DNA of 64,000 bases from assembly GCA_964035575.1 (NCBI GenBank), contig OZ037837.1, positions 806,001 through 870,000 on the forward strand, read 5' to 3'. Below are positions 1 to 64,000 of the stretch, piece by piece; positions within the stretch are counted from its first letter, which is position 1; each line of letters begins with the position of its first letter. The notes below the pieces were generated by a model. That model was not told the origin of the DNA. It searched no databases and worked only from the letters and a program-made list of their open reading frames with translations. A program made the position numbers and the translations under genes. Source of the DNA: Rhynchopus sp. YZ270_cl-10. Its lineage: Eukaryota; Euglenozoa; Diplonemea; Diplonemida; Diplonemidae.

Positions 1-416
1 TGAGGGTGGGTGCGGTAATCGTTGTTCAGCTTCTGCACCAGTCATCACCCCCCCTATATTCCTATAGTATACCCCCCATGTTCTCCCCCATATTCGATGA
101 AAGACCATATGGGCCGATATGTTGTGTCCCAGAGAACCTAACACCCGTGAGGCGTGTGGATCTTGCTAGCGCCGCCACCACAAACCCCAGGACTGAAGCA
201 AAAGGGGCTCAAAAGCTATGACCTCATGAGCAGTGCACACCTGATGCCACATTGTGCGTGCAACAGCGTGCATCTATGGAAATAGAGCACAGCAATACGT
301 CATTAATTCATTCATGAAACGGAGGATGACGTGGCACCACAGCGCTCACAGTACGCAATGAAACGGTACAATCGCAGCCTTGCCCACTCGAATTCCCTTC
401 CCCACCCCAAAGCCTT
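1..416. repeat. 3' flank of cyclase-like gene 1, duplicated
   Basis: No gene is seen. From about 130 to 416 the sequence is nearly the same as about 2540 to 2790, the flank below the second cyclase-like gene, so gene plus flank form a tandem duplication of roughly 2.4 kb. Bases 27-50 (agcttctgcaccagtcatca) resemble 61620-61640, upstream of LRR gene G, which hints at another shared flank. Confidence 0.6.
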
Positions 417-2183
417 CTACTCACAGTTGTCCCTGCCCACAGCAGTCGTGCATGCCAAGGCCACACTCAGAAGCCCGCCCTTGACTGTCGAGGGATGCAC
501 GTTCAAAGGGCTCCGTTCACAAGGACAACCCTGTGCAGCGTCTTCAACCGCTGCTGCAGACACATCGCCTTTCAGGTACTTCCGCACTGCTGTGTTGTAG
601 TTCTCCCACTTCTTGTTCCCGATCTGGTACATCCATTCTTCGGTTTCATGCTCACCTTCTTCGTTGCCAGGCAGAAGCTCGGCAACCACTTCAGGTATGT
701 AAGAGGTTGCAGACACTTCCACCTTGCACGGAATCAGGCGCATCTCGTGTTCGCACTCAGCATCGCTGAAGCACATACGGTTGCAGAGCACGTCGCAGCC
801 AAGGATACGTCCTGCACGTTCCATCCCATGCACGTCACGCACAAGTGTGCCCACCATGCTGAAGCGGCGCATCACTTCACACCCCATCTCACCACGCAGC
901 ACCTTCCCAGTTGCAACACCGATGTTCACCTGTGACAGCTTCAGCCCCTTGAAGAGCATTGTTGCTGTGTGCAGTGCTGAGGTGGCGTGGTTTGCACACT
1001 GCCTTGACGTGTTGAATGAGCAGTGCACCCTGTCACCGACAAACACGTCCACCATCCCACGGTGTAACTCTGTTGCCTGCAACGTCTTCAGAAGAAGAGT
1101 TGTGAAGAAGGAGGAGAAGTGTGCACTGTCCTGCTCCACCAGACGCAACGTGTCTTTGATGTTCACCGTCAGCAGAGTCGCCTTCACAGACGTGAGCCCC
1201 AAAGCAACGTGTCGTACAATTGCAGCAGGTAAACTTCCATTTGTGGAACTCTCAGAAGATGCTGTTTGCTCTGCACAATCTTGTTCTGTACCTTCTGAAC
1301 TGACGTCTTCAGCGCACTCAACTTCGCTGTCTTCATCCACAAGCAGACACGTCAGTGGCAGGTACGCTTTGTACGACCGCAGGTTCTTCTCCAACGCACG
1401 CAGTGCCACCGTCATCCCCTCAGGCAGCTCATGTTCATGCTCCTCCAGCAGCTCCGCCACCTTCTCCACGTCGTACCTTGCCAGGAGTGAGGCGATCTCC
1501 TGCACTGCGTTGATCGTCCGCTCCATTGATGCTTGCTCCTTCAGTACGTCACGTGCGAAACCACGCGTCACGATGAAGTCAATCACAAACACAGACAATG
1601 ACGTTATGAGGGGAGATGAAGGGAACGGTGTTGGGCACGGCAGCGTTTCACAGACAAACTTCTCCTTTGAGTAATACAGCCGTCCGTACTCACCCTCCTG
1701 TTCAGGCACCCCGGGGATCTCGAACAGACCAAACCTGAAGCTCTCCTCAACACCAAGCAGCACTAACCACATGATAATGAAACCCACAAGCCCGAGACTG
1801 TACCGTGCGGGCACCTGCATCACAAGCAGCATGTCGATGACGAGCACGAGGAGAGGCCACTGATGCATGAAGATCGTTCTTGCATTCAAATCCCACAACA
1901 GTACCCCAAATGTCATCATGTACAGCGTGCCCACCACCACCTTTGTTGTCAACGGAACCCTGCACAGCACTGCACAGATCACAGTGCTGAGCGTAACCAT
2001 GACCACCAGTGTTCCTGCTATGTTCATGGGGGTGTGATAGGTATCGAAATTGAACACCAGATCCAGTACATTACCCCACCAACCCACACAGGCAGCGATG
2101 AAGACCTGTGTGCGCAGCTCCTTCCCTTTCCTGCTCAGTGTCCCATCCAAGGAGAGCACGCCATTGAGACACTGCATCCCCAT
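417..2183 (-). CDS. Polytopic membrane protein with degenerate class III cyclase domain (copy 1)
   Basis: 588 residues from an ATG. The N-terminal third holds about six hydrophobic segments: near residues 28-50, 54-74, 84-104, 108-126, 130-150 and 195-212. A helical linker (QEIASLLARYDVEKVAELL) and an acidic stretch follow, then a region laid out like a class III nucleotidyl cyclase: a first strand with TVNIKD, then VFVGDRVHCSF, NIGVATGKVLRG and FSMVGTLVRDVHGMER. In active enzymes the first strand carries a metal-binding Asp and the last motif a catalytic Asn and Arg. Here the Asp position reads Asn, and the Asn/Arg positions read Arg and Gly. The fold looks kept but catalysis is doubtful, so a sensor or partner role is possible. 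The neighbour upstream is a close duplicate with a different C-terminal tail. The cyclase link is by motif spacing only. Confidence 0.6.
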   Translation of the reverse strand: MGMQCLNGVLSLDGTLSRKGKELRTQVFIAACVGWWGNVLDLVFNFDTYHTPMNIAGTLVVMVTLSTVICAVLCRVPLTTKVVVGTLYMMTFGVLLWDLNARTIFMHQWPLLVLVIDMLLVMQVPARYSLGLVGFIIMWLVLLGVEESFRFGLFEIPGVPEQEGEYGRLYYSKEKFVCETLPCPTPFPSSPLITSLSVFVIDFIVTRGFARDVLKEQASMERTINAVQEIASLLARYDVEKVAELLEEHEHELPEGMTVALRALEKNLRSYKAYLPLTCLLVDEDSEVECAEDVSSEGTEQDCAEQTASSESSTNGSLPAAIVRHVALGLTSVKATLLTVNIKDTLRLVEQDSAHFSSFFTTLLLKTLQATELHRGMVDVFVGDRVHCSFNTSRQCANHATSALHTATMLFKGLKLSQVNIGVATGKVLRGEMGCEVMRRFSMVGTLVRDVHGMERAGRILGCDVLCNRMCFSDAECEHEMRLIPCKVEVSATSYIPEVVAELLPGNEEGEHETEEWMYQIGNKKWENYNTAVRKYLKGDVSAAAVEDAAQGCPCERSPLNVHPSTVKGGLLSVALACTTAVGRDNCE

Positions 2184-2790
2184 CTCCTCCCGTCAGGTAT
2201 CCTGTGTTCTTGTGGAGGAGTGGTTGGGTCAGAAATGATAAAGAGAACTCACGTGGTTGGATAGAAAAAGAACTGAACTGAAGCTGCCGGTATGATACTC
2301 TTTCGGAGGGGACACACTGCGAGACGAAGTCTTGCTTGCACATCGCGCAACACTTCCAGAAGGAGTCGTGGGGATGTTGTGAGGAAGACCGAACGATGGC
2401 TGTGTCCGGTATGTGGCTGGCGCACAACAAGTGCTCTCTCTAGACCCACAGCACCATGTTAATGCTGTCACTCTGCACTACTCTCAAGAACTAGGCGACA
2501 CAGTTCTGATTCTAAATGCTGAGAAAAGTTGTTTCAGTATAGAACCTCAACACCCCTCAGGTGTGTGGATCTTGCTCGCGTTCACCACAAAACCCAAGAC
2601 TGAAGAAAGAGGCAAAAGCTACGCCCTCATGAGCAGTGCACACCTGATGCCACATTGTGCGTGCAACAGCGTGCATCTATGGAAATAGAGCACAGCAATA
2701 CGCTATGAATACATTCATGAAACGGAGGATGACGTGGCACCACAGCGCTCACAGTACGCAATAAAACGGTACAATCGCAGCCTTGCCCAC
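2184..2790. other. Spacer between the two cyclase-like genes
   Basis: No gene is seen. The part from about 2540 to 2790 repeats the flank at 130-416. The rest would hold the 5' leader of gene 1 (minus strand), where the bases just before its ATG are purine-rich. Confidence 0.5.
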
Positions 2791-4593
2791 TCAGATTCCC
2801 TTCCCCACCCCAAAGCCTTCGACTGGGTTGTCCCCTGTACCCCCCAGCAACGGTCGTGCCAAGGCCACACTCAGAAGCCCGCCCTTGACTGTCGAAGGAT
2901 GCACGTTCAAAGGGCTCCGTTCACAAGGACAACCCTGTGCAGCGTCTTCAACAGCTGCTGCAGACACATCGCCTTTCAGGTACTTCCGCACTGCTGTGTT
3001 GTAGTTCTCCCACTTCTTGTTCTTCCCGATCTGGTACATCCATTCTTCGGTTTCATGTTCGGCTTCTTCGTTGCCAGGCAGAAGCTCGGCAACCACTTCA
3101 GGTGTGTAAGAGGTTGCAGACACTTCCACCTTGCACGGAATCAGGCGCATCTCGTGTTCGCACTCAGCATCGCTGAAGCACATACGGTTGCAGAGCACGT
3201 CGCAGCCAAGGATACGTCCTGCACGTTCCATCCCATGCACGTCACGCACAAGTGTGCCCACCATGCTGAAGCGGCGCATCACGTCACATCCCATCTCACC
3301 ACGCAGCACCTTCCCAGTTGCAACACCGATGTTCACCTGCGACAGCTTCAGCCCCTTGAAGAGCATCGTTGCTGTGTGCAGTGCTGAGGTGGCGTGGTTT
3401 GCACACTGCCTTGACGTGTTGAATGAGCAGTGCACCCTGTCACCGACGAACACGTCCACCATCCCACGGTGTGACTCTGTTGCCTGCAACGTCTTCAGAA
3501 GAAGAGTTGTGAAGAAGGAGGAGAAGTGTGCACTGTCCTGCTCCACCATACGCAACGTGTCTTTGATGTTCACCGTCAGCAGAGTCGCCTTCACAGACGT
3601 GAGCCCCAAAGCAACGTGTCGTACAATTGCAGCAGGTAAACTTCTATTTGTGGAACTCTCAGAAGATGCTGTTTGCTCTGCACAATCTTGTTCTGTACCT
3701 TCTGAACTGACGTCTTCAGCACACTCAACTTCGCTGTCTTCATCCACAAGCAGACACGTCAGTGGCAGGTACGCTTTGTACGACCGCAGGTTCTTCTCCA
3801 ACGCACGCAGTGCCACCGTCATCCCCTCAGGCAGCTCATGTTCATGCTCCTCCAGCAGCTCCGCCACCTTCTCCACGTCGTACCTCGCCAGGAGTGAGGC
3901 GATCTCCTGCACAGTGTTGATCGTCCGCTCCATTGATGCTTGCTCCTTCAGTACCTCACGTGCGAAACCACGCGTCACGATGAAGTCAATCGCAAACACA
4001 GACACTGCACTTAATAGGGGAGGAGAAGGGAACGATCTTGGGCACGGCAGCGTTTCACAGACAAACTTCTCCTTCAAGTAATACAGCCGTCCGTACTCAC
4101 CCTTCTGCTCTGACAACCCGGGCATCTCGAACAGACCAAACCTGAAGCTCTCCTCAACACCAAGCAGCACTAACCACATGATAATGAAACAGACAAGACC
4201 CAGACTGTACACCTTGGGCACCTGCATCACAAGCAGCATGTCGATGACGAGCACGAGGAGAGGCCACTGATGCATGAAGATCGTTCTTGCATTCAAATCC
4301 CACAACAGTACCCCAAATGTCATCATGTACAGCGTGCCCACCACCACCTTTGTTGTCAACGGAACCCTGCACAGCACCGCACAGATCGCCATGCTGAGCG
4401 TCAGCATAAGCACCAGTGTTCCTGCTAAGATGATGGGTGTGCTTCTCTGTGAATCAAAATTCACCACCAGAGCAAGTGCATTAACGCACCATCCCACACA
4501 GGAAGCGATGAAGAACTGTGTGCGCATCTCCTTCCTTTTGCTGCTCAGTGTCCCGTCCAAGGAGAGCACGCCATTGAGACACTGCATCCCCAT
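2791..4593 (-). CDS. Polytopic membrane protein with degenerate class III cyclase domain (copy 2)
   Basis: 600 residues; a tandem duplicate of the gene at 417-2183. The linker and cyclase-like half are almost the same residue for residue. Changes cluster in the first two membrane segments, in the loop after the fifth, and at the extreme C-terminus, where the final ~20 residues (ending GFGVGKGI) have nothing in common with copy 1. The same catalytic positions are missing: Asn in the TVNIKD strand, and Arg/Gly in place of the Asn/Arg pair. On the minus strand the ATG follows a pyrimidine-rich run ending in ACAG (about 4616-4633 on the plus strand), a plausible 3' splice or trans-splice acceptor. 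It is probably a membrane receptor-like protein; enzymatic activity is unlikely from the visible residues. Confidence 0.6.
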   Translation of the reverse strand: MGMQCLNGVLSLDGTLSSKRKEMRTQFFIASCVGWCVNALALVVNFDSQRSTPIILAGTLVLMLTLSMAICAVLCRVPLTTKVVVGTLYMMTFGVLLWDLNARTIFMHQWPLLVLVIDMLLVMQVPKVYSLGLVCFIIMWLVLLGVEESFRFGLFEMPGLSEQKGEYGRLYYLKEKFVCETLPCPRSFPSPPLLSAVSVFAIDFIVTRGFAREVLKEQASMERTINTVQEIASLLARYDVEKVAELLEEHEHELPEGMTVALRALEKNLRSYKAYLPLTCLLVDEDSEVECAEDVSSEGTEQDCAEQTASSESSTNRSLPAAIVRHVALGLTSVKATLLTVNIKDTLRMVEQDSAHFSSFFTTLLLKTLQATESHRGMVDVFVGDRVHCSFNTSRQCANHATSALHTATMLFKGLKLSQVNIGVATGKVLRGEMGCDVMRRFSMVGTLVRDVHGMERAGRILGCDVLCNRMCFSDAECEHEMRLIPCKVEVSATSYTPEVVAELLPGNEEAEHETEEWMYQIGKNKKWENYNTAVRKYLKGDVSAAAVEDAAQGCPCERSPLNVHPSTVKGGLLSVALARPLLGGTGDNPVEGFGVGKGI

Positions 4594-5424
4594 CTCCCCT
4601 CCCGTCAGGTATCCTGTGTTCTTGTGGAGGGGTGGTTTGGATAGCTATGTATTCCCGATACTCATAAACACTTTACGCCTGGAGGGGTACGGTGCCACGA
4701 GGCAGAGGCACGAGGGTGGTTTTGGTAGGGGGATCTCCCTCAGAGGGCACCAGAGTGAGAGTCTCAGCAATTTCGAGCAAGACTCACAATAAGGAGGAGG
4801 GGAAGAGGTTAACGTCTTCTTGAGGAACACCTTCGTTCAGAAGAGCAGTCGTCTCCCTTGCGTTCCGGTACAGTTGTCCTCTTGTATGTTCGCAACTCTG
4901 CCACACAGGACGCAAACCCTTCCCCCCTACCTGTCAACAAAAGGGTTTGTGCACCCAGTAACCCTCCCCTAAGAACTGTGATTCCCCTCCGCTCCCTTAA
5001 CACCATTGACCCCTCTGTGCCCATGCACCCCCTCTTACGTAACCTACTTCCCGTTTGAGTTGTGTTAACCCAAAGGTCATACAGAAAGCCTGTGTACAGC
5101 ATGCAGACAACTCTAGCGGCGCCCCTACCTGGCTAGTGTGTGTAGTAACATACAGCACTGCATCGAAGGGGTTGTCCAAATGACACACAACGCACGCTCT
5201 TGCTTGTTGCCTTTACGTATTTACAGACCTGCACGAACAACGATGAGGATCATTGCTGCACTGCATCGAAGGGTTGCACAACTGGGGAATGCGTATGCGT
5301 ACCCTGCTTGACGACATCCTAAACCAAATAATCAGCGATACCATCCCAACGTGCAAAGTCTCAACCCAGGACCTCATCCCAAAACACTCAAGGTGTTTGG
5401 ATCTTTGCGCCACGACACAGCGAC
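4594..5424. other. Spacer, no gene seen
   Basis: Short open frames on both strands have no recognisable domain. A 5' leader for cyclase-like gene 2 should lie at its left edge. Bases 5195-5275 contain a stretch (cttgttgcctttacgtattt) that recurs at 55448-55467, so part of this spacer is dispersed repeat. Confidence 0.4.
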
Positions 5425-5830
5425 AGTATTGCTTAGACAACAACTGCTGCACAGTCACAATAGTCGCTGTGCACAAAGGGGGCAAGAAGTGAAGCAGGAA
5501 AATAGTTCAGGTATGGGTAGTGACGTGAAGGGTTTTGGAGAGAAAAATTAAATTTGGTTGGTTCTTCATTGGTTTGCTCTGGATTTATGTTTTGTGCTTT
5601 TTATTTTGAAAACTTGATTTTATTTAGCGTAGACACCCGAGGATGTACACCACTGCACCAACCGCTATAAAGTAACCTCATGAACACGGTGACATCTCTC
5701 CCTATTTGTTTGCTTGAAAAATAAAAGGTATTTTTTGTCTACAGTCAATGTTTTGGTCTTGTTGGACCTGAGAAAACGCGTGCATGTTGATCATACACAC
5801 GAACCATTGACACACTCCAACGAACTTCAC
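5425..5830. repeat. Copy of the 5' flank of the LamG surface-protein gene
   Basis: This stretch matches 45370-45780, upstream of the LamG-repeat gene, through landmarks such as caacaactgctgcacagtca, ggtatgggtagtgacgtgaa and cgtagacacccgaggatg. No LamG coding sequence follows on the lower-coordinate side, so this is either an orphan 5' flank left by recombination or a mobile flank sequence. The segment 5605-5650 contains the tRNA-Asp-like motif described among the findings. Confidence 0.6.
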
Positions 5831-6061
5831 ATCGCGGGAAATGGGTTGACAAAAACTAGACGATATCACCCGCCAACTGATCTTGATAACAATAAAAATA
5901 TAACAGTGTTTTTCGTTGAACGCAGCCAAATAGGGGTAAAAATCTGTTTGGCGCAAGGTGAAAGGAATCAAGGGGAAATACTGTTATTGGTGCTCCTGAA
6001 AACCCCATTTTGCGTACTTATTGTGTACTTGCTGCGTACTTGTTGCGCACTTTGTGCACGA

Positions 6062-6120
6062 AAAATATATCCGTTTCGCTTGATCAGATCTCGACCGTTT
6101 GTTGCATTGCACGCTTCCAC
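6062..6120 (-). repeat. Retrotransposon terminal repeat B2
   Basis: 59 bp repeated exactly at 6429-6487. It is the outermost piece of the 3' end of the retrotransposon whose genes lie at 6556-10253. With the A-type repeat between the two copies it forms a B1-A2-B2 end, the split direct repeat layout known for PAT/Ngaro-type tyrosine-recombinase retrotransposons. Confidence 0.6.
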
Positions 6121-6129
6121 CTGCCGACA

Positions 6130-6213
<84 letters not shown>

Positions 6214-6428
6214 AAAAAATTGATTGTTTCCAGCACACGCGGACTGTGTCAGTGTGTGATGGTATATGATTATTGCCTGAAGTACAGAAAATGGGAGTGT
6301 CGGTGGCGGAGCACAAAAGAGGTAAAATGAGAAACATATCGGGTGGGGTCTCTGATCTAATCTGTGCGACGAATATATTTCCCCTAACACGCCATGTTTG
6401 GCCAGGGCCTCTCCAGCGCGTCAGTTGC
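6121..6428 (-). repeat. Retrotransposon terminal repeat A2, with long poly-A tract
   Basis: Read on the minus strand: about 215 bp of unique sequence, then a poly-A tract of about 80 bases, then a short spacer into repeat B2. The unique part recurs almost unchanged at 12866-13083, upstream of the Gag gene (repeat A1). Alone it could pass for a SINE, but its place between two 59-bp B repeats and the matching copy at the other end of the element fit a split direct repeat better. Confidence 0.55.
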
Positions 6429-6487
6429 AAAATATATCCGTTTCGCTTGATCAGATCTCGACCGTTTGTTGCATTGCACGCTTCCAC
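6429..6487 (-). repeat. Retrotransposon terminal repeat B1
   Basis: 59-bp copy of B2. It directly follows the coding body, whose minus-strand end reads AGGGTCCTGA. The same end sequence borders the corresponding repeat of the decayed second element at 22416, which supports the boundary. Confidence 0.55.
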
Positions 6488-6555
6488 TCAGGACCCTAAG
6501 GACCCTCGGATCGAAGGGACGCCGCGCGAACGATGAATGGGATTACGCTCCGCTG

Positions 6556-9081
6556 CTAAACCGGTAGTGTGATCGGGTAGTCTGCCACCACGCCTCTCGT
6601 GTACTTGTCTGCTTTTTGCTCCAACGTCGGTACCCATTCACATGCGACTTGGATGCGGGCGCCGGCCGCTAGGGTGAAAAGTTCGGCGATCACGAAATTT
6701 GAGCGGTAGTCTGAAGAGTGGCCCCTCTGGAGGCTGTGTACAGCCGGGAGGTTGTCGACCATCAGCCTGAGTCGCGTAGTATGTACCGATCTTGCCGCAA
6801 GTGCTACGGCCTGCTTTGCCGCGTAAAGTTCCTTCCTGTATATATGCCAGTGTTCCTGCTCGTTAGAGAAATCCGCCTGTGACACCTGCTGCGGTTCTGA
6901 CTCAAGGATCGCCGCCCACGCCTTCGAGGAAGCATCGGACCATGCTGTGATAGATGATGTTGGTCCCCGTTCAATCCATGGATTTTCCTTAATACGTATC
7001 GTCCTCTCCTTTACTTCCTTCACCACCGAAGGGCGCACTGCTGTAGGCGTGTCCCATGCAGCCGTGTTGTATAAGTCTCGAGCGATGTCTCTCATGAAGC
7101 TCAGTGTCGCGGGTAGGAAACATAGAAAAGAGTTTGTAATATATGAGTGCCACACCATGCCCCCGACCACCTTGTAGATTTCCCTAGGGGTTGCCATCCC
7201 TCCGGTTACCTTCGCGTGTGCACTATTCGCTAAAAATTTCTTAATCCACTCCGGGTCTGAACGATAAATATGGTGTCTGAGGTCGAAAGAGACGCCGAAA
7301 GTTTCAAAAAGTTGTGTGGGTACCCCGTAGCCTTTCTCGTCCAAAGTCATCTTCGCGTCCACAGCGTTGCATCGGGAGAGGAATTTTTGAAACTGCTTGG
7401 TCGCCTCATCCTCCGTGTCTGCGGTGACAATGAAGTTGTCAACCCACGTGACGCCCTCTGACGGTGGCAACAGTACTCTCGCCGCTCGGTTCGCAATGCA
7501 CGGGGCGAACTTCCACCCCATGCACAGAGCTTTTAGTCTTGTGGTCACGAACTCTCCTCGCTGTGGTGCTACTTTTACCCCGAAGAAGTCCCTGATGTCT
7601 GGGTGCACCGGAAACTGGTAAAACCAGCTCTTCCCGTCTGTATTCACCACCCAGTTGGCTTGTAGAATTTGATGTATCACCTGGGGCATTCGCGGGAGCC
7701 ACATGTCCGGTGGGTGCCGCATGCAGTCGTTTAGCTTTCTGCCATCCAGAACAAACCTTCTCCCTCCCGACTTCTTCTCCACTGTGAATCCGTGCAGTAC
7801 GACGGTGGGTTCCTGATCCACTTCCTCCAACACGTTATAGTCCTTCAGCGCTTTTAGGTGGTGCATGAGATTTCGTGAGATCTTTTTCCGGAAATGTGTG
7901 TCGTATCTTACGTTCTCTAGAGCCCCTTCCAGGAACTGCGTGTAAAAGCTTTTTGGATCTGTGATCAGATCAATCACTCCCTGCAGTTCACCTGTCACGT
8001 CCAACTCCTGCAGCTTTCGCATGTCCATGAAACCGGCGCATATTGGCGCGATGTAGTCGTCTTCTGGAATACCGCGCACACGGGGTGGTCTGCACAGCTT
8101 TCCATTCACCGACACTGCGAGGACATCGTTGTATAGCGCCTCCAAACCCGGCCCCATGTCTTTTTCGTCCTCTGGATTGTAGCGTGTCTTTTCCCCTGGG
8201 ATCCATGGTACGCCAGGTATCTTCCCCTGGAGCAAGTACTTCACATGGCTGCCTGCAGCTGCTGCGACATGGTTGCCGTCACGTCCACCCTCTGTAGTCC
8301 CGCTTCTGCGACGTATCGGATCAGAGACTCCGTTGTTTGGTGGCGGGTGAGGAGGCATATTTCGTCGAGGGGCACCTTCTGTTTCAGGAGGAACTGCGCA
8401 GCCCCTCTTCTCAGTGAGTGCGACGACAGCTCCCTGTTGACTCTCTGTAGTGCGGCTCCGAGTTGGTGCGATGTTATCCCTGGTGGGAAAACCAAACCTT
8501 GCTGATCGCGGACAGCTTGCAGTCGTTGTACTAAAATTTCCTGCGCTGTTTTTGTGAGATGGTGGCCCGTGAAGCGTCCCAGCTGGAAAGGATCTCCTTT
8601 GGTCTCCCTCCAATGCACTGCCACCACTCCGTCTGGTCTGATGGTGATCTCCTGCTTCTTGAGTCGCAGCACGTCCGACGCCCTCCCCGCCGTCACCCAA
8701 CACATAGCCAGTGCTAAACGTATCAACGGCTTCTTCTCCAGCTCGATCGCCGATGCGACTTCGGAGGGACGTGCTGGCTTGGCCTGCTTGCCCGGCATCA
8801 GTGCTCCCATCCTTCGCAGACTCCGACGATAATCCTGCACCATTTGGGACTCCGCCAGGCGTGCGTCCCCTGTCCGCCGTAACGCCGCCGCCACGTCCAT
8901 CGTATATTGCAGCGCCGAACTCTCCGTGACTCCGTCTAAAGACCTTTTCTTTTCCACCCAATATATGAGCGCCACTTCGTGTGAGATTGTGCATGTGTGT
9001 TTCTCCTCCCAAGCGTTTTTGAATTCGAAGTATCGCCGACACGTGCTTTGGAGGCTCTTCCAGGAGGACTCCGCTAAGCAT
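6556..9081 (-). CDS. Reverse transcriptase-RNase H of a tyrosine-recombinase retrotransposon
   Basis: 841 codons open from an ATG. The first ~280 overlap the recombinase gene in another frame; recognisable protein starts near residue 281. Reverse transcriptase signs: GFTVEKKSGGRRFVLDGRKL (431-450), the first metal site in NTDGKSWFYQF (Asp 482), and MGWKFAPCIANR (521-532). The second metal site reads TWVDNFIVTA, with WVDN (546-549) where most families have YxDD. RNase H follows: AWSDASSKAW (Asp 715), YRKELYAAK (Glu 751), LMVDNLPAV (Asp 776) and KADKYTRG (Asp 825). No integrase or protease is seen. The product would copy the element's RNA into DNA and remove the template. Putting recombinase before reverse transcriptase is unlike classic DIRS and, from memory, like VIPER elements. 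It may be expressed by overlap or frameshift from the recombinase frame. Confidence 0.85.
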   Translation of the reverse strand: MLSGVLLEEPPKHVSAILRIQKRLGGETHMHNLTRSGAHILGGKEKVFRRSHGEFGAAIYDGRGGGVTADRGRTPGGVPNGAGLSSESAKDGSTDAGQAGQASTSLRSRIGDRAGEEAVDTFSTGYVLGDGGEGVGRAATQEAGDHHQTRRSGGSALEGDQRRSFPAGTLHGPPSHKNSAGNFSTTTASCPRSARFGFPTRDNIAPTRSRTTESQQGAVVALTEKRGCAVPPETEGAPRRNMPPHPPPNNGVSDPIRRRSGTTEGGRDGNHVAAAAGSHVKYLLQGKIPGVPWIPGEKTRYNPEDEKDMGPGLEALYNDVLAVSVNGKLCRPPRVRGIPEDDYIAPICAGFMDMRKLQELDVTGELQGVIDLITDPKSFYTQFLEGALENVRYDTHFRKKISRNLMHHLKALKDYNVLEEVDQEPTVVLHGFTVEKKSGGRRFVLDGRKLNDCMRHPPDMWLPRMPQVIHQILQANWVVNTDGKSWFYQFPVHPDIRDFFGVKVAPQRGEFVTTRLKALCMGWKFAPCIANRAARVLLPPSEGVTWVDNFIVTADTEDEATKQFQKFLSRCNAVDAKMTLDEKGYGVPTQLFETFGVSFDLRHHIYRSDPEWIKKFLANSAHAKVTGGMATPREIYKVVGGMVWHSYITNSFLCFLPATLSFMRDIARDLYNTAAWDTPTAVRPSVVKEVKERTIRIKENPWIERGPTSSITAWSDASSKAWAAILESEPQQVSQADFSNEQEHWHIYRKELYAAKQAVALAARSVHTTRLRLMVDNLPAVHSLQRGHSSDYRSNFVIAELFTLAAGARIQVACEWVPTLEQKADKYTRGVVADYPITLPV

Positions 9082-9191
9082 CGGGCGAGGGTTGTCTGAG
9101 TCGATTGAATTATTGTATTTTCCTGTTTGTTTGTGAGGGGGGTCTCGTGTTGTCGTTTTCTGCCTCTTTCGCTGGGGGGAGGAAAGAGCAT
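8241..9191 (-). CDS. Tyrosine recombinase of the retrotransposon
   Basis: 316 residues from an ATG lying about 13 bases beyond the Gag stop. An N-terminal helical core-binding region (about 35-135) precedes a catalytic domain with all expected residues: Arg 170 in TAGRASDVLRL, a likely Lys 198 in WRETKGDP, His 258 and Arg 261 in SSHSLRRGAAQ, His 284 in LLTRHQTTES, and the nucleophile Tyr 293 in LIRYVAEA. It would insert a circular cDNA copy by site-specific recombination, replacing the integrase of LTR elements. Such elements usually make no target duplication. The reading frame is intact with no missing catalytic residue, so this copy may be recent. The second half of the gene is overlapped by the reverse transcriptase frame. 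Confidence 0.88.
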   Translation of the reverse strand: MLFPPPSERGRKRQHETPLTNKQENTIIQSTQTTLARCLAESSWKSLQSTCRRYFEFKNAWEEKHTCTISHEVALIYWVEKKRSLDGVTESSALQYTMDVAAALRRTGDARLAESQMVQDYRRSLRRMGALMPGKQAKPARPSEVASAIELEKKPLIRLALAMCWVTAGRASDVLRLKKQEITIRPDGVVAVHWRETKGDPFQLGRFTGHHLTKTAQEILVQRLQAVRDQQGLVFPPGITSHQLGAALQRVNRELSSHSLRRGAAQFLLKQKVPLDEICLLTRHQTTESLIRYVAEAGLQRVDVTATMSQQLQAAM

Positions 9192-9206
9192 CTGCGCGTA
9201 GGGCAG

Positions 9207-10253
9207 TCAGTTCTTCCCCCCGCGTCCCCCCTTTCCCTGGTTCTCGGTGCGTCGGTCGCTGGTACGGTCGTAGTCCCTCTTCCTGTCGTTTTGGTTTGTG
9301 TCCCCTCGGTAACCCCCCGTGGTGCCTCGGTCGTTGTTTCGGTTGTACTCCTTCTTTTTATTCTTCCCCGCCTCTACCAGCTGCTCCAACATACGCGTCT
9401 GCAGCTGCACGGTGAAAGCTTCGGGGAGATAGCCGTTTGCCCTCTTCTCGTACGTCAGACGGATGTTCCTGCCGTATATGCCCAGATGGGTGGAGGCGGA
9501 CATGGTCACCACTACCCTGTGCAACACCGCCATCGTCCCCCCGTTGTCTGCTGGGTTTGGTTTTAAAGCGTTTAGAGTGGTGTCGAGGAAATCGAAATTG
9601 CGTCTCATCTCTACCTCGTGCTCGCGGGCCACATCAAGGTTTGCAGGAAGTGCGTATTCTTTGAATACTTTGCTGACTTCCGTCCTGATCAGTGTCTTCA
9701 CCTGGGGTACGTGTACGTTTTTCCATGTCCCGACCACCTCTGCATGGAAACCCTGGGGTAGTGCGAGGTTTCGCTGTTCCTCCAACGCCGTCATCCTGCC
9801 GTTCAACGCAACCATCTGGTCCCTCATCTGCATCAGGATCACCATCATGTCCTGCTGTTGTGGTGCGTTCTGTGGTTGTTGCTGCTGTTGTGCTGCGTTC
9901 TGCTGTGCTGGGATATCCGGTGCCGGGTCAGAAGCGTTGCTCACGGCGTCGTCCAGTGGGATCGCGAAAGCGCGTATCCACTCACACACTGGACACGACC
10001 ACCCCAACTCCAGAATGCCATCCGTGAACTCCGTGCGTGTTTGGCCCTGCGGGAGTACGTTGCGGATGCATGTCACCGTAGTTCGGTGGCCGCAGCGCCA
10101 GCAGTTTGCGCCTCCTCCGTGCACCGTGGCGCAGCTCGGGAACACGCATCCCGCCGCCGCCTCTGCCGGCTGCCCCTCTGCTCTGCCCACCTCCACCTGC
10201 GCCCACTCAACGTCGTGCGCGTTGGCGGGGAAGTCGTCCCGGGTAAGGGCCAT
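9207..10253 (-). CDS. Gag-like protein of the retrotransposon
   Basis: 348 residues from an ATG. Residues ~36-105 contain a Cys/His-rich stretch (CVFPSCATVHGGG, CWRCGHRTTVTC, CPVCEWI) that could bind zinc. A glutamine/alanine-rich linker and a short coiled coil (MVILMQMRDQMVALNGRM) follow, then a helical core, and the last ~45 residues are rich in Arg, Asn, Gly and Asp (RGTTGGYRGD, KGGRGGKN), as in RNA-binding tails. Its place as first gene, before recombinase and reverse transcriptase, is the main reason for the call; no classic CCHC knuckle is present. It would package element RNA in the cytoplasm. Confidence 0.65.
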   Translation of the reverse strand: MALTRDDFPANAHDVEWAQVEVGRAEGQPAEAAAGCVFPSCATVHGGGANCWRCGHRTTVTCIRNVLPQGQTRTEFTDGILELGWSCPVCEWIRAFAIPLDDAVSNASDPAPDIPAQQNAAQQQQQPQNAPQQQDMMVILMQMRDQMVALNGRMTALEEQRNLALPQGFHAEVVGTWKNVHVPQVKTLIRTEVSKVFKEYALPANLDVAREHEVEMRRNFDFLDTTLNALKPNPADNGGTMAVLHRVVVTMSASTHLGIYGRNIRLTYEKRANGYLPEAFTVQLQTRMLEQLVEAGKNKKKEYNRNNDRGTTGGYRGDTNQNDRKRDYDRTSDRRTENQGKGGRGGKN

Positions 10254-10300
10254 GTTGACGGTTTGAAAAAAGGGCTCGTGGTCCCTGGCTCCTCTCTGGG

Positions 10301-10580
10301 CTCGTAGTCCCTGCTTTTGCTTTTTACTTCTGTATCCTTTTAGAGTATGGCTCGTAGTCCCTGCTTTTGCTTTTTACTTCTGTATCCTTTTAGAGTATGG
10401 CTCGTAGTCCCTGCTTTTGCTTTTTACTTCTGTATCCTTTTAGAGTATGGCTCGTAGTCCCTGCTTTTGCTTTTTACTTCTGTATCCTTTTAGAGTATGG
10501 CTCGTAGTCCCTGCTTTTGCTTTTTACTTCTGTATCCTTTTAGAGTATGGCTCGTAGTCCCTGCTTTTGCTTTTTCTTCT
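10301..10580. repeat. 50-bp tandem repeat upstream of Gag
   Basis: Five exact 50-bp units start at 10301, 10351, 10401, 10451 and 10501, each opening with CTCGTAGTCCCTGC, with a sixth partial unit from 10551. The array ends about 50 bp before the Gag ATG (minus strand), where a promoter or leader would lie. Exact identity between units suggests recent amplification. Confidence 0.85.
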
Positions 10581-10636
10581 GTATCTCCCCTGCTTTTTCT
10601 GTTTCTGTATTGTTTCTGAAAATATTTTTTTTTTTT

Positions 10637-12809
10637 GGGGAATAGTCAGTTATGCCCTACCCTTTTTTTGAAATGGTCAGAGATACCCGAAAATAAGTTC
10701 AGATATTGGTCAGAGATACCCGAAAATAAGTTCAGATATTGGTCAGAGATGCCCCATTTTCAAAAATAGGGCATAACTGACCAATATCTGAACTTATTTT
10801 CGGGTATTTCGGGTATCTCTGACCATTTCTCAACTTATTTTCGGGCATGTCTGACCATATCGCCAACTTTTTTCGGGTACCCCAAAAAAGTTGGTTTTCG
10901 GGTATACCCAGATACCCAGATACCCAGGTACCCAGGTACCCAGGTCCAGGAACAGGTACCCAGGAACAGGAAAAAAGTCGTGAAAGAGCAACCACAGCTC
11001 CACATGACAAACACAAAAGTGTCCAGTCACGTGGGGCATTCATGCACTGAGGAGATAATGTTCCAACAATTTACAAGAAAGATTACTTAACCTACTGCTG
11101 GAAATTGCCAGGTCGTAGTAACACACAAAGTGTGCCTCCGTTCGGGAAGACCGGATATTCTAGAGACCAGAAAGGCCTCAAGAATATCTTCCGGTAGTCA
11201 AGGTAGAACCGAGTGAACGGCCCAAGACCCCCGTGGAGAAGTTAAATGTTGTAATGCTATCAGGTAGAAACTGCGACCACTGTCTTACCCTCCTCAATGC
11301 ATGGTGGTTGATGTCTTCCACAACAAATTTCCTGTACCCAGGTACCCAGGTTCCCAGACCCACGCAGTACCACGTCGCAGTACTACGCAAAATTTACCAC
11401 CAGACCCTGTCTTCGTGCACCTGAAGTACAACGCCGCAGACAGGCCAAACATGCGTTGGACTCAGAGGAATGCCCGCTGTGCAGGTATCATGAGAACCAA
11501 CTCCCAGCAACAAGGGGCGCCTTTTGGCGGGCGTTGTTGAGGGTGTTTGGGGTGCAAAGTTTTCCACAATTTTGATGCGCGGGTACAGAAGTGTTATCTT
11601 GTTCTTTCATCTCTAGGAATGTAAATGTCAATCGCGTTTAACTACCACTAGGGCTTGTTCAGTGAACCCACGAGGGGTCGAAGGGGGTTGGTTATCCCGT
11701 ATCTATCAAAGGTTGTGTCGACCAGGCGAATCCACTATGTTACGCTGTACGTTGTTAAATCCGAAGAAATAACACTTTAGCAGCCGCAGGAAGTTTGCTA
11801 AAAAGAGTGCCTCACGCTACACAAACCACCACCCGCGATTGACTTAGATGTTATAACAAAGAGAATTCAGAACAAAACAACACCCTGCCCCATACACACT
11901 AAATTGTCATGCTTCGAGAGCATGCCTGGGCCAAAATTACTTGACAAAAAAGGCAACAAGACCACCCACAAGGAGTGTGAAATGTGCACTGGTTTTCTGG
12001 GGGAACGCAATATTTTCTTGTGCCTCGTCCTCCGTAAGCAGAGGACAGACTTTCCGGAAGGTTTCCAAAGTCGAATTTCTTGCACTAGCTATGCTCCCTG
12101 GGTTAATGGCTATAGCAGTGACTGACAAAGTGTTCCCACCCCCAGGTCTTCGTCCACAAACAAATCTAGAATAGATTGATTTGGGTGAAGCCTTGTATTT
12201 TGAGTTGTTGAATGTCGGAGAGCGGCGCTCATCGTAAATCACGGATGCAGTTCAGATTTCACGATCCTGTGATGAGTGTAAATGTGGGGTGTGATTAAGT
12301 ATGGTGTACAAACGCAGTAGTCGGGAAGGGTGGGGTTAATGAAAAAAGTGGTAATAACTATGTATTTCCGCGAAATAAGGTAGCCTTTTTTCACGCTACA
12401 GAGAGTTTCCTGCTGCACTAATGGTTCCCAAGCGAAGCGAGGGACCATGTATAAGGGTTTGCGGGTTTGCGGGTATTTACCCCCACTAAAAGTAACTGTG
12501 TGTGGGGTAGAGGGGTGAAAATCATACCATGCTGCTTCAATACTGTCTCTGCTGTCGCATTCCCTCATGGTGGGTCACTCACCCACTGGGCAAAAAATCA
12601 AAGGGGGTACCCCCAAATAAGTGGGTACCCCAAATAAGTTCAGAGATACCCGAAAAAAGTTCAGATATACCCGAAAATAAGTTCAAATACCCGAAAATAA
12701 GTTCAGATATAGTCAGTTATGCCCTATTTCTGGTTTTCGGGTATATCTGAACTTATTTTCGGGTATCTCTGACCATTTCAAAAAAAGGGTAGGGTATAAC
12801 TGACTATTC

Positions 12810-12812
<3 letters not shown>
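10637..12812. mobile_element. 2.2-kb inverted-repeat element inserted in the retrotransposon's poly-A tract
   Basis: Begins GGGGAATAGTCAGTTAT and ends ATAACTGACTATTCCCC. The inverted match runs on for about 70 bp with one mismatch near the tip and covers several copies of ACCCGAAAATAAGTTCAG. The flanks on both sides are runs of T, so a target duplication cannot be told from the tract itself. It separates the poly-A of repeat A1 (12813-12865) from a leftover T-run at 10625-10636. No transposase is visible; the interior is mostly non-coding, with a possible dehydrogenase relic at 11937-12242. Confidence 0.65.
11937..12242 (-). pseudogene. Possible short-chain dehydrogenase relic
   Basis: About 100 codons are open. 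The stretch LSVTAIAINPGSIASARN followed by LTEDEAQENIAF resembles the segment after the active site of short-chain dehydrogenases (hydrophobic strand, NPG, then a loop). No Rossmann GxxxGxG motif and no clear YxxxK lie upstream. If real it is a captured 3' gene fragment inside the 2.2-kb element; chance similarity is quite possible. Confidence 0.25.
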
Positions 12813-12867
<55 letters not shown>

Positions 12868-13083
12868 AAAAAATTGATTGTTTCCAGCACACGCGGACTG
12901 TGTCAGTGTGTGATGGTATATGATTATTGCCTGAAGTACAGAAAATGGGAGTGTCGGTGGCGGAGCACAAAAGAGGTAAAATGAGAAACATATCGGGTGG
13001 GGTCTCTGATCTAATCTGTGCGACGAATATATTTCCCCTAACACGCCATGTTTGGCCAGGGCCTCTCCAGCGCGTCAGTTGCA
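12813..13083 (-). repeat. Retrotransposon terminal repeat A1
   Basis: Same sequence as repeat A2 (6121-6428): poly-T of about 53 bases on the plus strand, then about 218 bp of unique sequence ending cagcgcgtcagttgc. It lies upstream of Gag on the minus strand and marks the 5' end of the element. Its poly-A side is broken by the 2.2-kb insertion at 10637-12812. Confidence 0.55.
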
Positions 13084-13158
13084 AAAAAAATACAGGAATA
13101 CCCTATTTTGCGTACTTGTTGCGTACTTAGTGAGTACTTAGTGCGTAGTTGTTGCGTA

Positions 13159-13511
13159 AAGGGGCCCCCCGAATAAGTTCCCCCCCAAATAATAGGCATT
13201 TTCCCAAATAACTTCTTTTTTTTCCAGATTTTAGGTGCCGAAAAAGTTACCGAATAACTTCGCCCCCTTCCACTTCCTTGTTTATTTTTCAAAAATTTCC
13301 TCCAAACTGATAGTGTACTCAGTACTACTGTATATTTTTTTTGCGGAGCAAAAAAAAAGCAGAAAAAAATGGCGCCGCAGGCGAAAAAAAATTATGGTAC
13401 GGTGTTTTTTGCCCAAATAACTTCCCCCCCAAATAACTTCGATTCCAAATAACTTCTTTTATTCTTCGAGCAACCACCCCCCAAATAAAGAACTTATTCG
13501 GGGGGCCCCTT
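13159..13511. mobile_element. 353-bp inverted-repeat element with TA target duplication
   Basis: Tips are AAGGGGCCCCCCGAATAAGT and its reverse complement, at least 22 bp matching, flanked by TA (13157-13158 and 13512-13513). The interior repeats CCCAAATAACTTC. A TA duplication fits Tc1/mariner-type mobilisation; there is no coding sequence. Confidence 0.7.
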
Positions 13512-13546
13512 TACTTGGTATTTTTTATTTCAGGAGCACCAGTTAT

Positions 13547-13895
13547 ACAAGATCTGAACGTTGGATTTCTTTTTGTCTAGTTTCTAATGAAAACAAAACC
13601 AATTTAGTGGACACACTTCTGATCCCAAGAAGGACCCCACCCTCACCTTCCCTCACCCAAACCCCAAAGAAATGCTCTGTTGTTCACAACACCCAGCCAA
13701 CCCTCTCAAATCCTCCCAATTGTTTCGTATGACTCATCCCAACAAACCCCACCTCACTCTGTCACCACCTCCCAAAAATAATAAAGAAGCACACCTCAGC
13801 ACAGTGCAGAGCAGCCGTCGTGCAGCTGACCACACAGTGCGAGGGGTGAAGATGCACAACAACAACTGCTGAAAAAGTGAACGCTTTCTTGCTTC
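13547..13895 (-). repeat. Shared 3' flank of LRR gene A
   Basis: This flank recurs after LRR genes B, D, E and G and, split, at 17940-18312 with 28635-28771. Landmarks are cccaaagaaatgctctgttg, ccaattgtttcgtatgactc and ccaaaaataataaagaagca. It marks the downstream edge of the LRR gene duplication unit and probably carries the 3' UTR. Confidence 0.75.
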
Positions 13896-15491
13896 TCACT
13901 GTCGTAAGTGTTGTGGTAGCTTGCTGAGTACAGCCTTGCTGCACTTGTCCTTTCCACGTAAGGTCTTCAATGATGTGCACCCTTGGAGGAAGTTCCATCC
14001 TATTTCGGTGACAGCTCGGAATCCACTCAAGTCAACTGTGGACAAGGATGTGCACCCGGTGAGGAACAAATCTCCAATCGAGGTGACAGCTTGTAATCCA
14101 CTCAAGTCGACTTTCGTCAAAGCTTTGCAGTCACGAAGGAACTCGGTATGAATAACAGTCACAGCAGACGCACGACTGAGATCAATGCACGTCACTGTAG
14201 TTCCTTTCAAGAAGCTGTATGGAATCGCAGTCGCAACTTGTGCCTGCAGGAGCAAGCAAGCCACCTTCGGATCACGCACATACTCTAACCTTTGTGATGT
14301 AAGTGTTGTCTCACCCAACGCAACTAGTGCTGCAATGGCATCCTGCTTCGTCCTCTCTGTGTTAGAATGCGTTACAACAACCCTGTGACCCCTCAGCTGC
14401 ACCACGTCCTCTCCTTCTGCAATCACTTCATCTCTGAAAGTCATGTCGAAGCAGCCTTCACGCAACCCCACTGCAGACGCCACCTTCCGAAGCAAGTCCT
14501 TGCCCGTGTCATCCACACTCACCTCAATCTCGTGTTCCACTCCATCCAACCCCTGCACAAGGACAGGCACAAAAAGCGCAGACATCTGGGCAAGGGCGTC
14601 GTGCACGTTCGAAATAGGCAGATTCAGGGAAAACGTTGCGTGTGGGTCTGCAGCACCCACAAGGCGGTGGCGGTCTCCACTCGGTGCCATGCTGTTGATG
14701 CTCCGCACAACGGCCTGCGACTCTGTGACCGCACGCAGCACCTGGTCGTCCCCAAGCTGGCACACCGCCTCGCACTCAGCAATCATGTGTCCTGCCTTCG
14801 CAACAAACATCTTCAGCGCACACACCTCCCCTTCACGACTGAGTGCCTGTGTGAGGAATCTCCGTGCCAACTCCTCCTTACACACGACTTCGCTGCGCGA
14901 CACATCCTCACGCATCACGAGGTGCCCGACGTGTGTCTGCAGGAGAAGGTCTTTGTACCTCTCCTCCGTGAGTGGGAGTGCCTCAAGCACACGGCACTTC
15001 TCCTCTGCAGCAGTCCGCTGTGCTGCCAGGTCTGCCACGTGCGAGTGGAGGATGTTGCGCTGGCGTTTCATGTAGTCCGTGATGTCAACTGTCTTGTGCC
15101 CCGCATGTGTGTCGCACTGGTCACAACGCATGCAGATCAACACGTCTCCACACGCAGGGTCTTCACAGACGAGGGACAGCTCTTCTCCTGGGTGATGTGC
15201 ACACTTCGACGACGTCCCGTACGCAGTCACAGAAGCGCGATGTGCTTCACGGTCACGTGGCCTTGGGTGGCAAGCGTCATAGCACGCAGGTGTGTCGCAG
15301 AAGAACAGCTCCACGCACATCCCGCACTGCAGCTGTGCAGGCACGCCACAGTTCTCACAGCTCGGCATCTGTGGTGCGGTGGGCTGCGTGTCAGACCCCA
15401 TGTTGTGTGTTTCGAAGAGGTGGGAGGGTGCAGGGCCGTCCACCCGGGCCTTCTTTGTGGTGGGGGACTCACTCACGGAGGAACGCTTCAT
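13896..15491 (-). CDS. LRR gene A: B-box, coiled coil, ubiquitin-like and LRR protein (3 LRR units)
   Basis: 531 residues, class 1 N-terminus (MKRSSVSESPTTKKARVDG, with a basic patch that could act as a nuclear signal). Residues 45-84: first zinc finger, CENC...CGMC...FFC, B-box 1-like. Residues 97-132: clear B-box 2 (C97, H100, C109, C120, C123, H129, H132). Residues ~140-300: helical region, probably coiled coil. Residues 307-374: ubiquitin-like fold (GLDGVEHEIEVSVDDTGKDL ... QLRGHRVVV), with no terminal diglycine. From about 432: three 25-residue units of the pattern STVDLSGLQAVTSIG..FL..CTSL, BspA type, then a short cap ending LPQHLRQ. No RING finger is seen, so it resembles a TRIM protein without a ligase domain. 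The role is unknown; binding through the LRR and self-association through the coiled coil are the natural guess. Confidence 0.8.
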   Translation of the reverse strand: MKRSSVSESPTTKKARVDGPAPSHLFETHNMGSDTQPTAPQMPSCENCGVPAQLQCGMCVELFFCDTPACYDACHPRPRDREAHRASVTAYGTSSKCAHHPGEELSLVCEDPACGDVLICMRCDQCDTHAGHKTVDITDYMKRQRNILHSHVADLAAQRTAAEEKCRVLEALPLTEERYKDLLLQTHVGHLVMREDVSRSEVVCKEELARRFLTQALSREGEVCALKMFVAKAGHMIAECEAVCQLGDDQVLRAVTESQAVVRSINSMAPSGDRHRLVGAADPHATFSLNLPISNVHDALAQMSALFVPVLVQGLDGVEHEIEVSVDDTGKDLLRKVASAVGLREGCFDMTFRDEVIAEGEDVVQLRGHRVVVTHSNTERTKQDAIAALVALGETTLTSQRLEYVRDPKVACLLLQAQVATAIPYSFLKGTTVTCIDLSRASAVTVIHTEFLRDCKALTKVDLSGLQAVTSIGDLFLTGCTSLSTVDLSGFRAVTEIGWNFLQGCTSLKTLRGKDKCSKAVLSKLPQHLRQ

Positions 15492-17700
15492 TTTTTTCTG
15501 TGTTTTCTGGGAAAATGTGTGTGGATCGTGAGTGTGATATTATCTGTCATTGACACGTGGTCAATACCATTCAGATTATTGGTCATTTCACTTTTTTCAA
15601 ACCCAAAGTGATGAAAAAACTCCGAAAACCCGTGTCCTGAAGTACTGGGGAGAGGTGGAGCACAAAAGGGGGGAGGGGGAAAACGGTAAGACTCATGACA
15701 ACCGAAGAGCACGTCTTTCATTTGCAGACGTATTGCATACTCGTACAAAATGAAACTAACGTCACTTGCCACCTATCTTTGTGCCACTCCCAGGACTCTG
15801 GTGCCACTACGGCAAGCCGAGGTGCCAGACATGCACGAAAGCACCCCATGGCTGGGCACGTCCCTGTTCCACCCCAGCATCACCACAACGACGGACGGGA
15901 AGCGGCAATGCGCCTCTGCACCACAACACAACCCACAGCTCCCCAACCTCGTCCCCAAGACAAAGCATTTCATCACTTTTCGCCTTTCTTTCAACTACTC
16001 TCGAGGGGCAAAGCTCCCCTTTCTAGTTGTGAGGAAATGTGTGAAGATGTGTGAGGATGCGTGAAGATGTGTCATCAGGAAAAGAACAGAAAACACAAAG
16101 CTTTGCAAGACGAACCTGAGACTCGCATGATAATCACCTGAAAAGGAGAGGGGGTGCCTCTTGGGGTGTGTGCTTTTTTATTTGAGATCGGTTTTCTTGT
16201 ATCGACAATGACCACAAAAGAGGTGGGGCTTTTTTTTGTGGTGTTTTTTTGTTGTTTTTTTTGCTGTTTTTCCATCGACGACTGCCCAAGGAAAGCCACA
16301 ATGTATAATTGCGTACAGTGTTTCTGATAGGACGCTCACATAACGGTAGATATGAAAGCAACCGCCACATGGCATCTGACACATGCTTTATTGATGGTCG
16401 TCTACTTGCTGCCACCTGTTGCATAGGTGCGTCTTTTCGTTTCATGAGGGCAGTTTGTTACAAAGTGAAAATTGAACCCACACTCCTACTTTTCCTTTTT
16501 ATGTTTTTCCCCCAACCCCCGCAAACAACAAAGCAATGGAAACAATAAAGATTTTAAAGGAGAGGTTGTGGCGAAACGCACACATCTCGACCTGTCGGTG
16601 AGGTCTGGCTCTACTCCAACCCACCCCTGATTTCATTTCCTTTTAGCATTGCATGGAATCATAAATAAAACAAATACTTAACAAACACAATGTGTAGTCA
16701 CGCACCTTCCGTCAATTCTATTTCCTCTTGTCCATGTTTGGTATTTGTGGGTTTATGGCTGCCAACATGCACCGATGCAACGGTGCCCCACACTACAGCG
16801 GACACAGCAGCTTCATGACACACAATGCCAACAAGACCCCGTTTGCAGGTTGTATCTACAATCACTTTGCCGCAACTTACTCAATATCGGCCAAAGCCTT
16901 GGGCTAATGCAGAAGGTATAGACACAGATCGTCCTCAACCCTTCAGAGTTTCTTCACAGATTTCACTATTTTTCCAACTTCGCGGGTGTAGGTGGTTGCC
17001 GGTTACACAAAGGTTTTTGCCCTGAGGTAAATAAGAACCGAGGTAGAGAGGGGAAGAAGGGAGGGTCGAAGAAAAGGCAAGTAAATATGTTACAACTGAT
17101 CAGCCGCAGAGCCTTGGTATGACTTCTGCTTGGTTAGATAGCTCGCAAGGGAGGTGTCGCCACTCACCTGTCCGAGGACTGCTGCCCATTTAAAGTGTGT
17201 AAACCAATTATGCGGTGTAGGGGAGGGACACGACGGGACCCAGTGGCAAGTGACAAGTGGCAAGTGGCAAGTGAAATCACATATTATTTCATTTGTCAAT
17301 GGGTCCCGTCGTGGGGGGGTATTAACGAGGGGGGTGGGAGGGGAGGGTTGGATCACTAACCAGCACACAGACACCATGCTTCCAGTACGTCAGCTCTCGG
17401 AACTCCAGTCGTAGCATCACCCATTTGAGGAGCACATCACATTATTCCGACATCGTCACATCGTCTGTCTCCTGCACGCATGACCGTTCACGTACTAGTA
17501 TGAGCGTTGGCACGTACCTCGGCAGCATCGCTAGTGTCTTTGGACTGTAGGGGGAAGGGTACGCAACTGCCACCTCTGCACACATCGAGAGGACCGCCGC
17601 TAATGTCCTGTAAAACAATTCTTCTCCTCCACAGGAATGATGCATTATATATTGTATTTGAGTGGAAACAATAAAACATTCCTTCTCGAGGTTTCCTACA
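15492..17700. other. 5' flank of LRR gene A and unannotated spacer
   Basis: 15492-16330 is the class 1 LRR 5' flank, partly shared with 48653-49270 and 53232-53830 and with 61780-62310 upstream of gene G. 15588-15755 is a diverged, short-tailed copy of the A-type retroelement repeat found at 22180 and 26294. From 16330 to 17700 no gene is seen. 17241-17280 holds short repeats of GTGGCAAGTGACAA that also occur near 48735 and 53310. Open frames on the plus strand across gene A are mirror images of the gene. Confidence 0.5.
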
Positions 17701-17748
17701 CAAATGACTACATCGTATTCATCACGTTGACAAAAGAATAGACAGTAT

Positions 17749-17973
17749 TTACTTCAGAATTGCTAAAATTTTAAACTTTCGACCCGAAAGAGCGCGTTGC
17801 TTTCGGTGTATATTACTCCCAAACAACCACTGCGTTGTGGTCTGCAAAACGCAAATTGATATTACCACGTACGCCACTATAAAGCAGTGCATCCCATAGA
17901 CGTAAACCATCTTGTCACAAACGGAGAAAACAAAAACACAAAAACAAAGACTGATGCCAAGCCCTAGCCTCAT
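17749..17973 (-). CDS. Small hydrophobic open frame, repeated in the window
   Basis: 74 codons from ATG beginning MRLGLGISLCFCVFVFSVC, then a second hydrophobic stretch (CFIVAYVVISICVL). A near copy is at 46188-46427 (79 codons); partial copies without the same start lie in 32788-32935 and 38700-38860. The N-terminal 45 residues are alike between full copies while the tails differ. It lies in the duplicated LRR flank, so conservation may only reflect recent duplication. It could be a small membrane or secreted peptide; coding is unproven. Confidence 0.25.
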   Translation of the reverse strand: MRLGLGISLCFCVFVFSVCDKMVYVYGMHCFIVAYVVISICVLQTTTQWLFGSNIHRKQRALSGRKFKILAILK

Positions 17974-18312
17974 AGAGGCGTCTGTGCTAGGGTGAAGCGC
18001 AAACCAGACTGGGCCAAAGTCTCAACTCCACTCAGTATCACACGACGGGAAAGAAAAGAGGGTCAGTTCTCCACGAATCCGTAGAGATACAAAACACCTG
18101 CTTGAAACCCACAGCAGTGTTCCAAACATCCAAAACTCAAAAAATAAAAACCAATTTGGTGGACACACTTCTGATCCCAAGAAGGACCCCACCCTCACCT
18201 TCCCTCACCCAAACCCCAAAGAAATGCTCTGTTGTTCACAACACCCAGCCAACCCTCTCAAATCCTCCCAATTGTTTCGTATGACTCATCCCAACAAACC
18301 CCACCTCACTCT
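17940..18312 (-). repeat. Far half of the LRR gene B 3' flank, cut off by the 10.3-kb insertion
   Basis: Matches 46390-46775 and 50560-50935 closely, then stops abruptly after cccacctcactct. The continuation (gtcaccacctcccaaaaata) is found at 28638, directly after the insertion. It contains the conserved hairpin (ccctagcctcatagaggc...gctaggg at 17963-17993). Confidence 0.85.
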
Positions 18313-18849
18313 GGGGTGGCATCAAAACAAAAAACGCGGACAATGTCCGCGTTTTGGGGGGGGGAGGGGGGGGGGGTCTGAAATTCCAGAAAACGCGGAC
18401 ATTTTGGGGTTTTTTTTTCTCGAATAATTTTTTTCTTCACCGGGGTTGTACACGATTTTGACCAAAATTTATACACTTGGTCCTGAGTTTTTGTCCAAAC
18501 TGGGTATTTTTTTAAATAAAGAACAACTATTCAAAACCGTAAAATTCTTGCTTTAATTGATTTTTCTGGTAAAACCTATCTACACACAAAAAAATTCGAG
18601 CAGATTCGTTGAGTGCCTAAAACCCAATCGCCCATAGACAGAGAGACCCAAAACGGTGGTTTTCCCTGTAATTCCTTAAGGATTGCCTTTGCCATTTGCA
18701 AAAATATTATGACCGCAAAAATGGCAACATGTAATCTGTGGTGCTCAAAAGTGCAAAATTCTTGCTCCAATGGATTCTCCGGGTATATATTGTACCTGGA
18801 GAATATGGTCAGATCACTCTTCAGACCATCTGGGGTATGGTCACACACA

Positions 18850-19249
18850 GGTAGCATACACAGTATACACAGTATACACAGTATACACAGTATACACAGT
18901 ATACACAGTATACACAGTATACACAGTATACACAGTATACACAGTATACACAGTATACACAGTATACACAGTATACACAGTATACACAGTATACACAGTA
19001 TACACAGTATACACAGTATACACAGTATACACAGTATACACAGTATACACAGTATACACAGTATACACAGTATACACAGTATACACAGTATACACAGTAT
19101 ACACAGTATACACAGTATACACAGTATACACAGTATACACAGTATACACAGTATACACAGTATACACAGTATACACAGTATACACAGTATACACAGTATA
19201 CACAGTATACACAGTATACACAGTATACACAGTATACACAGTATACACA
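18850..19249. repeat. 9-bp satellite, unit CACAGTATA
   Basis: About 44 nearly perfect copies. The same unit forms arrays at 54276-54524 and, inverted, at 63031-63210. Because 9 is a multiple of three, all frames stay open (IHSIHS, VYTVYT, CILCIL), which explains the long open frames here; they are not genes. Confidence 0.97.
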
Positions 19250-19257
19250 ACATACAC

Positions 19258-19582
19258 AATACAGTACAGTACAGTACAGTACAGTACAGTACAGTACAGT
19301 ACAGTACAGTACAGTACAGTACAGTACAGTACAGTACAGTACAGTACAGTACAGTACAGTACAGTACAGTACAGTACAGTACAGTACAGTACAGTACAGT
19401 ACAGTACAGTACAGTACAGTACAGTACAGTACAGTACAGTACAGTACAGTACAGTACAGTACAGTACAGTACAGTACAGTACAGTACAGTACAGTACAGT
19501 ACAGTACAGTACAGTACAGTACAGTACAGTACAGTACAGTACAGTACAGTACAGTACAGTACAGTACAGTACAGTACAGTAC
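19258..19582. repeat. 5-bp satellite, unit ACAGT
   Basis: About 64 perfect copies directly after the 9-bp array, joined by the transition cacaacatacacaata. ACAGT is contained in the 9-bp unit, so it may have arisen from it by slippage. Open frames across it are artefacts. Confidence 0.97.
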
Positions 19583-19977
19583 TTGTGTGCTGGGAAGCAT
19601 GCCACCAGTGTTACAATTTTACAAGGTAAAGATGACCGATGTACGTACGTATGTGAGGAAGAAGGCTGAGTGGGCAGAGAGTGCCACAAAATATCAGGAA
19701 GCCATGCAGTCCCCTGTCCGGTTGTCCAGTACCCAGTACCCAGTACCAAAAAATCAAAATCAATTTGATTCACAACTCTTCACAACAGTTCACAACGCCA
19801 CTATGTTAACCGTGATGTTACCATGGTTGTGAACATTTGTGAACATTTGTGTTCAGGTACCCCCCCGTATAGTACCAACCGTCGTGTATTTGGGGTGCCC
19901 CCCAAAGGGTACGTTGCACCACAACCGAGTATGAGCAATGACAAGGGAGTATGACGAGTTACATTACAATATTAAAT

Positions 19978-20049
19978 AATGACAAGACCCCTGTCAAATA
20001 ACAAGGCCTAACGCCACTCATTACAGGGGTCTTGTCGTTAGTTGGTCTT
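19978..20049. other. Long hairpin downstream of the LINE fragment
   Basis: AATGACAAGACCCCTGT and ACAGGGGTCTTGTCGTT form a 17-bp stem with one G-T style mismatch and a 38-base loop. It lies about 110 bases past the LINE tail. Its function is unknown. Confidence 0.6.
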
Positions 20050-20159
20050 GTAAAACGACTAGAAAGACACGAAAACGAAACCAGAAAAAAACTTCACCAT
20101 TGGACGATTCTGGGTTCCGAGCTTCCAACACAAAATTTTTGTATTTTTTTTTCGCGATT

Positions 20160-21740
20160 TTTGAAAACTTGGTTGTATTAGTGTAGCCACCCTAGAGTGT
20201 GCTCCACTATACTAAACATTTTTATGTCACCGCAGACGAGCGCGATGATCTCTCTTGTGTGGCAGATGTCACACTGATGTCGCTGATACTACTACCCACC
20301 GGGCCATCATCAGATGGGGGTGGCGGAGCGGAGGGGGGGGCATTGATGGCGGATTTCTTCCGTTTTTTGGCAGTTTTGTCGCATGCTCTGGGAGAAGACG
20401 AGCGTTTTCTTTTTGAAGTACGTGTTGATGGATTCTGTTTACGGGAGGGGGGAGAAACAGAACGCTTTAGTTTTAAACTACGGTTGGGCTCAGGGTCACC
20501 CTCAGCAGGCGGCACGTCATTCTCGGCAGGCCGATCTCCTGTTGCGAGGACGTCGTCGATCATGTCACCCTCCGATGTGTCAGCAGAGGAAGTTGGAGGT
20601 GAAGACCACCTAGATGCTCTAGCTGATATGCTAGGGCCATAGGCATCGAGTGGTGCAGTTCCCCATACCGCGTCAGCAAGCCATCGGACGGACCGTGACA
20701 GCTGTGACCTGATAACAGCGATGCTATCGACACCAAGACGGGCACGCGGCGAGTGCCCACCCGCTACCTGGGGTGCACCAATGGGACGTAGGCTGTACAC
20801 GGTTTTGACACTGTTACCGGGCAGTGGGCACGTAATCTTGAGGTTCGTGCAGTGCTTCCGGAACCAACGAAGCCAGATGCCCATAGCTTTTCCGCGTTCT
20901 CGTGCAGACCATCCCGTGTTATCAGGTGCTCGCTCGTGCTGTAGGAGGAGGCCAGAGAAGACCTCGAAGTCGATACCAAGTTCAATGTTGCTGATGGAGC
21001 TCTTGTTGTCGTCCACAAACTCCAAAGACTTCAACCATTCCAAGAACGCAGTATGTCGCACAAGGCCATACTTCCAAGAGGAGGGTGGTGTAGAAGGTAA
21101 TTTGCTCCAGTCAAAGGTGATCGGGATCGTTGGTGTGACAGCGGCCTTGTCCCAGGGGAGACGTGCAGCTTCCTTGAGAAACTTAACACGATTAAGCCGC
21201 CAACGCTCTAAGATGATGCTCCCCATTAGCGTGTGGAGCGCAGACACATCGACTTTGCAGTTGAGGGGGACAACACCCCAGTTCACAAGGCACGGTTTCC
21301 ATGATGTACGGTCAGCAGAGGTAATCGCGTTAAACCTTGCGTCGCTTCGGATCTCGTTGAAAGCTGAGCACCTCCAGAAAATGTGTTCGTTGGTGTCTTC
21401 TTCCTGCGCCTCGCAGTGGGGGCAGTGGCTGGAGTGAGCAAGAGTACCTACGGCCTTGTCGTCCGAGGAGTCGCAGTCGTAATCGGAGCTGCTGTCAGCC
21501 TCCGAGCTTTCTGTGGCACCGTCGCCGGTGTCGGACTCATCGTCGCAGGCGTCACTGTCGTTGGCGGTGGGTGCAAGGATCGTCGGACGCTGGTTCGCCC
21601 TGTACACACCACCTGAGATGACTGCCGTCAACGCATTGGATAGGTCGGTGTTTCCCTTTGCGAGTCGGGTCGCGTTGGTTCTTTTGGTGTCAATACCATT
21701 TTCAATACCTTCGTAGGAGGGACGTGCAATGGCCAGTTCG
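20160..21740 (-). pseudogene. 5'-truncated LINE: C-terminal part of a non-LTR reverse transcriptase plus short 3' tail
   Basis: The open frame on the minus strand enters from about 21740 without an ATG in that part and ends at 20222. Residues encoded near 21430-21370 read CPHCEAQEEDTNEHIFWRCS, the zinc-knuckle-like C-terminal motif typical of LINE polymerase proteins (CPxC, then EHxFWxC). About 380 more residues follow, first globular (ILERWRLNRVKFLKEAARLP), then a Ser/Lys/Arg-rich tail. No palm domain is present, as expected after 5' truncation in target-primed insertion. After the stop come about 60 bases resembling a tRNA-Asp D and anticodon arm, then an A-rich stretch. It is dead as an element. 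Confidence 0.65.
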
Positions 21741-22039
21741 CGATTTTTTTTAACTTAGCACTGCATGTGCTTAGAAAACCCGAATTTTTTACCCTTCAAA
21801 ATTGCATTTGAGGAACTCACAACGCATCAAAACGAAAAGGTCGTTTTTGGCACTTTTAAAACCGGGCTCCGCTGAGTTCACCATATTTTTGGTCGATTTA
21901 TTTAGTGGAGTAACTAATTAGTAATCGCATTTTCGGACAAAAACTCGGGACGAGGTGATAAAAACTCGTCCATTTCGGCAAATTGACCCCACCACAGAAC
22001 CGGCGGATTCAGGAAATGCAAATGCCGGTGTTTTCGGGC

Positions 22040-22102
22040 AAAATGAAATACTCCCCCCTTCTTTATTTATTCGTTGTTTGTTGTTTGTTGATCGCATCCA
22101 TC
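22040..22102 (-). repeat. Second retrotransposon, terminal repeat B2
   Basis: 63 bp repeated exactly at 22353-22415 (starts aaaatgaaatactcccccc, ends gatcgcatccatc). Same geometry as the B repeats of the first element but unrelated in sequence. Confidence 0.55.
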
Positions 22103-22352
22103 CTCGTCCGTACTTCAGGAAAAGCACACAGCACTTTTGGTGGTATTGAAATGCCCTTTGTGAAAACCGTCCGCACTTCTTTTTTTTTTTTTTTTTTTTT
22201 TTTCAAACCCCAAAAGTCCCGAAAACCCCGAAAAACCCGCGTCCTGAAGTACGGGGGAGAGGTGGAGCACAAAAGGGGGGAAGGGGAAACGGTAAGACTC
22301 ATGGCAACCGAAGAACGCGTCTTTCATTTCCAGACGTATTGCATACTCGTAC
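22103..22352 (-). repeat. Second retrotransposon, terminal repeat A2
   Basis: On the minus strand: about 150 bp of unique sequence, then a poly-A tract (22180-22203), then about 75 bp up to B2. The unique part is nearly identical to 26313-26466. It shares TTTTGTGCTCC and GTACTTCAGG with the A repeat of the first element, so the two element families may be related. Confidence 0.5.
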
Positions 22353-22415
22353 AAAATGAAATACTCCCCCCTTCTTTATTTATTCGTTGTTTGTTGTTTG
22401 TTGATCGCATCCATC
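22353..22415 (-). repeat. Second retrotransposon, terminal repeat B1
   Basis: 63-bp copy of B2, directly next to the coding body, whose end reads agggtcct on the minus strand, as in the first element. Confidence 0.55.
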
Positions 22416-22429
22416 AGGACCCTTAATAG

Positions 22430-24240
22430 GGACGCGCAGCGCTCTCGAAGAGAGAAGTGATCGCCTGTGGTTGTTCGTTTTCCTTCGATTTGTCTCCTCT
22501 GGTGTATTTGTCTTCTCTCTGCTGTTTTGTCCCCACGCTGAACGCACCTCCGGGTCATCCCTTTCTGCTTTGTCGTCGCAAACATTTCCGACAGAATGGC
22601 GTTCGCCGCGTAGTTGCTGCTGTCCCCGCTCAATGCAGAGTTGTCGACCTTCATGTGTACAGTGCACGCGCTGGTGTATTTTGCCGCCAATAGTACAGAC
22701 TTAGCCGCCGCATACAGCTCCTCAGGAAAATTGAGGTGTCCTGTCCCGCGCCGACCGTTCCCTGCGCTACCTTTCTCTCGTCTTCGTTGACTTCCAAGAT
22801 GCTACCCATTCTGCTTTTGGGGCGTCAGACCACACTATGAGTGTCTTAGTGGGGGGTTGTTGGATCCAGTAGTTCGTCGTCATCAGCGATACCCGCTTTC
22901 GCACTTCGGAAATCACGCTGCAATTTAGGCCAAAAAATTTTCTCAAAATCCGGGTTTGTAGTATTGACTTCACCTTCTGTTACCCGTAGTGACCGCTATT
23001 CTGCTTCATTATCGTACCACCCTGCTTGTAGGTGTGTTTGCCAGTCACCCAAATTATCATGAAACTCTCGCGAGAGAGGTTTTTAAAAAAGCTAGTGCAA
23101 GAAATTCGCTTTGTAATCCGGAAATTCTGTCCCGCTTGCAGAGGTTCAAAAAGTATGCTTCTGTCTATTTCTTTTTGATCGTTCTTGTATTGCAGCGTGA
23201 TTCCAAACTCCTCGGTACGCGCACGTGAACAACGTTGTGCGATCGCAGGAGCGAACGGCCATCCCATCGCCAAAAAATAATAAAAAACCCCTATCATCTT
23301 TTGTTAAGTTGGTACGCTACCCACGTCATACGCCGATCTCCTGCGGTGTTGACTCCAAAAAACAAAGAACTGTTGAATGTTATTGTCTTCTTTGACATTT
23401 GCGGTGGCGGACCCCTCGACCTTTTCAGTTTTCTGCCATCCACGAATCGTAAGCTCCCCGACTTTTTCTCCACAGTGAAGGCATGCAGAATCACTTCTTG
23501 GGGGCTTGCAGATGTTCGCGACAGGACGCCGAAGTCGATGAGGGTATCCAGATGTTGATCCATGTGGCGCGAGGTACCTCTCCTTATCCCTGCTTGCTTG
23601 TCCCAACCCTCCTTCAGGTGTGATACGAACGTTTCTCTCTTTCGGATGATCTGCAGAATGTCTTCCAGCTCGTTCTCCTTGTCGAGGCTCACCAGTGTGT
23701 CTAGATGTCGCCGCAATGTAGTCCTGGTCGGTTTCTCCTGCATGCGCCTCGGCGGGCCGAGCGTTTGTGGCGCTGCTTCGTCGGTACGCATAGGGAGTTG
23801 TCGTAAAGGCTCCGTGTCGTGTCGCGTGATCATCTGGATCTGTTCCAACGGTACCCTCTTGTCGTTGAGGTGGTGCGCCGCTCCTCGCCTTAGGGAGTGA
23901 GGGGTGAGGTTCTGCTTCACTCTTTTGGCTCAAAATAGGTTTGTAACGCTGCTGATGGGAACATGTGTTCCAGTGTTCGCTTCTCTAAACACAGAATGAT
24001 CGCCTCGTCGTAACCTAGCTCTGTCTTCATGTGGTACTCCCAGTTTGTCTTGAATTCATTCAGGCGGCCGCACACTTCGCAGCTCCCTCATGTAAGAAAC
24101 CCGATAGCGCCCGTGACAGAGTGTGCTGCGCCTTCGCCAGCTTGCTCTGCGGTGAGTGGCAGTTTCCTTCTCCCGAGATACGTAGGAAGTCTTTCGTCCA
24201 GCAAACGCTCAGGCTGCGGGGTCGGCTCGTGGTAAGATAT
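22430..24240 (-). pseudogene. Decayed recombinase and reverse transcriptase-RNase H of the second retrotransposon
   Basis: Pieces in several frames, in order on the minus strand: recombinase N-terminal core near 24065-23945 (NEFKTNWEYHMKTELGY, like EFKNAWEEKHTCTISHE in the intact element); recombinase HSLRRGAAHHL and MITRHDTEPL near 23895-23800; reverse transcriptase HAFTVEKKSGSLRFVDGRKL near 23490-23430; LAMGWPFAPAIAQR near 23275-23235; RNase H IVWSDAPKAEWVA near 22845-22800; MKVDNSALSGDSSNY near 22655-22610. The order is the same as in 6556-9191. Frame breaks and missing parts between motifs mean no working product. The sequence is clearly diverged from the first element, so it is another family, not a decayed copy of it. 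Confidence 0.75.
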
Positions 24241-24247
24241 GCGTGCG

Positions 24248-24495
24248 TATCTCCTCGTTTGTTGGTTACCTCGTTTATATTTCCCCTCGTTTATTTGTCT
24301 CCTCATTTGTTTATCTCCACGTATGTTTGTCTCCTCATTTGTTTATCTCCACGTATGTTTGTCTCCTCGTTTGTTTGTCTCCTCATTTGTTTATCTCCAC
24401 GTATGTTTGTCTCCTCATTTGTTTGTCTCCTCATTTGTTTATCTCCACGTATGTTTGTCTCCTCGTTTGTTTATATCCTCATTTGTTTATCTCCT
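24248..24495. repeat. Minisatellite, unit about 16 bp (ctcctcgtttgtttgt)
   Basis: About 15 imperfect units of CTCCTCATTTGTTTAT, with CTCCACGTATGTTTGT variants. On the minus strand the repeat reads as Lys/Thr/Arg/Asn-rich codons. It recurs at 25081-25670 on the other side of a 585-bp unique stretch. Confidence 0.85.
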
Positions 24496-25080
24496 CGTGT
24501 ACTGGACCACCATCAGAAACAGGCAACCACCGACTGCAAACACACTCAGGGCAAGCTCCACCAGACACCACAGACCACAACGGCAACAAATAACCCAAAA
24601 CTCCCCAAACAATCAACAACCAACTGATCTCTTTTTTAGTGTGACTTGATACACAACAGCCCTCTCGTGAACAGTGCACCTTGGTACACTCTTACGTGAC
24701 CGCTGCACCGGGCTGGACCCAACCATGAAGTCCTACATCCATTTCGTCATTTCGGGAGGAGGTGTCGGAACTCTGCTCTGTTGTTGAGGTGGATTGCAGG
24801 CAGCAAGGGCGCAGGGGATGTCTCTTTGCACGCAGTCTGGGGGGTCTGTGGAGCTTCGTGTTCTGTGGCGGATGTGTGAAGAGAGTGATGAGCACAACAA
24901 CGTTGACAACAGCAGCATGTGGCAAGCAGCTTGCAGCACGACACAATACGTGCAGGGGAAAGACACGTTCATCATTCTTCGGTTGTGGCATGTCGTCATT
25001 GTGCGTGTCTCCGTCGCTTCTGGCTTTGCTCGGGGGATTCGTCTCTGCTTCGTTTCGGACGTGCTTCAACCACAAGCTTC
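24496..25080. other. Unique stretch between the two minisatellite blocks
   Basis: Open on the minus strand for 127 codons at 24692-25075 without a recognisable domain. By position it could be decayed coding or linker sequence of the second retrotransposon between Gag and recombinase. Nothing else is seen. Confidence 0.35.
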
Positions 25081-25670
25081 CTCCTCGTTTGTTTATCTCC
25101 TCTTATGTTTGTCTCCTCATTTGTTTATCTCCTTGTTTATTTGTCTCCTTGTTTATTTTTCTCCTCGTTTGTTTGTCACCTCGTATGTTTGTCTCCTCGT
25201 TTGTTTTGTCTCCTCGTTTGTTTTGTCTCCTTGTTTATTTGTCTCCTTGTTTGTTTTGTCTCCTTGTTTATTTTTCTCCTCGTTTGTTTGTCACCTCGTT
25301 TACTTGTCTCCTCGTTTGTTTTGTCTCCTCGTTTGTTTTGTCTCCTCGTTTGTTTTGTCTCCTTGTTTATTTTTCTCCTCGTTTGTTTGTCACCTCGTAT
25401 GTTTGTCTCCTCGTTTGTTTTGTCTCCTCGTTTGTTTTGTCTCCTTGTTTATTTGTCTCCTTGTTTATTTTTTCTCCTCGTTTGTTTTGTCTCCTCGTAT
25501 GTTTGTCTCCTCGTTTGTTTTGTCTCCTCGTTTGTTTTGTCTCCTTGTTTATTTTTCTCCTCGTTTGTTTGTCACCTCGTATGTTTGTCTCCTCGTTTGT
25601 TTTGTCTCCTCGTTTGTTTTGTCTCCTTGTTTATTTGTCTCCTCGTTTGTTTTTCTCCTCGTTTGTCGCC
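25081..25670. repeat. Minisatellite, 16-17 bp units (ctcctcgtttgtttgtc)
   Basis: Roughly 35 variable units with 16- and 17-bp versions mixed, so frames shift along the array. It lies directly after the Gag relic on the minus strand, where the intact element has an Arg/Asn/Asp/Thr-rich tail, so the array may have grown out of the Gag tail codons. Confidence 0.85.
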
Positions 25671-25684
25671 CTTAATATCCTTTG

Positions 25685-26076
25685 TTTTCTTCTTTGTCGC
25701 CATGATACGTCTTTGGATTGTCCTCTCGTCCCCTGTCAGTCAACGTCCGACCCCTGTGTTCCCTCTTCCCAGCTTACCCGTGTTGCTCCAGTAGTCTCGG
25801 TCGCGGCCGCTCATCTCGACACCTCCCCTGTCTCGGTCGTCTCCCCTCATTGACGCCCTCCTAGACTCCAGGACACCTCGTCACCTATCTGACCTTGCTA
25901 AACGTGTTGACGAAGCCGGCGATACACTGCCTATACTGTCCAGTCATCTCCATTCTGAAGGCATCCATCTCGTCGATGAGGCGGATGGCGTACACCTCAC
26001 ATGGCTTGTGTCCCCCGTGCACTGAAAGCATCTCCCCAATGATCTGGGCAGCAGAATTGCGGAGGCACGACTGCAT
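25685..26076 (-). pseudogene. Gag relic of the second retrotransposon
   Basis: Minus-strand fragment ending the Gag core (VYAIRLIDEMDAFRMEMTGQ ... AGFVNTF), followed in a shifted frame by an Arg/Asp/Gly-rich stretch (GDDRDRGGVEMSGRDRDYWS). The layout parallels the last ~110 residues of the intact Gag at 9207-10253. The sequence match itself is weak; position and composition carry the call. Confidence 0.4.
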
Positions 26077-26293
26077 TTCCTCCTATCACCTATCTATCAA
26101 ACATAAGTTTGGCGGATTTGAAGATAATTTTCTTGTAATGTGACGCCTTCTTTACGCCATATGTACGACTGTGTTCTTATTATTAGGTATTAGGCCTACC
26201 GTGGCCGTTCTTCCCATGAGAGCCGTATCCAAACGTCGTAGATATCTTGACTGTCTGCCTTCCCCCTGACCATCGTTTTCAATGAAGCACAGA

Positions 26294-26466
26294 TTTTTTT
26301 TTTTTTTTTTTTCAAACCCCAAAAGTCCCGAAAACCCCGAAAAACCCGCGTCCTGAAGTACGGGGGAGAGGTGGAGCACAAAAGGGGGGAAGGGGAAACG
26401 GTAAGACTCATGGCAACCGAAGAACGCGTCTTTCATTTCCAGACGTATTGCATACTCGTACAAAAT
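26294..26466 (-). repeat. Second retrotransposon, terminal repeat A1
   Basis: Nearly identical to 22185-22357 including the poly-T edge (plus strand), but upstream of the Gag relic. This completes an A1-genes-B1-A2-B2 order for an element spanning 26466 down to 22040. Confidence 0.55.
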
Positions 26467-26499
26467 AAAAAATACAAGATGCCCGCGTCTTTTTTGCAA

Positions 26500-26990
26500 A
26501 ATGTACACGCATGGGGGGCCCTAAAACCCCTGCTTCCATGTGTTTCTACAGGCAAACACTTGGACCCCTTTACCTTACACTGATGGGTTTTGACCAAAAT
26601 CAAGAACTTGGCCATTTCGTCAAATTGACCCACCACAGAACGGACGGATTCCGGAAATGCAAATGCCGGTGTTTTTGCGCATTTTCATGGTTTCAGCATC
26701 AGAGAGAGAAAATCTGCGTTGTGGGATTTACCTTGGCCCCTTTACCTTACACTCATTTTGACCAAAACCAAGAACTTGGCCATTTCGGCAAATTGACCCC
26801 ACCACAGCGCGGACAGATTCCGGAAATGCCAATCGCGGCATGTTTTGGGGCTGAAAAATTTTCACCAGAAAATTTTTTTCAGCAGCATTTTTTGGCCGAA
26901 AATGGGCCCCACGTATTAGTGACCGGGCTCATATTTTTAAAAATTTAAGTGGTCAAAAAATTGTCCAATTTTCGAGATTGACCCCACCAC
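26500..26990. repeat. Segment shared, inverted, with the 1.37-kb element at 53878-55244
   Basis: Contains three copies of a motif around TTGACCCCACCAC followed by GGACGGATTCCGGAAATGC, linked by ccctttaccttacact and accaagaacttggccatttc. The same blocks occur in reverse order and orientation at 54190-54990, and once more at 21955-22030. This ties the large insertion and the 1.37-kb element to one repeat family. Confidence 0.7.
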
Positions 26991-27097
26991 TTTCTGGACG
27001 GATTCCGGAAATGCCAAAAAACTGTGTTTTGGGCCACGAATTTGCACCCCGTCACCCAAAAACCAGCAAAAAATAGGGGGAAAAAAAACCAAAAATG

Positions 27098-27326
27098 CAC
27101 GACGGTGAAGTAACGGGTGTTACAAGTGGAGTTACAAGTGAGTTACATGTAACTTTTGTTACATGTAACTCACTTGTAACTCACTTGTAACCCACCAGTT
27201 ACAACCTGATTTTGCCTGTAATTCATGTATCCCACTTGTAACTCACTTGTAACTCACTTGTAACGGTTTTTCACTTGTAACGTTACATGTAACTTCACTT
27301 GTAATGTACTATACTTCACCGTCGTG
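27098..27326. mobile_element. 229-bp inverted-repeat element built from CACTTGTAAC repeats
   Basis: Tips CACGACGGTGAAGTA and TACTTCACCGTCGTG match exactly. The interior is almost wholly made of ACTCACTTGTAAC and GTTACAAGTG in both orientations, so the whole can fold back. TG stands on both sides (27096-27097, 27327-27328), at most a 2-bp duplication. Confidence 0.6.
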
Positions 27327-27358
27327 TGTCCGCGTTTTTGGGGGGGGGGGGGGGGGGA

Positions 27359-28553
27359 TAGGGTCTATCAAAAGGGTACTAAAAAGGGTGGCAAAAAGTC
27401 ATTTTTTTAAAAAAACCCCAACTACGGCTTTCATAGTGTTTCTGACCATACCAACCCACCCACACACCCCCAAAAACCGTCTCAGGCCCCGAGTTTACCC
27501 TTTTTTGGCACTTCGGTGGCCCTGATTTTAAAAATTCAGGAAAAAAAAATGGGTGTCCATGACTTCGTACCTTTTCACCCCCCCTCTGTTCCCACATTTA
27601 TTTAAAATTCAGTTTCCTCTTCTGCTTTGGGCGAGTACTGCTGGATGAAACCAGAAAATATGTCCATTGGGACCCCAAAAATCGAATTCCGCCCGGTTTT
27701 GAGCACTTTTGACCACTTCTGAGCGACTTTTTTGCATTTTTTCAAAAGTGACCACCAACTTGTACCTGCCCACCCCCCCGTAGGTAGAGCAACTCACACA
27801 TTCATCACGCCTCGCAGTGAGCCAGGGGCCAGAAAAGCCCCCAAAGCCACATATTTTCACCCCAGAACCTATCCCGAGGGGTACCCAGGCGGTTTCGGGG
27901 TGTTTAGAGGGACTTGGTGGAACTTAGAACCATGTTTCAAAAAGGGTACAAGTACTTGGTCCCTTGGGAGGGCAAACCCTTGGTACGAGTTCATGGACAC
28001 TTTTTGAAACATGGTTCTAAGTTCCACCAAGTCCCTCTAAACACCCCGAAACCGCCTGGGTACCCCTCGGGATAGGTTCTGGGGTGAAAATATGTGGCTT
28101 TGGGGGCTTTTTTGGCCCCTGGCTCACTGCGAGGCGTGATGAATGTGTGAGTTGCTCTACCTACAAGTTGGTGGTCACTTTTGAAAAATGCAAAAAAGTC
28201 GCTCAGAAGTGGTCAAAAGTGCTCAAAACCGGGCGGAATTCGATTTTTGGGGTCCCAATGGACATATTTTCTGGTTTCATCCAGCAGTACTCGCCCAAAG
28301 CAGAAGAGGAAACTGAATTTTAAATAAATGTGGGAACAGAGGGGGGGTGAAAAGGTACGAAGTCATGGACACCCATTTTTTTTTTTGAATTTTTAAAATC
28401 AGGGCCACTAAAGTGCCAAAAAAGGGTAAACTCGGGGCCTGAGACGGTTTTGGGGGGGGTGTGGGTGGGTTGGTATGGTCAGAAACACTATGAAAGCCGT
28501 GGTTGGGGTTTCTTAAAAAATGACGTTTGCCACTAGCTTTTGATAGACCCTAG
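27359..28553. repeat. 1.2-kb foldback with ~570-bp arms
   Basis: The left arm 27359-27944 and right arm 28000-28553 are inverted copies with few differences (the right arm lacks about 30 bp). The loop is 55 bp. The outer edges abut G-runs on both sides. Within the loop, GGTACGAGTTCATGGACAC is a further variant of an arm segment (28354-28372). No coding sequence is seen. It would form a very stable cruciform or double-stranded RNA hairpin if transcribed. Confidence 0.9.
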
Positions 28554-28634
28554 CCTAGGGGGGGGGGGAGGGGGGGGTCTGAAATTCCCCAAAAACGCGG
28601 ACATTGTCCGCGTTTTTTGTTTTGATGCCACCCC

Positions 28635-28771
28635 TCTGTCACCACCTCCCAAAAATAATAAAGAAGCACACCTCAGCACAGTGCAGAGCAGCCGTCGTGC
28701 AGCTGACCACACAGTGCGAGGAGTGAAGATGCACAACAACAACTGCTGCAAAGTAAACGCTTTCTTGCTTC
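28635..28771 (-). repeat. Near half of the LRR gene B 3' flank
   Basis: Continues the shared LRR 3' flank from which 17940-18312 was separated by the 10.3-kb insertion. It includes the ccaaaaataataaagaagca landmark and runs into the stop codon of gene B. Confidence 0.85.
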
Positions 28772-30412
28772 TCACTCGCGTAAGTGTTGTGGTATCTTGC
28801 TGAGTACATCATTGCTGCACTTGTCCTTTCCATGCAAGGTCTTCAATAATGTGCACCCGTCAAGGAAAGCATACCCAACGGCCGTGACACGTTGCAATGC
28901 ACTCAAGTCAACTGTGGACAGGGATGTGCACCCTTGGAGGAACTGGTTCCCGATCGTGGTGACACCTTGCAATCCACTCAAGTCGACTGACAATAAAGAT
29001 GTGCACCCGAAGAGGAAGTGGTTCCCAATCGAGGTTACACCTTGTAATCCACTCAGGTCGACCTTGGTCAAAGCACTGCAGCCACAAAGTACCTGGTTCC
29101 CAATCGCAGTCACAGCAGACGTATGACTGAGATCAATGCACGTCACTGCAGTTCTTGCCAAGAAGTTGTCTGGAATCGCATTCACAACTAGTGCCTGCAG
29201 GAGCAAGCAAGCCACCTTCGGATCAGTCACCTGCTTCAATCTTGCTTCCGTAAATTTTGTCTCACCCAACACCTGAGATGCTGCAATGGCAACGTACTTC
29301 CTCTGTGTGTTCGTCTGCGTTACAACAACCCTGTGACCCCTCAGCTGCACCACGTCCTCTCCTTCTGCAATCACTTCATCTCTGAAAGTCATGTCGAAGC
29401 AGCCTTCACGCAACCCCACTGCAGACGCAACCTTCCGAAGCAAGTCCTTGCCCGTGTCATCCACACTCACCTCAATCTCGTGTTCCACTCCATCCAACCC
29501 CTGCACAAAGACAGGCACAAAAAGCGCAGACATCTGGGTAAGGGCGTCGTGCACGTTCGAAACAGGCAGCTTCAGGGAAAACGTTGCATGTAGGTGTGCA
29601 GCACCCACAAGGCGGTGGCGGTCTCCACTCGCTGCCATGCTGTTGATGCTCCGCACAACGGCCTGCGACTCTGTGACCGCACGCAGCACCTGGTCATTCC
29701 CAAGCTGGCACACCGCCTCGCACTCAGCAATCATGTGTCCTGCCTTCGCAACAAACGTCTTCAGCGCACACACCTCCCCTTCACGACTGAGTGCCTGTGT
29801 GAGGAATCTGCGTGTCACCTCCTCCTCACACACGACTTCGCTGCGCGACACATCCTCACGCATCACGAGGTGATCGACGTGTGTCTGCAGGAGAAGGTCT
29901 TTGTACCTGTCCTCCGTGGGTGGGAGTGCCTCAAGCACACGGCACTTCTCCTCTGAAGCAGTCCGCTGTGTTGTCAGGTCTGCCACGTGTGAGTGGAGGG
30001 TGTCACGCTGGCGTTTCACGTAGTCTGTGATGTCAACTGTCTTGTGTCCCGCATGTGTGTCGCACCTGTCACAGCGCATGCAGATCAACGCGTCTCCACA
30101 CGCAGGGTCTTCACAGACGAGGCACAGCTCTTGGCCTGGGTGATGTGCACACTTCGACGACGTCCCGTACGCAGTCACAGAAGCGCGATGTGCCTCACGG
30201 TCACGTGGCCTTGTGTGGCAAGCGTCATAGCACGCAGGTGAGTCGCAGAAGAACAGCTCCACGCACATCCCGCACTGCAGCTGTGCAGGCTTGTCACAGT
30301 TCTCACAGCTCGGCATCTGTGGTGTGGTGGGCTGCGTGTCAGACCCCATGTTGTGTGTTTCGAAGAGGTGGGAGGGTGCAGGGGTGTCTGGAAGGGGTTG
30401 GGTGGGTGGCAT
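28772..30412 (-). CDS. LRR gene B: B-box, coiled coil, ubiquitin-like and LRR protein (4 LRR units)
   Basis: 546 residues from the ATG of the class 2 N-terminus (MPPTQPLPDTPAPSHLFETH). An earlier in-frame GTG exists, but a strong acceptor-like sequence (pyrimidine run ending TGTGTGCTGCAG, plus-strand 30441-30469) lies between, so the ATG at 30412 is preferred and leaves a leader of about 28 bases. Domain order is as in gene A: B-box 1, B-box 2 (CAHHPGQELCLVCED), helical region, ubiquitin-like fold, then four LRR units and cap. LRR variable positions read IGNQVLCGC, IGNHFLFGC, IGNQFLQGC and VGYAFLDGC. The 3' flank is split by the 10.3-kb insertion 140 bp past the stop, so its normal transcript end may be affected. 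Confidence 0.8.
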   Translation of the reverse strand: MPPTQPLPDTPAPSHLFETHNMGSDTQPTTPQMPSCENCDKPAQLQCGMCVELFFCDSPACYDACHTRPRDREAHRASVTAYGTSSKCAHHPGQELCLVCEDPACGDALICMRCDRCDTHAGHKTVDITDYVKRQRDTLHSHVADLTTQRTASEEKCRVLEALPPTEDRYKDLLLQTHVDHLVMREDVSRSEVVCEEEVTRRFLTQALSREGEVCALKTFVAKAGHMIAECEAVCQLGNDQVLRAVTESQAVVRSINSMAASGDRHRLVGAAHLHATFSLKLPVSNVHDALTQMSALFVPVFVQGLDGVEHEIEVSVDDTGKDLLRKVASAVGLREGCFDMTFRDEVIAEGEDVVQLRGHRVVVTQTNTQRKYVAIAASQVLGETKFTEARLKQVTDPKVACLLLQALVVNAIPDNFLARTAVTCIDLSHTSAVTAIGNQVLCGCSALTKVDLSGLQGVTSIGNHFLFGCTSLLSVDLSGLQGVTTIGNQFLQGCTSLSTVDLSALQRVTAVGYAFLDGCTLLKTLHGKDKCSNDVLSKIPQHLRE

Positions 30413-30907
30413 GGGATGGAAACAGAGTGTGCGTTCAAGACTGCAGCACACAGGAAAGGTGAGTGAGAGGCTGGTGTGTAGATGAGGATGCAGCTGGGTC
30501 AGGGATCAGGGATGCTTGACGTCCTGGCACCGAGGCTGACTCAGAGATGCGCTGCACAGTGTATGTGGGGTGTGGGGAAGTGGAACATCAGGTGAGGCAT
30601 GTGGGGTTGCTTTGTTTTTGGTCTTTTCCTTACCACCTGTTGTCAGAGGTGGGTCTTTTTTTTCATACGCTCAGTTTGTTACAACGTTGTTAAAACAAAT
30701 AACCGCTAATCCCCTCCCCCGTTTTCCCGAAAAACAGAACATTTTTGTCTACAGTTAACATAATATTATTGGTCTTGTCGGACCTGAGAAAACGCGTGCA
30801 TGTTGCATACACATGCACACTTACACCCAACGATGAGGTTCATTGATACATTGCAACGAAGTTCACATTGTGGGAAATGTGGTGACAAAAAGAGCGAAAA
30901 AAATAAT
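30413..30907 (-). repeat. Class 2 LRR 5' flank (gene B)
   Basis: Shared with 37776-38265 (gene C) and 57799-58250 (gene F). It carries the acceptor-like TTTCCTGTGTGCTGCAG close to the ATG, and further up a perfect short inverted repeat (tgcatgttgcatacacatgca). Partial copies lie at 50075-50260, 45640-45780 and 5690-5830. Confidence 0.7.
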
Positions 30908-31664
30908 ACCGTAGACGGAAAAATGTTGCAACGGAATAATGTTGTAACGCTGGAAAAAATGGCCCAGCGTTACAACATTATTCCGTTACAACATTTTTTT
31001 GGGGTTTATTTTTGTCTTAGGGATTTTTGCTGGTGCGGGGGTGGTTTTTGAAAAGAAAAATCTTGTGCCTCTGACGGTGGTGAAAAAAGGGCGGGGGGCG
31101 GGGGGATGATGTTTTTTTTTTTTTTTTGGTGTTGTTCAACTTAGCCGTAGGCTCGACTTTTTTTGTTCCACATCAAACTGGACAGGGCAAGGGGGGGTAC
31201 GTTTACTATCCTTTCCCGCTCGCGTGCTGCTTGCAGCGCTGACCTCATTTGCGACAGCACGAGATGTGCTGTCGTCTAGCCCCACTGCGCTTGCGGCGCT
31301 ACCAGCAAGGAACGCCAGGTTGGGGGCATCTCCTCCTTCCGAAACAGGCTCGTGGGGATTGCGGCGCTTGCAGAATTGGGCTAATCCCATTTGTTTCATT
31401 TTTTATTTGGGTGAGGGGTGGGGGAGGACGTCGAAAAACCTGAAACACTAATTATCGGCTTGAAATTGGGGTGTGGTGTGTGAGGTTGGGGATTATGCCG
31501 ACTGTTCCAAAAAAAATCCCTAAGACAAAGTTCACCCCAGTCATAAAAATGTTGTAACGGAATAAAGTTACAACTTCCCGCGATCCGCAGCGTTACAACA
31601 TTATTCCGTTACAACATTTTTACGTTCCAACATTTTTACGTTGCAACATTTTTCCGAATACGGT
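30908..31664. mobile_element. 757-bp inverted-repeat element, tips ACCGTA, AAT target duplication
   Basis: ACCGTAGACGGAAAAATGTT at the left and its near reverse complement at the right, about 26 bp with two mismatches, flanked by AAT. Subterminal regions repeat GTTGTAACGGAATAATG in both orientations. The middle has no gene I recognise. A different element with the same six-base tips occupies the same point of the paralogous flank at 38266. Confidence 0.7.
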
Positions 31665-31861
31665 AATTGTTTCATGTACAACTATTCTACTGAATAGATG
31701 GTATAATAGGGTGCACTAAATGTACCCAAACTTTAATGATAAGAAATTGCTAAGAAAAAACTGGGGTGCTGTGAATATGGGGGGAGTGCGCTCCTGGAAT
31801 TCCACCTTGCAGAAATCCCGGACATTACAGGAACAAACCTGTTACAAGGGTTTTGATATAT

Positions 31862-32801
31862 CAGTCAATAATTGAGCCACCGGGACTTTTTTCCGTTTTT
31901 GTACAGAAAAATTTTTAATTTCTACTCGTCAAAAAAAATTGTCCGACCCCGCAATTAAAAGATATCGACTCGGAAACCCATCCCCGCTGGGTTTTGAAAA
32001 CTTTTGATGTCGTTGGTTCACCTCAGATGTGTGAGGGCCTCGACCAAAATCAGTTTTTCCAGTTTTCAGGTATAAGCCTGGGCGGTAGTATTTTACAAAA
32101 AAATCCTCAAAATTCAAAAAAAACTGTTCGAATGGATTCAGATCGTGCAAAACAGTCAAAATATCACTTTTGACAAAGAAAAAAAAGTGATCCTCACTGT
32201 TACGCAGCCACCCTCCTGACCCCCCTGGAACCTGGTTTTTGTGTGGGGGGCTCCCTGTACAAAGTCTTAAGGGAAGTCTGAAGGGGTACTGGTTGGTGGC
32301 CATTTTTTGCCTACAAAAAATCAGGAAAAAAAAATTTTTTTTTCGGTTCTCGGGAGTCTGTGCGTGCTGTGATGGCGTCACTTTGCGCTCAGAAATGAGT
32401 ATTTTTGACCTAAAATGCATGTGTCAGTTTAGACTGGCTGTACGCCGTTTTCCACGGTGTACAGCCACAACTACCCATGTACAGAAGAATTTTTAACTTC
32501 TACTCATTTCCAGAAATCGTGCGACCCCGCAATTAAAAGATATCGACTCGGAAATCCATCCCCGCAGGGTTTTAATTTTTTTTAAAAATTTCGGTGCGTC
32601 GCATTCATGCAATTCATTTCCGACTTTTTGGGATTCACCAATCTGGAGCTCAAAAAAAATTTTTTTTTATTTTTATTTTTATTTCTTTGCATTCCGCTGC
32701 TCAAAATCTTTCAATTGCGGGGTCGGACAATTTTTTTTGACGATCAGTTTTTTGTTCAACGAACCTTGGGAGAAAAGTCCCGGTGGTTCAGTTATTGACT
32801 G
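31862..32801. mobile_element. 940-bp inverted-repeat element, tips CAGTCAATAA, ATAT target duplication
   Basis: The left end CAGTCAATAATTGAGCCACC and right end GGTGGTTCAGTTATTGACTG match with small differences; the inverted match extends further inward (TTGTCCGACCCCGCAA at 31939 against 32714). A block near 31945 (accccgcaattaaaagatat) is repeated directly at 32525. ATAT flanks both ends. The paralogous flank at 38700-38720 lacks it, giving an empty site. No coding sequence is seen. Confidence 0.75.
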
Positions 32802-33633
32802 ATATTCGAGTGGAACTCAAATTGATACCACCACGTACGCCACTACAATAGTGCACCCTATCGACGTAAACCATCTTGTCACAAACGGAGAAAACAAAAA
32901 CTGTAAAAAACAAAGACTGATGCCAAGCCCTAGCCTCATAGATCACCCCCCCTGAAAAAATCAACAAAATCGTGAGAGGGGGTGAAACCCCACCCTCACC
33001 CTCAGAAAAAACAAAACTCTGGTTTCGACAATCACCTGCCCGAGGATGGGTTCTGTACACAAGGTCGCCCGAAGGCTAATGCGTTGCAAAGGTGTAGATG
33101 CTGTTCATCATCAACACAAAGAAATCTCTTTTTAGTTTTCCTTTTAAATAAAACAAGTGTGGCTCTACTCCAACCCGCCCCGGATTAGAAAAATGGAAAA
33201 AGGATGGGAGTAGGGTACGGTGTTCAATTTCCTTTTAGCACTGCATGTAATCATAAAAAACTAGGGGGTTCCTAGCAACGTAACTTCCTTCACAAACCCC
33301 TGTCGGGGGGGGGGGAAATGTGGGGAAGAATAAAACATCATGAAAAAAGCTCGTTGCGTTCCCACTATCGTTTCCGCTGCGCTCTCACTAGCGTTCCCAC
33401 TCCATTCGGTTTTCTCTTACTTAGTAAAGTCTTCTAAAAAAAAAATGTCTTTATAAATTTTTTTTTTTTTTTTTTTTTTTTTTATCATATTTTCTCAGGC
33501 CTTTTGCTAACCATCATGCCATCATGCCACGTTTTTGGGCGTTTTTTATTTTTTTTTCCATCATGCCACCATCATGCCACGGGGGGTGGTGGGGCAGGGC
33601 TTTCGCTCTCCATCACCTGGGGATTTCCCCCCA
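32802..33633. other. Spacer with fragments of the LRR flank repeats
   Basis: 32806-33145 matches 38714-39063 (including the start of the conserved hairpin, truncated after cctagcctcatagat). 33160-33250 resembles 16600-16670. No gene is seen. Confidence 0.5.
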
Positions 33634-33862
33634 GATGGCATGATGGCATGATGGCATGATGGCATGATGGCATGATGGCATGATGGCATGATGGCATGAT
33701 GGCATGATGGCATGATGGCATGATGGCATGATGGCATGATGGCATGATGGCATGATGGCATGATGGCATGATGGCATGATGGCATGATGGCATGATGGCA
33801 TGATGGCATGATGGCATGATGGCATGATGGCATGATGGCATGATGGCATGATGGCATGATGG
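33634..33862. repeat. 8-bp satellite, unit ATGGCATG
   Basis: About 28 perfect copies. The translation HHAIMPSC on the minus strand is an artefact of the repeat. Short copies of the unit (catcatgccatcatgcc) occur just outside at 33513-33530 and at 34322-34331. Confidence 0.97.
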
Positions 33863-35942
33863 CCTGAAAATATTTCTGCTCGCTGCGCTCGCGGAGGTAT
33901 ACCTAAAAAAAAAATTCCCGCTCGCTTCGCTCGCGCTGTACGCCTATTTTCTTCCTGCCTACGGTGCCATTTTACAATGTCTAAGGGGATTCCCTTGCAT
34001 TTTGCAGCCAGAAATGAAACTTGACCCAAGCTGCAAAAATTTGACCATTGTTATTTCAAAATGACCCAACCGTTGCAACAGCCCCTGCTTCTGGAAGACG
34101 TAGTGATTTTGTACGGTTAGTGTACGTAAGGCGCAAGACCAAGCACCGTTAAACAAGGATTAGATTCTGTTTTTTTTTTTTTTTGTTATCTTGCAAAGCT
34201 GACCCTTCGCCTCTCCACCCTGTGGCTGTCAGGGAGGCGCGCGCGAAGCGCGCGACGACCGCTTTTACCAGGTGGGAAAGCTCGGAATGTACTTTTTTTC
34301 CAGGAAATTATTTTTTTTTGACCATCATGCCATTCCTGGGGAAAATCCCAAAGTTAGCAAAAGGCCTGAATATTTTCTTTTTCCTTTTGACTCCGTGGTT
34401 AACCTCGTGTGAGGTTGCGCGGAGTTCGCAGTCAGGCCAGGGAGCCACGTAACAAGGCTCGACTGCCACATAGTGGGGGGAGATCTGTGCAGCCTGTATG
34501 TTCCCCCCGATTTTCGTGGTAAATGGGGAGGCGCTTCCGTTTAACGGCAACCCACAAGAGTAGAACAACAACCAAACTTTTGAGAAACAGACGCCAATGA
34601 GACCTAGAGTCTCTCTTCTTACTTGTGTGCTACAGACAAACATGACAACGCTAACCACGACTGCCACGGCAGAGCGGGGTCCCAAACGGTTCACTGGGGG
34701 GGATCCACATAGATAAAGAAAACAAAAAATACGAAAGCAAGGAAGAAAACCAGTAAAAAAAAAAAAAAAAAAAAAAAATGTGTTTTGGACAGGCCTGTTT
34801 CTAAATCCGGTCCCCGTCCCCAGATTTGGGAAAATAAATTTTTTTCCCGCACTTTTTTTCCCGCCGTCTCTACTGCGTTTTAGGGGTTCACAGGGGCTCA
34901 GAGGAGCCCGAGAAAAAATACCACGTGTCTGGATGAGACCGCTCATGCAAAATAACCAGTTTTTGGGGGAGGGAAAAAAAAGTGGGGGAGGGGTGCCGAA
35001 TCCAGAACGGCCCCCCACCATCACCAAGCCCCCCTGTGGTTGAACGGGAGTACCTTGGGGAAGTGGGTTGCTGATCGCACCATCCAGGCTGTACCTCAAA
35101 ATTTTTTTGCCTGCGGCGCCATTTTTCATTTTTTGCTCGCAAAAAAGGGTTCGTTGAGTGACTCTGTGGTGTAAAAAGCTAGATTTTTACACCGTGCCCT
35201 AATTTTTTTTTTGCCTGCGGCGCCATTTTTTTTTGTATTTTTTTTGCTACGCAAAAAAAAATACAGTCCATCTGTTCCCAATGTCTTCCCTGGTCAGCAG
35301 CGCCAAAAATTATCTCATGGACCACACTTCGCTGAGGCGGTGCACGAACCAATGGTTCATTTTCTTTCAAGTCTGCCTCGATAAAGAAATCTCTGAAACT
35401 CATACAGAAAACAGTGGTAGTTTTTCCGAGAGACCACAAAGTGAGGTGGGCAAACGCCACTTTCGGAGGATTACTGCAGCCCTGGCCAACCTGGAGCCCT
35501 CCATCACCCTCGTCGAGGCACAAGTACCCCTCCACCATTCTTCCACACTATCCGTGAGGACGATTTTGCGCTGCGTATGAGCAAGGGGCCAGCCCATATC
35601 AGCTTTGTCTACAAATCCCTCCACCCATCACCCAAATATGGCCCAGATTGTGTTCAAATGGGTCAAATTTTCACAGCGCTTCCCAAATTTGTCATGGAGG
35701 CGGGCGCAAAGCGCAAAAAAACCCCGACAAAGGGCACAAAAATCACACAAAAAAGACGCGAAAAGGGCGGGAAAAGCGCGGGAAAAAAACCGGTCCCCAG
35801 CCGAAAAAACCCCGGAAAATAGGCCCGTCACGGTTCAGGCCTGGTTTTGGAGCACTTCCGTGTGTTTTCGAGTACTTAGGCATATTTTTTTTTTTTTTAA
35901 TTATAGTTTTTCCGACAGAGCTTTGCTGTAGCTAGGATCCCC
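33863..35942. other. Spacer between LRR gene C and the satellite; inverted pieces, no gene
   Basis: GTTAGCAAAAGGCCTGAATA (34351-34370) is the near reverse complement of 33487-33510, so 33487-34375 could be a loose inverted-repeat element enclosing the 8-bp satellite. TTGCCTGCGGCGCCATTTTT occurs at 35108 and 35211, with a relative at 13366-13382 (inverted). 35170-35196 holds the palindrome ggtgtaaaaa...tttttacacc. Several T-runs. Open frames are short and unrecognised. Confidence 0.45.
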
Positions 35943-37775
35943 CTAGTACGGTAGCTTGTTGAGTACATCACTGCTGCACTTGTCCTCTCCATGCAAGGTC
36001 AAACGGTGGCACCCGCGGAGGAACGCGGGCCCCATGCTGGTGACACCTTGTAATCCACTAAGATCAACAGTCGACAAAGATGTGCATCCCCATAGGCACG
36101 AGTGTCCAATACTGGTGACACGTTTTAATCCACTGAAGTCTATTGCAGACAGTGACGTGCACTGGTGGAGAAAGCATTCTCTAATGGTGGTGACAGAGTG
36201 TAATCCACTCAAGTCAACTGTCAACAACGATGTGCACAGGCTGAGGGAGTGGCTCCCAACTGAGGTGACAGCTTGGAGTCCACTTAGATCAAGTGTAGAC
36301 AATGATTCGCACCTGCTGAGGAACCCATCCCCAATCGAGGTGACAGCTTGCAATCCACTCAAGTCCACTGTGGACAATGATGTGCACCCCCAGAGGAACC
36401 CATCCCCAAGCGAGGTGACAGCTTGGAGTCCACTTAGGGAAACTGTGGACAAGGATGTGCACTCCATGAGGAAGTTGTTCCCAATCGAGGTGACACCTTG
36501 CAATCCACTCAAGTCCACTGTATACAATGATTCGCACCGACTGAGGAAATAGTCCCCAAGCGTGGTAACATATTGTAATCCACTCAAGTCGACTTCGGAC
36601 AAATACATGCAGCCACATAGGAAGTCCTTCCCAATCTCAGTCACAGCAGACGCATGACTGAGATCAATGCACTCCACATCAGTTCTCGAGAAGAAGTCGT
36701 CTGGGATCGCAGTCGCAACTCCTGCCTGCAGGAGCAAGCAAGCCACCTCCGGATCAGTCACCCGATAGAACCTTTTTGTTGTAATTTTTGTCTCACCCAA
36801 CGCACGAAGTGCTGCAATGGCGTCCCGCTTCCTCCTCTCTATCTGGGAATGTGTTACAACAACCCTGTGACCCCTCAGCTGCACCACGGTCTCTCCTTCT
36901 GCAATCACTTCACCTCTGAACCTCATGTCGAAGCAGCCTTCACGCAACCCCATTGCAGACGCCACCTTCCGAAGCAAGTCCCTGCCCGTGTCATCCACAC
37001 TCACCTCAATCTCGTGTTCCACTCCATCCAACCCCTGCACAAGGACAGGCACAACAAGAGCCGACATCTGGGCAAGGGCGTCGTGCACGCTCGAAACAGG
37101 CAGCTTCTGGGAAAACGTTGCGTGTGGGTCTGCAGCACCCACAAGGCGGTGGCGGTCTCCACTCGCTGCCATGCTGTTGATGCTCCGCACAATGGCCTGC
37201 GACTCTGTGACCGCACGCAGCACCTGGTCGTCCCCAAGCTGGCACACCGCCTTGCACTCAGCAATCATGTGTCCTGCCTTCGCAACAAACGTCTTCAGCC
37301 CACACATCTGCTCCTCTGCAGCAGTCTGCTGTGTTGTCAGGTCTGCCACATGCGAGTGGAGGATATTGCGCTGGCGCTTCATGTAGTCCGTGATGACAAC
37401 TGTCTTGTGTCCCGCATGTGTGTCGCACTTGGCACAGCACATGCAGATCAACACGTCTCCACACGCAGGGTCTTCACAGACGAGGGACAGCTCTTGGCCT
37501 GGGTGATGTGCACACTTCGACGACGCTCCAAACGAAGTCACAGAAGCGCGATGTGCCTCACGGTCACGTGGCCTTGGGTGGCAAGCGTCATAGCACGCAG
37601 GTGTGTCGCAGAAGAACAGCTCCTTGCACATCCCGCACTGCAGCTGTGCAGGCACGCCACAGTTCTCACAGCTCGGCATCTGTGGTGCGGTGGGCTGTGT
37701 GTCAGACACCATGTTGTGTGTTTCGAAGAGGTGGGAGGGTGCAGGGGTGTCTGGAAGGGGTTGGGTGGGTGGCAT
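35943..37775 (-). CDS. LRR gene C: B-box, shortened coiled coil, ubiquitin-like and long LRR (9 units)
   Basis: 610 residues, class 2 N-terminus. B-boxes and ubiquitin-like fold are as in the other copies, but about 60 residues of the helical region are missing in frame: AAEE is joined directly to QMCGLKTFVAKAGH, removing the part that corresponds to residues 166-225 of gene A. The LRR part is the longest, with nine 25-residue units. Unlike the other copies it has units rich in variation: LGDYFLSRC, IGNNFLMEC, LGDGFLWGC, VGSHSLSLC, IRECFLHQC, IGHSCLWGC, MGPAFLRGC. The C-terminus ends KLPY, earlier than the usual LPQHLR. The 3' flank is unlike that of the other copies. Loss of coiled coil with gain of LRR units may change oligomer state and binding. 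Confidence 0.8.
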   Translation of the reverse strand: MPPTQPLPDTPAPSHLFETHNMVSDTQPTAPQMPSCENCGVPAQLQCGMCKELFFCDTPACYDACHPRPRDREAHRASVTSFGASSKCAHHPGQELSLVCEDPACGDVLICMCCAKCDTHAGHKTVVITDYMKRQRNILHSHVADLTTQQTAAEEQMCGLKTFVAKAGHMIAECKAVCQLGDDQVLRAVTESQAIVRSINSMAASGDRHRLVGAADPHATFSQKLPVSSVHDALAQMSALVVPVLVQGLDGVEHEIEVSVDDTGRDLLRKVASAMGLREGCFDMRFRGEVIAEGETVVQLRGHRVVVTHSQIERRKRDAIAALRALGETKITTKRFYRVTDPEVACLLLQAGVATAIPDDFFSRTDVECIDLSHASAVTEIGKDFLCGCMYLSEVDLSGLQYVTTLGDYFLSRCESLYTVDLSGLQGVTSIGNNFLMECTSLSTVSLSGLQAVTSLGDGFLWGCTSLSTVDLSGLQAVTSIGDGFLSRCESLSTLDLSGLQAVTSVGSHSLSLCTSLLTVDLSGLHSVTTIRECFLHQCTSLSAIDFSGLKRVTSIGHSCLWGCTSLSTVDLSGLQGVTSMGPAFLRGCHRLTLHGEDKCSSDVLNKLPY

Positions 37776-38265
37776 GGGATGGAAACAGAGTGTGCGTTCA
37801 AGACTGCAGCACACAGGAAAGGTGAGTGAGAGGCTGGTGTGTAGATGAGGATGCAGCTGGGTCAGGGATCAGGGATGCTCGACGTCCTGGCACCGAGGCT
37901 GACTCAGAGATGCGCTGCACAGTGTATGTGGGGTGTGGGGAAGTGGAACATCAGGTGAGGCATGTGGGGTTGCTTTGTTTTTGGTCTTTTCCTTACCACC
38001 TGTTGTCAGAGGTGGGTCTCTTTTTCATACACTCAGTTTGTTACAAAGTTGTTAAAACAAAACACCGCTAATCCCCTCCCACCGTTTTCCCCGAAAAATA
38101 GCACATTTTTGTCAACAGTTAACGTATTGGTCTTGTCGGACCTGAGAAAACGCGTGCATGTTGCATACACATGCACACTTACACCCAACGATGAGGCTCA
38201 TTGACACATTCCAACGAACTTCGCATTGTGGGAAATGTGGTGACAAAAAGAGCGAAAAAAATAAT
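37776..38265 (-). repeat. Class 2 LRR 5' flank (gene C)
   Basis: Near copy of 30413-30907, including the TGTGTGCTGCAG acceptor-like sequence, ending at the same point where an ACCGTA-tipped element is inserted. Confidence 0.7.
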
Positions 38266-38515
38266 ACCGTAATCGTAAGAATTCTGGGGCGTAAAATTTT
38301 TGGGACGTAAATATTCTGGGACGTAACAAAACTGGGACATTTTGGACTTTTTTTAACTTGGGACATTTTTACGTCCCAGAATATTTACGTCCCAGAATTG
38401 TCTGTGTGACCTTCCCCCCTCCCTCACCCATGCACTTCGGTGCAAACCCAAACACAATGGGGGAAAATCTGAAACTTAGGACATTTTTACGCCCCAGAAT
38501 TTTTACGATTACGGT
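38266..38515. mobile_element. 250-bp inverted-repeat element, tips ACCGTAATCG, AAT target duplication
   Basis: ACCGTAATCGTAAGAATTCT at the left and its near reverse complement at the right (30 bp, one mismatch), flanked by AAT. The interior repeats ACGTCCCAGAATATTT in both orientations. Same position and duplication as the 757-bp element at 30908, but a different body. Confidence 0.75.
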
Positions 38516-40050
38516 AATTGTTTCATATACCAACTATTCTACTGAATAGATGGTATAATAGGGTGCACTAAATGTACTCAACCTTTAATGATAAGAAATT
38601 GCTAAGAAAAAACTGGTGCTGTGAATATGGGGGGAGTGCGCTCCTGGAATTCCACCTTGCAGAAATTCCGGACATTACAGGAACAAACCTGTTACAAGGG
38701 TTTTGATATATTTGAGTGGAACTCAAATTGATATCACCACGTACACCACTACAATAGTGCACCCTATCGACGTAAACCATCTTGTCACAAACGGAGAAAA
38801 CAAAAACGCAAAAACGCAAAAACAAAGACTGATGCCAAGCCCTAGCCTCATAGATCACCCCCCCTGAAAAAATCAACAAAATCGTGAGAGGGGGTGAAAC
38901 CCCACCCTCACCCTCAGAAAAAACAAAACTCTGGTTTCGACAATCACCTGCCCGAGGATGGGTTCTGTACACAAGGTCGCCCGAAGGCTAATGAGTTGCA
39001 AAGGTGTAGATGCTGTTCACCATCAACACAAAGAAATCTCTTTTTAGTTTTCCTTTTAAATAAAACACGCTGTTTACTTCGCGCAGCGGTAATGAAACAT
39101 GGGAGGGCGGATAGAGTGCCAAAAGTGAGAAAAATGCCACAAAAATCATGAGAAAAAAATTCGATCCTTGGTAGTCTTCTTTGAGAATGACCCACCGAAA
39201 GGAAGATGCAGTACGCACCCGAGAGAGGAACGAGAACAAGAGTGAAACAATACTAAGAAAATGTGCAAACGTTACATAGCTAAATGTATATCGCTCCGCG
39301 AGCTTGATTATTGTGTGTGATGGAAACAGAAAACACAAGCTGGCAAGCACACCTTCTTACTCCCCATTGTCAAATACCTTGAAAAACAAGAAATTATTAC
39401 GCGTCCACTCGACGTTTGGATAAAGAAAACTAGAGATGAAAGGGGGTTTGGGGGGAAGAGTTTAATTCTTGAACGCATCCCCACACTCAGTCACACAATT
39501 GACAATTTTCCTGATGAAGATGTAATGTATGTGTAAGAGATGGGGAGCACGGGAGGGGAAAAACGACTCGTGGATACTGAAAAAATTCACTAGAAATGCA
39601 CGCATGTCTTATAAAAAGAAAAAAATAGAAACTAACGGATGTGAATTTGAATCGACCCCGCTATTGGGTTTCACTTCTCCCTGAATCTCCTGAGGAGGTT
39701 TGTCAGGATGGCAGCTTTTCTGCGCTGTTGTCCTACCAGGAACATTCGTGAAAAGCGTTGCAGAGCTTCATATCTTTCACTTTTTCAAACGCAGTGATCA
39801 GTCTGCTACACTTTCGTCTCTTTATCATTTCAATGTGAAACGGTTAGACTGATAGTGAACGCAAACCAAACACCACATACATTCACGACCCAAAGGCTGC
39901 ACCTTAAGAAGGACGCTTACAATAGGAATATTTCTCCTTTCCCATCGCAAACTCGTAGTTTAATATTTTCACCGCGGGGCTGGCCCACGGATTGCATGCC
40001 TTTGACACAGAGGGTTGGGGTAGTTGGGGTTATTGTAAAGTGTGGGAAGA
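38516..40050. other. Spacer, no gene seen
   Basis: 38516-39063 is LRR-flank repeat shared with 31665-31861 and 32806-33145. 39064-40050 looks unique, AT-rich in places, with only short unrecognised frames. Confidence 0.4.
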
Positions 40051-40378
40051 CTGTGGAGTGGGAGTGGGAGTGGGAGTGGGAGTGGGAGTGGGAGTGGGAG
40101 TGGGAGTGGGAGTGGGAGTGGGAGTGGGAGTGGGAGTGGGAGTGGGAGTGGGAGTGGGAGTGGGAGTGGGAGTGGGAGTGGGAGTGGGAGTGGGAGTGGG
40201 AGTGGGAGTGGGAGTGGGAGTGGGAGTGGGAGTGGGAGTGGGAGTGGGAGTGGGAGTGGGAGTGGGAGTGGGAGTGGGAGTGGGAGTGGGAGTGGGAGTG
40301 GGAGTGGGAGTGGGAGTGGGAGTGGGAGTGGGAGTGGGAGTGGGAGTGGGAGTGGGAGTGGGAGTGGGAGTGGGAGTG
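40051..40378. repeat. 6-bp satellite, unit GGGAGT
   Basis: About 54 perfect copies. The dipeptide frames it gives (WE, GV, GS, SH, TP) are artefacts. Confidence 0.97.
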
Positions 40379-41067
40379 ACAGAATACATAACTTAGAAAA
40401 CTATCACCTGCATTTCGCCTTCTGCACAGTGAAGAGCAGGAGCAAAACGCAGGCGACTTAAAACTTTGCAAAAAGCCTAAAAAATGGGAAGCAGCAACAG
40501 GGAAGTGTTCGCGATCATGTTGATCCTTTTGTTGGAAAGAGAGAAAAAAGCAGTTAAATCTCCTTTGCTCAGACACCCTGACAGTGCCACAAAAACAATC
40601 AACAAATTTTGCATGAGAACAAACACAAAACAACGTGGCATTACTCTAGCGTTCGTTTGGTTTGGAAAATGAGCGTGAGGGCGAGAGCACCGTGGCGAGC
40701 TGTGTCGCTTCGTTTGCTTCAATACTACTACCTGCAGGTTGTGTAACGGAAGGTGATAAATCCAAAAATGGCCCACAACAAGTCAGTATTTGCGGGCCCT
40801 CGAATACAGTATTATTTGAATTTTTGGGACCCCAACCCATTACCCCGCAAAGTCGGAGAAAAGCAAAACGCCCGCAACCGAAAAAGCGCGTTTCATTTAC
40901 ATGCGTATTATCACACTCGTACATAACACATACCGCTCAACACCAGATATTCCACCAGATTGATTCCCACCTGCCCCTTCGCCCTCACCCGCAGTCAATC
41001 AACGGACCCTTCCGAAGTCAGGAGGAGGAGAACCAGACAGTTTCGTTGCGTTCAAGACCCCCTCCCC
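40379..41067. other. 3' flank of the LamG surface-protein gene
   Basis: No gene is seen. 40885-40930 (aagcgcgtttcatttacatg ... cactcgtaca) is a weak relative of the A-type retroelement repeat (aacgcgtctttcatttccag). Confidence 0.4.
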
Positions 41068-44000
41068 TCACGATGCGATAAGCTCATACTCGTCAGATTC
41101 CTCACCGTGTTCCTTAACACGCGTCCTGCGGTGCAACACCACACCCGCAAGCCCCACAAATGCGAGAACACCCGCCGCAAGCAACACCCACACCCACCAA
41201 CGTGCCCTGCTCTCCTCCCCCCCTAGCAGCGGGGAGCCTGTCTCGGGAGGACCAGTCTCCCTGTCCCGTGCACCGTCAGGTTCACTGTCAGGACCCTCCG
41301 TCTCATTGGCTACGGGAGCCACTGTGGTGCTCGGTGTCGGTGTCGCAACTATAACAGGCGAAGTAGTGCTCGGCATAGGTGTACTAGGGGCAGATGTGGA
41401 AGGTGAAGTAGTGCTCGGCGCTGGTGTACCAGGTGAAGATGTGGAGGGTGAAGCCGTGCTCGGCGCTGGTGTACCAGGTGCAGATGTGGGAGGTGAAGGC
41501 GTGCTCGGCGCCGTAGTGCTAGGCAAGGGTGTGGGCGGTGACAAGGTGCTTGGCGAGGGTGTTAACGGCACGTCTGTCCACGCCGACTCGTTGCATTGGC
41601 GGAGCCTGAAGTATTCAATCGTGTTCGTGTCGGAGAATCTGACAATCCGGTCCACGTGTGTTGGAGAGGAGCAGGCGCCCGCAGTCTCGAGCACACCATT
41701 CACGTACAAATAACACACGTCGTCAAGAGAAACTGCCGCGTGCAGACTGTACGTCGTGTTCATGGGGAACACAGCTCTGCTCCTCACCCCGGTAGATGTC
41801 GTCCCGTGCACCACGTCTAAGTAAAACCCCCCAAAGCGACCATTGTCGTCGTCCCGAGGGTATGTCCCCAAGTTCACCCCTGCCCCACCCTCTCCGTCAG
41901 CGGAGCTGAACAGCGCTGAATCCAGTCGAAACTCCGCCACCGTCACGTTCACATCAATAACAATGCCACCGCCAAAAAACACCTCTTGTGTGTCCTGATC
42001 GGTGTTGAGGTTGGGTGCGTCTAACTCAAGTTCAGTCTCCAATTGACACTGCGGCACTTCCAGTGGCTGCGACGCTGTAGGTGTCACGTTGCATGCATGC
42101 AGGCTGACGTCTGAAATGGTGCCGTCAAAGGGAAGATACGAATCAACGTCGTATCCGATGAAGTTGTAGCGACGTTCCACGTAGGTGGGAACGGGACATT
42201 CCCCGAAGGCATCGAGAACACCGTTGATGTACAGATAGCACTTTCCGACTGTGCTCCACAGGTCACCTCCGGGAACCACAACTGCACGTACGGAGTACTC
42301 CACGTTCGTGTCGATTGTGAATGTACGGCTGGTAATCCCGCGCAGGCTCCACGACCCATGGCTCGTACCAAAGAAGAGCTTGGTGGTGTTGCGGGGTTTG
42401 TACAACTGCACCACGTCGTTGCTGTTTGGGTTTGAAAAGTTCACGATCGCAGCTTCCCTCTCAGAAGAGGACACTGTCACGTTGGCGTGGAGCACCAGCC
42501 CACCACCGAAGAACAGCGGGCGGTTCGGGTCAAAAGAAGCGCTGTTCTCGAACTCAACGACAGTCCGGAGGTTGCACGCAGGTGCCGCTAGTGGTTGCGA
42601 CACAGTCGGTGTCATCTCACACGCTTGGAGGCTGAAGTCTGAGATGGTCCCGGGGAATGGGTTGGCGTTGTCGGACAGGAGGCCGTCACCGATGAAATTC
42701 ACACGCCGCGTCACATTGTTCGGAATGGCGCACGGACCGTTCGCTGACAGCGTACCGTTCACAGTCACAAAACATGCGCCTGTTGTCGGATCCGCACTCC
42801 CGGGGACTGCTGCGATCTCGACTCGGTTCTCTCCCAACGCCAGGCTGGCGTTGATTCCAATGAAACTTCCGCTCACATAAAACGTAAGCGTGCGGGAGTC
42901 GACATACGCACTCACAATGTCGCCTTCGTTTGAGAAGGTAAACGCGTAATGTCTGGCGCCCTCGAAATGTGTGAGATTGACGGTCATCGTAATCACGACC
43001 CCACCACCGAAAAGCAGCGGGCGGTTTGGGTCAAAGGAGGTGCTGTCCTCGAACTCAAGCTCGGTCTTCAGGCTGCACATAGGTTGCATCGGCGTGAATT
43101 TGCAGGCACTCAGGCTCACGCCTGAAATATTTCCCATAAATTGTCTTTCGCCGCCCACCACATCGTTCCCGGTCAAATACGGGCGACGCACCACAAATCC
43201 TGGAAAGGCACATTCACCGACAGCGTCAACCACGTCGTTGATGTAAATATAACACATGACTCTGTTCACAGGATTCGCTGCAACAGTTGCCACCCGCACT
43301 CGGTACAGAACGTTTCTGGACAACGACGTGCTGGAAGCAATGCTTTTGTTGCCAATGCTGAACAAGATATGCCCGTTTTGCCCTTCCTGTAGCGTCACAA
43401 TGTTGCCGGCTGCACCACATGAGAAGTTTGCGATTGTTGCGTTTGTAACGTAAGACACCATGAAGACGTCCAATTCCATCACAATAGCATCACCGAAAAG
43501 GACCCAGGGCACAGTCCCAAACTTTGATCCAGAAAGCGGAACGGTCGTGAGACCGTGGGGGCAGACGGGCTCCCTCGGAGGATGCGTTGCTGTCACATCG
43601 CACGCACGCAGACTGAAGTCGGAAATGCTCCCGCCAAATTTGAAATCGTTAATGGGCATGTAAATACCGCGAACAGCAAGTCCGCGCCCGGCGAGATTAA
43701 AGTTGCGCTCAATGTGGTTCGGAACGGGACACTCGCCAACATTATCAAGCAGACCGTTGATGTAGATGTAACACGCTCCGTCCGCGCTCGGGTCGCTTCC
43801 AGGTACAATTACTATCAGCAGTTGGTAGGAAGGGGAAGAGTAGTAAGAAGCCAACTTGGTTGCACTGTAGAACCAGTTCCAGTCACCATCCACACGGCTT
43901 TTAAGTGTGATCAGTCCGTACCTACCGATAGACAACTCGAGAACGTCGTTCGTGCCGTTGATGGATGAGGTGAAGAGAATCGCATATCTTTCATCGGCCG

Positions 44001-45294
44001 AGGGGAGTACCACAGACACGTTCATCTGCAGCGCAATGCCGCCTCCAAAGAACAGCGGGCGGTTTGGATCAAATGAGCTTTCCTCTGCAAACTCAACCTC
44101 GTTCCGCAGCGTACATGACGGAAGGACCACTGGCTGCGAAACAGTCGGTTCTACCAAACACGCACTCAGATTGAAGTTGGAAATGTTTCCATGAAACTTC
44201 TTCTTGTAGCCAGCTACATCTACTCCATCTTCGCCGAACCGGTTTACTCGGTATTCGACTGCGACATCCGGAATGGGGCATTCTGTGGAACCTTCCCTGA
44301 CACCGTTCACGTACAGGGAACAGTTGCCCTGTGTCGGGTCGTTGCCGGGAACCATTGCAATGTGCAAAGTGTACTCGACGTTTTCCACAAAAACGCTGCG
44401 GCTGTAAATATAAGAACTGCTGGTCCCCACTTTTGTGCTGAAGAAAAGGTAGTGCCTCCTCGTGTAGTCGTCATACGACCCTTCCAAAGAAAAACCATTT
44501 GTTTTAGTAGCCTCGAAAGAAAATATGTTCTCGTTGTCCACCGACCACCACCCGGTTCGTATTAGTTGCATGGTGATCACAACCCCACCACCGAAGATCA
44601 GCGGGCGATTCGCATCAAAAGAATCAACGTTCAAAAATGCAAGATCGCTCTGCAGGTCACACTGTGGTTCCATCGCGGGTAGCGCCACAGTTGATGTCAC
44701 ATCACAAGCACGTAGGGAGAAGTTCGAGACAGTTCCAAGAAAGGGCAAACTATTTGATTTGTACCCCTGTCCAAAGTAAATGTCCTCACGATTCACATAG
44801 CTAGGAGTAGGGCAGTAACCGGAAGCCGTCAGCGAACCGTTTAAGTACATCTTGCACGTTGAGAACGCGTCATATAAAGGAACCGCAACAATTTTCAGGT
44901 TGTTCGTCATTTCATTAAATACGTATGAGGTATCTTTGACGCCGGTAAACGCGTGTGTCGCACTGCTTGTTCCGAAGTATAACTTCTCGTCATAGTCTGT
45001 GCCCATGTTGAGCTGCAGTACATCCTTACCGTTGTCTGAAAAGCTGAAGATCGCAGAACCAGGCCGACTAAAGTCTATATCGTTCTGCGTATAGTTCAGC
45101 TCAATCACAAACCCACCTCCGAAGAACAACGGTCGGTTCGGATTAAAGGCGCCGATCTCGCTAAACTCAAGAACAGTCTGAAGTCTGCAAGCCGGTAGGA
45201 CAACAGCACCGTGAGTTGCAGCAAAACACACACAAATAAGGACACACAGACTTCTCTGCGCAGAGTTGCCCCGGGGGTTTCTGCTGGTGTGCAT
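41068..45294 (-). CDS. Giant type I surface protein with seven LamG-like repeats and mucin-like stalk
   Basis: 1408 residues from the ATG at 45294 (earlier in-frame codons are not ATG). A signal peptide (RSLCVLICVCFAATHGA) comes first. Seven repeats of about 170-190 residues follow, each opening like PACNLRTVVEFENSASFDPN then RPLFFGGG, with a middle V.PG.DP...C.LYVNG segment and a closing GTISDFSLQAC. This fits the concanavalin A/LamG jelly-roll family, with paired Cys. Repeat 4 (PVCPHGLTTVPLSGSKFGTV) lacks the FDPNRP signature. Next is a Thr/Ser/Pro stalk (PSTTAPSTPSPPTSAPGTPA), one membrane helix (WWVWVLLAAGVLAFVGLAGV) and a short tail ending YELIAS, where YELI fits a Yxx-hydrophobic endocytic sorting signal. 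Many N-x-S/T sites. Probably a glycosylated surface adhesin or carbohydrate-binding receptor. Confidence 0.8.
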   Translation of the reverse strand: MHTSRNPRGNSAQRSLCVLICVCFAATHGAVVLPACRLQTVLEFSEIGAFNPNRPLFFGGGFVIELNYTQNDIDFSRPGSAIFSFSDNGKDVLQLNMGTDYDEKLYFGTSSATHAFTGVKDTSYVFNEMTNNLKIVAVPLYDAFSTCKMYLNGSLTASGYCPTPSYVNREDIYFGQGYKSNSLPFLGTVSNFSLRACDVTSTVALPAMEPQCDLQSDLAFLNVDSFDANRPLIFGGGVVITMQLIRTGWWSVDNENIFSFEATKTNGFSLEGSYDDYTRRHYLFFSTKVGTSSSYIYSRSVFVENVEYTLHIAMVPGNDPTQGNCSLYVNGVREGSTECPIPDVAVEYRVNRFGEDGVDVAGYKKKFHGNISNFNLSACLVEPTVSQPVVLPSCTLRNEVEFAEESSFDPNRPLFFGGGIALQMNVSVVLPSADERYAILFTSSINGTNDVLELSIGRYGLITLKSRVDGDWNWFYSATKLASYYSSPSYQLLIVIVPGSDPSADGACYIYINGLLDNVGECPVPNHIERNFNLAGRGLAVRGIYMPINDFKFGGSISDFSLRACDVTATHPPREPVCPHGLTTVPLSGSKFGTVPWVLFGDAIVMELDVFMVSYVTNATIANFSCGAAGNIVTLQEGQNGHILFSIGNKSIASSTSLSRNVLYRVRVATVAANPVNRVMCYIYINDVVDAVGECAFPGFVVRRPYLTGNDVVGGERQFMGNISGVSLSACKFTPMQPMCSLKTELEFEDSTSFDPNRPLLFGGGVVITMTVNLTHFEGARHYAFTFSNEGDIVSAYVDSRTLTFYVSGSFIGINASLALGENRVEIAAVPGSADPTTGACFVTVNGTLSANGPCAIPNNVTRRVNFIGDGLLSDNANPFPGTISDFSLQACEMTPTVSQPLAAPACNLRTVVEFENSASFDPNRPLFFGGGLVLHANVTVSSSEREAAIVNFSNPNSNDVVQLYKPRNTTKLFFGTSHGSWSLRGITSRTFTIDTNVEYSVRAVVVPGGDLWSTVGKCYLYINGVLDAFGECPVPTYVERRYNFIGYDVDSYLPFDGTISDVSLHACNVTPTASQPLEVPQCQLETELELDAPNLNTDQDTQEVFFGGGIVIDVNVTVAEFRLDSALFSSADGEGGAGVNLGTYPRDDDNGRFGGFYLDVVHGTTSTGVRSRAVFPMNTTYSLHAAVSLDDVCYLYVNGVLETAGACSSPTHVDRIVRFSDTNTIEYFRLRQCNESAWTDVPLTPSPSTLSPPTPLPSTTAPSTPSPPTSAPGTPAPSTASPSTSSPGTPAPSTTSPSTSAPSTPMPSTTSPVIVATPTPSTTVAPVANETEGPDSEPDGARDRETGPPETGSPLLGGEESRARWWVWVLLAAGVLAFVGLAGVVLHRRTRVKEHGEESDEYELIAS

Positions 45295-46909
45295 TGTGTC
45301 TGTTGGTATCCCTTTCCTGGAGTTGGCGGTGTTGGGGGTTTTGGGGGTTCCTCTCCTCCGACTAGAAAACAACTGCTGCACAGTCAAAATAGTCTCTGTG
45401 CACAAAGGGGGGCAAGAAGTACAGCAGGAAAATAGTTCAGGTATGGGTAGTGACGTGAAGGGTTTTGGAGAGAAAAATATGTTCGGTTGGTTCTTCTTTG
45501 TTTTGCTCTGGGTTTATGTTTTGTGCTTTTTATTTTGAAAACTTGATTGTATGTATCGTAGACACCCGAGGATGCACACCACTGTACCAACCGCTATTAA
45601 GTAACACCTCATGAACACGGTGATCTCTCTGCCTTTTTTGTTTTCCTCAAAAAAAAGCATCGCGTCTACGTACTGGTTTTGTCGTACCTGAGAAAACGCG
45701 TGCATGTTGCATACACACGCGTCATTGCACCCAACGATGAGGCTCATTGACACACTCCAACGAACTTCACATCCCGGAAAAATGGTATGACGAAAAGAGC
45801 AACAATACAAAAGCGATAAGACAAAAACTAAGCCTACTCTGCTTAGTCACACGTACCTTTTTCATTAAAGGACAGCCATACATGGGGGCACAGACAGCAC
45901 ACCTTCCCCAGGGTGTGGCAGGGTCCCTCGCTGAAAACGTGGGACTCTCACCTCACTTTTCTTTCTTAATCCCAGAACTAGACACGCACACAAACACCCC
46001 TCCCCTACCTTACCCTCCCTCCCCTCTGCCCCTCTGACCAATGAAACGTTAGTAGCCACCCTCATTTATAAAGAAAAGTTTGACATGAAATACACCAGAA
46101 CGATCGTGAACAGTGTACCTTGGTACAACTGGTGTACCGGGTGTACCCCAACCATGCACAGTCCAACATCCATTTTGTGATTTACATCTACAAAGTACAG
46201 GAACAAGAAGGGAAAAAGCAAACAAACACAGACACCCCTCCGAAGGGCCGTTGTTTTCGGTTAATATTACACCCTAACAACCACTGCCTTCTGGTCTGCA
46301 AAACGCAAATTGATATCACCACGTACACCACTATTAAGCAGTGCATCCCATAGACGTAAACCATCTTGTCACAAACGGAGAAAACAAAAACACAAAAACA
46401 AAGACCGATGCCAAGCCCTAGCCTCATAGAGGCGTCTGTGCTAGGGTGAAGCGCAAACCAGACTGGGCCAAAGTCTCAACTCAACTCAGTATCACACGAC
46501 GGGAAAGAAAAGAGGGTCAGTTCTCCACGAATCCGTAGAGATACAAAACACCTGCTTGAAACCCACAGCAGTGTTCCAAACATCCAAAACCCAAAAAATA
46601 AAAACAAAACCAATTTGGTGGACACACTTCTCATCCTAAGAAGGACCCCATCCTCACCTTCCCTCACCCAAACCCCAAAGAAATGCTCTGTTGTTCACAA
46701 CACCCAGCCAACCCCCTCAAATCCTCCCAATTGTTTCGTATGACTCATCCCAACAAACCCCACCTCACTCTGTCACCACCTCCCAAAAATAATAAAGAAG
46801 CACACCTCAGCACAGTGCAGAGCAGCCGTCGTGCAGCTGACCACACAGTGCGAGGGGTGAAGATGCAACAACAACAACTGTTACAAAGTGAACGCTTTCT
46901 TGCTTCTCA
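45295..46909. other. 5' flank of the LamG gene and 3' flank of LRR gene D
   Basis: 45295-45380 may hold acceptor sites (minus strand GACTGTGCAG and TTGTTTTCTAG). 45370-45780 is shared with 5425-5830 and includes the tRNA-Asp-like segment at 45550-45592. 46188-46427 is the second full copy of the small hydrophobic frame. 46390-46909 is the LRR 3' flank with the conserved hairpin. Confidence 0.55.
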
Positions 46910-48652
46910 CTAGCGTAAGTGTTGTGGTAGCTTCATGAGCACAACCTTGCTGCACTTGTCCTTGCCATGCAAGGTCTTCAATGATGTGCACTCGCCGAGG
47001 AAGATCCGCCCAATTGCGGTGACAGATTGTAGTCCACTTAGATCAACTGTGGACAATGATGCGCACCTGAAGAGGAACTGGAACCCAATCGAGGTGACAG
47101 CTTGCAATCCACTCAGATCAACTGTGGACAGGGATGTGCACCCTTGGAGAAAGTAGTTCCCAATCGAGGTGACACCTTGGAATCCACTCAAGTCAACTGT
47201 TGACAATGATGTGCACCTGAAGAAGAACATGTCACCAATCGTGGTGACACCTTGCAATCCACTCAAGTTAACTTTGGTCAAAGCTGTGCAGTTACGAAGG
47301 ACCTCCTTCCCAATCACAGTCACAGCAGACGCATGACTGAGATCAATGCACGTCACATCGGTTTCCGAGAAGAACTCGTCTGCAATCGCAGTCGCAACTC
47401 CTGCCTGCAGGAGCAAGCAAGCCACCTTCGGATCAGTCACCTGGTCCAATCTTGCTTCTGTAAGTGTTGTCTCACCCAACGCACGAAGTGCTGCAATGGC
47501 AGCCTGCTTCCTCCTCTCTGTGTTGACCTGCGTTACAACAACCCTGTGACCCCTCAGCTGCACCACGTCCTCTCCTTCTGCAATCACTTCATCTCTGAAA
47601 GTCATGTCGAAGCAGCCTTCACGCAACCCCACTGCAGACGCCACCTTCCGAAGCAAGTCCCTGCCCGTGTCATCCACACTCACCTCGATCTCGTGTTCCA
47701 CTCCATCCAACCCCTGCACAAGGACAGGCACAACAAGCGCAGACATCTGGGTAAGGGCGTCGTGCACGTTCGAAACAGGCAGCTTCAGGGAAAACGTTGC
47801 ATGTGGGTCTGCAGCACCCACAAGGCGGTGGCGGTCTCCACTCGCTGCTGCCATGCTGTTGATGTTCCGCACAACGGCCTGCGACTCTGTGAATGCACGC
47901 AGCACCTGGTCATTCCCAAGCTGGCACACCGCCTCGCACTCAGCAATCACGTGTCCTGCCTTCGCAACAAACGTCTTCAGCGCACACACCTCCCCTTCAC
48001 GACTGAGTGCCTGTGTGAGGAATCTGCGTGTCACCTCCTCCTCACACATGACTTCGTTGCGCGACACATCCTCACGCATCACGAGGTGCTCGACGTTTGT
48101 CTGCAGGAGAAGATCTTTGTACCTGTCTGTAAGTGGGAGTGCCACAAACACACGGCACTTCTCCTCTGCAGCAGTCCGCTGTGCTGCCAGGTCTGCCACG
48201 TGTGAGCAGAGAGTGTCACGCTGGCGTTTCATGTAGTCCGTGATGTCAACTGTCTTGTGTCCCGCATGTGTGTCGCACTTGTCACAGCGCATGCAGATCA
48301 ACGCGTCTCCACACGCAGGGTCTTCACAGACGAGGCACAGCTCTTGGCCTGGGTGATGTGCACACTTCGACGACGTCCCGTACGCAGTCACAGAAGCACG
48401 ATGTGCCTCACGGTCAAGTGGCCTTGTGTGGCAAGCGTCATAGCACGCAGGTGTGTCGCAGAAGAACAGCTCCTTACACATCCCGCACTGCAGCTGTGCA
48501 GGCACGCCACAGTTCTCACAGCTCGGCATCTGTGGTGCGGTGGGCTGCGTGTCAGACACCATGTTGTGTGTTTCGGAGAGGTGGGAGGGTGCAGGGCCAT
48601 CCACCCGGGCCTTCTTTGTGGTGGGGGACTCACTCACGGAGGAACGCTTCAT
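46910..48652 (-). CDS. LRR gene D: B-box, coiled coil, ubiquitin-like and LRR protein (5 LRR units)
   Basis: 580 residues. The frame is open for 77 codons before it, but the class 1 start MKRSSVSESPTTKKARVDG shared with genes A and E is preferred. Domains as in gene A. Five LRR units with variable parts IGKEVLRNC, IGDMFFFRC, IGNYFLQGC, IGFQFLFRC and IGRIFLGEC. One extra Ala (SMAAASGDR) and a one-residue loss (LPLTDRYKD) in the helical region show small indels. The C-terminus is LPQHLR and the shared 3' flank follows. Confidence 0.8.
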   Translation of the reverse strand: MKRSSVSESPTTKKARVDGPAPSHLSETHNMVSDTQPTAPQMPSCENCGVPAQLQCGMCKELFFCDTPACYDACHTRPLDREAHRASVTAYGTSSKCAHHPGQELCLVCEDPACGDALICMRCDKCDTHAGHKTVDITDYMKRQRDTLCSHVADLAAQRTAAEEKCRVFVALPLTDRYKDLLLQTNVEHLVMREDVSRNEVMCEEEVTRRFLTQALSREGEVCALKTFVAKAGHVIAECEAVCQLGNDQVLRAFTESQAVVRNINSMAAASGDRHRLVGAADPHATFSLKLPVSNVHDALTQMSALVVPVLVQGLDGVEHEIEVSVDDTGRDLLRKVASAVGLREGCFDMTFRDEVIAEGEDVVQLRGHRVVVTQVNTERRKQAAIAALRALGETTLTEARLDQVTDPKVACLLLQAGVATAIADEFFSETDVTCIDLSHASAVTVIGKEVLRNCTALTKVNLSGLQGVTTIGDMFFFRCTSLSTVDLSGFQGVTSIGNYFLQGCTSLSTVDLSGLQAVTSIGFQFLFRCASLSTVDLSGLQSVTAIGRIFLGECTSLKTLHGKDKCSKVVLMKLPQHLR

Positions 48653-49494
48653 TTTTTCTGTGTTTTCTGAGATCTGTGTGTGGATCGTGAGTGTGATATT
48701 GTCTGTCATTGACACGTGGTCAAAACCAGTCAGGTAAGTGACAAGTGAATTACTTGTCGCTTCGCTTGTCAAAGAAATGACGAGTGACATCACTTGCCAC
48801 CTATCGTTGGCCGTGTCGTGCATCGGTTGCCTCCTCCGAAGCATGCACAACCGCTGCTGCGATGCCTTCCCAAGACAAAGCATTTCATCACTTTTCGCCT
48901 TTCTTTCAACTACTCCCGAGGGGCCAAGCTCCCCTTTCTAGTTGTGCGGAAATGTGTGAAGATGTGTGAAGATGTGTCATCAAGAAAAGAACACAAAACA
49001 CAAAGCTTTGCAAGACGAACCTGAGCCTCGCATGATAATCACCTGAAAAGGAGAGGGGGTGCCTCTTGGGGTGTGTGCTTTTTTATTTGAGATCGGTTTT
49101 CTTCTATCGACAATGACCCACAAAAGAGGGGCTTTTTCGGGGGATTGTTTTTTCCATCAACAACTGCCCAGGGAAAGGCACAATATATTATTGGGTACAG
49201 TGCTAGCTTCCTCAAAGAGACGTGTAGCGGGTGGTATGCAGTACTCAAAATGTATTTGGCATCCAACAAAAGTCCACAAAATTAGTACAAAAATCACCAA
49301 ATTGGTATAGCTGTAAAGGGGTGATTCACTTCAAAACAACATAGCTGCACTTTTCCTTTCCATGCAAGGTCGTCAACGCTATATTAAACTTGAAAAACGT
49401 GATCCACCCCGCAAAAAGAAAAAGCAGCAAAAGGGAAGGATGGCACCACGGTGTGCCAGAGAGTGGCTTGATCCCATTTGCTGACTTATACCCA
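48653..49494. other. Class 1 LRR 5' flank of gene D with an LRR relic
   Basis: 48653-49320 is shared with the flank of gene E. 49333-49372 (aaaacaacatagctgcactt ... gcaaggtcgtcaacgct) matches the 3' coding end of LRR gene F, a fragment of about 40 bp. Confidence 0.5.
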
Positions 49495-49725
49495 ACAAAG
49501 ACGACACCTAAGTGAACAGGGGCCGTATACCACCGCTGGTGGCCTAGGTCAGTATATAAGCCAGTTCAAGGCCCGCACTCTGGCAGCGTCAAAAGAAATA
49601 AACAACAATAAAACCACCAGTCATTCCAATGGGAGGAACGAATGACTGGCATCTCCTAATTCTCTAAACTGCGGTGAGTGGAACACCCAACTGATGCAAA
49701 CCACTGCCGCAGGTTAGCACCTACA
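49495..49725. ncRNA. Candidate structured RNA: two strong adjacent hairpins
   Basis: Hairpin 1, 49617-49649: perfect 10-bp stem CCAGTCATTC / GAATGACTGG with a 13-base loop. Hairpin 2, 49669-49712: CTGCGG-tg-AGTGG pairing with CCACT-g-CCGCAG. A TATATAA (49554-49560) lies about 55 bases before hairpin 1 on the plus strand, and A-rich runs flank both sides. The strand is undecided; on the minus strand a T-rich run follows the hairpins. It could be a small nuclear or nucleolar RNA, or just repeat sequence; I match no known family. Confidence 0.3.
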
Positions 49726-49984
49726 AAAAGCAAAGAAAAGCAAAGAAAAGAAAAGCAAAAGCTCTGCATGGTAGTAAAGTAGGTGCAGGGTCGCTTAAAT
49801 CCCTGAGGGCACAAAAAGCCCAGCATACACCTCCTCCAGTTGCTTTGGACCCTCCAGTATCATGTGCCCGGGTTTGCAAAAGTGCAATGCAACCATCCCA
49901 CGCGTGGCCTTCGTTCACTCAAAAAAAAAAGAGATTATATCCGGGGACGCCAGGGCAAAAATGCCGGGGGGCAGCCACCTCACG

Positions 49985-50070
49985 TTTTTGTCCCCGCAAG
50001 GTCGTCAACGATGTGCACCAGTGGAGGAAGTGCTGCCCAGCGGCCGTGACAGCTTGCAACCCACTTAGAT
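49985..50070 (-). pseudogene. Relic of one LRR unit
   Basis: ccgcaaggtcgtcaacgatg to cacttagatcaact matches the 3' end of LRR gene F (56205-56285) including one unit, then breaks into class 2 5'-flank sequence. A leftover of an eighth LRR gene or of unequal crossing-over. Confidence 0.6.
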
Positions 50071-51326
50071 CAACTTTTTTTCATACACTCAGTTTGTTAA
50101 AACAAATAACCGCTAATCCCCTCCCCCCGTCTTCCGAAAAACAGAACATTTTTGCCTACAGTTCACATATTGGTCTTGTCGGACCTGAGAAAACGCGTGC
50201 ATGTTGCATACACATGCACACTTACACCCAACGATGAGGCTCATTGACACATTGCAACGAACTTCACATCCCGGGAAAATGCTATGACGAAAAGAGCGAC
50301 AAAAATACAAAAACGAGAAGACAAAACTAAGCCTATTGTGCTTAGGCACACGTATTTTTCCATTAAAGGACACACATGGGGGCAGAGACAGCACACCTTC
50401 CCAGGGTGTGGCAGGGTCCTTTGCTGAAAGCACGGGACTCTGGCCTCACTTTTCTTTCTTTATCCCAGAACTAGACACACACACAAACACCCCTACCCTC
50501 CCCTCCCCTCTGCTCCCCTCACCAATGAAACGTTAGTAACCACCCTCATTTATAAAGAAAACAAAGACTGATGCCAAGCCCTAGCCTCATAGAGGCGTCT
50601 GTGCTAGGGTGAAGCGCAAACCAGACTGGGCCAAAGTCTCAACTCCATTCAGTATCACACGACGGGAAAGAAAAGAGGGTCAGTTCTCCACGAATCCGTA
50701 GAGATACAAAACACCTGCGTGAAACCCACAGCAGTGTTCCAAACATCCAAAACTCAAAAATGAAAACAAAACTAATTTAGTGGACACACTTCTGATCCTA
50801 AGAAGGACCCCACCCTCACCTTCCCTCACCCAAACCCCAAAGAAATGCTCTGTTGTTCACAACACCCAGCCAACCCTCTCAAATCCTCCCAACTGTTTCG
50901 TATGACTCATCCCAACAAACCCCACCTCACTCTGTCACCACCTCCCAAAAATAATAAAGAAGCACACCTCAGCACAGTGCAGAGCAGCCGTCGTGCAGCT
51001 CACCACACAGTGCGAGGGGTGAAGATGCACAACAACAACTGCTCCAAAAGTGAACGCTTTCTTGCTTGTCACTCGCGTAAGTCCACCTGTCGCGCATGAT
51101 CTTTCTTTCCCCCCACCCCACCCCCTTGTCTTTGCTTCCCTCCACCCCCTCCTCCTCCTCCCTAGTTCGTCCTCAAGGGCATCTCCCCTGTCGTGCACCG
51201 CTTAGTGGTGTCCTTCCGTAATTATCCAAAGTATTGTTTTCCCCACCCCCCACCCCGTTGCTTTAACTTTGCTTGCACATCCCGCCCCCCCGTCCCCTAT
51301 CAAAAAAGGAAAAGAAGACTATCGCA
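50071..51326. other. LRR flank repeats below gene E
   Basis: 50071-50300 is a partial class 2 5' flank, 50300-50560 is shared with 45800-46060 and 58250-58540, and 50560-51060 is the LRR 3' flank with hairpin. 51070-51326 is unique, C-rich on the plus strand, and interrupts the usual join between 3' flank and gene, since the other copies run straight into the stop codon. Confidence 0.55.
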
Positions 51327-53231
51327 TCAGATAGCTGACTCGCGTAAGTGTTGTGGTAGCTTCTTGAGTACAGCCTTTCTGCACTTGTCCTTTCCATGCA
51401 AGGTCTTCAATAATGTGCACTCGTGGAGGAAGTGCTCCCCAACGGCCTTGACAGCTTGCAATCCAGTTAGATCAACTGTGTGCAATGATGCGCACCCGGT
51501 GAGGAAGTGCCGCCCAATCGAGGTGACACCTTGTAATCCACTCAAATCAACTGTGGACAAGGATGTGCACCCGAGGAGAAACTGGTGCCCAATCGATGTG
51601 ACGCATTGCAATCCACTCAAATCAACTGTTGACAAGGATGTGCACTGTTGGAGGAACTGTGCCCTGATCCTGGTGACACCTTGGAATGCACTCAGATCAA
51701 CCGTCGACAATGATGTGCACCCGGCGAGGAAGCCGTCCGCAATCGAGCTGACAGCTTGGAATCCACTTAGATCAGCTGTGGGCAACGACGCACACCCGCT
51801 GAGGAACATACACCCAATCGTGGTGACAGCTTGCAATCCACTCAGGTCGACGTTGGTCAAAGCTGTGCAGTTATAAAGTACGAAGTTCCCAATCGCAGTC
51901 ACAGCAGACGCATGACTGAGATCAATGCACGTCACTGTAGTTTTCCAGAAGAAGTTGTCTGGAATCGCAGTCGCAACTTGTGCCTGCAGGAGCAAGCAAG
52001 CCACCTTCGGATCAGTCACCTGCTTCAATCTTGCTTCTGTAAGTGTTGTCTCACCCAACGCACGAAGTGCTGCAATGGCATCCTGCTTCCTCCTCTGTGC
52101 ATTTGTCTGCTTTACAACAACCCTGTGACCCCTCAGCTGCACCACGTCCTCTCCTTCTGCAATCACTTCATCTCTGAAAGTCATGTCGAAGCCGTCTTCA
52201 CGCAACCCCACTGCAGACGCCACCTTCCGAAGCAAGTCCCTGCCCGTGTCAGCCACACGGACCTCAATCTCGTGTTCCACTCCATCCAACCCCTGCACAA
52301 GGACAGGCACAAAAAGCGCAGACACCTGGGCAAGGGCGTCGTGCACGTTCGAAACAGGCAGATTCAGGGAAAACGTTGCGTGTGGGTCTGCAGCACCCAC
52401 AAGGCGGTGGCGGTCTCCACTCGCTGCCATGCTGTTGATGTTCCGCACAACGGCCTGCAACTCTGGGACCGCACGCAGCACCTGGTCGTCCCCAAGCTGG
52501 CACACCGCCTCGCACTCAGCAATCATGTGTCCTGCCTTCGCAACAAACATCTTCAGCGCACACACCTCCCCTTCACGACTGAGTGCCTGTGTGAGGAATC
52601 TCCGTGCCAACTCCTCCTCACACACGACTTCGCTGCGCGACACATCCTCACGCATCACGAAATGCCCGACGTGTGTCTGCAGGAGAAGGTCTTTGTACCT
52701 GTCCTCCGTGAGTGGGAGTGCCTCAAACACACGGCACTTCTCCTCTGCAGCAGTCCGCTGTGCTGCCAGGTCTGCCACGTGTGAGTGGAGGGTGTCACGC
52801 TGGCGTTTCATGTAGTCCGTGATGTCAACTGTCTTGTGTCCCGCATGTGTGTCGCACTTGTCACAACGCATGCAGATCAACACGTCTCCACACGCAGGGT
52901 CTTCACAGACGAGGGACAGCTCTTGGCCTGGGTGATGTGCACACTTCGACGACGTCCCGTACGCAGTCACAGAAGCACGATGTGCCTCACGGTCACGTGG
53001 CCTTGGGTGGCAAGCGTCATAGCACGCAGGTGTGTCGCAGAAGAACAGCTCCTTGCAGATCCCGCACTGCAGCTGTGCAGGCACGCCACAGTTCTCACAG
53101 CTCGGCATCTGTGGTGCGGTGGGCTGCGTGTCAGACACCATGTTGTGTGTTTCGGAGAGGTGGGAGGGTGCAGGGCCGTCCACCCGGGCCTTCTTTGTGG
53201 TGGGGGACTCACTCACGGAGGAACGCTTCAT
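51327..53231 (-). CDS. LRR gene E: B-box, coiled coil, ubiquitin-like and LRR protein (7 LRR units)
   Basis: 634 residues from the class 1 ATG. Domains as in gene A; all B-box Cys/His are kept. Seven LRR units with variable parts IGNFVLYNC, IGCMFLSGC, IADGFLAGC, IRAQFLQQC, IGHQFLLGC, IGRHFLTGC and VGEHFLHEC. The C-terminus is LPQHLRESAI, four residues longer because an unrelated 250-bp stretch replaces the usual downstream sequence at this point. Confidence 0.8.
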   Translation of the reverse strand: MKRSSVSESPTTKKARVDGPAPSHLSETHNMVSDTQPTAPQMPSCENCGVPAQLQCGICKELFFCDTPACYDACHPRPRDREAHRASVTAYGTSSKCAHHPGQELSLVCEDPACGDVLICMRCDKCDTHAGHKTVDITDYMKRQRDTLHSHVADLAAQRTAAEEKCRVFEALPLTEDRYKDLLLQTHVGHFVMREDVSRSEVVCEEELARRFLTQALSREGEVCALKMFVAKAGHMIAECEAVCQLGDDQVLRAVPELQAVVRNINSMAASGDRHRLVGAADPHATFSLNLPVSNVHDALAQVSALFVPVLVQGLDGVEHEIEVRVADTGRDLLRKVASAVGLREDGFDMTFRDEVIAEGEDVVQLRGHRVVVKQTNAQRRKQDAIAALRALGETTLTEARLKQVTDPKVACLLLQAQVATAIPDNFFWKTTVTCIDLSHASAVTAIGNFVLYNCTALTNVDLSGLQAVTTIGCMFLSGCASLPTADLSGFQAVSSIADGFLAGCTSLSTVDLSAFQGVTRIRAQFLQQCTSLSTVDLSGLQCVTSIGHQFLLGCTSLSTVDLSGLQGVTSIGRHFLTGCASLHTVDLTGLQAVKAVGEHFLHECTLLKTLHGKDKCRKAVLKKLPQHLRESAI

Positions 53232-53877
53232 TTTTTTTCTGTGTTTTCTGAGATCTGTGTGTGGATCGTGAGTGTAATATTGTCTGTCATTGACACGTGG
53301 TCAATACCATTCAGGTAAGTGACAAGTAAATTACTTGTCGTTTCCCTTGTCAAAGAAATGACAAGTGACATCACCTATCGTTGGCCGTGTCGTGCATCGG
53401 TTGCCTCCTCCGAAGCATGCACAACCGCTGCTGCGATGCCTTCCCAAGACAAAGCATTTCATCACTTTTCGCCGTTCTTTCAACTACTCCCGAGGGGCAA
53501 AGCTCCCCTTTCTAGTTGTGCGGAAATGTGTGAAGATGTGTGAAGATGTGTCATCAGGAAAATAATACAAAATACAAAGCTTTGCAAGACGAACCTGAGC
53601 CTCGCATGAAAAGGTGCCTCTTGGGGTGTGTGCTTTTTTATTTGAGATCGGTTTTCTTGCATCGACAATGGCCCACGAAAGAGGTGGGGCTTTTTTCTTT
53701 TTTTTGGGGGGTTGTTTTGTCCATCCACGGCTGCCCAGGGAAAGGCACAATGTATAATTGGGTACAGTGCTAGCTTCCTCAAAGAGACGTGTAGCGGGTG
53801 GTATGCAGTACTCAAAATGTATTTGGCATCCAACAAAAGTCCACAAAATTAGTACAAAAATACCCAAATTGGTATAA
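53232..53877. repeat. Class 1 LRR 5' flank (gene E)
   Basis: Shared with 48653-49300 and, in its far part, with 61990-62430. It includes short inverted repeats of CAAGTGACAAG type near 53315-53365. It ends at the insertion of the 1.37-kb element. Confidence 0.6.
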
Positions 53878-55244
53878 GGGCAAACAAATTTTTCGTTTGC
53901 GTTCGCGTCCTAAGGGTACCCAGAAAAACCTAGGCAGGCAGGCAAAAAAAAGTTTGTTTCAAAAAAAAGTTTTTTTCAAAATGTGCTTGCTGAACCCGGG
54001 AGTTGACCCTCCGGAGTCGGTTTTTTCTCTTTTTTTTTTCCTGTTGACACTGGTTTTGACTATTTTCTCATATTTCCCAAAATGGAACCACCTAAAGTTA
54101 TATTATAAAATAGCAGGTGAGCACTTTTTCCCCGGATGAGTACCCAGGCCACAGGCCACAGTACGGTGGTGCTGGTGAAGCTTTTAACGCCGGCATTTGC
54201 ATTTTCGGAATCCGTCCGTCCAGTGGTGGGGTCAATTTGCTGAAATGGACAAGTTCTCGTTTTTGATCAATTTCCTCACAGTATACACAGTATACACAGT
54301 ATACACAGTATACACAGTATACACAGTATACACAGTATACACAGTATACACAGTATACACAGTATACACAGTATACACAGTATACACAGTATACACAGTA
54401 TACACAGTATACACAGTATACACAGTATACACAGTATACACAGTATACACAGTATACACAGTATACACAGTATACACAGTATACACAGTATACACAGTAT
54501 ACACAGTATACACAGTATACACAGACGGAAATTTCCCAGGGTCGGGAGATGAGCAGGGGAGGGAAGAATGTTAACTCACAGCCCAGGGTGTCTCCTAATT
54601 CTGGAAATTTTTCAAAATTCCGACATCCGGAAGCAATTTTTTTCCCTGGAAAAAAAGTGGGTTTGCAGCCCCAAAACATACTGCGATTGGCATTTCCGGA
54701 ATCCGTCCGCGCTGTGGTGGGGTCACTTTGCCGAAATAGCCAAGTTCTTGGTTTTGGACAAAATGAGTGTAAGGTAAAGGGGGTAGGTAAATCCCACAAC
54801 CCAGATTTTCTCCCTGATCCTGAAAACATGAAAATGCCCGAAAACACCGGCATTTGCATTTTCGGAATCCGTCCGGCCAGTGGTGGGGTCAATTTGCCAA
54901 AATGGACAAGTTCTTGCTTGTGGTCAAAACCCGTCAGCGTAACGTAAAGGGGGCTAAGTGTTTGCCTGTAGAAACTGGTAGGAACAGACAGCGCCGCAGG
55001 CGCACGGTACCCAACATACTTTTTTCGGGAAAATACCAAAACATAAGCACTTTAAACACGTCCCTAATTTTTCCGCAAACTTTTTCCCTGGCAATTTTTT
55101 TCCAAAGACCGGAAGCGGAAGCAAATTAGGAAACACCCTGACACAGCCTCAACACAAAAAAATTGAAAAAAACTTTTTTCCCCAAAAATCTCAAAAAAAC
55201 CTAGGCAGGCAGGACGCGAACGCATAAAAAAAGTTTGTTTGCCC
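53878..55244. mobile_element. 1.37-kb inverted-repeat element with TAA target duplication
   Basis: The left tip GGGCAAACAAA and right tip TTTGTTTGCCC, with the match continuing at CGTTTGCGTTCGCGTCCT against AGGACGCGAACG and at CCTAGGCAGGCAGG (direct). TAA stands on both sides (53875-53877, 55245-55247). The flank at 62400-62450 gives the empty site (ggtataacttgaaaggggtg). A G-rich tip with TAA duplication fits PIF/Harbinger-type MITEs. The interior holds a 9-bp satellite and the dispersed GGAATCCGTCC motif, no transposase. Confidence 0.8.
54276..54524. repeat. 9-bp satellite, unit CACAGTATA
   Basis: About 27 copies of the unit also found at 18850-19249, inside the 1.37-kb element. Confidence 0.97.
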
Positions 55245-55247
55245 TAA

Positions 55248-56130
55248 CTGAAAAGGGGTGATTCACTTCTTCCCCACTTTTTGCGCCCCCATTCAGCCAC
55301 ACCACAAATCTGCTTTATTTGGACACAGGTATTTGGACCCTTTACCTGAAAACAATAAGAAGAGACGAAAAGAAGACGTCAATACAAACAGAAAAGCGGC
55401 ACACGGTCTTCGTCTGCACACCCATACCCACACAACGCTCCCTCTTGCTTGTTGCCTTTACGTATTTACAGACCTGCACGAACAACGACGGGGCGCATGG
55501 ACACACTCCTACTAGCTTTACATCGCAGGAAATGGAGTGACAAAAAGAAGAAAAGATAGAAATGAGTTTTTTGAGTGTTGATGATTGAGTGTTGCGAAAA
55601 GTTGATGAGACAAAACTAAGCCTATTGTGCTTAGTCACACGTACCTTTTTCATTAAAGGACAGCCATACATGGGGGCACAGACAGCACACCTTCCCAGGG
55701 TGTGGCAGGGTCCTTCGCTGAAAGCACGGGACTCTGGCCTCACTTTTCTTTCTTTATCCCAGAACTAGACACACAAACACCCCTGCCCTACCTACCCTCT
55801 GCACCCCTCACCAATGAAACGTTCGTAGCCACCCTCATTTATAAAGAAAACAAAGACTGATGCCAAGCCCTAGCCTCATAGAGGCATCTGTGCTAGGGTG
55901 AAGCGCAAATCTACCTTCCTTCACCCAAACCCCAAAGAAATGCTCTGTTGTTCACAACACCCAGCCAACCCTCTAATCCTCCCAATTGTATCGTATGACT
56001 CATCCTAACAAACCCCACCTCACTCTGTCACCAGCTTGACTGTTGACTGCCGTGGTGCAGCTGACCACACAGTGCGAGGGGTGAAGATGCACAACAACAA
56101 GTGTTGCACGCGTAAGATTTTTCTTGCTTC
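55248..56130. other. Spacer and altered 3' flank of LRR gene F
   Basis: 55250-55340 matches 62445-62530; 55600-55850 is shared with 58300-58540 and 62580-62800; 55850-56100 is the LRR 3' flank with two deletions (about 190 bp lost after the hairpin, and a replaced stretch at 56030-56045). No gene is seen. Confidence 0.5.
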
Positions 56131-57798
56131 TCAATTGAGCAAGCTTCGGGGTAGACTCAGACTTATAGTTTTGAAAACAACATAGCTGCACTTTTCCTTT
56201 CCCTGCAAGGTCGTCAACGCTGTGCACCAGTGGAGGAAGTGCTGCCCAACGGCCGTGACAGCTTGCAACCCACTTAGATCAACTGTGGACAATGATGCGC
56301 ACCCAAAGAGGAAGTTGTTCCCAATCGAGGTGACAGCATGGAATCCACTCAAGTCAACTGTCGATAATGATGTGCACCCGAAAAGGAAGTTGCTCCCAAT
56401 CGAGGTGACACCTTGCAATCCACCCAATTCGACTTTGGTCAAAGCTGTGCAGTCACGAAGGAAGTCGTTCCCGATCACAGTCACAGCAGACGCATGACTG
56501 AGATCAATGCACGTCACTGCAGAACTCGAGAAGAAGTAGTCTGGAATCGCAGTCGCAACTTGTGCCTGCAGGAGCAAGCAAGCCACCTTCGGATCAGTCA
56601 CCTGCTTCAATCTTGCTTCTGCAAATATTGTCTCACCCAACGCACGAAGTTCTGCAATGGCATCATCCTTCCTCTGTGTGTTGACCTGCGTTACAACAAC
56701 CCTGTGACCCCTCAGCTGCACCACGTCCTCTCCTTTTGCAATCACTTCATCTCTGAAAGTCATGTCGAAGCCGTCTTCACGCAACCTCACTGCAGACGCC
56801 ACCTTCCGAAGCAAGTCCCTGCCCGTGTCATCCACACTCACCTCAATCTCGTGTTCCACTCCATCCAACCCCTGCACAAAGACAGGCACAAAAAGCGCAG
56901 ACACCTGGGCAAGGGCGTCGTGCACGTTCGAAACAGGCAGATTCAGGGAAAACTTTGCGTGTGGGTCTGCAGCACCCACAAGGCGGTGGCGGTCTCCACT
57001 TGGCGCTGCCATGCTGTTGATGTTCCGCACAACGGCCTGCGACTCTGTGAATGCACGCAGCACCTGGTCATTCCCAAGCTGGCACACCGCCTCACACTCA
57101 GCAATCATGTGTCCTGCCTTCGCAACAAACGTCTTCAGCGCACACACCTCCCCTTCACGACTGAGTGCCTGTGTGAGGAAGCTCCGTGCCAACTCCTCCT
57201 CACACACGACTTCGCTGCGCGACACATCCTCACGCATCACGAGGTGCCCGACGTGTGTCTGCAGGAGAAGGTCTTTGTATCTGTCTTTGTACCTGTCCTC
57301 CGTGGGTGGGAGTGCCTCAAGCACATGGCACTTCTCCTCTGCAGCAGTCCGCTGTGCTTCCAGGTCTGCCACGTGTGAGCAGAGGGTGTCACGCTGGCGT
57401 TTCATGTAGTCCGTGATGTCAACTGTCTTGTGTCCCGCATGTGTGTCGCACTTGTCACAGCGCATGCAGATCAACGCGTCTCCACACGCAGGGTCTTCAC
57501 AGACGAGGCACAGCTCTTGGCCTGGGTGATGTGCACACTTCGACGACGCTCCGAACGAAGTCACAGAAGCGCGATGTGCCTCACGGTCACGTGGCCTTGG
57601 GTGGCAAGCGTCATAGCACGCAGGTGTGTCGCAGAAGAACAGCTCCACGCACATCCCGCACTGCAGCTGTGCAAGCACGCCACAGTTCTCACAGCTCGGC
57701 ATCTGTGGTGCGGTGGGCTGCGTGTCAGACCCCATGTTGTGTGTTTTGAAGAGGTGGGAGGGTGCAGGGGTGTCTGGAAGGGGTTGGGTGGGTGGCAT
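56131..57798 (-). CDS. LRR gene F: B-box, coiled coil, ubiquitin-like and LRR protein (4 LRR units)
   Basis: 555 residues from the class 2 ATG. Domains as in the others. The helical region has a duplicated RYKD (EDRYKDRYKDLLLQ), a 12-bp slippage. Four LRR units (IGNDFLRDC, IGSNFLFGC, IGNNFLFGC, VGQHFLHWC). The C-terminus departs from the family after KEKCSYVVFKT, ending in about 12 unrelated residues because the 3' end is rearranged, so the usual LPQHLR is lost. Probably still folded; expression uncertain. Confidence 0.75.
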   Translation of the reverse strand: MPPTQPLPDTPAPSHLFKTHNMGSDTQPTAPQMPSCENCGVLAQLQCGMCVELFFCDTPACYDACHPRPRDREAHRASVTSFGASSKCAHHPGQELCLVCEDPACGDALICMRCDKCDTHAGHKTVDITDYMKRQRDTLCSHVADLEAQRTAAEEKCHVLEALPPTEDRYKDRYKDLLLQTHVGHLVMREDVSRSEVVCEEELARSFLTQALSREGEVCALKTFVAKAGHMIAECEAVCQLGNDQVLRAFTESQAVVRNINSMAAPSGDRHRLVGAADPHAKFSLNLPVSNVHDALAQVSALFVPVFVQGLDGVEHEIEVSVDDTGRDLLRKVASAVRLREDGFDMTFRDEVIAKGEDVVQLRGHRVVVTQVNTQRKDDAIAELRALGETIFAEARLKQVTDPKVACLLLQAQVATAIPDYFFSSSAVTCIDLSHASAVTVIGNDFLRDCTALTKVELGGLQGVTSIGSNFLFGCTSLSTVDLSGFHAVTSIGNNFLFGCASLSTVDLSGLQAVTAVGQHFLHWCTALTTLQGKEKCSYVVFKTISLSLPRSLLN

Positions 57799-59051
57799 GG
57801 GATGGAAACAGAGTATGCGTTCAAGACTGCAGCACACAGGAAAGGTGAGTGAGAGGCTGGTGTGTAGATGAGGATGCAGCTGGGTCAGGGATCAGGGATG
57901 CTCGACGTCCTGGCACCGAGGCTGACTCAGAGATGCGCTGCACAGTGTATGGGGTGTGGGGAAGTGGAACATCAGGTGAGGCATGTGGGGTTGCTTTGTT
58001 TTTGGTCTTTTCCTTACCACCTGTTGTCAGAGGTGGGTCTTTTTTTCATACACTCAGTTTGTTCCAAAGTCGATACAACAAATAACCGCTAATCCCCTCC
58101 CCCGTTTTCCCGAAAAACACAACATTTTTGTCTACAGTTAACATATTGGTCTTGTCGGACCTGAGAAAACGCGTGCATGTTGCATACACATGCACACTTA
58201 CACCCAACGATGAGGCTCATTGATACACTGCAATGCACGAACTTCACATCCCGGGAAAATGCTATGACGAAAAGAGCGACAAAAATACAAAAACGAGAAG
58301 ACAAAACTAAGCCTATTGTGCTTAGTCACACGTATTTTTTCATTAAAGGACACACATGGGGGCACAGACAGCACACCTTCCCCAGGGTGTGGCAGGGTCC
58401 TTTGCTGAAAGCGCGGGACTCTGGCCTCACTTTTCTTTGCTATTCCCAGAACTAGACACACAAACACCCCTCCCCTCCCCTACCCTCCCCTCTGCACCCC
58501 TCACCAATGAAACGTTAGTAGCCACCCTCATTTATAAAGAAAACAAAGACTGATGCCAAGCCCTAGCCTCATAGAGGCGTCTGTGCTAGGGTGAAGCGCA
58601 AACCAGACTGGGCCAAAGTCTCAACTCCACTCAGTATCACACGACGGGAAAGAAAAGAGGGTCAGTTCTCCACGAATCCGTAGAGATACAAAACACCTGC
58701 GTGAAACCCACAGCAGTGTTCCAAACATCCAAAACTCAAAAATGAAAACAAAACCAATTTAGCGGACACACTTCTGATCCTAAGAAGGACCCCATCCTCA
58801 CCTTCCCTCACCCAAACCCCAAAGAAATGCTCTGGTGTTCACAACACCCAGCCAACCCTCTCAAATCCTCCCAATTGTTTCGTATGGCTCATCCCAACAA
58901 ACCCCACCTCACTCTGTCACCACCTCCCAAAAATAATAAAGAAGCACACCTCAGCACAGTGCAGAGCAGCCGTCGTGCAAGCTGACCACACAGTGCGAGG
59001 GGTGAAGATGCACAACAACAAAATCCTGCAAAAGTCAACATTTCTGGTTTC
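57799..59051. repeat. Class 2 5' flank of gene F and 3' flank of gene G
   Basis: 57799-58250 is like 30413-30890 and 37776-38260, including the acceptor-like TGTGTGCTGCAG. 58250-58540 is the linker repeat. 58540-59051 is the LRR 3' flank with the conserved hairpin. No independent gene is seen. Confidence 0.6.
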
Positions 59052-61544
59052 TCACTGGCGTAAGTGTTGTGGTAGCTTGCTGAGTACAGCCTTGCTGCAC
59101 TTGTCCTTTCCATGCAAGGTCTTCAATGATGTGCACCCGTCAAGGAAAGCATACCCAACGGCCGTGACACGTTGCAATGCACTCAAGTCCACTGTGGACA
59201 AGGATGTGCAACCGTGGAGGAAGAAGTTCCCAATCGAGGTGGCAGCTTTGAATCCACTCAAGTCAACCGTCGACAATGATGTGCACCCGAAGAGGAACTG
59301 GTGCCCAATCGAGGTGACAGTTTTGAATCCACTTAGATCAACTGTGGACAAGGATGTACACCCTTGGAGAAAGCTGTTCCCAATCGAGGTGACAGCTTGT
59401 AATCCACTCAAGTCAACCGTCGACAAGGATGTGCACCTAAAGAGGAAGTGGCTCCCAATCGAGGTGACACCTTGCAATCCACTCAAGTCAACTGTGGACA
59501 AGGATGTGCACCCCAAGAGGAACCCGTCACCAATCGTGGTGACAGCTTGTAATCCACTCAAGTTAACTTTGGTCAAAGCTGTGCAGTCACGAAGGAACTC
59601 GTTCCCAATCACAGTCACAGCAGACGCATGACTGAGATCAATGCACGTCACTGTAGTTCCTTTCAAGAAGAACTCGTCTGCAATCGCAGTCGCAACTCCT
59701 GCCTGCAGGAGCAAGCAAGCCACCTTCGGATCAGTCACCTGCTTCAATCTTGCTTCTATAAACGTTTTTAAAAATAGGATGGAACACCCCGTTCCGAAGA
59801 GGAATGCAGCCACCCCGAAAAAGTGGGGGTGTGTCGCCAGTCTGCGGTGAGAAACTCCTCCCTGAGTCAAAACTGCCGCTGGTTAGCGCTGGCTAAGGTT
59901 CCCTTTTCACCCGGTCACAATCGAGTCTCGCTCCGTCGGCGTTGACTGCACTGCAAAGCCCCTTGGTCCACCGTCGTAAAAAGACACCACAAAAAGCGTA
60001 GGTAGGTGGGGGACCGGCAGGTTACAGACAGAGGCAGTACGGAGCTAAGGTGTCGGCGGTCGCGGGTTGCCGTGGAGGCCTGCCCCCCGTGGAGGTCTTG
60101 CGATCTGGGAGTTGTGGAAGTGATCGGCTCAGAGTACCCTGCATTCCATGCACGACTCGAGCTCCTTGTGGTAGGATATTGGGGTCCCGGGAAGCACCCT
60201 TCGCCCCGAGGTCCCACCACCCCAGACAGTTTGTAGGTCTAAAAGCACAACGTACTTGTCCAGGACCTGGCCGCTCTTGGGTTCTCTCGAAAAAAAGATA
60301 CTAATCCCGTACGCCCGTGCACCGCAAAAATGTGCTATGGGGGGCGGTCCGCCGTCGGGCTGCTTCAATCTTGCTTCTGTAAGTGTTGTCTCACCCAACG
60401 CATGAAGTGCTCCAATGGCATCCTGCTTCCTCCTCTCTGTGTTGGTCTGCTTTACAACAACCCTGTGACCCCTCAGCTGCACCACGTCCTCTCCTTCTGC
60501 AATCACTTCATCTCTGAAAGTCATGTCGAAGCCGTCTTCACGCAACCCCACTGCAGACGCCACCTTCCGAAGCAAGTCCCTGCCCGTGTCATCCACACTC
60601 ACCTCAATCTCGTGTTCCACTCCATCCAACCCCTGCACAAGGACAGGCACAAAAAGCGCAGACATCTGGGCAAGGGCGTCGTGCACGTTCGAAACAGGCA
60701 GATTCAGGGAAAAGGTTGCGTGTGGGTCTGCAGCACCCACAAGGCGGTGGCGGTCTCCACTCGCTGCCATGCTGTTGATGTTCCGCACAACGGCCTGCAA
60801 CTCTGGGACCGCACGCAGCACCTGGTTGTCCCCAAGCCGGCACACCGCCTTGCACTCAGCAATCATGTGTCCTGCCTTCGCAACAAACGTCTTCAGCGCA
60901 CACACCTCCCCTTCACGACTGAGTGCCTGTGTGAGGAAGCTCCGTGCCACCTCCTCCTCACACACGACTTCGCTGCGCGACACATCCTCACGCATCACGA
61001 GGTGCCCGACGTGTGTCTGCAGGAGAAGGTCTTTGTACCTGTCCTCCGTGGGTGGGAGTGCCTCAAGCACACGGCACTTCTCCTCTGCAGCAGTCCGCTG
61101 TGATGTCAGGTCTGCCACGTGTGAGTGGAGGGTGTCACGCTGGTGTTTCATGTAGTCCGTGATGTCAACTGTCTTGTGTCCCGCATGTGTGTCGCACTTG
61201 TCACAACGCATGCAGATCAACGCGTCTCCACACGCAGGGTCTTCACAGACGACGCACAGCTCTTGGCCTGGGTGAAGTGCACACTTCGACGACGCTCCGA
61301 ACGAAGTCACAGAAGCACGATGTGCCTCACGGTCACGTGGCCTTGTGTGGCAAGCGTCATAACACGCAGGTGTGTCGCAGAAGAACAGCTCCACGCACAT
61401 CCCGCACTGCAGCTGTGCAGGCACGCCACAGTTCTCACAGCTCGGCATCTGTGGTGCGGTGGGCTGCGTGTCAGACCCCATGTTGTGTGTTTCGAAGAGG
61501 TGGGAGGGTGCAGGGGTGTCTGGAAGGGGTTGGGTGGGTGGCAT
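59052..61544 (-). pseudogene. LRR gene G, class 2, interrupted by a 602-bp insertion (7 LRR units)
   Basis: The N-terminal half reads from the ATG at 61544 (MPPTQPLPDTPAPSHL) through B-boxes, helical region and ubiquitin-like fold to TEARLKQ near 60360, then runs into foreign sequence and stops at 60129. The C-terminal half resumes at about 59757 with EARLKQVTDPKVACLLLQ and contains seven LRR units and the usual LPQHLRQ end. No other frame break is seen, so the insertion is the sole visible lesion and is recent compared with the duplication. A truncated protein with B-boxes, coiled coil and ubiquitin-like fold but no LRR could still be made. Confidence 0.85.
59758..60359 (-). mobile_element. 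602-bp retroposon-like insertion in LRR gene G
   Basis: Bounded by an exact 19-bp duplication (CTGCTTCAATCTTGCTTCT at 59739-59757 and 60360-60378). On the minus strand it starts CCCGACGGCGGACCGCC and ends with two short hairpins (CACCCC...GGGGTG, TTCC...GGAA) and an A-rich end CTATTTTTAAAAACG. A long duplication plus an A-rich 3' end fit target-primed reverse transcription, so it is a non-autonomous non-LTR element. No other copy is in the window, and it is GC-richer than its surroundings. Confidence 0.75.
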
Positions 61545-62810
61545 GGGATGGAAACAGAGTGTGCGTTCAAGACTGCAGCACACAGGAAAGGTGAGTGAGA
61601 GGCTGGTGATCCTTGTCAAGCTTCTGCACCACTCATCACCACAGAAGTGACAGCGTTCTTTGTGCCCCCTCTTCCCTCCCTCCCCCGACTCCTCTTCTTC
61701 CTCCACATCGGTTGCCTCCTCCGAAGCATGCACAACCGCTGCTGCGATCCCACCCCCACCCACTGCCTCTCCCCCTCCTCCCACACACCCCGCTGCCCCT
61801 CTACCACTCCCAGGACTCTGGTGCCACTACGGCAAGCCGAGGTGCCAGACATGCACGAAAGTACCCCTTGGCTGGGCACGTCCCTGTTCCACCCCAACAT
61901 CACCACAACGACGGCCGGGAAGCGGCAATGCGCCTCTGCACCACAACACAACCCACAGCTCCCAACCTCGTCCCCAAGACAAAGCATTTCATCACGTTTT
62001 GGCGCTTTTCTTTCAACTACTCCCGAGGGGCAAAGCTCCCCTTTCGAGTTGCGCGGAAATGTGTGAAGATGTGTGAAGATGTGTCATCAGTAAAACAACA
62101 CAAAACACAAAGCTTTGCGAGACGAACCTGAGCCTCACATGATAATCACCTGAAAAGGAGAGGGGATGCCTCTTGGGGTGTGTGCTTTTTTATTTGAGAT
62201 CGGTTTTCTTGCATCGACAATGACCCACCAAAGAGGTGGGATTATTCATTTTTTGGGGGAGTTGTTTTTAGCATCCACGACTGCCCAGGGAAAGGCACAA
62301 TGGTTAATTGGGTACAGTGCTAGCTTCCCCAAAGAGACGTGTAGCGGGTGGTATGCAGTACTCAAAATGTATTTGGCATCCAACAAAAGTCCACAAAATT
62401 AGTACAAAAATACCCAAATTGGTATAACTTGAAAGGGGTGATTCACTTCTTGCCCACTTTTTGCGCCCCCATTCAGCCACACCACAAATCTGCTTTATTT
62501 GGACGCAGGTATTTGGACCCTGTACCTGAAAACCAGGAAATGGGGTGACAAAAAGAAGAAAAAGATAGAATTGAGTGTTGCGAAAAGTTAATGAGACAAA
62601 ACTAAGCCTATTGTGCTTAGTCACACGTACCTTTTTCATTAAAGGACAGCCATACATGGGGGCACAGACAGCACACCTTCCCCAGGGTGTGGCAGGGTCC
62701 TTTGCTGAAAGCGCGGGACTCTGGCCTCACTTTTCTTTGCTAATCCCAGAACTAGACATGCACGTACACAAACACCCCTCCCCTCCCCTCCCCTCTGCAC
62801 CCCTCACACG
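61545..62810. other. Chimeric 5' flank of LRR gene G
   Basis: The first ~55 bases are class 2 flank with the TGTGTGCTGCAG acceptor-like motif. At about 61602 the sequence switches to something else and from about 61790 to 62310 to class 1-type flank (shared with 15780-16300). 62340-62530 and 62580-62800 are shared with the flank of gene F. No gene is seen. Confidence 0.6.
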
Positions 62811-62814
62811 GTGG

Positions 62815-62970
62815 CTTGGTCAGGTGACTGACCAGGCTTTTAGCCTGGTCAAAATGACCAGGTCCCCCCTTGGTCATGACCAAGCCCCCCCTTGGTCATG
62901 ACCGAGGGGGGGGCCTGGTCATGACCAAGGGGGGGCTTGGTCAGACCAGGCCCCCCCTTGGTCATGACGG
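62815..62970. repeat. Cluster of TTGGTCATGACCAAG palindromes
   Basis: Four or more overlapping copies of CTTGGTCATGACCAAG and GGTCATGACC with C- and G-runs between. The whole region can pair with itself in many ways. Confidence 0.8.
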
Positions 62971-63030
62971 GTAAAAATGCACGGTGGGGGGTTTGAAAAC
63001 CCTGCAAAAAACACAAAATAAGAGCACAAA

Positions 63031-63210
63031 GCATGTATACTGTGTATACTGTGTATACTGTGTATACTGTGTATACTGTGTATACTGTGTATACTGTGTA
63101 TACTGTGTATACTGTGTATACTGTGTATACTGTGTATACTGTGTATACTGTGTATACTGTGTATACTGTGTATACTGTGTATACTGTGTATACTGTGTAT
63201 ACTGTGAATA
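63031..63210. repeat. 9-bp satellite, unit TATACTGTG
   Basis: About 20 copies; the reverse complement of the unit at 18850 and 54276. Confidence 0.97.
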
Positions 63211-64000
63211 CTGTGAACACAGGTACACAGGTACCCACGCAGTGGCACATGACTTCAAGTGTGAGTGACTCACACTTGAATTGAGGGAATGTGACACGCA
63301 AAAATATCGGGTCTTTTGTTTGTGCGCTCAAAGCCGGGCCGTATTTACAACAAGTAACTAAGAGTGGACATGCCACCCCACGTGGACAAGTCACTGAGCG
63401 TTACAACAATTCACTAAGCGTGGACACGCCACCTCCTCTCAACGAGGTTGACATGAAGGCCTTCAACAAACCCTCAGCTTGTAGTGGTGAGACTTCTCCC
63501 AACGTCAAGCTGTAACAAGCGCATAGTGCTCTGAAGCGAGAAGATGCCTACTGCCATCGTTTTTGAACCTGCAAAAACTTGGTTATCCATGTTGTTTGTG
63601 CGCTCCAAGCCGGAAAACAATAAGGTGAAAAAATGTGTTAACCCTTTAGACCCCAGATACCCATATATGGGTAGCAGAATGGCGCCATACAATTAGGAAT
63701 ATTCTACTCAAAATGGGAAAAACATTTTTTACATTTTGAAAGATTTTGCGCCGATCTTTCAAAAGAAGCAAGAATCGAAAAGTTTTGTGCATCTAATATT
63801 TTTTTGGATGCTGGGGGGAAAGCGGAGCTGCCACGGAAAATCATGTTTTTTGACCAACACCCCCTGAAATAACCCTCCTAATACCACTAGGCTATTACTG
63901 GGGTTCTACTCAGTTTCAGAAAAACATTTTTTTATATTTTGAAAGATTTTTCACCGATCTTTCAAAATACGCCATCTAAGAACACTTTTATGCATCTGAG
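63211..64000. other. Right edge: palindromes, no gene
   Basis: 63254-63280 is a perfect 13-bp-arm palindrome around one base (TTCAAGTGTGAGT, G, ACTCACACTTGAA). 63655-63672 contains atacccatatatgggta. A hairpin of TTTTGAAAGAT and ATCTTTCAAAA occurs twice (63734-63763 and 63938-63968). No open frame is convincing. Confidence 0.6.

Follow-up and report, generated by a model that had tools for sequence, protein, structure and literature searches.

A tandem array of B-box, ubiquitin-like and LRR genes in Rhynchopus: a putative intracellular recognition family with an insertion hot spot at its seam

The window analyzed here, a stretch of 64,000 nucleotides from Rhynchopus sp. YZ270_cl-10 (contig OZ037837.1, positions 806,001 to 870,000), carries tandem genes in which a rather uniform N-terminal half is joined to an LRR half of variable length. 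The question raised by this locus is whether such genes could form a diversifying recognition system in a protist, as had been suggested by a reading of the sequence alone, or whether their arrangement and variation can be explained in another way.

The array and its wider family

The seven-gene array proposed by the sequence-only reading is real: genes A to G are all present, all on the minus strand (Table 1), with 3, 4, 9, 5, 7, 4 and 7 LRR units, 39 in all, at a spacing of exactly 25 codons (75 bp). Some details had to be amended. Gene G possesses both its LRR half and its constant half, but these are two separate frames with a 602-bp insertion between them and not a single intact gene; gene C does have nine units, but its constant half is not complete, with about 57 helical residues missing (63 gap columns, as against 2-7 in the others). 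Moreover, the window holds seven members but only part of a larger array. A tblastn search over C5:706,001-970,000 located 13 loci with the constant half, spread from 780 to 891 kb and without exception on the minus strand, together with one remote match (38% identity) at 939 kb. Two of these 13 C5 array loci are split by the 602-bp element and one is a fragment, and the remaining frames are open.

The array genes are in turn part of a much larger family in this genome of 152 Mb. A strict pattern for the seam between the two halves matches 480 places genome-wide, and the whole-genome search, in which 70 of 1952 candidates were scored, gave at least 125 family places. Judged from these searches, hundreds of TRIM-like/Ubl plus LRR genes appear to be present in one flagellate. 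The Ubl domain was found in B-box members and also in LRR-only paralogues. By eye, NLS-like and CaaX-like C-termini occur among the paralogues, and two of three C2 paralogues finish in a hydrophobic segment, by which some relatives may be membrane-anchored. On the viral contigs, none of the nine pattern matches was confirmed as a relative.

By its gene content the genome looks euglenozoan. The paraflagellar rod proteins, a hallmark of that group, gave 30 matches (PF05149, best 2.6e-88) and none in 14 control genomes, of which those named are prokaryotes and carry little weight. The 20-mer core of the spliced-leader RNA occurs once (control 0); it is followed by CAG instead of GT, and the site therefore appears to derive from a spliced mRNA.

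Table 1. Features of the array in the window (positions in the window; residue numbers refer to gene E)
Feature	Position	Strand	Remarks
Gene A, B-box/coil/Ubl/LRR, open frame	13896..15491	-	LRR units 13977-14201 (3 units)
Gene B, open frame	28772..30412	-	LRR units 28853-29152 (4 units)
Gene C, open frame	35943..37775	-	LRR units 36009-36683 (9 units); helical part shorter in-frame by ~57 aa
Gene D, open frame	46910..48883	-	LRR units 46988-47362 (5 units)
Gene E, open frame; copy used for structure prediction	51327..53231	-	LRR units 51417-51941 (7 units)
Gene E, first zinc-binding B-box-like motif, residues ~44-83	52983..53102 (by arithmetic)	-	Read from sequence
Gene E, second B-box, residues ~96-137	52821..52946	-	Pfam zf-B_box E 0.0032 (below cut-off); TRIM5 match by sequence and fold
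Gene E, long helices like TRIM5 coiled coil, residues 137-270	52422..52823	-	Structure model and fold comparison
Gene E, SUMO/ubiquitin-like domain, residues 307-376	52104..52313	-	FERM_N match (ubiquitin-like fold), structure model and fold comparison
Gene E, helical Ubl/LRR seam (ALGETTLTEARLKQ...)	51972..52103	-	Equivalent of the mobile element's target site
Gene E, BspA-type LRR solenoid, 7 units x 75 bp	51417..51941	-	Variable unit positions 19, 20, 23, 24
Gene F, open frame	56131..57798	-	LRR units 56224-56523 (4 units)
Gene G, LRR half beyond insertion	59052..59757	-	LRR units 59133-59657 (7 units)
19-bp target-site duplication, downstream copy	59739..59757	-	
Mobile element, 602 bp, in gene G seam	59758..60359	-	
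19-bp target-site duplication, upstream copy	60360..60378	-	
Gene G, constant half (B-boxes, coil, Ubl) as far as insertion	60360..61544	-	

Predicted domains and fold

Domain matches and the structure model of gene E strongly predict that a B-box region and a coil like that of TRIM5 are followed by a SUMO/ubiquitin-like domain and, last, by a solenoid of BspA-type LRRs with 25 residues per unit. The zf-B_box matches of genes A, C and E (E 0.0011-0.0066) are all under the Pfam cut-off, and a B-box above it was found at three C2 places and in paralogue P0062. The first zinc-binding motif matches Pfam ANCHR-like_BBOX in paralogues P0070 and P0073, again below the cut-off (E 0.0022 and 0.0098). 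The sequence match to TRIM5 is weak (1.4e-4); in the gene E model the B-box is followed by TRIM5-like helices, and the fold comparison of this model effectively covers residues 386-634, barely testing the rest. LRR_5 repeats, of the BspA type, are present in the window genes. No RING finger was matched in any of the eight window frames (Pfam, E 0.1), nor was NACHT or NB-ARC matched by Pfam in the window frames.

The order of domains in TRIM proteins is RING, B-box, coiled coil (PMC5533445, in excerpt). Animal TRIM proteins such as TRIM5 share the B-box and the coil with the array family, whereas the latter is RING-less, has its Ubl after the coil and mostly carries a BspA-type LRR as its C-terminal module.

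The seam between the halves as an insertion hot spot

Where the two halves meet, the genes have a hot spot for insertion of the 602-bp element, which splits some copies, including gene G. The element lies in the family seam at 48 places, 46 of them at the identical offset, and 17 of the 20 element copies inspected touch the seam; further insertions occupy a microsatellite and a CAG-type repeat. We take the element for a putative site-specific, SINE-like retroelement. An Rfam search gave no family within the window and, at one element locus (L036), a single match far below the gathering score. One 7.4-kb locus (L054) came into question as an autonomous partner and was rejected: the two pieces of the element that it holds have a 9-bp overlap, which is what a nested insertion would leave, and no reverse transcriptase was seen by eye in frames of at least 70 aa, one of which was scanned. 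This check covered loci L054 and L055.

The insertion might instead be a mobile intron (introner) that is spliced from the mRNA, the split genes still working. Introns exist in this genome, and many target sites hold AG followed by GT, where exact excision would, by eye, leave GT-AG ends. However, the single intron examined, located in a flagellar-rod gene, has GT-AG ends, and gene G offers no GT 5' end at any offset inside the duplication; copies also sit in the microsatellite and the CAG-type repeat, and a recent burst ought not to prefer a single gene family. We therefore regard an introner as improbable.

Trypanosome RHS genes are described as having a conserved N-terminal and a variable C-terminal half, together with a hot spot at which short retroelements (RIME/ingi) divide the gene in two (PMC7563717, in excerpt). 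The array family resembles them in this two-part layout and in its exact intragenic hot spot, here for a putative retroelement, but RHS proteins have an ATP/GTP-binding motif where the array family has B-box, Ubl and LRR; RHS, RIME and ingi were compared by this partial description only, and no RHS-named Pfam family is among the matches for the window frames. In the titles and abstract openings listed, with no preprints and few subscription journals among them, neither the family nor the seam hot spot was found described.

Variation along the solenoid and the possible role of the family

Variation among the 39 units peaks at unit positions 19, 20, 23 and 24, where it had been placed from the sequence alone. 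Expressed as amino-acid entropy, it reaches 3.4, 3.6 and 3.5 bits at positions 19, 20 and 23, with 2.1 bits at positions 24 and 16, at most 1.9 elsewhere and 0 at Cys25. These positions are few and of surface type, but they are not predicted on the strand face of the solenoid. According to DSSP of the gene E model, the main beta-strand corresponds to unit positions 5-7, and by LRR convention the main beta-strand marks the concave face (PMC4598782, in excerpt); positions 19-24 would then form a convex "variable segment", the faces being assigned from DSSP and this convention and not from computed solvent exposure.

An even spread of changes over the unit was not observed: relative to pooled dS, the four positions have dN/dS above 1, and the buried and concave outward positions below 0.5. 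In the 12 array genes the ratio is 2.1-2.3 at the four positions and 0.18-0.46 at the outward positions 4, 5 and 7 of the concave strand. Because the four positions had been picked on the window itself, two further arrays were tested. In C83 (3 genes, 26 units) the corresponding ratios are 2.4-3.6 and 0.08-0.25; in C2 (3 genes) variable columns number 5/32 at the four positions versus 7/168 elsewhere (Fisher P 0.027), the remainder of the LRR likewise having pN > pS (0.0143 vs 0.0101). Against same-codon dS, the ratio at the four positions is just ~1.0-1.7, as own-codon pS is also raised there (0.40 vs 0.36 pooled in the 12 array genes, 0.26-0.49 vs 0.11-0.29 pooled in C83). With this modest excess and the convex placement, diversifying selection on the strip is therefore supported by the sequences but not proven, and faster substitution or conversion at these codons may lie behind the signal. 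The "nearly constant" halves are indeed ~91-97% identical in DNA, but they do not appear strongly constrained, with a pooled pN/pS of 0.99 (NG86) versus a higher omega of 1.30 (IQ-TREE).

In VLR and NLR proteins, variation is chiefly concave. The suggested analogy with recognition systems thus holds for the modular 75-bp units, the change in copy number and the focused surface-type change, but not for the geometry, since the concave positions are conserved and the variable strip is convex. Plant NLRs, lamprey VLRs and fish NLRs share with the array family the gain and loss of LRR units and a focused amino-acid change; they differ from it in the face that changes, and the array family gave no NACHT/NB-ARC match and no sign of somatic assembly.

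Our best inference is a putative intracellular recognition role. We give an even chance to the full reading, in which the array belongs to a large lineage-specific euglenozoan family, probably intracellular, that acts like a cytosolic recognition repertoire and has a SINE-like element at its seam. The family expands through tandem duplication and through 75-bp units being added or lost, and its amino-acid changes cluster along a single strip of the solenoid. The coil would dimerise the protein, the Ubl would link it with signalling of the ubiquitin type, and fast-changing targets would be bound by the LRR strip, the whole forming a repertoire of cytosolic recognition proteins with TRIM- or NLR-like logic, not ancestry.

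A birth-and-death multigene family of the RHS type, kept largely by duplication and conversion, is a possible but less probable explanation; the strip would then be a surface under weak constraint where substitution or conversion is locally more frequent, and not a recognition site. It agrees with the pN/pS of the constant half, the raised own-codon pS, the C2 remainder and the split and fragmentary array loci, but not with the open frames of the other loci, nor with conserved outward-type positions alongside four positions whose changes run at two to three times pooled dS in two separate arrays. Somewhat more doubtful are ubiquitin/SUMO-system adaptors with many internal partners, neofunctionalised, with no pathogen or non-self involved. 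The Ubl in both B-box members and LRR-only paralogues fits this, and the varied C-termini suggest several compartments; near-identical tandem copies turning over and strip-focused change do not. Such recent turnover combined with strip-focused change is more typical of conflict families.

Units of BspA and TpLRR proteins have ~23 residues. The BspA-like proteins (TvBspA of Trichomonas, TpLRR of Treponema) have the same LRR class and fold as the array family, which differs in its 25-residue units, in its N-terminal B-box/coil/Ubl half and in that no signal peptide or transmembrane segment was seen by eye in genes A-F. For these reasons adhesins on the cell surface, like those of Trichomonas or Entamoeba, are very unlikely here, even though TvBspA is likewise a vast family (PMC2843621, in excerpt). 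Programmed, somatic or retroelement-driven mutagenesis of the variable codons (DGR-like) would explain the tight focus on the same codons and their raised pS, but is hardly credible with no strong adenine bias (mean variability by consensus base over the 75 unit positions: A 0.22, C 0.20, G 0.13, T 0.12).

Most of the large intracellular recognition families known to change rapidly come from animals, plants and fungi. If the cytosolic repertoire is real, a RING-less, LRR-tipped, TRIM-like version in a flagellate would mean that the same solution has arisen again, with its variable surface on the opposite side of the solenoid. More speculatively, several hundred TRIM-like Ubl-LRR genes could form a diversifying repertoire whose convex side reads the targets and whose seam has a dedicated site-specific retroelement, retrotransposition and repertoire turnover being coupled: every insertion would recreate the target site, and element copies that are nearly identical and sit at one codon position in many genes could promote the swapping of LRR halves among constant halves. 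Together with the RHS genes of trypanosomes, the seam hot spot would provide a further example of short mobile elements landing in a euglenozoan multigene family, and with hundreds of candidate seam targets in one assembly the hot-spot idea is directly testable.

The array and its family

The window array is real and belongs to something far larger. The seven genes proposed in the sequence-only reading, with 3, 4, 9, 5, 7, 4 and 7 units, were recovered exactly and all on the minus strand, and their 39 LRR units could be aligned without gaps. Gene G is split into two frames by a 602-bp insertion, and gene C is without part of the helical region. Starts of the type MKRSSVSESP... (NLS-like by eye) are found inside genes A, D and E, and MPPTQPLPDT... 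inside B, C, F and G.

The window corresponds to C5:806,001-870,000. In the wider region C5:706,001-970,000, 13 loci with the constant half, every one of them on minus, were detected from 780 to 891 kb, with one distant match at 939 kb, and 43 of the 46 long frames retained after filtering are on the minus strand. The search of the whole assembly (152.4 Mb, 126 contigs) gave at least 125 places for the constant half, with 70 of 1952 candidates scored, and C5 carries 83 of the places listed. The LRR_5 profile gave at least 220 matches (150 of 2622 candidates scored), and residues 1-112 of the paralogue P0120, its Ubl/seam part, retrieved 326 proteins at E 0.001, of which 120 were listed. The Ubl/LRR seam, searched with a strict pattern, was found at 480 places genome-wide (241 and 239 by strand; none with the reversed control); judging from about the first 100, which were listed, all of them would be family genes. 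The B-box/coil/Ubl/LRR architecture is well supported.

The first units find their three best matches in other genes among first units too (62-71 of 75 bases identical), the last units of genes B and G share 73 of 75 bases, and for most internal units the best match in another gene is no worse than the best within their own. This pattern fits whole-gene duplication followed by gain and loss of units, and exchange between genes is possibly also part of the turnover. By eye, the C-termini of P0078, P0109, P0112 and others, and those of many of P0100-P0120, are CaaX-like (CVCM) or basic and NLS-like, and two genes on contig C2 have hydrophobic C-terminal segments; such variety suggests that the family is sent to several compartments.

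Features of the window and of other loci in assembly G000
Feature	Position	Observations
Tandem frame pair	window 417-2192 and 2791-4644	about 591 and 617 aa; several hydrophobic stretches (by eye); no Pfam hit for either frame
Retroelement	window 6556-10373	reverse transcriptase RVT_1 8.5e-06, below cut-off; overlapping tyrosine recombinase-like frame (DIRS-like, by eye)
Short ATGTGTGAAG repeats	window 16037, 48952, 53526, 62059	upstream of genes A, D, E and G
Long near-perfect microsatellites	window 18856-19582, 54277-54524, 63034-63215	ACAGT and ATACACAGT-type units
1481-aa frame	window 41068-45513	between genes C and D; Laminin_G_3 matches; Ser/Thr/Pro-rich stalk and C-terminal hydrophobic segment (by eye)
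602-bp mobile element	window 59758-60359	in gene G; targets one Ubl/LRR seam position
Spliced-leader core (L032)	G000:C14:1213001-1213020	the only exact copy
Interrupted seam copy of the element (L054)	G000:C7:1663300-1670900	interrupted by about 6.8 kb, which hold tandem repeats of roughly 122 bp (by eye) and a frame encoding a ubiquitin carboxyl-terminal hydrolase domain (PF00443, 1.6e-44); 9-bp overlap between the element pieces, as left by a nested insertion
Seam copy of the element (L055)	G000:C5:386600-388800	full element (94% identity); second 128-bp 3' end about 1.3 kb on; composite insertion at a Ubl-LRR gene seam

An insertion hot spot at the seam

The most solid new fact of the analysis is that the seam is a hot spot for the 602-bp element. 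With 40 of 184 candidates scored, the element had at least 44 matches, of which 42 are 99-100% identical along the element. Exact genome-wide copies number 62 for its 25 starting bases and 60 for its 27 final ones. The family motif TTGGGTGAG was found 24-34 bases upstream of an element start at 48 places, which are no strict subset of the 62, as the pattern differs from the exact 25-base one. The insertion has the same offset from an AGG/AGA codon at 46 of these 48 places, and their flanks comprise 37 different strings. The strict seam motif fits 42 of the 48, so that about 42 of the 480 such motifs are occupied.

Twenty copies were fetched: 13 have seam on both sides, two are members of tandem pairs in the seam, two have seam on one side only, and three lie elsewhere. 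In 19 of the 20, the element is flanked by target duplications of 18-20 bp whose sequence is that of the local site, which indicates separate insertions; gene G and a copy near C5:805 kb share an identical site with different duplications. Tandem pairs of elements 19-20 bp apart, present on contigs C7, C14 and C21, suggest re-insertion into the regenerated target. The long duplications and exact targeting suggest movement by target-primed reverse transcription; no terminal inverted repeat was visible by eye in the element. One off-target copy, L042, lies inside a long microsatellite of the kind present in the window. Trypanosome RHS genes contain a hot spot at which ingi and RIME insert; their N-terminal half is conserved, and the C-terminal half is highly variable in T. 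brucei (PMC7563717).

Variable positions of the LRR units

The variation between units is focused, as had been claimed: in the 39 window units, positions 19, 20 and 23 have an entropy of 3.4-3.6 bits, 24 and 16 one of 2.1, and the rest at most 1.9. Across the family, as sampled by 120 of 165 retrieved proteins, the maxima also fall at 19, 20 and 23 (3.6-3.8 bits), both in the 59 proteins with a QCGxC motif (284 distinct units) and in the 61 without it (403); position 24 has 2.8 and 3.1 bits, respectively, and position 16 also reaches 3.4 bits in the proteins without the motif. The main strand in the predicted model comprises positions 5-7, and by LRR convention the main strand forms the concave face and the variable segment the convex side, a face rarely used by TLRs (PMC4598782). 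The model would place positions 19, 20, 23 and 24 on the convex or descending side, unlike the variable positions of VLRs and NLRs, and in this geometry the proposed analogy to those systems is not supported.

In the window (25 units, leaving aside the initial two of every gene), dN/dS at the four positions was 2.20 against pooled dS (bootstrap 1.61-2.96) and 1.26 (0.97-1.74) against synonymous change in the same codons; the concave outward positions 4, 5 and 7 gave 0.24 and buried ones 0.11. In a set of 12 array genes (56 of 68 units, first units excluded), dN/dS at the four positions, computed with four different identity cuts, was 2.14, 2.29, 2.30 and 2.30; it ranged over 0.18-0.46 at concave positions and 0.10-0.27 at buried ones. 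By tree-based counting, the four positions in these genes reach 1.65 relative to synonymous change in their own codons (P 0.012 without correction); among single positions, 0.05 is reached only by 24 (P 0.009) and 13 (P 0.049).

Since the four positions had been chosen on the window, other arrays were needed as a test. On contig C83 (3 genes, 26 units) they gave 2.35-3.64 against pooled dS and 0.98-1.28 against own synonymous change, with 0.08-0.25 at concave positions. On C2 (3 genes with 8 regular units each), 5 of 32 columns vary at the four positions versus 7 of 168 elsewhere (P 0.027), and pN is above pS in the rest of the LRR too (0.0143, 0.0101). Diversifying selection at the four positions is supported in the window array and C83, and more weakly in C2; the claim is weakened because synonymous change is raised in the same codons. 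The constant halves also count against it, with a pooled pN/pS of 0.99 in the window array and 0.79-1.86, from few changes, in C83; those of C2 have pN 0.0052 and pS 0.0192. A role of the family in recognition is our inference.

Euglenozoan features of the genome

Paraflagellar-rod proteins (PF05149; 30 matches, best 2.6e-88), a copy of the spliced-leader core and the same-strand runs point to Euglenozoa. Among the places listed, the family genes on C5 form long same-strand runs, with 47 minus places (25 clusters) all below 1.034 Mb and 36 plus places (21 clusters) all above 1.142 Mb; the divergent strand switch between them resembles polycistronic euglenozoan genomes. Spliced-leader trans-splicing is said to be common to all Euglenozoa (PMC10161547). 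The 20-base core is followed at L032 by CAG rather than GT, so this copy probably stems from a spliced mRNA and not from a spliced-leader gene. A single flagellar-rod intron was inspected; it has GT-AG ends, which would agree better with Diplonemidae than with Hemistasiidae (PMC12621601).
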